The notes under the pieces are model-generated. The model did not search any database. It was not told the DNA's origin and worked only from the letters and a program-made list of their open reading frames with translations. A DNA stretch of 26,694 nt from a virus, in the IMG/VR virus record IMGVR_UViG_3300010883_000360, positions 1 to 26,694 of that record. The stretch is one strand, 5' to 3'. This document shows positions 1 through 26,694 of this stretch, in pieces (the stretch's first letter is position 1; each line of letters opens with the position of its first letter). Made by a program: the position numbers and the translations under genes.

Positions 1-118
1 CAGACGTACCAGAAGTTCCAGACGTACCAGAAGTTCCAGACGTACCAGAAGTTCCAGAAGTTCCAGAAGTACCAGAGTTACCAGAGGTTCCAGAGGTTCC
101 AGAGCTACCAGAGGTTCC
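1..118 (-). repeat. (Gly-Thr-Ser)n coding triplet repeat
   Basis: Thirteen consecutive 9-nt units encode G-X-S, with X = Thr eleven times, Ser once and Asn once. The array continues beyond the left edge. The six units nearest the edge alternate exactly between GGA ACT TCT and GGT ACG TCT, giving a perfect 18-bp DNA repeat. The older-looking units near 60-118 use ACC, AGC and AAC. Glycine at every third residue is the collagen pattern, here without proline. Confidence 0.9.
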
Positions 119-1924
119 AGATGTTCTCGCTGGAGGATCAATAAAACCAGCCCCTGTTATTGAATCATAAATTTGCCCTGTTGTTAAACGTAAAACATCC
201 GAAAACTTAGAAGGACCTTCTGGTGTTAAGCTTCTGATTTGAATATCATAATCTATATCTGAAAAAACAGTAAACTTAGAGTATGGTTCAAACTCTGTAA
301 CAAGAAATCCTGACAGGTTTTTAGCCACAAGACTTCCAGTTACACCACTAACCAAAGATGCATAATAAGGAGTGTATCCAGCATATCCTGCAGAAGACTG
401 ATCTGAAGAAGCCTTTCCCCCTGTAGCAGCATCCGCGTAAGTGCCCGAATAAAGATACCCAGACAAGAGCCCCCCAGAAGGATAAAACACAAAATCACCA
501 TGATCTCCTCCTAATGCCGGATTTCCCGACCACTCTACTCCAAAATAAATTTTATTTGATTCTGTAAAACCTGAAGCAACAGCTACTTCATGTATAGCTT
601 TTTGTCCGGTTGCTTCACCGGGCGGCAACGATTTAGTATTATCTAAAAGCAATGTATGAGCTAACCACTTAATACCATCACCTGTTGAAGGGTCGCCTCC
701 GGGATCTATTTCTGTGTAAGGTTCAAAAATAGGAGTGGCCGACAAACCACTGTAAGCTACATCATTTAAAGTTGGATTTAACTCTAAAAACCGCCTATCA
801 AGCCTCCCGCTCCCTGTTCCATGAATAAAACGGTCAACTCCCTTTACAAACGGAGTGGTAGCATAATACGAGTTAACACTATTAACAAACTTGCCGCTCT
901 CCTCCAACCTTATCTCGTACTCCAACGCTCCGGGAAAATTTTCCCTATGGCACTTAACAATAGTCTCTGTGCGGACATAGTCATTAAAAAGATCTTGGCT
1001 CGCAAAGACTTTGCCGCTAACTCCAGAAGGTTGCAGCTTAAAGAATAGAGGCTCAAGTGGCAGAGGTTTAATAGAACTGGGGTACAGATAAGACTCGCCT
1101 GTGCCAAACTGATCTTCTGCCACTATCTGGCAAAAGTAACCTGAATCCATCGGAAAAGCAACATTAAGCGTTCCCTGAGAGAGCGGATTAAAGCTCTCTC
1201 CGAAATTAAATCTTTGGCTGTAATTATAAGACTGGACACCAGAACCTGTTAAATCCAAATTAAAAGTATTAATATCCGTCGACAAATAAACAGTAGCAGC
1301 CCTAATTCCAGAAGTTTTTGTATATGCGGGAGAAAGCTGAACACTTCTTCCAGCATAAGAAACAGTCATACCTGTAACATCAGGACTAGGGGAGGTTAAT
1401 AAATACTCGCCTGTAGCTGTACGCCCATAATAGTCTACAGATTCGGTTCGGAGCCTAAAAGCACGAGGATCCATACCCACTTTATGAGCATCAGTGAAAG
1501 CAGTATCTCCTACAGCCTCATCAAAATAATTTTTTATATCCGAAACAGGAAGGTTTAAAGAATTTGAACGATATCCAGTTGTTAATTCTTGTATAAGAAA
1601 CCCAGTTTCATCCAGTAAATAAAGATTAACGCCCTTAAAAGCTCGATTTACCCTCAGTTCAGCCGCACCCATGCTAACCTCTGTGGAGGGATTAAGAATA
1701 TTCCACGAAATTAAAGGAGACGACGTAAAGAATTCACCGCTTGCCACCGTTGAGCCTGCAGAAATGCCAGACGCTCCCGAAAAAGGAACTAAGCTAGTAT
1801 CATACGGAAAAGGCTCTAGGTTAGGGTAGCCCTTTTGCTCATTGGCAACCTGAAACCCTGACACCGGAAACGCAGCCCCATAGTTTTCAGGAATAAAAAG
1901 ATGTTTTTTAGAAAAAACAGGCAT
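1..1924 (-). CDS. Tail fibre-like protein with collagen-like GTS repeat (3' end cut by window edge)
   Basis: An uninterrupted reading frame starts at ATG 1924, two nt after the stop of the gpJ-like gene, and stays open for 641 codons to position 2. I checked every codon for stops. It begins [10 protein letters not shown]. The body is rich in Ser, Gly, Thr and Tyr with alternating hydrophobic residues, as expected for beta-sandwich fibre domains. The segment just before the repeat (about residues 560-600, ending in [18 protein letters not shown]) resembles the end of a fibronectin type III domain. From residue 603 the protein becomes an unbroken run of Gly-Thr-Ser triplets that leaves the window. 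An AGGAG lies 16 nt upstream of the start, further than usual, so translation may be coupled to the gpJ-like gene. Position directly after gpJ and the composition suggest a receptor-binding or side fibre; the exact family is not recognised. Confidence 0.82.
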
Positions 1925-1926
1925 AA

Positions 1927-4900
1927 TTATTCGTCAGGATCTCCTGTCGCTTGTAAAATATAATCAGTATCAAATCTATATATAAAATATTCCACTTGTG
2001 TTTGATCGTTTTCGTTTCCTAAAAATACATAGAAACTTGTGTTTGCGTGCCCCTTCAATATAACTGTTCTTTTTGCCCCTCCTGCATAAATATCCACCAG
2101 ATATCCCCCTGTATTTTGAGCGCTAATAGCAGGCTTTGCTTGAGACCTAAGATTATCAAAATTAACAAATACCGCTAAATCTGCACCGCTGGTTCTCTCG
2201 GCGAAAGAAGCGCTATAAACTAACGACAGTGTTGCTTCCCCTTTGATGTTATCCGTGGTAATGTCTCCTGTTAATGGCTCGGGCCTATCTGCACCTGTAA
2301 TTAGTGTAATCTCTGGTTTAGAGGCTTGCGTATTAGTTAGGTTGTCGCTCGAATCCACTGCACCAAACTTAGATCTATTATATATCAAAGCGTTTAGTTG
2401 AAAATCTCCCGGCGATTCTTCGACTATCGATAAAACTCGATACTCTATCTCTTCTATCTGAAAGCTTACGTTGGTATTCTGCAGGGACCAAACAGTTCCC
2501 TTGTTAACGCGCGCGAAATCTTCGTCGTCTTTTTCTACTATGGTAATTTTATTTGAAGGCCCCCCTTCAAGCCCCGCGTTAACGCTGACAGATTCAACTG
2601 TAAATTGTTTTATTTGAGTAGCCCTTGTCTCATCGATCTGGCTCTGTGAAACCCCCTCGTACCTTTTCACTTTTGGATCACTCGTAACCTTTTTGCTTTC
2701 TATTCGCGCCTCGCGGTCAAGCTGCCCAGCCTTTTTGCTCTCACGAGGAACCAAAAGCGTAAGTTTTTGCCCAACTACATATTCAGCCACTCCTTGGTCT
2801 AGCGTCACAATAGAGCTGGCGTGATCAACATCAATCACTCTTCCACCATAACGCTTTGCGTTTTTTAGTTTATCTTGAACTTTTATAACATCTCCCGGCC
2901 TTAAATAAGAGGCTTCTGTCCCGGTGTTGAATTGGATTAGATCGCTTTCGGTTTGATTGGTGAATAAAAACCATTTCCCAAGCCTGTGGGCCTGCGATCG
3001 AGAAGTGCATCCTAAGGCTACAAGCTTTTTCTCCAAATGACCAAATTTTCGCAACCCGGCGGCGTCCTCAACATACTCTACCTTTGGCTTAAAGCTGTCA
3101 CGCTCATCATTATACCTAACGAGTACCGAGGTAAAACGTGTGGTTTTAGCTGTCCCAGCATAACTGAACACACCCTCCCTCACATTGGCGTTTGTAAACA
3201 GCAAAACCGCCTCCCTAACTTGATCGTTAGATATAAAAACAAAACCACTGTTCCAATAAAGCATCCCCCTAAAAACAGCAGCCAAATCATTTAAAGCATT
3301 ATAAGCGTCTTGCTCGCGATCCAGATAAACATTAGTAGTAAACCTTGGCTCTAGCAAAGGCCGTCCCTTGTCGGACTCAACTCCCACTACACCCTGAGTA
3401 ATTCCCCTAAAAACAGGAGTCCCAACTGTATAGTGATTAATAAATTCGAGACCCTCAAAAGGAACCCCGTCAACCGGGTCATCTTTAATTTTAAAATTTT
3501 GAATGATATAATTATGCAACCATGCGGCCGGAGAAAGGTTGGCATCATTCTCTGTGTTGAATTTCTCACGTAACCACTCAGTCGTCACCCCGCCGCTCTC
3601 TTTTTTATATTTCCTAAAGACATATTCAGGAGAAAGTTCCCGAATCATATCAAAAGTAAGCTTTTCCGCTCCACTGGTGTCATCATATTTCGGATTTGCC
3701 ACCCGACGTCTAAACGCATAAGAGACGCTATTTCCTGCGCTTTGTTTTAATCTGAAGAAAGCCGCGGTAGAACCTGTAGCAAAACCTGCTTTTTGAAAAA
3801 AAGCGGCTCCTCTTTGGGCCACACTATCATCAATAGTAACGGTATATCCGTTTGGAGCTATTGTAAAATCAGAAAGAGGGATTTGTGGCCTATACCCCGT
3901 CTCTACTAGTTCGTCACAATATTTTCCTATTGAATATAAATTCCATTTGTCTAATATTCCTTCTCCAAACCCATATTTCCCCAAGCCGTATCTTGAATTG
4001 GTCACTAAGTCATAAAAAATCCATGCCGGATTATTAGACCAGTATTTGTCCATATAAAATTCTCCGGTCCAATTGCCTGTGTATTCACGTGTTTCGGGGT
4101 TATAATTGGTAGGCAACTTAATTTTACCCAGTTTGAGATCAAAGGTTCGTTTGGGAACATTAGAAAAAGCCCGCGCATCTACAATGGTCCCTATAATGGC
4201 GGAGTGGGGATAGGATAAATTTCTTGTTACCAACTCACTCACATAGCTTACTCCCCCCGAGCGCCCCTGAAAATTTTTGTACGGGGCGCCCTTACCATCA
4301 AGAGGCAGAAGGTTCATATTAACTACCGTTATCTGCCTATCTCTACCCCTCTCAAACATAGGCAACCTAAAGATATAAGAACGCACATACTGATCGCTAG
4401 ACATTCCATAGATCGGCGCAAAGATATGTATCTGAGATCCACCATCGGCTACCATCAGGCTGTCGTCCGCGTATCCTACTTTGATACCAAAGTTTATACT
4501 GGTATTTTTCGAGGTTCCCGCGTCATTGTGAAACGCAGCTACAGCCATCAGCCCAACTTCTATGTCGGTAACATTATCATTGGTTATAGTATGCTGATAT
4601 TTAACAGGAGCCAACTCAAACGCCCTACTCATAACGTCATACCACTCAGTAGAGTCGCCACTATCCTTGCTGCTCAAATAATAAGAAGGAGAGTTACTCT
4701 CCAGCCGCCTCCCGCCTCGTCCATTATGCTCCATCGGGTCCTTAGCGTGCCAATCTATATCATACCATTTGTTCTCCTTTACGCCCGGCGGAGAGGAATC
4801 CCCAGCTTGTTGAAAGGGGACCCTAGTATTGCTCACTTTGCGTATTGAACCTGAGGTTCGGGTGCCGCCTTCGTATGTAATGCTGCTTGTGCCCCATATT

Positions 4901-5769
4901 GCCTCATAGTTTGTTTTGTTAAGCTCCGGTAAAACAAGGCCCACATTGAAAGTTTGAGAAGAAGAACGAAGAGATAACGCCGGATTAGTACTTTTAGCCA
5001 ACATGCCTTGATCTGCTGTTCCGTATTTAATCTCCGCAAAGGCACGTGCATAATTTAAGGTGTCGCTGTTGGTGTTTTTAACAGGAACATCGTTAAAATA
5101 AATTCCCCGAAATCCATTCTCATTTTTCTCTAAAGATCCGGCGGCAGGATCGTCACTCAGCTGAATTAACTCACCTTTCGCATCACACAACCCCTCTATT
5201 TCCCCTTCACTTAATAAATCAATACATTTATAAATACTTACTGACTCTAGGTTAGTATTAGTCGTATCCACATTGGGTATCACATTCTCATCGTTAAAGT
5301 TTGTTTCGTACCATGTTTTTATTTCATCGGAGGTAGCTGTAGCTACATCTTCACCCTTTTTTGATATTGTCCTCGTTGGTTCTGGATTGCTAGTCAAAAC
5401 TACGGGAGTATTAACAAGTTCCTCCTCTTGTAGCGGTGCAACATATCTAGGCTCAGTATCAGCTGTGGTTTGAGACTCCACTTCTTCCTCTGCGTCAAAC
5501 ACTGGATCAACTTCTAGCTCAGGATCAACTAGATCTACTGGTTTTTGGCCGTCCTCAGGGGGGTCTTCTGGTGTCTCGGCTGGATCCGCTGGAGGCTGCA
5601 CAGGTATTGTTCCCCCAATACCAGCGGTACCACCAGTACCCACATCGAAGCCTCCATCGTGCAGAGTCGGCATACGTCCGACCAATACCGGCACAACACA
5701 CAACTCGCCATTGACCATCAAATGCCAATTTTTACCTACACGCACAGGAGTTGTATTATAATCAATCAT
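1927..5769 (-). CDS. gpJ-like central tail tip / host specificity protein
   Basis: This 1280-residue protein has the landmarks of the lambda gpJ family (1132 residues in lambda). About residues 175-200 carry the opening motif DLLSEGEIEGL, followed by a GIYFNDVPV strand and a YGTADQ segment. About residues 570-620 carry YWSNNPAWIFYDLVTNSRYGLG and a following IGKYCDELV. A later region has EPRFTTNVYLD, then TGTEASYLRPGDVI. In this family the protein forms the trimeric hub and central fibre at the tail tip. Two oddities are visible: an N-terminal extension of about 170 residues, with a Pro/Asp/Glu-rich linker at about 55-115, and an insertion of roughly 140 residues between the CDELV and EPRF motifs. 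The gene starts one nt after the second gpI-like gene with no clear Shine-Dalgarno, so coupled translation is likely. It ends two nt before the fibre gene. Confidence 0.93.
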   Translation of the reverse strand: MIDYNTTPVRVGKNWHLMVNGELCVVPVLVGRMPTLHDGGFDVGTGGTAGIGGTIPVQPPADPAETPEDPPEDGQKPVDLVDPELEVDPVFDAEEEVESQTTADTEPRYVAPLQEEELVNTPVVLTSNPEPTRTISKKGEDVATATSDEIKTWYETNFNDENVIPNVDTTNTNLESVSIYKCIDLLSEGEIEGLCDAKGELIQLSDDPAAGSLEKNENGFRGIYFNDVPVKNTNSDTLNYARAFAEIKYGTADQGMLAKSTNPALSLRSSSQTFNVGLVLPELNKTNYEAIWGTSSITYEGGTRTSGSIRKVSNTRVPFQQAGDSSPPGVKENKWYDIDWHAKDPMEHNGRGGRRLESNSPSYYLSSKDSGDSTEWYDVMSRAFELAPVKYQHTITNDNVTDIEVGLMAVAAFHNDAGTSKNTSINFGIKVGYADDSLMVADGGSQIHIFAPIYGMSSDQYVRSYIFRLPMFERGRDRQITVVNMNLLPLDGKGAPYKNFQGRSGGVSYVSELVTRNLSYPHSAIIGTIVDARAFSNVPKRTFDLKLGKIKLPTNYNPETREYTGNWTGEFYMDKYWSNNPAWIFYDLVTNSRYGLGKYGFGEGILDKWNLYSIGKYCDELVETGYRPQIPLSDFTIAPNGYTVTIDDSVAQRGAAFFQKAGFATGSTAAFFRLKQSAGNSVSYAFRRRVANPKYDDTSGAEKLTFDMIRELSPEYVFRKYKKESGGVTTEWLREKFNTENDANLSPAAWLHNYIIQNFKIKDDPVDGVPFEGLEFINHYTVGTPVFRGITQGVVGVESDKGRPLLEPRFTTNVYLDREQDAYNALNDLAAVFRGMLYWNSGFVFISNDQVREAVLLFTNANVREGVFSYAGTAKTTRFTSVLVRYNDERDSFKPKVEYVEDAAGLRKFGHLEKKLVALGCTSRSQAHRLGKWFLFTNQTESDLIQFNTGTEASYLRPGDVIKVQDKLKNAKRYGGRVIDVDHASSIVTLDQGVAEYVVGQKLTLLVPRESKKAGQLDREARIESKKVTSDPKVKRYEGVSQSQIDETRATQIKQFTVESVSVNAGLEGGPSNKITIVEKDDEDFARVNKGTVWSLQNTNVSFQIEEIEYRVLSIVEESPGDFQLNALIYNRSKFGAVDSSDNLTNTQASKPEITLITGADRPEPLTGDITTDNIKGEATLSLVYSASFAERTSGADLAVFVNFDNLRSQAKPAISAQNTGGYLVDIYAGGAKRTVILKGHANTSFYVFLGNENDQTQVEYFIYRFDTDYILQATGDPDE

Positions 5770-5770
5770 T

Positions 5771-6427
5771 TTAACGTAGAGTGCTCATACGCGCACCATA
5801 GGGCGACATTAGATTAATGGTCCCCATACCATATACTGTAGCAGTAGAAACCTCCTTCTCTTCATCAGCAAATTTGTTCTTATCCATGCTACTCATAGAC
5901 GCTGAAATCACCTTGCTACCAGTCCTCATTCTTCCATACCCAACAGGAACAACCTGTCCCTGACTTGACACGTTTTCACCTGACCCAAAAATAAAAGAAG
6001 TAGTGTTCGCGGCTTGAGGATCATCGGGGGCCATTAGTTTTGCAATTAAAATACTAATGCCCATGCTAATAACAGCCGTAATGAGGGTATCTAACACAAA
6101 TACCGCGGCCTCAAAGGCAAATGTTTTAGCGGTAAACCCAACGGCTTTGGCTATTTCCACAGCTATAGCGGTGGTTGCCCCCGCCAAAACAGGTAAGATA
6201 TCTACCTTTTTTCCACGGATATTTGTGAAAAGAAAATTTTTATTATCTACGAGCTCCCCATCAACAAACATAGCGAAGGAGTTGCCACGGTTTTTTAGAA
6301 AAAAAGACCTGAGCTTATGGGTATTATTTTCAATAGCATTAAAAAGCTCTACAAAATTTTTAACTTTTAAATCCCATTTTCTGCCTAATAGCTCACCAAG
6401 CCAGCCTTCTATTCTTATCGTAGTCAT
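5771..6427 (-). CDS. gpI-like tail assembly protein, copy 2
   Basis: This is a 218-residue member of the lambda gpI family (lambda gpI is 223 residues), needed for tail-tip assembly. The N-terminal 85 residues form a small ubiquitin-like-looking unit (TTIRIEGWLGELLGRKWDL, ending VDILPVLAG). A hydrophobic stretch at about 85-130 looks membrane-compatible. The C-terminal part holds the conserved block DDPQAANTTSF, QGQVVPVGYGR and GSKVIS (about 133-182). It overlaps the upstream paralogue by ATGA (6424-6427), a classic coupling arrangement, and stops one nt before the gpJ-like start. The C-terminus is longer than that of its paralogue, ending in a Met/Gly/Ser-rich tail. It shares most of its motifs with the neighbouring gene and probably arose by tandem duplication. 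Confidence 0.85.
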   Translation of the reverse strand: MTTIRIEGWLGELLGRKWDLKVKNFVELFNAIENNTHKLRSFFLKNRGNSFAMFVDGELVDNKNFLFTNIRGKKVDILPVLAGATTAIAVEIAKAVGFTAKTFAFEAAVFVLDTLITAVISMGISILIAKLMAPDDPQAANTTSFIFGSGENVSSQGQVVPVGYGRMRTGSKVISASMSSMDKNKFADEEKEVSTATVYGMGTINLMSPYGARMSTLR

Positions 6428-7086
6428 GATATTGCTCGCGTCACCATAGCGCCCCCTTCTTTGGAAGCAGTGCTCCCGGCGCTAAATTTAAAACCTTCTC
6501 TAATAAAACTATCATTAGATTTATCCGCACTACTGAGGGATACTGAAATCACCTTGCTGCCAGCCATTAACCTCCCATAAGCTATAGGAACAGGGTTTCC
6601 CTGATCAGTTACATTTTGAGGCCCACGAAAAACATAGCTGCTTGTCGATACAGCGTCAGGATCGTCTTTTCCCATAATAGATTCCACTAGCAAATGTATT
6701 CCATAAGAAATCAAAGCATATCCCCCAATTACAATGAGTGCAGCAACCAAGAGCTGTGCCCCTTCTCCCCAAGCCGCATAAGCTACCCAATGCTTAGCTA
6801 ACCACGCCATAGCTGCTTTAATTGCAGGCCAATAAACAATTGCCCCTGCTATGATTGGGATAAGATGAATGCTTTTTTTAACTTTTTTATATAAAGAGGT
6901 GGCATTTTCCAATGGTTGTCCGTCCACCATGACCACATAATGATTTTTATGCTTGATAACACTACCCAAAAAATGCCCCGTATTAGCATGTATAGCCCTC
7001 AAAGCGTCTGCGACCGTCCGGACATTCAGTCGCCACCGCTTCTCTAACCCATCTGCTATTTGACCTTCTAGAAATACGGTGACCAC
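6424..7086 (-). CDS. gpI-like tail assembly protein, copy 1
   Basis: This 220-residue protein opens with VTVFLEGQIADGLEKRWRLNV and a VADALRAIHAN helix, the usual gpI start, where the N-terminal domain is followed by a hydrophobic middle (IIAGAIVYW onward, about 78-138). The C-terminal block has DDPDAVSTSSYVF, QGNPVPIAYGR and GSKVIS, and ends with a disordered-looking Gly/Ser tail. The start is GTG at 7086. It has no Shine-Dalgarno but is preceded by the AAAAGTGTATAATG element. An ATG further upstream in the gap runs straight into TAG and cannot serve as the start. The gene is the upstream member of a tandem gpI pair; lambda has only one. Confidence 0.85.
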   Translation of the reverse strand: MVTVFLEGQIADGLEKRWRLNVRTVADALRAIHANTGHFLGSVIKHKNHYVVMVDGQPLENATSLYKKVKKSIHLIPIIAGAIVYWPAIKAAMAWLAKHWVAYAAWGEGAQLLVAALIVIGGYALISYGIHLLVESIMGKDDPDAVSTSSYVFRGPQNVTDQGNPVPIAYGRLMAGSKVISVSLSSADKSNDSFIREGFKFSAGSTASKEGGAMVTRAIS

Positions 7087-7090
7087 ACTA

Positions 7091-7104
7091 CATTATACAC
7101 TTTT
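7091..7104 (-). promoter_or_regulatory. AAAAGTGTATAATG element before gpI-like copy 1
   Basis: On the minus strand the sequence AAAAGTGTATAATG fills most of the 16-nt gap before the GTG start and overlaps the stop codon of the JAB gene. It contains a perfect TATAAT hexamer whose last base is 5 nt before the start codon. The same AAAAGTGTATA core occurs in the two other real gaps of the window. As a promoter it would give an almost leaderless message; as a translation element it would replace a Shine-Dalgarno. Which of these applies cannot be decided from the sequence. Confidence 0.4.
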
Positions 7105-7501
7105 AAATGGAAAAATAAATCGTTTCTTCACTAACAGGGCTATACAGCGAGAACTTTTTATCCCGCACAGAAAAAACCAAAAAATCTATAAGCGCATTGC
7201 GCGACATCTCCACATCCATTGAACTGGGCTCACAAGAGCCCTCCGGGTGCGAATGGAAACAAAAATCCAGCTTAGACTTCTTAAAAATATGAAAATAATC
7301 CAAAGGGTCTATCAAAAAACCAGTTTTCTTGTCAGGAGCCATGTTTTTTAAAAAAAATAAACTACTTTTTGTACCTAGCCCACATATTTCAGTGCCGCTT
7401 AACAAAGAAACTCGTGTTATAAGTTTTAAAAAATTTAATTTAATTGGTGTATCGATAAGCTTCAATTGATGGAAAACCCCCAAAAGGCAAACCGTGCCCA
7501 T
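7103..7501 (-). CDS. JAMM/JAB metallopeptidase, gpK N-terminal-half-like tail protein
   Basis: The 132-residue protein has a complete JAMM zinc-peptidase motif: Glu38 in GTEICGLG, then His83-Ser-His85, seven residues, Ser93, two residues, Asp96 (HSHPEGSCEPSSMD). Lambda gpK has this domain followed by an NlpC/P60 cysteine peptidase; here the frame stops soon after the JAB fold, so the second domain is absent. Its place between gpL- and gpI-like genes supports a tail-tip assembly or processing role. I chose ATG 7501, which has a GGGGGTG stretch about 5 nt upstream and overlaps the gpL-like gene by 62 nt. The frame is open further upstream and a GTG at 7558 would give 151 residues with a 119-nt overlap. 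The JAB fold itself begins only near residue 20, so an even later non-ATG start is possible. Confidence 0.85.
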   Translation of the reverse strand: MGTVCLLGVFHQLKLIDTPIKLNFLKLITRVSLLSGTEICGLGTKSSLFFLKNMAPDKKTGFLIDPLDYFHIFKKSKLDFCFHSHPEGSCEPSSMDVEMSRNALIDFLVFSVRDKKFSLYSPVSEETIYFSI

Positions 7502-9020
7502 CTTCACCCCCGGCAAATTCCTCGTACCTAAGCCTGCAAGAAAATAGAGTTTTGCCACATTGATCTTCTCGCCAATATTCGCTCTTATAGCGAGGATCTT
7601 GCGCTGTATAATGATCCTTTATGCACACAAAAAACCTATCTAAAGAGACTCCCGGATTCACCACCGAACTTTCCGGTTTCGTAAAAGCCGTAGGCATTGC
7701 AGGCTTCACACGTACCATATCACCTATTACATAACCTACCGTACCAACAGTACCTGCCGCTACTGATCCCCCTGTGGTAGGAGTTCTTAAACCGCCGTAT
7801 TTTATCTCCCCTATAATACCTCTATAATTAACGGTCGCACTAGCAATGGAAGTGGCGTCTTTTTCGGCGGTTGCGCTTAGTGCTACTAAAGAGCCATCAC
7901 TAAATTTAACTGTTCTACCTCGTGATATTTTAGCTGTGATACCAACGTTTCCAACCTCGTTGTCCGCCACAGGCCCAACTGATAAGGTACCAAAAATAGA
8001 AGTAGCACCACTACTAGCCGTTGCAGATACCTCCAACTCCCCTCCCCCACTAAATGTTATAGTTTGCCCTTTATCAATTATCCTAGAAGTTGCATCGACC
8101 GTTAGCGCGCTAAGCGTGTAATCACCTGCAACATAACCGCCCACCTTATCAATCTTAACAGTGGTCCCAACATCAATTGTCCCATCTTCGTCATTAGCCA
8201 AAGCACCCGTGATGATAGTTGTAAAACCACTATGATCATAATCATAAGCCCAATTAAGCCTACCGAGACCATAACCACCATCACCTACAAAGTCTTTATC
8301 ATTCTCATCTGCCACAACTACCCCTAAATTAGCCGCAAGATTGTCGTCGTCCGATTTACCATCAGCCGCATCCTCCTCCAAAAAATACGCCGCACCTTGT
8401 TTAGATAAGGCTACAGGGCCCTTCATTGCCCCTCTTTGTCCATACTTGCACCCTAGCCCCCTATAATGCCAAGGACAATAATTAGCGATCATGATACGAG
8501 CCGGAAGCTTAGCGTTCTCCATCTCCAAAGGCGAAACAAGCTCAAACTCAATAATATATTTATTTTCAGTTACCTTTCTATTAAATACATATATATCATC
8601 GTCAAAACGAGAGCTCGGATCGGAAGTGGCAAACGGGTTTATACCCTCTGGAAAATTTTCTTCGTCTATATACTTAAGGAAAATTCGTATTCTTTTAAAT
8701 AAACTGCCCACTAAATCGTCGCGCCGCTTAATTAAATCTGTAATAACACCCCTTGGGTTAGCTACCGTTAGTTTAGGCCTAGGCAACTGGCCGTCCCCTC
8801 TCGATTCAAAGCCATCAACCTCAAAAGGTATAGAAAAGTATGTATGTGGAACCTTAATGCCCTCTTCAGTCACTTCCGACAAAACAATATCTTTCTCGAT
8901 TAACTTTCCCGCGTGAAACCTTTTGATACCATCTGACCCTCCTAGCTCCACCTCATACAACTCTATAATTGTGTCCGGCAGAAGGTCGCTTATTGATTGG
9001 TTATGTGCTTGTGTTGACAT
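7440..9020 (-). CDS. gpL-like minor tail protein with large insertion
   Basis: The 526-residue protein is about twice the length of lambda gpL (232). Residues 1-195 match the family's N-terminal domain and end with the first cysteine pair, Cys182 and Cys191 (NYCPWHYRGLGCKYG). The second pair, Cys488 and Cys495, sits in QCGKTLFSCRLRY, followed by the typical LPFGGFPSIE end. In gpL these four cysteines hold an iron-sulfur cluster. Between the pairs lie 296 extra residues: two beta repeats of the GATS type (about 302-400), then a segment (about 429-486) with YVIGDMVRV, FFVCIKDH and YW that resembles a small chitin-binding-like (CBM5/12) domain. The gene starts two nt after the giant adhesin gene with an A/T-rich leader and no Shine-Dalgarno. 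The role is tail-tip assembly; the insertion probably adds surface binding. Confidence 0.87.
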   Translation of the reverse strand: MSTQAHNQSISDLLPDTIIELYEVELGGSDGIKRFHAGKLIEKDIVLSEVTEEGIKVPHTYFSIPFEVDGFESRGDGQLPRPKLTVANPRGVITDLIKRRDDLVGSLFKRIRIFLKYIDEENFPEGINPFATSDPSSRFDDDIYVFNRKVTENKYIIEFELVSPLEMENAKLPARIMIANYCPWHYRGLGCKYGQRGAMKGPVALSKQGAAYFLEEDAADGKSDDDNLAANLGVVVADENDKDFVGDGGYGLGRLNWAYDYDHSGFTTIITGALANDEDGTIDVGTTVKIDKVGGYVAGDYTLSALTVDATSRIIDKGQTITFSGGGELEVSATASSGATSIFGTLSVGPVADNEVGNVGITAKISRGRTVKFSDGSLVALSATAEKDATSIASATVNYRGIIGEIKYGGLRTPTTGGSVAAGTVGTVGYVIGDMVRVKPAMPTAFTKPESSVVNPGVSLDRFFVCIKDHYTAQDPRYKSEYWREDQCGKTLFSCRLRYEEFAGGEDGHGLPFGGFPSIEAYRYTN

Positions 9021-9022
9021 TT

Positions 9023-12000
9023 TTATTTAAAATAAATAGGGCCGGCAAACCCATTCCTATCGGTCCCATAAAGGTTCGTCTTGGAGCGGATTAGATCCGC
9101 CCGTATTCCTAGCTCGGTTGTTTTAATGTGTAAATATTTATTCATTAAATAGCCAGTCACACACACCCTTTCCGACTCAGTCAAAGTCCTGCTATATATT
9201 AAAATCTCTGCTATAGCTCCATGAAAACCAACTTGTTGGTTGGCGTCAATTTGGCTTGCTCCTATAATCGGGGCAGACATAAAATTAAAAGTTTTGCCAG
9301 CGAAAACCTCCTGCCCCATAGGTTTTCCCTCGTTTCTGGTGCGATAAATAAGGGCCTGTTGTGTGCTCGTAGCCCTTAAGTTATAAGACCATGCTCGATA
9401 TACAGGCAATTTATCCGTATTATCGAACATAGCCCAATCTCTAAACTGAAACATATCGGTTCCTTTTAAACCCATAGTTTCCTGAACAAGGTTTGTATCG
9501 CGACCGTAATATTGAGAGATATGCCGACTACTAAGATCAGAAAAACGCGTAAAACCGGTTTTATATGTAGGAGTTAAATTTCCTTTGCCCCCCGCAAAAA
9601 CAAGCCCAGAGCCGCCAGTTTCTTCAACACCGCTCCACTTATCCGCGTAGAGCATATAAAAAATTTCAAAACCCCTCATTGTAGAAGAAAGCTTTGTCCA
9701 CCCTTTGGTGCCTTTGGTGATTGTTGTTGCTGCCTCTGCTCCTGCGGTATAAAGCTTACCAGTTAAAGTCACCTGTGACACAGAAGCTGTGGCGGCACCA
9801 CTCAAAATAAATTTGCTTGTTGTTGGGGTCTCGCTGCCTTTCTCGAAATAAATAGCCGTACCGCTGGCTAACCCAATACCCAAAGAAGCCACCTTTAGAG
9901 AGGTTGCCCCCGTGGTGGCGTTTTCGTCCACTGTTATGTCGTTTGCTGTAGCTCCCACTAACTCAAAATAATCTGCTGCATTAGCCGCAGTGGGATAAAA
10001 ATAAACATAATTTTTAGAATTAAAATATTCGTCAGTCAACGGCGAAGGGTTCGTTGTCCCAGCGCCCGGCTGCGACGTATGGGCAGCCGTCGCCGCAAAA
10101 AATGTAGGCCTTGAAGCTGCGGCAGTTTGTTCCAAATAAACATTGGTAGGATCGTTTTTAGACTTCCATGTTTTTATAGCGGTGTTATTAGCGATTGTAC
10201 TGCCTGCGCTATCTAAAATATTAGAAGTGTCTTGAGCATCAAACTGCGCCACCAACCCCTCTATATTCGAGGGATCAAAGAATCTAGGTCCAATAAACAA
10301 CATCTTGTCTCGAAAATTTGTTGGTGTGTAATGAGCTGTACCGCTATAATCAAGAATACGAATAGCCTTACCCGGTACCCCTCCAAGCCTTCCCCCTGAA
10401 TTACCTTTGTCAATGGTAAATGGATCGTCTGCTTCTACTTCATCTTGTTGGCCCGTTCCCCCAATACCCCCAAAAACAGAACCGCTGCCCCCGTAAGTGT
10501 TATTCTGAGATGAACCAACGCTGTGTCCGGCCCCAAACGCTTTCAATGTTCCATTGCTTATATCAAGGGGTTCAATTGCAAGCGTTGAATCAACGCCATT
10601 CTTCGCTTCTAGTTTTACTCTTTTTCCACCCTTGGAAAGGATGGGTGGGATCACTATACTGTTACTGAAACCCTGCCCCCCTCCACCCGCACCACCGTAA
10701 TGCGGCCCCACAAGGCTACCTGCCAGCGTTACAGCCAATCTTCCAGCTTTATGAGTGGTTTTCGCGCCATTCCCTAAAAAAGTATTAGGGTTGAGTCCAC
10801 CGGACTGTACAGATAACCCTATATTTGTGAATAGTAGCTCATCGATTGGCGGCATACCCCCCGAATATTGATTCCTAATAGTTTGACGCCAATCTTGTGA
10901 GGCTGAACCAGTCCTTGAAGTACCTGTAGTCACACTTCCGGAACCCCCTTTGACACTCAATTTAAATGACTGCTCCGAATTAAGTCGGTCACCAGCGCCT
11001 CCTCCTCCTCCTCCTGCTAAAATCTGAGCTGAATAATCTTTTTGTATCTCAAACTTGGCGATGTCTTTATGGGTAATCCGTACAGCATCGCCGCCCCTTT
11101 TGCCTTCTGAGGGATCTATAGATTCGCCTACATAATATGCTCTTTCAGGCGAGTCTTCGCTTGGCTTATCGGTCGTAATATAAGTAAAGCCCGCATTACC
11201 CCCGTCTCCACCTTTACCCACAATAGCAGAACCCTCTTTCATAATGAGAAGAGTGGGGGTTTCTTTTATGGGTTTTGTAGCATGGGTGGGGCCAACCCCC
11301 GTTAACAATTGATAGCCGTTTTCGATAGCGCCTAAACTGGTATTACAAGTACCCACAGTTGCGGCTGCTAACGTAGAGACTACCACAGCGGTCCCGGCGA
11401 CAGATGTATCTCCCGCGCTGGCATCAGCGCTTAACGTAAAAGTATCGTTTCCAAAATAAACAATATCCCCGTCTTCAAGAAGGGTCGTCACAGGATCGAT
11501 AGACATAGTGGATGCCCCGTTTGCCAAAGTACTGCTTAGGGTCACGCTCATATCTTGGGTTGTTGTAACCGCCCCAACAACATGACTGCTTCGTACTACA
11601 TATTGAACCCCTGTAAAATTCTCCGCATATATGCCTGTAGCAGGAGAAGTAGTATCCACTCCTCCCTCTTGTTTAACCATATTTCTATTTACTAGTTCCG
11701 CATCAAATTTACCGCTCAAATTGACGTTTGTTTCCCCATCATCCAAATATATCACCAAGGGCTGTTTGGGCCCTGTAGGAATTTTAATACGATCCTGCGT
11801 ATAAGTAGCAGATCCTGCAGTTAACCCTGTTTCGACATCTTCAGACACTATTTGCTTAAGGTCATTGGTTCCGCTAGCATACACCCACATAGAATTATGC
11901 CCTGCACCTCCCGCGACGCCTTGAAGTTCTGCTCTCATTCTATAATAGTAATCTTTATTAAACCCAAGAAAGCCAGTGTGCATATAAGTACTGGGTTGGC

Positions 12001-14179
12001 GTACTCCAGTATTTATCGGATCGTCTAAATCTATAAGGCTCGGTGGGACCATTGCTCCGGTATACAAATTGGTCCCCACGGTGGCGCCTTGGTAAGAATC
12101 AGTAATATAACGATAATTTACATTATCATAATCAACGCCAGTCCAGTTACTATTATCTTCTGAGTTCTCTATGCTGTATCGGGTCGTATAGTATCCGCTT
12201 TCAGGTACGCGCCATGTCAAAAAATTCCTCGGATACCCCGAGCTTGTGTCATAAATCCCTGTTTTTATTAAAAATTTCTCTGGGCTTCCCGGGTTATCAT
12301 CTACAATCCCTCTGAACGGATTCCCGGCTCCAAGCCCCGTCACATATCCTGTAATTCCTAGTGTAATTGGGCCGCTAATATCTGCCACCCCATCTGTCTG
12401 GCTGACACTAGTAATAGAAAGAGAGGTGGTATAAATCCCGTTATTAAACGGTCCGGTACCAGCCACAGGCCCTGAGAGATTATCCAGCATCCCATTAAAA
12501 TAAAACGGAATAAAAGCATTTTTGCCGGGAGGAATTGGTATAGGTTTATTGATGCCGCTAGGAAATTCAAAAGCCTTAAAGGCATCGTTGCGCTCTATTC
12601 GTGTTTCAAGGGAGTATCGACCGCTGTTAGTCAAATAAAATCCTGTCCGCATGGAAAATCCCGTTACAACGTATGTGGATAAACCCGTATTCGATACAAA
12701 CGAGGTATTCTCTGGCCTCTGCTGAGTGGAAACCGCCCCCGCACTCCCCAGCACAGGCCGGTTGACCACAGTAATTAAAGTATTGAACTGATCTTCAACT
12801 GTTAGGTAATCTACAGGAAACTCTAAAAATTCTACTGTTATATCGTTATTGTCTTTAAATTTTAATGAATGATTCCATCTCTGACAAATAAAAACCTTGT
12901 CGGAAAAATTATAAGGAGCTGGCAATGTAAACCTAATCAAATCAGTGCCTCTATGATGTTCCAGAAAATGGATAATGGCCTTGGCCTCCGTGTCTGTTCG
13001 TCCTGTCAGCTGAAGGGAAAAAGTCAACAGATTTTTGTTCAACCCATCCTTCATTCTAACATAAAAGTCGTTTTGGAGTTGAGGCTTTATAAAGCGAGGA
13101 TTTTGGCTAATATTTAACCCGGCTTCCACATCAAAATAAAAACGATCTTTGGTCCAAAGCGTCCCACCTCCACTTGGGCTATTATAATCGTCAGAACTTA
13201 CCCCTGTCGACGGGGCGTCTCCTGTGAAATAATACCATCCAGATTGTAACGGCGTCATTAACTGGGAGTCCGCGGCATTTGTCGATTCAAAAAAGACCGC
13301 ATCATGTTTATAGTAAGCTTCTCCGGTGGGATTATACCCTTGGCGCGTACCGCTCCACGGAATCGCAAAACCCTTCCAGTCCGTTAAGCTTTTGGTTTCG
13401 TTGAAAAAAGAAGTGGATACAGTATTAACATCTGGAGAGTCGTACTGGTGGTCAAAACTTTCTACAAAAAATCTTGCCTCAAGGTCGTACGGGTTAAACG
13501 GTGTCCATTTGATTCCGGTGTATCCCCCGCTTGGACGCTCCCCTTTGTTGAAAGAATCGTCTAAAAGGTGTAGCAACGCCTTGGTCTCCTTGTCTGTCCG
13601 TTTTTCAAATGAAACGTTAAACGTTGCCTTTAAAGCATTTTCACTTCGATTGAGAAAGTTAAAGTAGCCATCGCCATATTTTATTCCATAGTAGCTCGTA
13701 TCATAATTCACTGACGCCCCATAAGATGCCTCAAAATAAAAATCTTGAGTCCAATTGTTAGTCCCTTCAACTTTATAGGTTTCAGCACTACCCACCGCCT
13801 GAGATACGGTCACCGTCATCTGAGTAGCACTAGTAAACGCCGTTATTACCCCGGGACTAGCAGATCCTCCCGTAAAATAAAACGTCATACCGACCATCCA
13901 TGCTTCCCATGTTGTACCTACCCCCGTAACGGTGTTACCGCTTTGTGTTACGGTTCCTGTAGCATATGAAACTGGTGTCGCGGGAGTATTATCCACCCCC
14001 GCTACTTGAGTAGCATTGCCAGTATAATAATAATGACCTGATTGAGCTTCTGTACATGCGGTTTGCGTTGCACCTACATTATAACCACTAAAATAAACAA
14101 TATCATTTTTCTCATAAGTGGCCCCAATGGCAAATGGGTCTACACCTTGAATATTAGTTGCTCCAGAATTTAAAATCAT
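9023..14179 (-). CDS. Fusion of two gpM-like domains with a glycine-rich/LamG-like adhesin
   Basis: From ATG 14179 the protein is 1718 residues; this start overlaps the previous stop as ATGA, and the longer frame from 14284 would overlap that gene by 109 nt. Residues about 148-255 and 346-458 are two copies of a lambda gpM-like (minor tail) domain: copy 1 has YGIKYGDGYFNFLNRSEN and WTPFNPYDLEARF; copy 2 has FYVRMKDGLN, a FLEHHRGTDLIRFTLP segment and VFICQRWNHSL. Lambda gpM is only 109 residues. The middle is beta-rich, then glycine-rich at about 976-1276 (GGGGGGAG, GGAGGGG, GGDGG). Residues about 1296-1685 look like a concanavalin/LamG-type lectin, from IEGLVAQFDAQDTS and IKTWKS to IAEILIYSRTLTESERV and YLMNKY, with a beta insert at 1416-1480. 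The gene therefore probably makes both a tip component and a host-surface-binding arm. Confidence 0.8.
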   Translation of the reverse strand: MILNSGATNIQGVDPFAIGATYEKNDIVYFSGYNVGATQTACTEAQSGHYYYTGNATQVAGVDNTPATPVSYATGTVTQSGNTVTGVGTTWEAWMVGMTFYFTGGSASPGVITAFTSATQMTVTVSQAVGSAETYKVEGTNNWTQDFYFEASYGASVNYDTSYYGIKYGDGYFNFLNRSENALKATFNVSFEKRTDKETKALLHLLDDSFNKGERPSGGYTGIKWTPFNPYDLEARFFVESFDHQYDSPDVNTVSTSFFNETKSLTDWKGFAIPWSGTRQGYNPTGEAYYKHDAVFFESTNAADSQLMTPLQSGWYYFTGDAPSTGVSSDDYNSPSGGGTLWTKDRFYFDVEAGLNISQNPRFIKPQLQNDFYVRMKDGLNKNLLTFSLQLTGRTDTEAKAIIHFLEHHRGTDLIRFTLPAPYNFSDKVFICQRWNHSLKFKDNNDITVEFLEFPVDYLTVEDQFNTLITVVNRPVLGSAGAVSTQQRPENTSFVSNTGLSTYVVTGFSMRTGFYLTNSGRYSLETRIERNDAFKAFEFPSGINKPIPIPPGKNAFIPFYFNGMLDNLSGPVAGTGPFNNGIYTTSLSITSVSQTDGVADISGPITLGITGYVTGLGAGNPFRGIVDDNPGSPEKFLIKTGIYDTSSGYPRNFLTWRVPESGYYTTRYSIENSEDNSNWTGVDYDNVNYRYITDSYQGATVGTNLYTGAMVPPSLIDLDDPINTGVRQPSTYMHTGFLGFNKDYYYRMRAELQGVAGGAGHNSMWVYASGTNDLKQIVSEDVETGLTAGSATYTQDRIKIPTGPKQPLVIYLDDGETNVNLSGKFDAELVNRNMVKQEGGVDTTSPATGIYAENFTGVQYVVRSSHVVGAVTTTQDMSVTLSSTLANGASTMSIDPVTTLLEDGDIVYFGNDTFTLSADASAGDTSVAGTAVVVSTLAAATVGTCNTSLGAIENGYQLLTGVGPTHATKPIKETPTLLIMKEGSAIVGKGGDGGNAGFTYITTDKPSEDSPERAYYVGESIDPSEGKRGGDAVRITHKDIAKFEIQKDYSAQILAGGGGGGAGDRLNSEQSFKLSVKGGSGSVTTGTSRTGSASQDWRQTIRNQYSGGMPPIDELLFTNIGLSVQSGGLNPNTFLGNGAKTTHKAGRLAVTLAGSLVGPHYGGAGGGGQGFSNSIVIPPILSKGGKRVKLEAKNGVDSTLAIEPLDISNGTLKAFGAGHSVGSSQNNTYGGSGSVFGGIGGTGQQDEVEADDPFTIDKGNSGGRLGGVPGKAIRILDYSGTAHYTPTNFRDKMLFIGPRFFDPSNIEGLVAQFDAQDTSNILDSAGSTIANNTAIKTWKSKNDPTNVYLEQTAAASRPTFFAATAAHTSQPGAGTTNPSPLTDEYFNSKNYVYFYPTAANAADYFELVGATANDITVDENATTGATSLKVASLGIGLASGTAIYFEKGSETPTTSKFILSGAATASVSQVTLTGKLYTAGAEAATTITKGTKGWTKLSSTMRGFEIFYMLYADKWSGVEETGGSGLVFAGGKGNLTPTYKTGFTRFSDLSSRHISQYYGRDTNLVQETMGLKGTDMFQFRDWAMFDNTDKLPVYRAWSYNLRATSTQQALIYRTRNEGKPMGQEVFAGKTFNFMSAPIIGASQIDANQQVGFHGAIAEILIYSRTLTESERVCVTGYLMNKYLHIKTTELGIRADLIRSKTNLYGTDRNGFAGPIYFK

Positions 14180-14988
14180 ACCGTTCTTTTGCCTGTTAAA
14201 TATAGTTGAGACATACCAATTGAGCCTCTCATGTAACCATTGGTTCCTACTGAAATGTTTTGAGAAAAGGCTTGTCCAGTGCACCCGAAACGACCAATAG
14301 CTGTAGCACCTGCATCGGCGTATACATCGTGAATATAAATGTCCAAGGTAGCCTCGTAGCCTGTCGTGGTTAACACATCCCCCAAGTCTTCCCCTTCAAC
14401 GTTCATGTTGATTGTGACATTTTCCTTTGTCACCCTGATTGGAAGGCCGCTTCCAATCGGAACCACAGGGTGGCGTTCTGTCGTTACAGAATAACTAAAT
14501 CCTAACTTGCTATTGACGCCTATATCCGTACCAGCCATATAGGTACGAGCACCATGCCCAATTGCACGAGGCTCCTCCCGCGTACCTCTCATCGCACTAT
14601 CACTTTTACCTGATACCTCTGCGCTTAGTTCTCCATAAATATCTAAAGAAGATCGTACCGCAATAGGCTGAAAGGGACTTACCGAAAAAGAGAGACCCTT
14701 GATATATCCGCTACTAAATTCAATTCCGCCCAAACTGCCCTGCAACGGTTCGCCTGTCCATTCTACAGCAGTTAGAGGATTAAGAAAAGGGTGAAGTGCC
14801 CCCGTCAAATAATGAGTAAACTCTAATGTCCCCTTCAGAGGAGCAGTAGGAGCATACCTTATAACACTACCTGTAATATTTTCGATAGGAGCAACAGAAG
14901 CTTCAACGCCTAAGGTAGCATCCTCGGCAAAAATGCTTTTGCCTTCAATTTCCAATAACGCTTTTTCATATTTTATGAATTTAGCCAT
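14176..14988 (-). CDS. Tail-tube/Dit-like protein, second paralogue
   Basis: This 270-residue, beta-rich protein has no confident family match, but it shares spaced motifs with the 322-residue protein encoded at 16711-17679: APLKGTLEF, WTGEPLQGSL, an F-x-S-GYI strand, and a final G-x(2)-G-S-I-x-M strand. That pattern suggests the two are distant paralogues with the two-layer beta fold used by tail-tube and distal-tail ring proteins. The start is ATG 14988, two nt after the fibre-like gene, with only a weak TAAGA upstream. It ends in an ATGA overlap with the gpM-like fusion gene. Because it lies between the tape measure and the tip genes, a ring at the tube/tip junction is a reasonable inference. 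Confidence 0.6.
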   Translation of the reverse strand: MAKFIKYEKALLEIEGKSIFAEDATLGVEASVAPIENITGSVIRYAPTAPLKGTLEFTHYLTGALHPFLNPLTAVEWTGEPLQGSLGGIEFSSGYIKGLSFSVSPFQPIAVRSSLDIYGELSAEVSGKSDSAMRGTREEPRAIGHGARTYMAGTDIGVNSKLGFSYSVTTERHPVVPIGSGLPIRVTKENVTINMNVEGEDLGDVLTTTGYEATLDIYIHDVYADAGATAIGRFGCTGQAFSQNISVGTNGYMRGSIGMSQLYLTGKRTV

Positions 14989-14990
14989 TC

Positions 14991-16709
14991 TTAAGCTTTA
15001 TGCTTTGCGCCATATACGGACCAAGTCCATTTAACATTAGTTGCCTTTAGGTCTGGAGTACCGCTTGCTGTTTGAAAAGTCAGGACAAAGCTCCCCGTCG
15101 CCTTAGAACTTGCTTCGCCCCACATGACTTGACTATTGCCACCATCAAATCCACTAGCCATCACCGTGTAAGTGCTCGCATCGCCCGTAGCAGCCAAATT
15201 ATTTACAAAAGCAACAGTAACTATATTTGTACTCCCACCCATAGTCAGACTCGCAACATTATATTGGCCAGATCCGTCAATAGCGTTAGCAGGACCTGCT
15301 GCCCCATTACCCACCGCCGTACCAAATGCAGCTGGAGTGTTACTCGCATTAACACCACCTTTTGCGTTACCTGCGGTAGCCCCGTTTATATAAACAGTAT
15401 TGGTTTCTAGAGTACTATAAAAAACGTTATTATCAGGAGCGGTGATAGCTGTTCCCCCTAACGTCGTAATTCCAAAATATTCTACAGAAGTATCTTCAAA
15501 AGAACCAGCAAGCCAATTAAATTGATTAGCAGAAGCATAACCAATTGCCGCTGTATCATTATTAGCAGCGTTAGCTACCAATGCCATCCGCACGCCGCTC
15601 GCGCTGCTTGAGGCAATATAAGCTGCAGTTGTCTTAGTCGCTCTCGTATCACTGCTTTTATCATGCAAATTACCAATAGCTAAAGGATAAAGAAAATCTG
15701 GGGTAGTAGAGTCTTGCCAACTAGACCCTATGTTGATATACCCTGTGCCTTTGCTAACAACAATACCTTTGGCTTGATTCGGGCTATTATTAGTGTCCTT
15801 GATTTGCAAGTAGGTACCTGCTGCCGCCTCATTAATGAAAAAACAATCTGATAACTGAAAGCTTGAGTTTCCGCTCGTAGCATTGATTTTGACCATAGTG
15901 CCCGTACCTTCTACATGCAGGTTAGTATCCGGACTTTCAATTCCGATCCCTACTCGTCGAGTAGCTCCGTTTGCAAGCACTACTAAAGGAGATTTATAAG
16001 TGCCTCCGTTATCATAATAAAAATAAGTCTTTCGGCTGGAACTTGAGACATTTCTCATTATGTGCATAGCACTAGAAGATATGATTCCGGGCCCATTAGT
16101 ACCATCAGAATAAAGATAGACACTATAAGGACCTATAACAGGACCCGAACTATGCGTGCCTCCCATAAGACGAAAACTAGGGGTACTGCCAGCCGTCGCA
16201 TCACCCACCGTCAACATGGAAGAGGGGGCACTATTAGATATCCCCGTTTTACCATCCATTAAAATGGTCAAACGATGAGCCGTCTGAGTTTGATCGTATA
16301 TTGTAAAAGCATTATTGAGCCCACCATGAGTACCATAAATCTTAAACCGTTGAACATCGTTACGAAACTCCATATAAGGATAACTATCGCTAGCGGTAGC
16401 ATATAGCCTTAGGAGGGCTTGTGAGGCACTCGTAGGGGAAACTGTTGTCTTGATATCCAATTTAGAAGCAGGGCTTGTATTGCCTATGCCCACATTACCA
16501 CCGTCCTCAAGCGTAATACCTATATCTCCATCACCATCACCTAAAGATAAATTTCCTCCTGCAGCGCCTCCCATAAACACAGGGGCCTTATGAAGAGTAT
16601 TTGTTTGAATCTTCATAATCTGATTGCTGTTGCTCGCATCTGCTATAAAAAGCAAATCATCCACCGCAGGTGCGGCGCTCATCTCACTATAACTGCCAAT
16701 TTGTCCCAT
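14991..16709 (-). CDS. Fibre-like structural protein with GNVGIG motifs
   Basis: The 572-residue protein begins with a compact head-like segment (MGQIGSYSEMSAAPAVDDLLFIAD). It then shows three copies of a motif common in phage fibres: GNVGIGNTSPASKLDI (about 70-86), KTGISNSAPSSMLTV and RVGIGIESPDTNLHV. Each marks a short beta turn after which the chain continues in Ser/Thr/Gly-rich strands. No predicted catalytic site is visible. The C-terminal 120 residues are a Gly/Ala/Ser-rich beta region ending WTWSVYGAKHKA, possibly a capping domain. AAGGAA lies 8 nt before the ATG, one of the better ribosome sites here. It is unusual to find a fibre-type gene between two tube-like genes just after the tape measure; it may decorate the tail near the tip. 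Confidence 0.72.
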   Translation of the reverse strand: MGQIGSYSEMSAAPAVDDLLFIADASNSNQIMKIQTNTLHKAPVFMGGAAGGNLSLGDGDGDIGITLEDGGNVGIGNTSPASKLDIKTTVSPTSASQALLRLYATASDSYPYMEFRNDVQRFKIYGTHGGLNNAFTIYDQTQTAHRLTILMDGKTGISNSAPSSMLTVGDATAGSTPSFRLMGGTHSSGPVIGPYSVYLYSDGTNGPGIISSSAMHIMRNVSSSSRKTYFYYDNGGTYKSPLVVLANGATRRVGIGIESPDTNLHVEGTGTMVKINATSGNSSFQLSDCFFINEAAAGTYLQIKDTNNSPNQAKGIVVSKGTGYINIGSSWQDSTTPDFLYPLAIGNLHDKSSDTRATKTTAAYIASSSASGVRMALVANAANNDTAAIGYASANQFNWLAGSFEDTSVEYFGITTLGGTAITAPDNNVFYSTLETNTVYINGATAGNAKGGVNASNTPAAFGTAVGNGAAGPANAIDGSGQYNVASLTMGGSTNIVTVAFVNNLAATGDASTYTVMASGFDGGNSQVMWGEASSKATGSFVLTFQTASGTPDLKATNVKWTWSVYGAKHKA

Positions 16710-16710
16710 A

Positions 16711-17679
16711 TTAAAGTTCCTTATTTAAAAAGTCTACGAATTCTAGATTTACACTTAACACACCATCAATGGATGTATTTATGTTTTCCGATATCAGCTG
16801 TCCCGTCACGCTTCTGAAATTATATAATGTACGGCGTCCATTATCTAACAAATCTTCAGGAACATGGTCTTTCAGCGCATCTCCTACATTGTCCTTGAGT
16901 GGCTGAATCCCATTTGTGCTTTTATTAATTTTTAATTGTATTGTTTCATAATGACCACTTCGTATCGTATCCATAATATTGGCCGTTTCGAAATCGTCAA
17001 CTTCTACTGTAAAATTTGTTCTTACTTCTATAGGGTAATTTGTAAGCACCTCAGTTGGCACAAAGCCAGCGCCTCCTGTTAAGTCTGATGCCGTTTTCTG
17101 GGAAAGATCATAAACAGGGTCTCTTTGAACTGTGTAGCTTTGTGCCGCCTGTACCACCCTGTTTGTTCCAGACTGATTTAAGCCACATTCAATAGACCCC
17201 TGATTAGCAAATGCAAAATATTTTTTTTGAAAATCAACATCAGAATTAGGCGCTTGACCAGAACAATCTAAATCCCCTTCCCTAATACCGCTCCCAAACC
17301 GCCCAAAACTAACAAAAGAACAATCTACTGTAGGCACATCTCCAATAGCGCAGTTCACACTATAGTCGGTCAAATAGCCCGTATTAAAACCTAACACCTT
17401 CTCTCCTCCTCCATCTAACTCAGTGTCATATATTAAAGTGCCTGAAAGTGGGGACTCTCCCGTAAATCTTAAAATAGGGTCATCATACAAAATATCTCTA
17501 GCAAAAGACATGGTTCCCTGCAGTGGACCAGCATAAATGTTTCGCACAAACCCGACCCCTAAGGCATCTACCCTTTGTTCGGGAACGCTGTAACCTGCAC
17601 TAATATCACGAATACCAGACAATCCCGTACCGTTTACAAAAAATTGTTGTTCATAGCTTGGTACTGCGTTTTTTGCCAT
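16711..17679 (-). CDS. Tail-tube/Dit-like protein, first paralogue
   Basis: This 322-residue, beta-rich protein follows the tape measure gene with a TAATG stop/start overlap. A good ribosome site (AGGAG about 6 nt before ATG) lies inside the end of the tape measure gene. Conserved-looking segments are GPLQGTMSFARDIL, LRFTGESPLSGTL, GFNTGYLTDYSV and CAIGDVP, then a C-terminal half with VRTNFTVEVDD and a final GVLSVNLEFVDFL strand. The spacing of the first motifs matches the 270-residue protein two genes on, so the pair looks paralogous. In many phages the ring that joins tube and tip (distal tail protein) follows the tape measure gene, which fits this position. A major tube role cannot be excluded because no other tube gene is visible in the window. 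Confidence 0.62.
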   Translation of the reverse strand: MAKNAVPSYEQQFFVNGTGLSGIRDISAGYSVPEQRVDALGVGFVRNIYAGPLQGTMSFARDILYDDPILRFTGESPLSGTLIYDTELDGGGEKVLGFNTGYLTDYSVNCAIGDVPTVDCSFVSFGRFGSGIREGDLDCSGQAPNSDVDFQKKYFAFANQGSIECGLNQSGTNRVVQAAQSYTVQRDPVYDLSQKTASDLTGGAGFVPTEVLTNYPIEVRTNFTVEVDDFETANIMDTIRSGHYETIQLKINKSTNGIQPLKDNVGDALKDHVPEDLLDNGRRTLYNFRSVTGQLISENINTSIDGVLSVNLEFVDFLNKEL

Positions 17680-20600
17680 TACCTTCTCCTACCTCCGGGA
17701 CTCAAGCTGCCACCGACTCGTTGCTCCTCAACAATAACGCGCTTGACCGCATCTGCTATTCTTTTAGACAATTCCTTGGAGCTACTACCGTTATCCGAGC
17801 TTATATCTTGTCCGCCTTGCTGAGGTCCTGCGTTTTTATCTGTTTCACTATTTGACCCAGTGGAAACATTAATACTAATGTTGTTTGTATTAGAGGATGG
17901 CGCTGAAAGGCCCCGCACAGCGCCTCCTGCTTGGTAGCCGCTTCCTAGGCCGTATCTCTGAACCACTCCTCCGTATTGCCTCTTAGGAGGTTTAGGAGCA
18001 TCGAAACCAATTGGCTCCTTGGTAGAAAAATCCCTTGGGCCCGTCCATGCTTTATCCTTTTTAAACCAACCTTTTTCAGAGGCTGCATCCATTCCCTTAA
18101 ACACGGCTGCACTGGCCATCATAGTAGCAAAGCTGGTCCATAGCGCTCTCTTTTCTGCTTTTTTAGCTTTGCGCTTTTCCTCTTTGGCTCTCATGCTCTC
18201 CAATAATTCGTCCAACTCTGGACTACCAGTGGCATAATAAAGGCCACTCATTCTACTACTCAAAGGATCTTCATTTAAAGCCATGCGTCCCCCAAAGCGA
18301 GGGGCTGCCCCAAAATTAATCTTATCTAAAGCAGCTGGCCCTCCCATTGCTGCTACTGCGTTTCTATTCAACACATATTCGTGAGGTTCCGCCATGATAG
18401 GAATCTTGTCTCCGCTTCCTGAACCGGGAACAGATAAGCCTCCTTGAGCATGAATAAAACCTCCATTTCGAAAAGCAGGCTCCTTTTTCCCCCCACCCGG
18501 AATAGACCCCACAATATTGGTAGCAATCCTCTGTAAAAATGCGCCACGAACCATCTTCAAAACATCAACTGCCATAGCTCTCATAGCATCACCAATACTC
18601 TGGGCTCCATCTAGCCCAGCCTCCATTGCGCTAACCAACCCATCTCTGAGTTTGACCGGCAGCTGTTCGCCCAATAAATTAAATATTGTTTCTCCCTCTT
18701 CGCGTACTGTGCCCATCCCTGTAGCCCAACCTGCACTAAACTGTGTGTCCAAAAACGCCTGTTGTTTTTTCAGGAGGTCCGTGGTTGAAACCAATAGTTC
18801 TTGTCTTCTTTCTTCTTCTTTATTTATATCTTCTACCGAATTTAGTTGTATCAACAAGCCTTTTGCAGCTTCTTTAATGGAAACATTCTTGCTCTTTTCT
18901 AAACTCTCTAGTGCGCTTCTTGCATCCTTAATTTCCTGAAGTACAATTGTTTTACTTTCAGCTTTGCCGCCCTTTTGGCCGCTACCCGTCCCAAAGTCGA
19001 CATCAAGTCCCATGAAATTTCTGATGCCACCTTTTTTGGCGCCACCTGTTCCGGGTATTACCGTGGCTCTTGCTCCACCAGTGGTGGTATCAGTCATCGG
19101 ATCTAATCCGATACCTACTGGACCAACAGAACCACGATAATTGGCGGTACTCCACTTAATCTTATCTAGAGTAGCGGCATCTTTTCTCATTTGATTGGGA
19201 TCTTTGCCTTGAGAGATCCATAGGCTGTTTTGTCCTTCGTCTTTTAATGTTTTAGTATTAGTTTCTAATGCTTTGACCAGCTTTTGCTGCTGGGTGATCA
19301 TTTGCTGTGTTATACTCGTTTCTATTTTTATGGCGCTTATTAATTCAATCTTTTTCTCTACATCTTTTTTCGTCTCATTCAATAAATCGTCTCGCATCTT
19401 TAAGTCTAGAGCGTCGGATTTAGCTTTTTCCTCGATCTGTTGACGCGCAACGCCTTGATTAATGGCCCTAATAGCTCCCTCTAGTTGTGACTGCCTGTCG
19501 ATTTTCTCTACACCCGTCATTCCCTGAAAAGTGCGAGAGTTAGCAAGTTGAAACTGCAAGCCAGCAGTAGCCACATCGGCGCCTGTACGCAACTGAGCCA
19601 TCCGAAGATCAGAGCCGCCTTGAATTTTTTTCTGCTGAAGGATTGCGTCTCGCTCCCTTTCAATGTTACGTGCTTTTATTTCTTCAATCTTAAATTTTAT
19701 TCTATTTAGGCGTTCTTCTTTATCTACAACAGCCGAGGCCTTGTCCCATGTTATTCTTAATTCGCTAGCAACCTTTTGAATTTGCGCATGTTCCACCTTA
19801 CCCCCAGCCTTTTGGCCTGCTTTGCCCTCTAGCATCTCAAGTCCCGTGTCGATATCTCCAGACATAAAAGTATTTAAAACTTCGGAAAGCTCAACAAAAC
19901 CTTCCGCCCCTTTGTTAACGCGCGTCTCCATGGCCCCTCTTATTTTAGACAAGTTAGCTTGATTAAACTTAGCAGCCGCTGTGCTTCTTTTTTGCTCAAT
20001 AACGGTTTCTCCCGCACTGCGCCGCATACCAGCCGCTTCAGTAGGAGACAGTGCTCCCGACAACAAAGAAAGGCGCCCTCCCAAAATGGCAGCTCGCTCT
20101 GCAATATTAGTATCAATTTCCGTAGTAAGAACAGAGATATCTTCAATCATCTTCAAGTAGGGGTTCATGAATCCACTCATCGTTTGAAGAAATTCTGTTT
20201 GGATTTTTGCAGCATTATCAATGATGGTTGTTTTGCCACTCTCTGCAAAAGCATGTTTCCGAAGCTCTTGCAACGACTGTATGATTCCTTTTGTACCTCT
20301 TGTCGTATCTCCCACAGAAAGTTTTACGCTCATATTGTCCAAAGCGCCTACAAAATCTCCAAACGCCTCTAATTCTGCTCCTGTTAAAGACTTTAAACCC
20401 TCTCCCCCTAACTCTTGAAAGTCTTTTATCATGGTGCTTTCAAATGTAAGGGGGCTTTTTAAGTTGCTGGCCATTTTATCTTGGAGCTTTTTTACCTCTT
20501 CTTCGTCTAAACCGCCCAATAGTAATTTTAAAAAATCTTTATTAGCTGAAGCAAATTTTTGAGGATCAAATACATCCATCTTTTTTGTAAATGTTTCCAA

Positions 20601-23600
20601 GTCAATATCCCCCTCAGCACTTTCACGCCAGTCCTGCCATGTTACCTCCTTATTGTCGAAAAATTTACCTTTTCCTGTTTTTACTGATTCGGCGGATACA
20701 GCTGCCATGCGGACTTTTCTTTCGCTAGATACGGCATCAGCAAAAGCTTCTAATTTTTTTGTCATTTCTCCAACATTGGTTCCCGCCTCCAAAAAATCTT
20801 TTTCTAGATCAGTCCCGGCCAATGCATCTAATGCGGCCTTGGCGTCTTTTGTCGCGCTTGCCAAGTCTTTTTCATTAGTAGCTAACGAAATATCCTTCAT
20901 TGCTTGTACATAGGACTCTCCCGCAGTTCCGGTTTTCGCTATCGTTGATTCAAACTCTTGCATCTCTTTAGACATGCTCTCTAAAGACTGAGCGCTCATA
21001 ATCGCCGCGGTAGCTAACCCACCTATACCTCCGACGGCTGCGCCAATTGCTGTCCCCGGTCCCGGGGCAATCATCGAACCTATACCCGCACCAGTCCCTA
21101 AACCGGTCAAAGCTCCGCCAGTTAAGCTTCCTGCTCGCCCTCCTATTGCTTGTTCCGCCATACCTCCGATCATAGGAGCGCCCATCATAAGAGCCATACC
21201 GCCCATACCGCCCATACGGCCGCCCGCTCCTTTGGCTAAATGCTTCTTGTAGTCAGCAACACCTGCTTTGGTGCGAGGGAATCCAAGATCCGCCATAGCC
21301 TTGGTGCTGACGCCTTTAAAAGGGGAGACAGCAAAGTTTGGTACATCCTTTAATCCTCTTGGTTCATCTATTTTATTAGTAACAGCTAGCCCTGCTGGGT
21401 TCCGTGGGCTGTGGAATCGTGGAGAGGTATTAATGCGAATAGCCGCCGAAGGGACTCCTGCCGCTTTTTCTCTGCCAATAGCCGCTCCAAGCCCCCCTCC
21501 TGCAAAATTAGGAATATAACCACTAGCAAACGTGGGCAATCCACGTTGAGCAAGCGTTTCCCCCATTGGAGTCTTCAGATTTATACCGTCTAAAGCGCTC
21601 TTGCCGCCTCTTATGTTGCCCATTATCTTCACAGCCGACTTAACTGCTGGAATGCCGAATTCCTTCATTGCTCCCGGAACGGCCGCCGCGAGGGGCAAAC
21701 CAGCCGCCGCCCCAGTCGCATAGTGTCGGGCCAACCAATTCACCGCTTGCGCAATTTTATTTTGACCTAATTTAGCTAATAGGGTGTAACGCGCTTGCTG
21801 TAATTTATCGATCATGCTTTTGCCAACCTTCGCGCCCCTCCCTAGAAGACCAGCACTACCCATTTCTTTTTTGGTCAACATAGCTTTAGTCATAAACGGC
21901 GTCAAGTTGACTGGAAGCCCCCTCCCTGCAAAATTAGGCACATAACCCCTAGAGGCTCCGCGCTTACCCTTTGCGCGAGGTGGCGCTAACAATCCGCGGC
22001 TCTGTAAATGCGCTTCAATTTTAGGAGCTGTCAAAGAATCCCCAAAAGCCTTAGGGATTAAGGAGGCAATATTAGGGGCCGAATCCTGCCTTTTCGCATC
22101 TGCCCTTGTTACATGTTTACCCTTGAAGGCAAATTTCCTCAAACGAGAAGCCATTTTTCCTGTTTCTTCAAAGTCAAAGCGAGCCCCTTCGTCTGAGTCG
22201 AACTTGCTTGACTGACCAGATGCTACTTTAAGGGCGGATTCCAATATTGCGCCTTCGGCGCTAGTAGAAAAAACCTGACCGCGCTTTTGTGTTAAACCTT
22301 CAAGAAATGCCTTTCCGTCATTCTTCAGCATCTTACCAAACATTGACTTAGCATATTTCCCTAAAGCTGGAACCATATTTTGGTTTAATGTCTCAGAAAA
22401 GTCTTTTGCAAGCGCTTCTTTATCTCCGCCTTTACTTAGTTTGTTTAACCCCTTCACCGGAATGCGTGATAAACTAATAGGCATTGTTGGATTTTGTCTG
22501 GCGAATTGAGCTAAACGAGGGCTTTTAATGCTCTTTGCTTTTTCGCCAGCTATCATTTTACCCAGCGTGGTACTCGTGCTTTGCATGTTGGCTCTATTCT
22601 GAATTCCAACGATAGCTCCTACACCTAAACTTTTTGGCCCAGAAGCCCTAAGAAAGATTCCCCCTTTAGCGTTAGCCTTATCTCTAGCCACCGCGGCTTT
22701 GGTAGTCATCTTATTAACTCGCTCTGCTCCGGTTTTTCCGTACTTACTTCCTACGTTTGTTTTTTGTATATCATGCGCACTAATAGTCCCACCTTGGACA
22801 CCCCTCATCAAACCTGTCATCGTCGACCCACTTTGCTGCAAATACTGGGCCGGAGTCGTCATCGCAAAATTGGGCACATAACCTTGAGCAGCTGTAATCT
22901 TTTTGGCTCCTTGCGGCAAACCACCATTAGCTTGCACCATCGCCGGATTAAATATAGCTGAGCCACCGCCCCTAAAATTAGGAACAATGTGCTCGCCCGT
23001 ATTAGCAACCATGGAGCCCTGTCGCCCTCCTCCAAATGCAAAATTAGGAATATGCACTGGGCGAGCTGACGAACTCACCCCTCCTGTCCCCCGACGAATA
23101 TCATGCATTTCGCCTGCTACACCGGGAATATAACCAGAAGCCCCTCTTCCGAATGCCCCACGACCCTTTGGCACAATTGCACCCATCTTATTGGTGGTCA
23201 TCCCTGCGGCGGCTAAATTACGAGCAATGGCAGCCGTGGTAACAGCTTGCGCTGCAAACGCCGTTTCTGCTTTTTGAGCCGCTCCCAGTAAAATGCCTGC
23301 TTGTACTGCTGCATTTCCTTCCGCAGTAGCAATCTTCTGAACAAGGCCCGCATCCGTAGAAAGCATGGCGCTAATAGTAGCCTCAAGCTTAGCTCGTTTT
23401 TGGGTTTCATTGGTAATGCCGACAAGAGTCGGCAGTGCTTTGGTGATATAGCTAAGAGTTTTAAATACTGTAATCCCAATCACAGAAATAGCTGAGACCA
23501 TCCCGGGACCCGCTATAATATTACGTAATCCTTTCAGAAATCCGTTCGCAAAATCAGACCCTACACCTTCCCCGTCAAGCAGATTATTAATACCTTCCGT

Positions 23601-24794
23601 AAGAGCCTTGAAAGGCCCTAAAATAGCTCGAGCAATAGGCTCAAAGGTTATTTTACCAACGTTTTCTTGGAGTCTCGTAAGCTCTGTTCCTGTTTGAGAA
23701 ATTAAAGCGCTCAGAGTCCGGTTTAACCTCTGGTTTGCCATGTCGGCCTGATCGGTAGCTCCAACCGAGACTTCGAGGGCTCGATTGTAAACCTGATAGT
23801 CACTATTTAAATCCTTAACGAGAGCAGAAAGAATATTCGCTTGGAAAACACCTGCTACCTGCTCTCGCAAATAAGCCTTGCTTGAATCCTCTAAAGTTTG
23901 ATATGTGCCTGCAAAAGACTTTAAAATACGCATCGCAGGTAACGTGTTTCCCTCGATATCCCTAACAGCAATATTATAAGACTCTAAAGCTTTCAAGGTA
24001 TCTTGGCGCTGCAAACGCGTAAAAATCGTTTTCATAGCATTACCTATAACAGCCCCTCCTCGTCCTGTTTGTTGCTGAACAGCGGCAACCGTCGCATTCA
24101 GCTCGTCAAACCCTACCTTCGCATCTACCGCAGAAGAACCAACTCGCCCCAGCGCCTCCATTAAATCACGAGCCGAAACAGCAAACTTTGTTTCCACGGC
24201 TACAAATTTATTTACAGCGCTTGTTGTGGTGATCGCGCTTTTCTGGAAAGCGTTCACTGTGGCCGTCAAGGAAGTAACGGCTTTTTCGGCATTCACTCCC
24301 GTCAACCTGACCAATGTTAAAGCATCAGCAGTTCTCTTCAAAACTTCTTCTGTCTTTAAACCTTGTCGGCCAAATTCTAAAGCAGCTTTTGCTACGTCCT
24401 CAAATGCCGTGGCTGTCTTTTTGCCTATACCAAATAATTCGTCAGCAAAGCGAGAAAACTCTTTGTTGCTGATTCCTAAAATTCGATTAATATCTGCAAA
24501 TTGCTTTTGAACAGTGATCGTTGTTGTGGCAAGCTCTTTAAAAGCTTTAGAAATACCACCAATAACAGCTGTAGAAGCGCCGAAAGCAATGACACGGGCA
24601 TTGGAAGCTGCTAATGCAGATTCAAATTTATCTAAATCTCCCGTTATCCGCCCCAACGGCTGACGGAACCCTTTTTCATTGACCTTAAGATTAAGTTTGC
24701 TTTTGCCTGCTTTAGACCTATTAAAAGTATCTACGCCTTTTTGGATAGAGGCTTGAAGCCTTTTGTCATTAATGATGGCATCGAGTTTGATCAT
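17679..24794 (-). CDS. Tail tape measure protein, TP901-like, with PNFA repeats
   Basis: The 2371-residue protein is the largest gene and sits after the two chaperone-position genes. Residues about 90-330 match the TP901-type tape measure core (AALEFGRQGLKTEEVLKRTA, GVNAEKAVTSLTA, RGGAVIGNAMKTIFTRLQ). About 550-1160 holds six [I/V]PNF motifs and embedded modules. About 1190-1265 is a Gly/Met/Ala-rich hydrophobic zone (GGMGGMALMMGAPMIGG onward) that could insert in membranes. About 1270-2100 is mainly helical and charged. About 2120-2170 has the C-terminal motif common to tape measures (SGDKIPIMAEPHEYVLNRNAV and the following MGG-x-AAL). The protein would span the tail tube and be ejected with the DNA. 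At about 0.15 nm per helical residue it could set a tail of up to roughly 350 nm, less if the embedded modules are folded. The start ATG 24794 has no Shine-Dalgarno but lies downstream of the GTGTATA element. Confidence 0.93.
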   Translation of the reverse strand: MIKLDAIINDKRLQASIQKGVDTFNRSKAGKSKLNLKVNEKGFRQPLGRITGDLDKFESALAASNARVIAFGASTAVIGGISKAFKELATTTITVQKQFADINRILGISNKEFSRFADELFGIGKKTATAFEDVAKAALEFGRQGLKTEEVLKRTADALTLVRLTGVNAEKAVTSLTATVNAFQKSAITTTSAVNKFVAVETKFAVSARDLMEALGRVGSSAVDAKVGFDELNATVAAVQQQTGRGGAVIGNAMKTIFTRLQRQDTLKALESYNIAVRDIEGNTLPAMRILKSFAGTYQTLEDSSKAYLREQVAGVFQANILSALVKDLNSDYQVYNRALEVSVGATDQADMANQRLNRTLSALISQTGTELTRLQENVGKITFEPIARAILGPFKALTEGINNLLDGEGVGSDFANGFLKGLRNIIAGPGMVSAISVIGITVFKTLSYITKALPTLVGITNETQKRAKLEATISAMLSTDAGLVQKIATAEGNAAVQAGILLGAAQKAETAFAAQAVTTAAIARNLAAAGMTTNKMGAIVPKGRGAFGRGASGYIPGVAGEMHDIRRGTGGVSSSARPVHIPNFAFGGGRQGSMVANTGEHIVPNFRGGGSAIFNPAMVQANGGLPQGAKKITAAQGYVPNFAMTTPAQYLQQSGSTMTGLMRGVQGGTISAHDIQKTNVGSKYGKTGAERVNKMTTKAAVARDKANAKGGIFLRASGPKSLGVGAIVGIQNRANMQSTSTTLGKMIAGEKAKSIKSPRLAQFARQNPTMPISLSRIPVKGLNKLSKGGDKEALAKDFSETLNQNMVPALGKYAKSMFGKMLKNDGKAFLEGLTQKRGQVFSTSAEGAILESALKVASGQSSKFDSDEGARFDFEETGKMASRLRKFAFKGKHVTRADAKRQDSAPNIASLIPKAFGDSLTAPKIEAHLQSRGLLAPPRAKGKRGASRGYVPNFAGRGLPVNLTPFMTKAMLTKKEMGSAGLLGRGAKVGKSMIDKLQQARYTLLAKLGQNKIAQAVNWLARHYATGAAAGLPLAAAVPGAMKEFGIPAVKSAVKIMGNIRGGKSALDGINLKTPMGETLAQRGLPTFASGYIPNFAGGGLGAAIGREKAAGVPSAAIRINTSPRFHSPRNPAGLAVTNKIDEPRGLKDVPNFAVSPFKGVSTKAMADLGFPRTKAGVADYKKHLAKGAGGRMGGMGGMALMMGAPMIGGMAEQAIGGRAGSLTGGALTGLGTGAGIGSMIAPGPGTAIGAAVGGIGGLATAAIMSAQSLESMSKEMQEFESTIAKTGTAGESYVQAMKDISLATNEKDLASATKDAKAALDALAGTDLEKDFLEAGTNVGEMTKKLEAFADAVSSERKVRMAAVSAESVKTGKGKFFDNKEVTWQDWRESAEGDIDLETFTKKMDVFDPQKFASANKDFLKLLLGGLDEEEVKKLQDKMASNLKSPLTFESTMIKDFQELGGEGLKSLTGAELEAFGDFVGALDNMSVKLSVGDTTRGTKGIIQSLQELRKHAFAESGKTTIIDNAAKIQTEFLQTMSGFMNPYLKMIEDISVLTTEIDTNIAERAAILGGRLSLLSGALSPTEAAGMRRSAGETVIEQKRSTAAAKFNQANLSKIRGAMETRVNKGAEGFVELSEVLNTFMSGDIDTGLEMLEGKAGQKAGGKVEHAQIQKVASELRITWDKASAVVDKEERLNRIKFKIEEIKARNIERERDAILQQKKIQGGSDLRMAQLRTGADVATAGLQFQLANSRTFQGMTGVEKIDRQSQLEGAIRAINQGVARQQIEEKAKSDALDLKMRDDLLNETKKDVEKKIELISAIKIETSITQQMITQQQKLVKALETNTKTLKDEGQNSLWISQGKDPNQMRKDAATLDKIKWSTANYRGSVGPVGIGLDPMTDTTTGGARATVIPGTGGAKKGGIRNFMGLDVDFGTGSGQKGGKAESKTIVLQEIKDARSALESLEKSKNVSIKEAAKGLLIQLNSVEDINKEEERRQELLVSTTDLLKKQQAFLDTQFSAGWATGMGTVREEGETIFNLLGEQLPVKLRDGLVSAMEAGLDGAQSIGDAMRAMAVDVLKMVRGAFLQRIATNIVGSIPGGGKKEPAFRNGGFIHAQGGLSVPGSGSGDKIPIMAEPHEYVLNRNAVAAMGGPAALDKINFGAAPRFGGRMALNEDPLSSRMSGLYYATGSPELDELLESMRAKEEKRKAKKAEKRALWTSFATMMASAAVFKGMDAASEKGWFKKDKAWTGPRDFSTKEPIGFDAPKPPKRQYGGVVQRYGLGSGYQAGGAVRGLSAPSSNTNNISINVSTGSNSETDKNAGPQQGGQDISSDNGSSSKELSKRIADAVKRVIVEEQRVGGSLSPGGRRR
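21330..23150 (-). repeat. GY[I/V]PNFA motif series inside the tape measure gene
   Basis: Six copies of [I/V]PNF[A/R] occur at about residues 581, 603, 640, 951, 1095 and 1151 of the tape measure protein, with a degenerate GYIPGVAG at about 553. At the DNA level three copies keep a nearly identical core (plus-strand GCAAAATTRGG followed by CATAACC or ATATAACC near 21500, 21930 and 22865). The spacing is irregular, from about 20 to 310 residues, and different sequence lies between the copies. The motifs therefore look like boundaries around inserted modules rather than a uniform tandem repeat. Confidence 0.8.
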
Positions 24795-24800
24795 AGTGCG

Positions 24801-24826
24801 CTATTTAGTAAAATATACACTTTTTT
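24801..24826 (-). promoter_or_regulatory. AAAAAAGTGTATAT...AAATAG element before the tape measure gene
   Basis: The 48-nt gap 24795-24842 between the chaperone-position gene and the tape measure start carries, on the minus strand, six A followed by GTGTATAT and, six nt later, AAATAG. The copy before the plus-strand gene at 26660 has the same two blocks without the spacer. The distance from GTGTATA to the ATG is 19 nt here. A late promoter for the tape measure and downstream genes is the simplest reading, but no experiment is implied. Confidence 0.42.
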
Positions 24827-24842
24827 CAAATGTTTGTTCACC

Positions 24843-25829
24843 CTATGTCATCGTTTCCATTAAATCGTTCATATCCATTTTTCCTCCTTTTGCCTTTAAC
24901 ATGGAACTAAGTGATCGCCCTTGTGGATTTTGCTGTTCCCCTAAATACTCGTAATCTTCTTTTGTTGCTCCCATGACGGTCGAAGCCCCATCTTTATCTA
25001 AATTGCTTAGGGCGTCTTTTGCTTTATCTTGTGAGTTTACATAATCAATAATCTTTGCAGGATCTTTCCTAATAGCTTCTGGGATTTTTGGGTGAGTTTC
25101 GAAAATATTTTTAAACATACGAGTAAACACAATCAACTTGACTTGAAGGGAAGAAAGATCAAATAGAGGTTTGTTATAAAAGTTCATTACGCTATCAGCA
25201 AAAGGAAAATAAGCCGCATAAAAATCCTCCAAAGTTAATCTTTGTACGTTATCATCATCAACTTGAGCAACTTTTTGATTATACTGCCCAACAAGATGTG
25301 CCATTTCAGATTGAGTGATCTCGTCTATAGCTATCTGATCCAAAAGAGGGTCAAGAAGCAACTCATCTTTAAAAAAAGATTTTAAAATATAAAAATCACT
25401 AACTCGGTTACGCGCATATTTTTCACAAGTGTGTCCTATAAGCTCCTCTTTTTTGGCTTCTAGCTCCACCAATTTTATTTTGGCCTCTTCCAGTTGAACC
25501 TCGTTCTTATCGAGATCACTTTTGAGATATAGTTGTTCCCGGGTTTTAGTTACGCCTTCAAGATAGGCTTTCTGCTCATCTACAATTCTTTGATCTTCAT
25601 CAACCCATAACTCTTCTTCCTTGAGTCTTTCTAGGGCTTCCTCCCTAGTAGGCAAACCTTTCTTTTTGGCTCTGTCAAAATAAGATTGATCTATTTCCTC
25701 TAAATCTACCTGATCTAAAGTAGACAAGTGTTTAATGTAAACAGCTTGACCCTTCCAGATACCTTGGGAAAAACCTTGAACAATATCCCTAAATATATAC
25801 CTAAGATTTATCTTCTTCGGTGGGCTCAT
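24843..25829 (-). CDS. Tail-assembly-chaperone-position protein (gpT-like slot)
   Basis: This 328-residue charged protein lies directly before the tape measure gene, where lambda has the T part of the gpG/gpGT chaperones. I do not recognise its family from sequence alone. Visible features are a hydrophobic/aromatic N-terminus (INLRYIFRDIVQGFSQGIW), a long Glu/Lys-rich probable coiled coil at about 60-135, a HTCEKYARNRVSDFYI segment, and a flexible Gly/Met/Lys-rich C-terminus. Its ATG at 25829 lies inside the preceding gene (29-nt overlap), in the +1 frame, right after an in-frame TAG and with no Shine-Dalgarno. It may therefore be made by coupled restart or as a +1/-2 frameshift extension of the upstream protein. 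Being larger than the lambda proteins, it should be treated as a positional call. Confidence 0.7.
   Translation of the reverse strand: MSPPKKINLRYIFRDIVQGFSQGIWKGQAVYIKHLSTLDQVDLEEIDQSYFDRAKKKGLPTREEALERLKEEELWVDEDQRIVDEQKAYLEGVTKTREQLYLKSDLDKNEVQLEEAKIKLVELEAKKEELIGHTCEKYARNRVSDFYILKSFFKDELLLDPLLDQIAIDEITQSEMAHLVGQYNQKVAQVDDDNVQRLTLEDFYAAYFPFADSVMNFYNKPLFDLSSLQVKLIVFTRMFKNIFETHPKIPEAIRKDPAKIIDYVNSQDKAKDALSNLDKDGASTVMGATKEDYEYLGEQQNPQGRSLSSMLKAKGGKMDMNDLMETMT
25801..25829 (-). other. Gene overlap, candidate programmed frameshift site
   Basis: The last ten codons of the upstream gene (GAT GAG CCC ACC GAA GAA GAT AAA TCT TAG) are read one base later as ATG AGC CCA CCG AAG AAG ATA. Only within these 29 nt are both frames open, because a TAG closes the second frame just upstream. 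A +1 move at CCC to CCA, or a -2 move in the GAAGAAG stretch, would fuse the two proteins. No classical -1 slippery heptamer is present and a -1 shift would not enter the second frame. Confidence 0.35.
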
Positions 25830-26592
25830 CTACAGGGTCATAAGTAAGATCCTCTACGATCTTTTGAAAGTCTTCTTTTGTAGGATTGCCACTAAAGTAC
25901 CAGTAGCTCATTAGCGCTGTAATTTTGGATTGAACCAACATAAAAAGCTCGTCCTCCTCTTCGTCTTTTTTATAAAAAACATCAACTCGATCCTCTAGTG
26001 TTTTTCCGGGGAAGAGAGATGTGACCTTTTCCTCCTCAGGCTCCTTGTAATATACTAAATTCAAAAGATACCATAGTATTACTCTATTCTGGGCCTTAAC
26101 ATCAGCTGTATGGTTAAAAAGACTTTGATAAGAAGACTCTAATTCCACAATGTCCCGACGAACAAGCGCCATTTGCCCGTAGATTTTTTTAGACTTTTCA
26201 CTCAGCGCTCCACTTTTTTTTCCACTTGTTTGCACGCCTCTTTTTGCCGCTTGGGTTTCCAAGTCTGAAAGAGAGCCGTATAGATCCACCAAACGTTCCG
26301 CATCTTTTTCTGTCAAAATGCCTCCTGTATCGGAATATTTTTTAGCCAACATAGCTTTGGTTAAAACTCCCTTTTTGACACAACGGCTAATTTCAATGGA
26401 ATATTCCATATCGGCATCTTCAAGTTGGCGCCTAGTAGGCTCTTTCAGGACTATCTCATAAGGCATTTTTTTCGTGACCTTTTTGGAGATTTCTATCTCT
26501 TCCTCTTTGCCTGCCTTGTTTTTTCGCTTTTCTTTGGTCTTTTCTTGGACCTCTTTGGTCATTTCGACTGTAAAACTATAAATAGACTTCAT
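25801..26592 (-). CDS. Tail-assembly-chaperone-position protein (gpG-like slot)
   Basis: The 263-residue, highly charged protein is the first gene of the minus-strand operon. It begins with a Lys/Glu-rich stretch (residues 10-45, EKTKEKRKNKAGKEEE), then EPTRRQLEDADMEYSIEISR and KGVLTKAMLAKKYSDTGG, a probable coiled coil, and a helical part with HTADVKAQNRVILWYLLNL. The C-terminal tail is acidic (DPVDEPTEEDKS). No enzyme motif is visible. The position two genes before the tape measure and the overlap with the next frame match the gpG/gpGT arrangement of tail assembly chaperones, which coat the tape measure before the tube polymerises. The family is not certain. The ATG at 26592 has an AT-rich leader without a Shine-Dalgarno. 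Confidence 0.72.
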   Translation of the reverse strand: MKSIYSFTVEMTKEVQEKTKEKRKNKAGKEEEIEISKKVTKKMPYEIVLKEPTRRQLEDADMEYSIEISRCVKKGVLTKAMLAKKYSDTGGILTEKDAERLVDLYGSLSDLETQAAKRGVQTSGKKSGALSEKSKKIYGQMALVRRDIVELESSYQSLFNHTADVKAQNRVILWYLLNLVYYKEPEEEKVTSLFPGKTLEDRVDVFYKKDEEEDELFMLVQSKITALMSYWYFSGNPTKEDFQKIVEDLTYDPVDEPTEEDKS

Positions 26593-26659
26593 ATCTTATA
26601 AATTATGCTTTTAAAATAAGTTTTTTCTAAAAAAAAATTAAAAAGTGTATATAAATAGT
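26593..26659. promoter_or_regulatory. Divergent AT-rich intergenic region
   Basis: These 67 nt separate the minus-strand tail operon from a plus-strand gene and are almost entirely A and T, with poly-A/T tracts (nine A at 26630-26638). On the plus strand, 26640-26658 reads AAAAAGTGTATATAAATAG, ending just before the ATG at 26660; it includes TATAAATA, the same octamer as the T4 late promoter consensus. On the minus strand a looser version, TTAAAAGCATAATTTATAAG, lies before the ATG at 26592. A pair of outward-facing promoters is the likely content. No hairpin terminator was seen. Confidence 0.5.
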
Positions 26660-26694
26660 ATGGCAAGCCTTTTAACAGATGCAGAAAAAACAAC
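26660..26694 (+). CDS. Start of a divergent plus-strand gene (cut by window edge)
   Basis: An ATG at 26660 opens a plus-strand frame whose first residues are MASLLTDAEKTT before the window ends. It is supported by the GTGTATATAAATAG element directly upstream, which is also found before two minus-strand structural genes, and by the absence of any other gene here. The short hydrophobic-then-acidic start recalls small virion or head-completion proteins of some phages, but twelve residues are too few to assign a function. If real, the gene shows that the structural region switches strand here. Confidence 0.55.
   Translation, partial: MASLLTDAEKT

Follow-up and report, generated by a model that had tools for sequence, protein, structure and literature searches.

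Late transcription in phage T4 uses promoters of the form TATAAATA, which consist of a -10 element only and are read by a small phage sigma factor, gp55. The RNA polymerase holoenzyme of phage phiEco32 (Kuravirus) that contains the sigma factor gp36 recognizes a single box, tAATGTAtA, with no -35 element, and RNA starts 6-8 bp downstream of it (PMC8948821); promoters of this sigma factor are also covered in two further papers (PMC4281155, PMC4331800). The late promoters of phage 7-11, read by its sigma factor gp47, follow the pattern GTAAtg-(16)-aCTA (PMC8948821), and leaderless messages have been noted in phages before (a remark in PMC5312081). Here we compare these systems with a short element in a 26,694-base virus fragment (hereafter the window, meaning the whole stretch of DNA analysed), and consider it very likely, judging from sequence patterns, that the element is a single-box late promoter dependent on a phage sigma factor and giving rise to near-leaderless messages at two of its window sites.

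Copies of the element in the window

The minus strand of the window carries a lambda-like siphophage tail module comprising J, two I-like assembly genes, K-like and L-like genes, a 2371-aa tape-measure-like gene and the two genes preceding it, next to which a divergent plus-strand gene begins at 26659. The lambda gpI-like genes form a tandem pair (5771-7086), both belonging to phrog_32, apparently through duplication. The two genes preceding the tape measure, in the position of the tail chaperones, share 29 nt read in different frames (25801-25829), where a programmed frameshift like that of lambda G/GT is possible; a classic slippery site was not seen in this overlap. At the contig edge, the last ORF ends in peptide repeats (2-100), possibly the cause of the assembly stop.

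As the original prediction had held, ORF ends leave only three gaps of more than 2 nt in the window (7087-7102, 24795-24842 and 26593-26658). The sequence AAAAGTGTATA occurs exactly three times (7094-7104 and 24814-24824 on the minus strand, 26641-26651 on the plus strand), with one copy per gap oriented toward the next start, an exact count that bears out the claim of an element in all three gaps facing the following gene. The reversed AAAAGTGTATA control had no copy in the window, and the 11-mer core was not found elsewhere in it even when one mismatch was allowed, whilst shuffles gave an expectation of 0.67 copies of AGTGTATA in the window. Gaps account for 130 of the 26,694 bases, and the probability of three random sites all falling within them is about 1e-7. 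The distances from element to start first reported (7, 19 and 7 nt) were correct, and these three starts do indeed have no Shine-Dalgarno sequence.

Scored with the matrix described below, the three sites rank first to third in the window, the next score being 11.5, inside a gene. Element 1, AAAAGTGTATAAT (7092..7104, minus strand), has the highest score of the window (16.1), overlaps the stop codon of the preceding gene and precedes a lambda gpI-like tail assembly gene whose GTG start (7084..7086, minus strand) lies 5 nt past the motif in the sequence. Element 2, AAAAAAGTGTATATT (24812..24826, minus strand; score 15.5), precedes the tape-measure gene, with its ATG start (24792..24794, minus strand), also free of a Shine-Dalgarno sequence, 17 nt past the 12-bp motif. 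Element 3, AAAAAGTGTATATA (26640..26653, plus strand; score 13.8), precedes the divergently transcribed gene with its ATG start at 26659..26661 (plus strand), the distance from motif to start being 5-9 nt in relatives. If RNA started about 6-8 nt past GTGTATA, by analogy with phiEco32, the start at site 1 would fall at about 7088-7085, sites 1 and 3 would have leaders of 0-2 nt, and site 2 would have one of about 12-14 nt. A degenerate fourth element, AAAGCATAATTT (26600..26611, minus strand), points toward the gene at 25801-26592, the left-hand one of the divergent pair; it is weak, scoring 3.8 in the window and 11.4 in two relatives (G033 and G034), and distant relatives have AAAGTGTTTATT or AAAGTATATATA at its place.

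Enrichment, conservation and transcriptional context in relatives

Randomly seeded expectation maximization, run on 202 regions upstream of genes that a home-made caller had placed in 15 related contigs, recovered the motif AAAGTGTAWWWT (AAAGTGTAwwwT), which was used by 53% of the regions. For scoring, a matrix was refitted using eight distant contigs, and seven more, the window among them, were held out. In these it gave 8.49 hits/kb upstream of genes versus 0.115/kb in coding sequence, a 74-fold difference; when reversed, it had no hits upstream of genes in these contigs. Because training and held-out contigs are homologous, at about 68% nucleotide identity, this test is not fully independent. 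Motifs were enriched at starts on both strands. The original prediction had named this comparison as a check, and would have been refuted had the motif not been commoner ahead of genes than within them; run on relatives, the check found it far denser upstream. Start codons lay most often 5-8 nt past the motif end (41/87), the full spread being 3 to more than 25 nt. The G-T-G directly preceding the box was nearly invariant, and no clear -35 element was found, the preferences seen about 16-19 nt before GTG being weak. An ECF -35-like GAAC preceding site 2 was not conserved.

Conservation was assessed at orthologous starts that had been found by protein similarity and not selected for the motif, seeking GTGTA within 45 nt upstream and counting distinct upstream sequences. 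GTGTA was kept in all 16 for the tape-measure gene, all 5 for the I gene, 18 of 19 for the divergent gene (down to 36% protein identity) and 48 of 53 for a 520-aa head gene. The major capsid gene served as an internal negative control, with GTGTA in only 4 of 57 and the Shine-Dalgarno sequence AAAGGA instead. Element 1 was retained in all nine I-gene relatives, namely eight plus one more with 72% protein identity. All three sites were present in one relative (G001) and two of the three in another (L032), and the divergent and tape-measure sites recurred in about 18 further contigs. The AAATAG originally noted as shared by two of the copies was replaced by TGATAG, AATAG or ATATAG in relatives; we therefore rejected it as an incidental extension. 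Searching all viral contigs for the pattern AAAAGTGTATANNNNAAATAG retrieved 16, which we took as chance matches since 15 had a single copy and, for the one with two, the control was equally frequent.

Copies of the motif directly follow intrinsic terminators in five relatives (G027, G028, G031, G034 and G035), for instance at G027 7458(+), G028 16541(+) and G031 10173(+). The terminator of the capsid gene is followed by the motif in G028, G031, G034 and G035, and in the close clade by GTGTATACT. Shine-Dalgarno sequences were found at none of the 51 starts lying no more than 9 nt from the motif (shuffles 2.6), at 22 of 116 gapped starts without the motif (shuffles 6.2) and, as a Shine-Dalgarno word, at 25 of 117 gapless starts (shuffles 12.3). 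The spacing of motif and start, this absence of Shine-Dalgarno sequences and the start-site rule of phiEco32 agree in pointing to messages that would be leaderless or nearly so. In G034 and G033, the motif stands at head and tail genes, whilst several genes that do not belong to the structural block carry TTGACA/-10 promoters and no motif, and few starts score for both promoter classes. The TTGACA/-10 promoters lie 6-11 nt from the start, those of the genes at G034:1318, 4047, 7116, 12024 and 13225 at 6-10 nt, so that late genes may not be the only ones with near-leaderless messages. Late expression of the motif-bearing genes is suggested by their position in the genome. G034 (L138-L140) and G033 (L134-L137) also contain carbamoyltransferase, fucosyltransferase-like and glycosyltransferase genes, as well as C-type lectin, pilin-like and mechanosensitive-channel-like genes.

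A candidate sigma factor and competing readings

Relatives encode an ECF-type sigma factor of about 240 aa adjoining PhoH, just upstream of terminase and portal, with L054:1058-1768 as an example; the gene lies outside the window fragment, to which it is linked via relatives at about 68-70% nucleotide identity. Sigma-70 region 2 (PF04542) was detected in 11 of the 15 related contigs, and TIGR02937 (sigma70-ECF) was matched by all 27 aligned orthologs, spanning residues 31-202 in the first, where the match was below the NCBI curated cut-off. Of the sigma-70 regions the protein has just 2 and 4, as defines an ECF factor, and four invariant cysteines lie between the two domains. Twenty of the 27 orthologs matched phrog_1740 (best 1.8e-7), which represents the gp36 family given that phiEco32 gp36 itself matches it at 1.9e-45. 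Kinship with gp36 is nevertheless remote and depends on the shared PHROG, because direct hhalign profile comparison of the sigma factor with gp36 alone found no match; a PDB sequence search with the sigma profile also returned no match. The AlphaFold model was modest (pLDDT 71.6, pTM 0.47), yet its best structural neighbours were sigma factors, led by ECF types, and the region-4-like domain aligned with 2h27 (Z 8.2, rmsd 2.4 over 68 residues); the absence of gp55 among the structural neighbours listed is uninformative. PhoH is the first gene of the block holding the sigma gene and is preceded by the motif in G028, G031, G033 and G034, which suggests that the sigma factor amplifies its own expression.

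Together, these features very probably mark a -10-type late promoter with the consensus AAAGTGTAWWWT and no -35 element, read by host RNA polymerase carrying the phage-encoded ECF-type sigma factor, our candidate for its cognate reader. As in phiEco32, an ECF-like phage sigma in phrog_1740 accompanies a single box without a -35 element and with the core nTGTATA, and promoters of this class precede structural genes while other genes have host-type promoters, here as far as gene position goes. The differences are that AAAGTGTAWWWT replaces tAATGTAtA, the main changes being a G in place of A ahead of TGTATA and a trailing T, that this is a siphophage with a lambda-like tail, that its sigma, in which four cysteines occupy the linker and the C-terminus is region-4-like, has no direct sequence match to gp36, and that the element is near enough to many starts for near-leaderless messages. 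Phage 7-11 is similar in having a phage sigma and late promoters before structural genes, but its promoter is in two parts rather than a single box. The type of system is thus already known from phiEco32, whilst this member, in an uncultured siphophage family, is new. Among the points against the phage-sigma reading is that the predicted sigma factor has a region-4-like domain, yet no clear -35 element was found.

A promoter for the host sigma factor, composed of a TAWWWT -10 box and an upstream GTG, with the phage sigma serving another purpose, is unlikely. TAWWWT does resemble the sigma-70 -10 box, and the TTGACA/-10 promoters of the same phages lie at a similar distance (6-11 nt) from the start, but a near-invariant GTG is not the sigma-70 extended -10 (TGn), there is no -35 element, and the two promoter classes seldom share a start; the element moreover resembles the gp36 promoter of phiEco32 and is accompanied by a phrog_1740 sigma. 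A role in translation, which the original prediction had offered as an alternative, found no support. Proximity to starts without Shine-Dalgarno sequences would suit an A-rich ribosome entry signal, but the variable distance to the start (3 to more than 25 nt), the absence of the element from gene junctions of 1-2 nt that are also translated, its position after terminators and the existence of a matching sigma factor make this very improbable. Least probable of all is a T4-like late promoter with gp55, TATAAATA and sliding-clamp activation, which shares with the present case a -10-only architecture and a small phage sigma, and whose exact TATAAATA occurs at site 3, but which we rejected since the consensus largely rules it out: it is GTGTA that is conserved, TATAAATA at site 3 is not kept in G001 or L032, and the sigma has its ECF model matches in regions 2 and 4. 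By contrast, the original proposal of a phage-specific late promoter serving both strands is strongly supported by enrichment on both strands, conservation, terminators and the sigma factor in relatives.

Phage group and significance

The major capsid-like protein of the relative L032 (3250-4389) has at least 254 relatives in IMG/VR, which form a large group of uncultured phages in marine and other metagenomes, and searches of INPHARED gave no match for the capsid, head or sigma protein. Assignment of a host was rejected given that the bins of capsid relatives disagree (Rhodospirillales, Flavobacteriaceae, Patescibacteria, Verrucomicrobiales and one more). A promoter whose motif precedes most structural genes can now be assigned to this large environmental phage group, very probably together with its sigma factor. 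Somewhat short of an even chance, in our view, is the broader picture in which the late programme runs mostly from single-box promoters and yields many leaderless messages while the capsid gene keeps its Shine-Dalgarno sequence, so that promoter architecture would set the mode of translation. Ultimately, the element makes early and late genes predictable from sequence alone in this phage group, and offers a clear and testable example of phage late messages that are expected to be leaderless.
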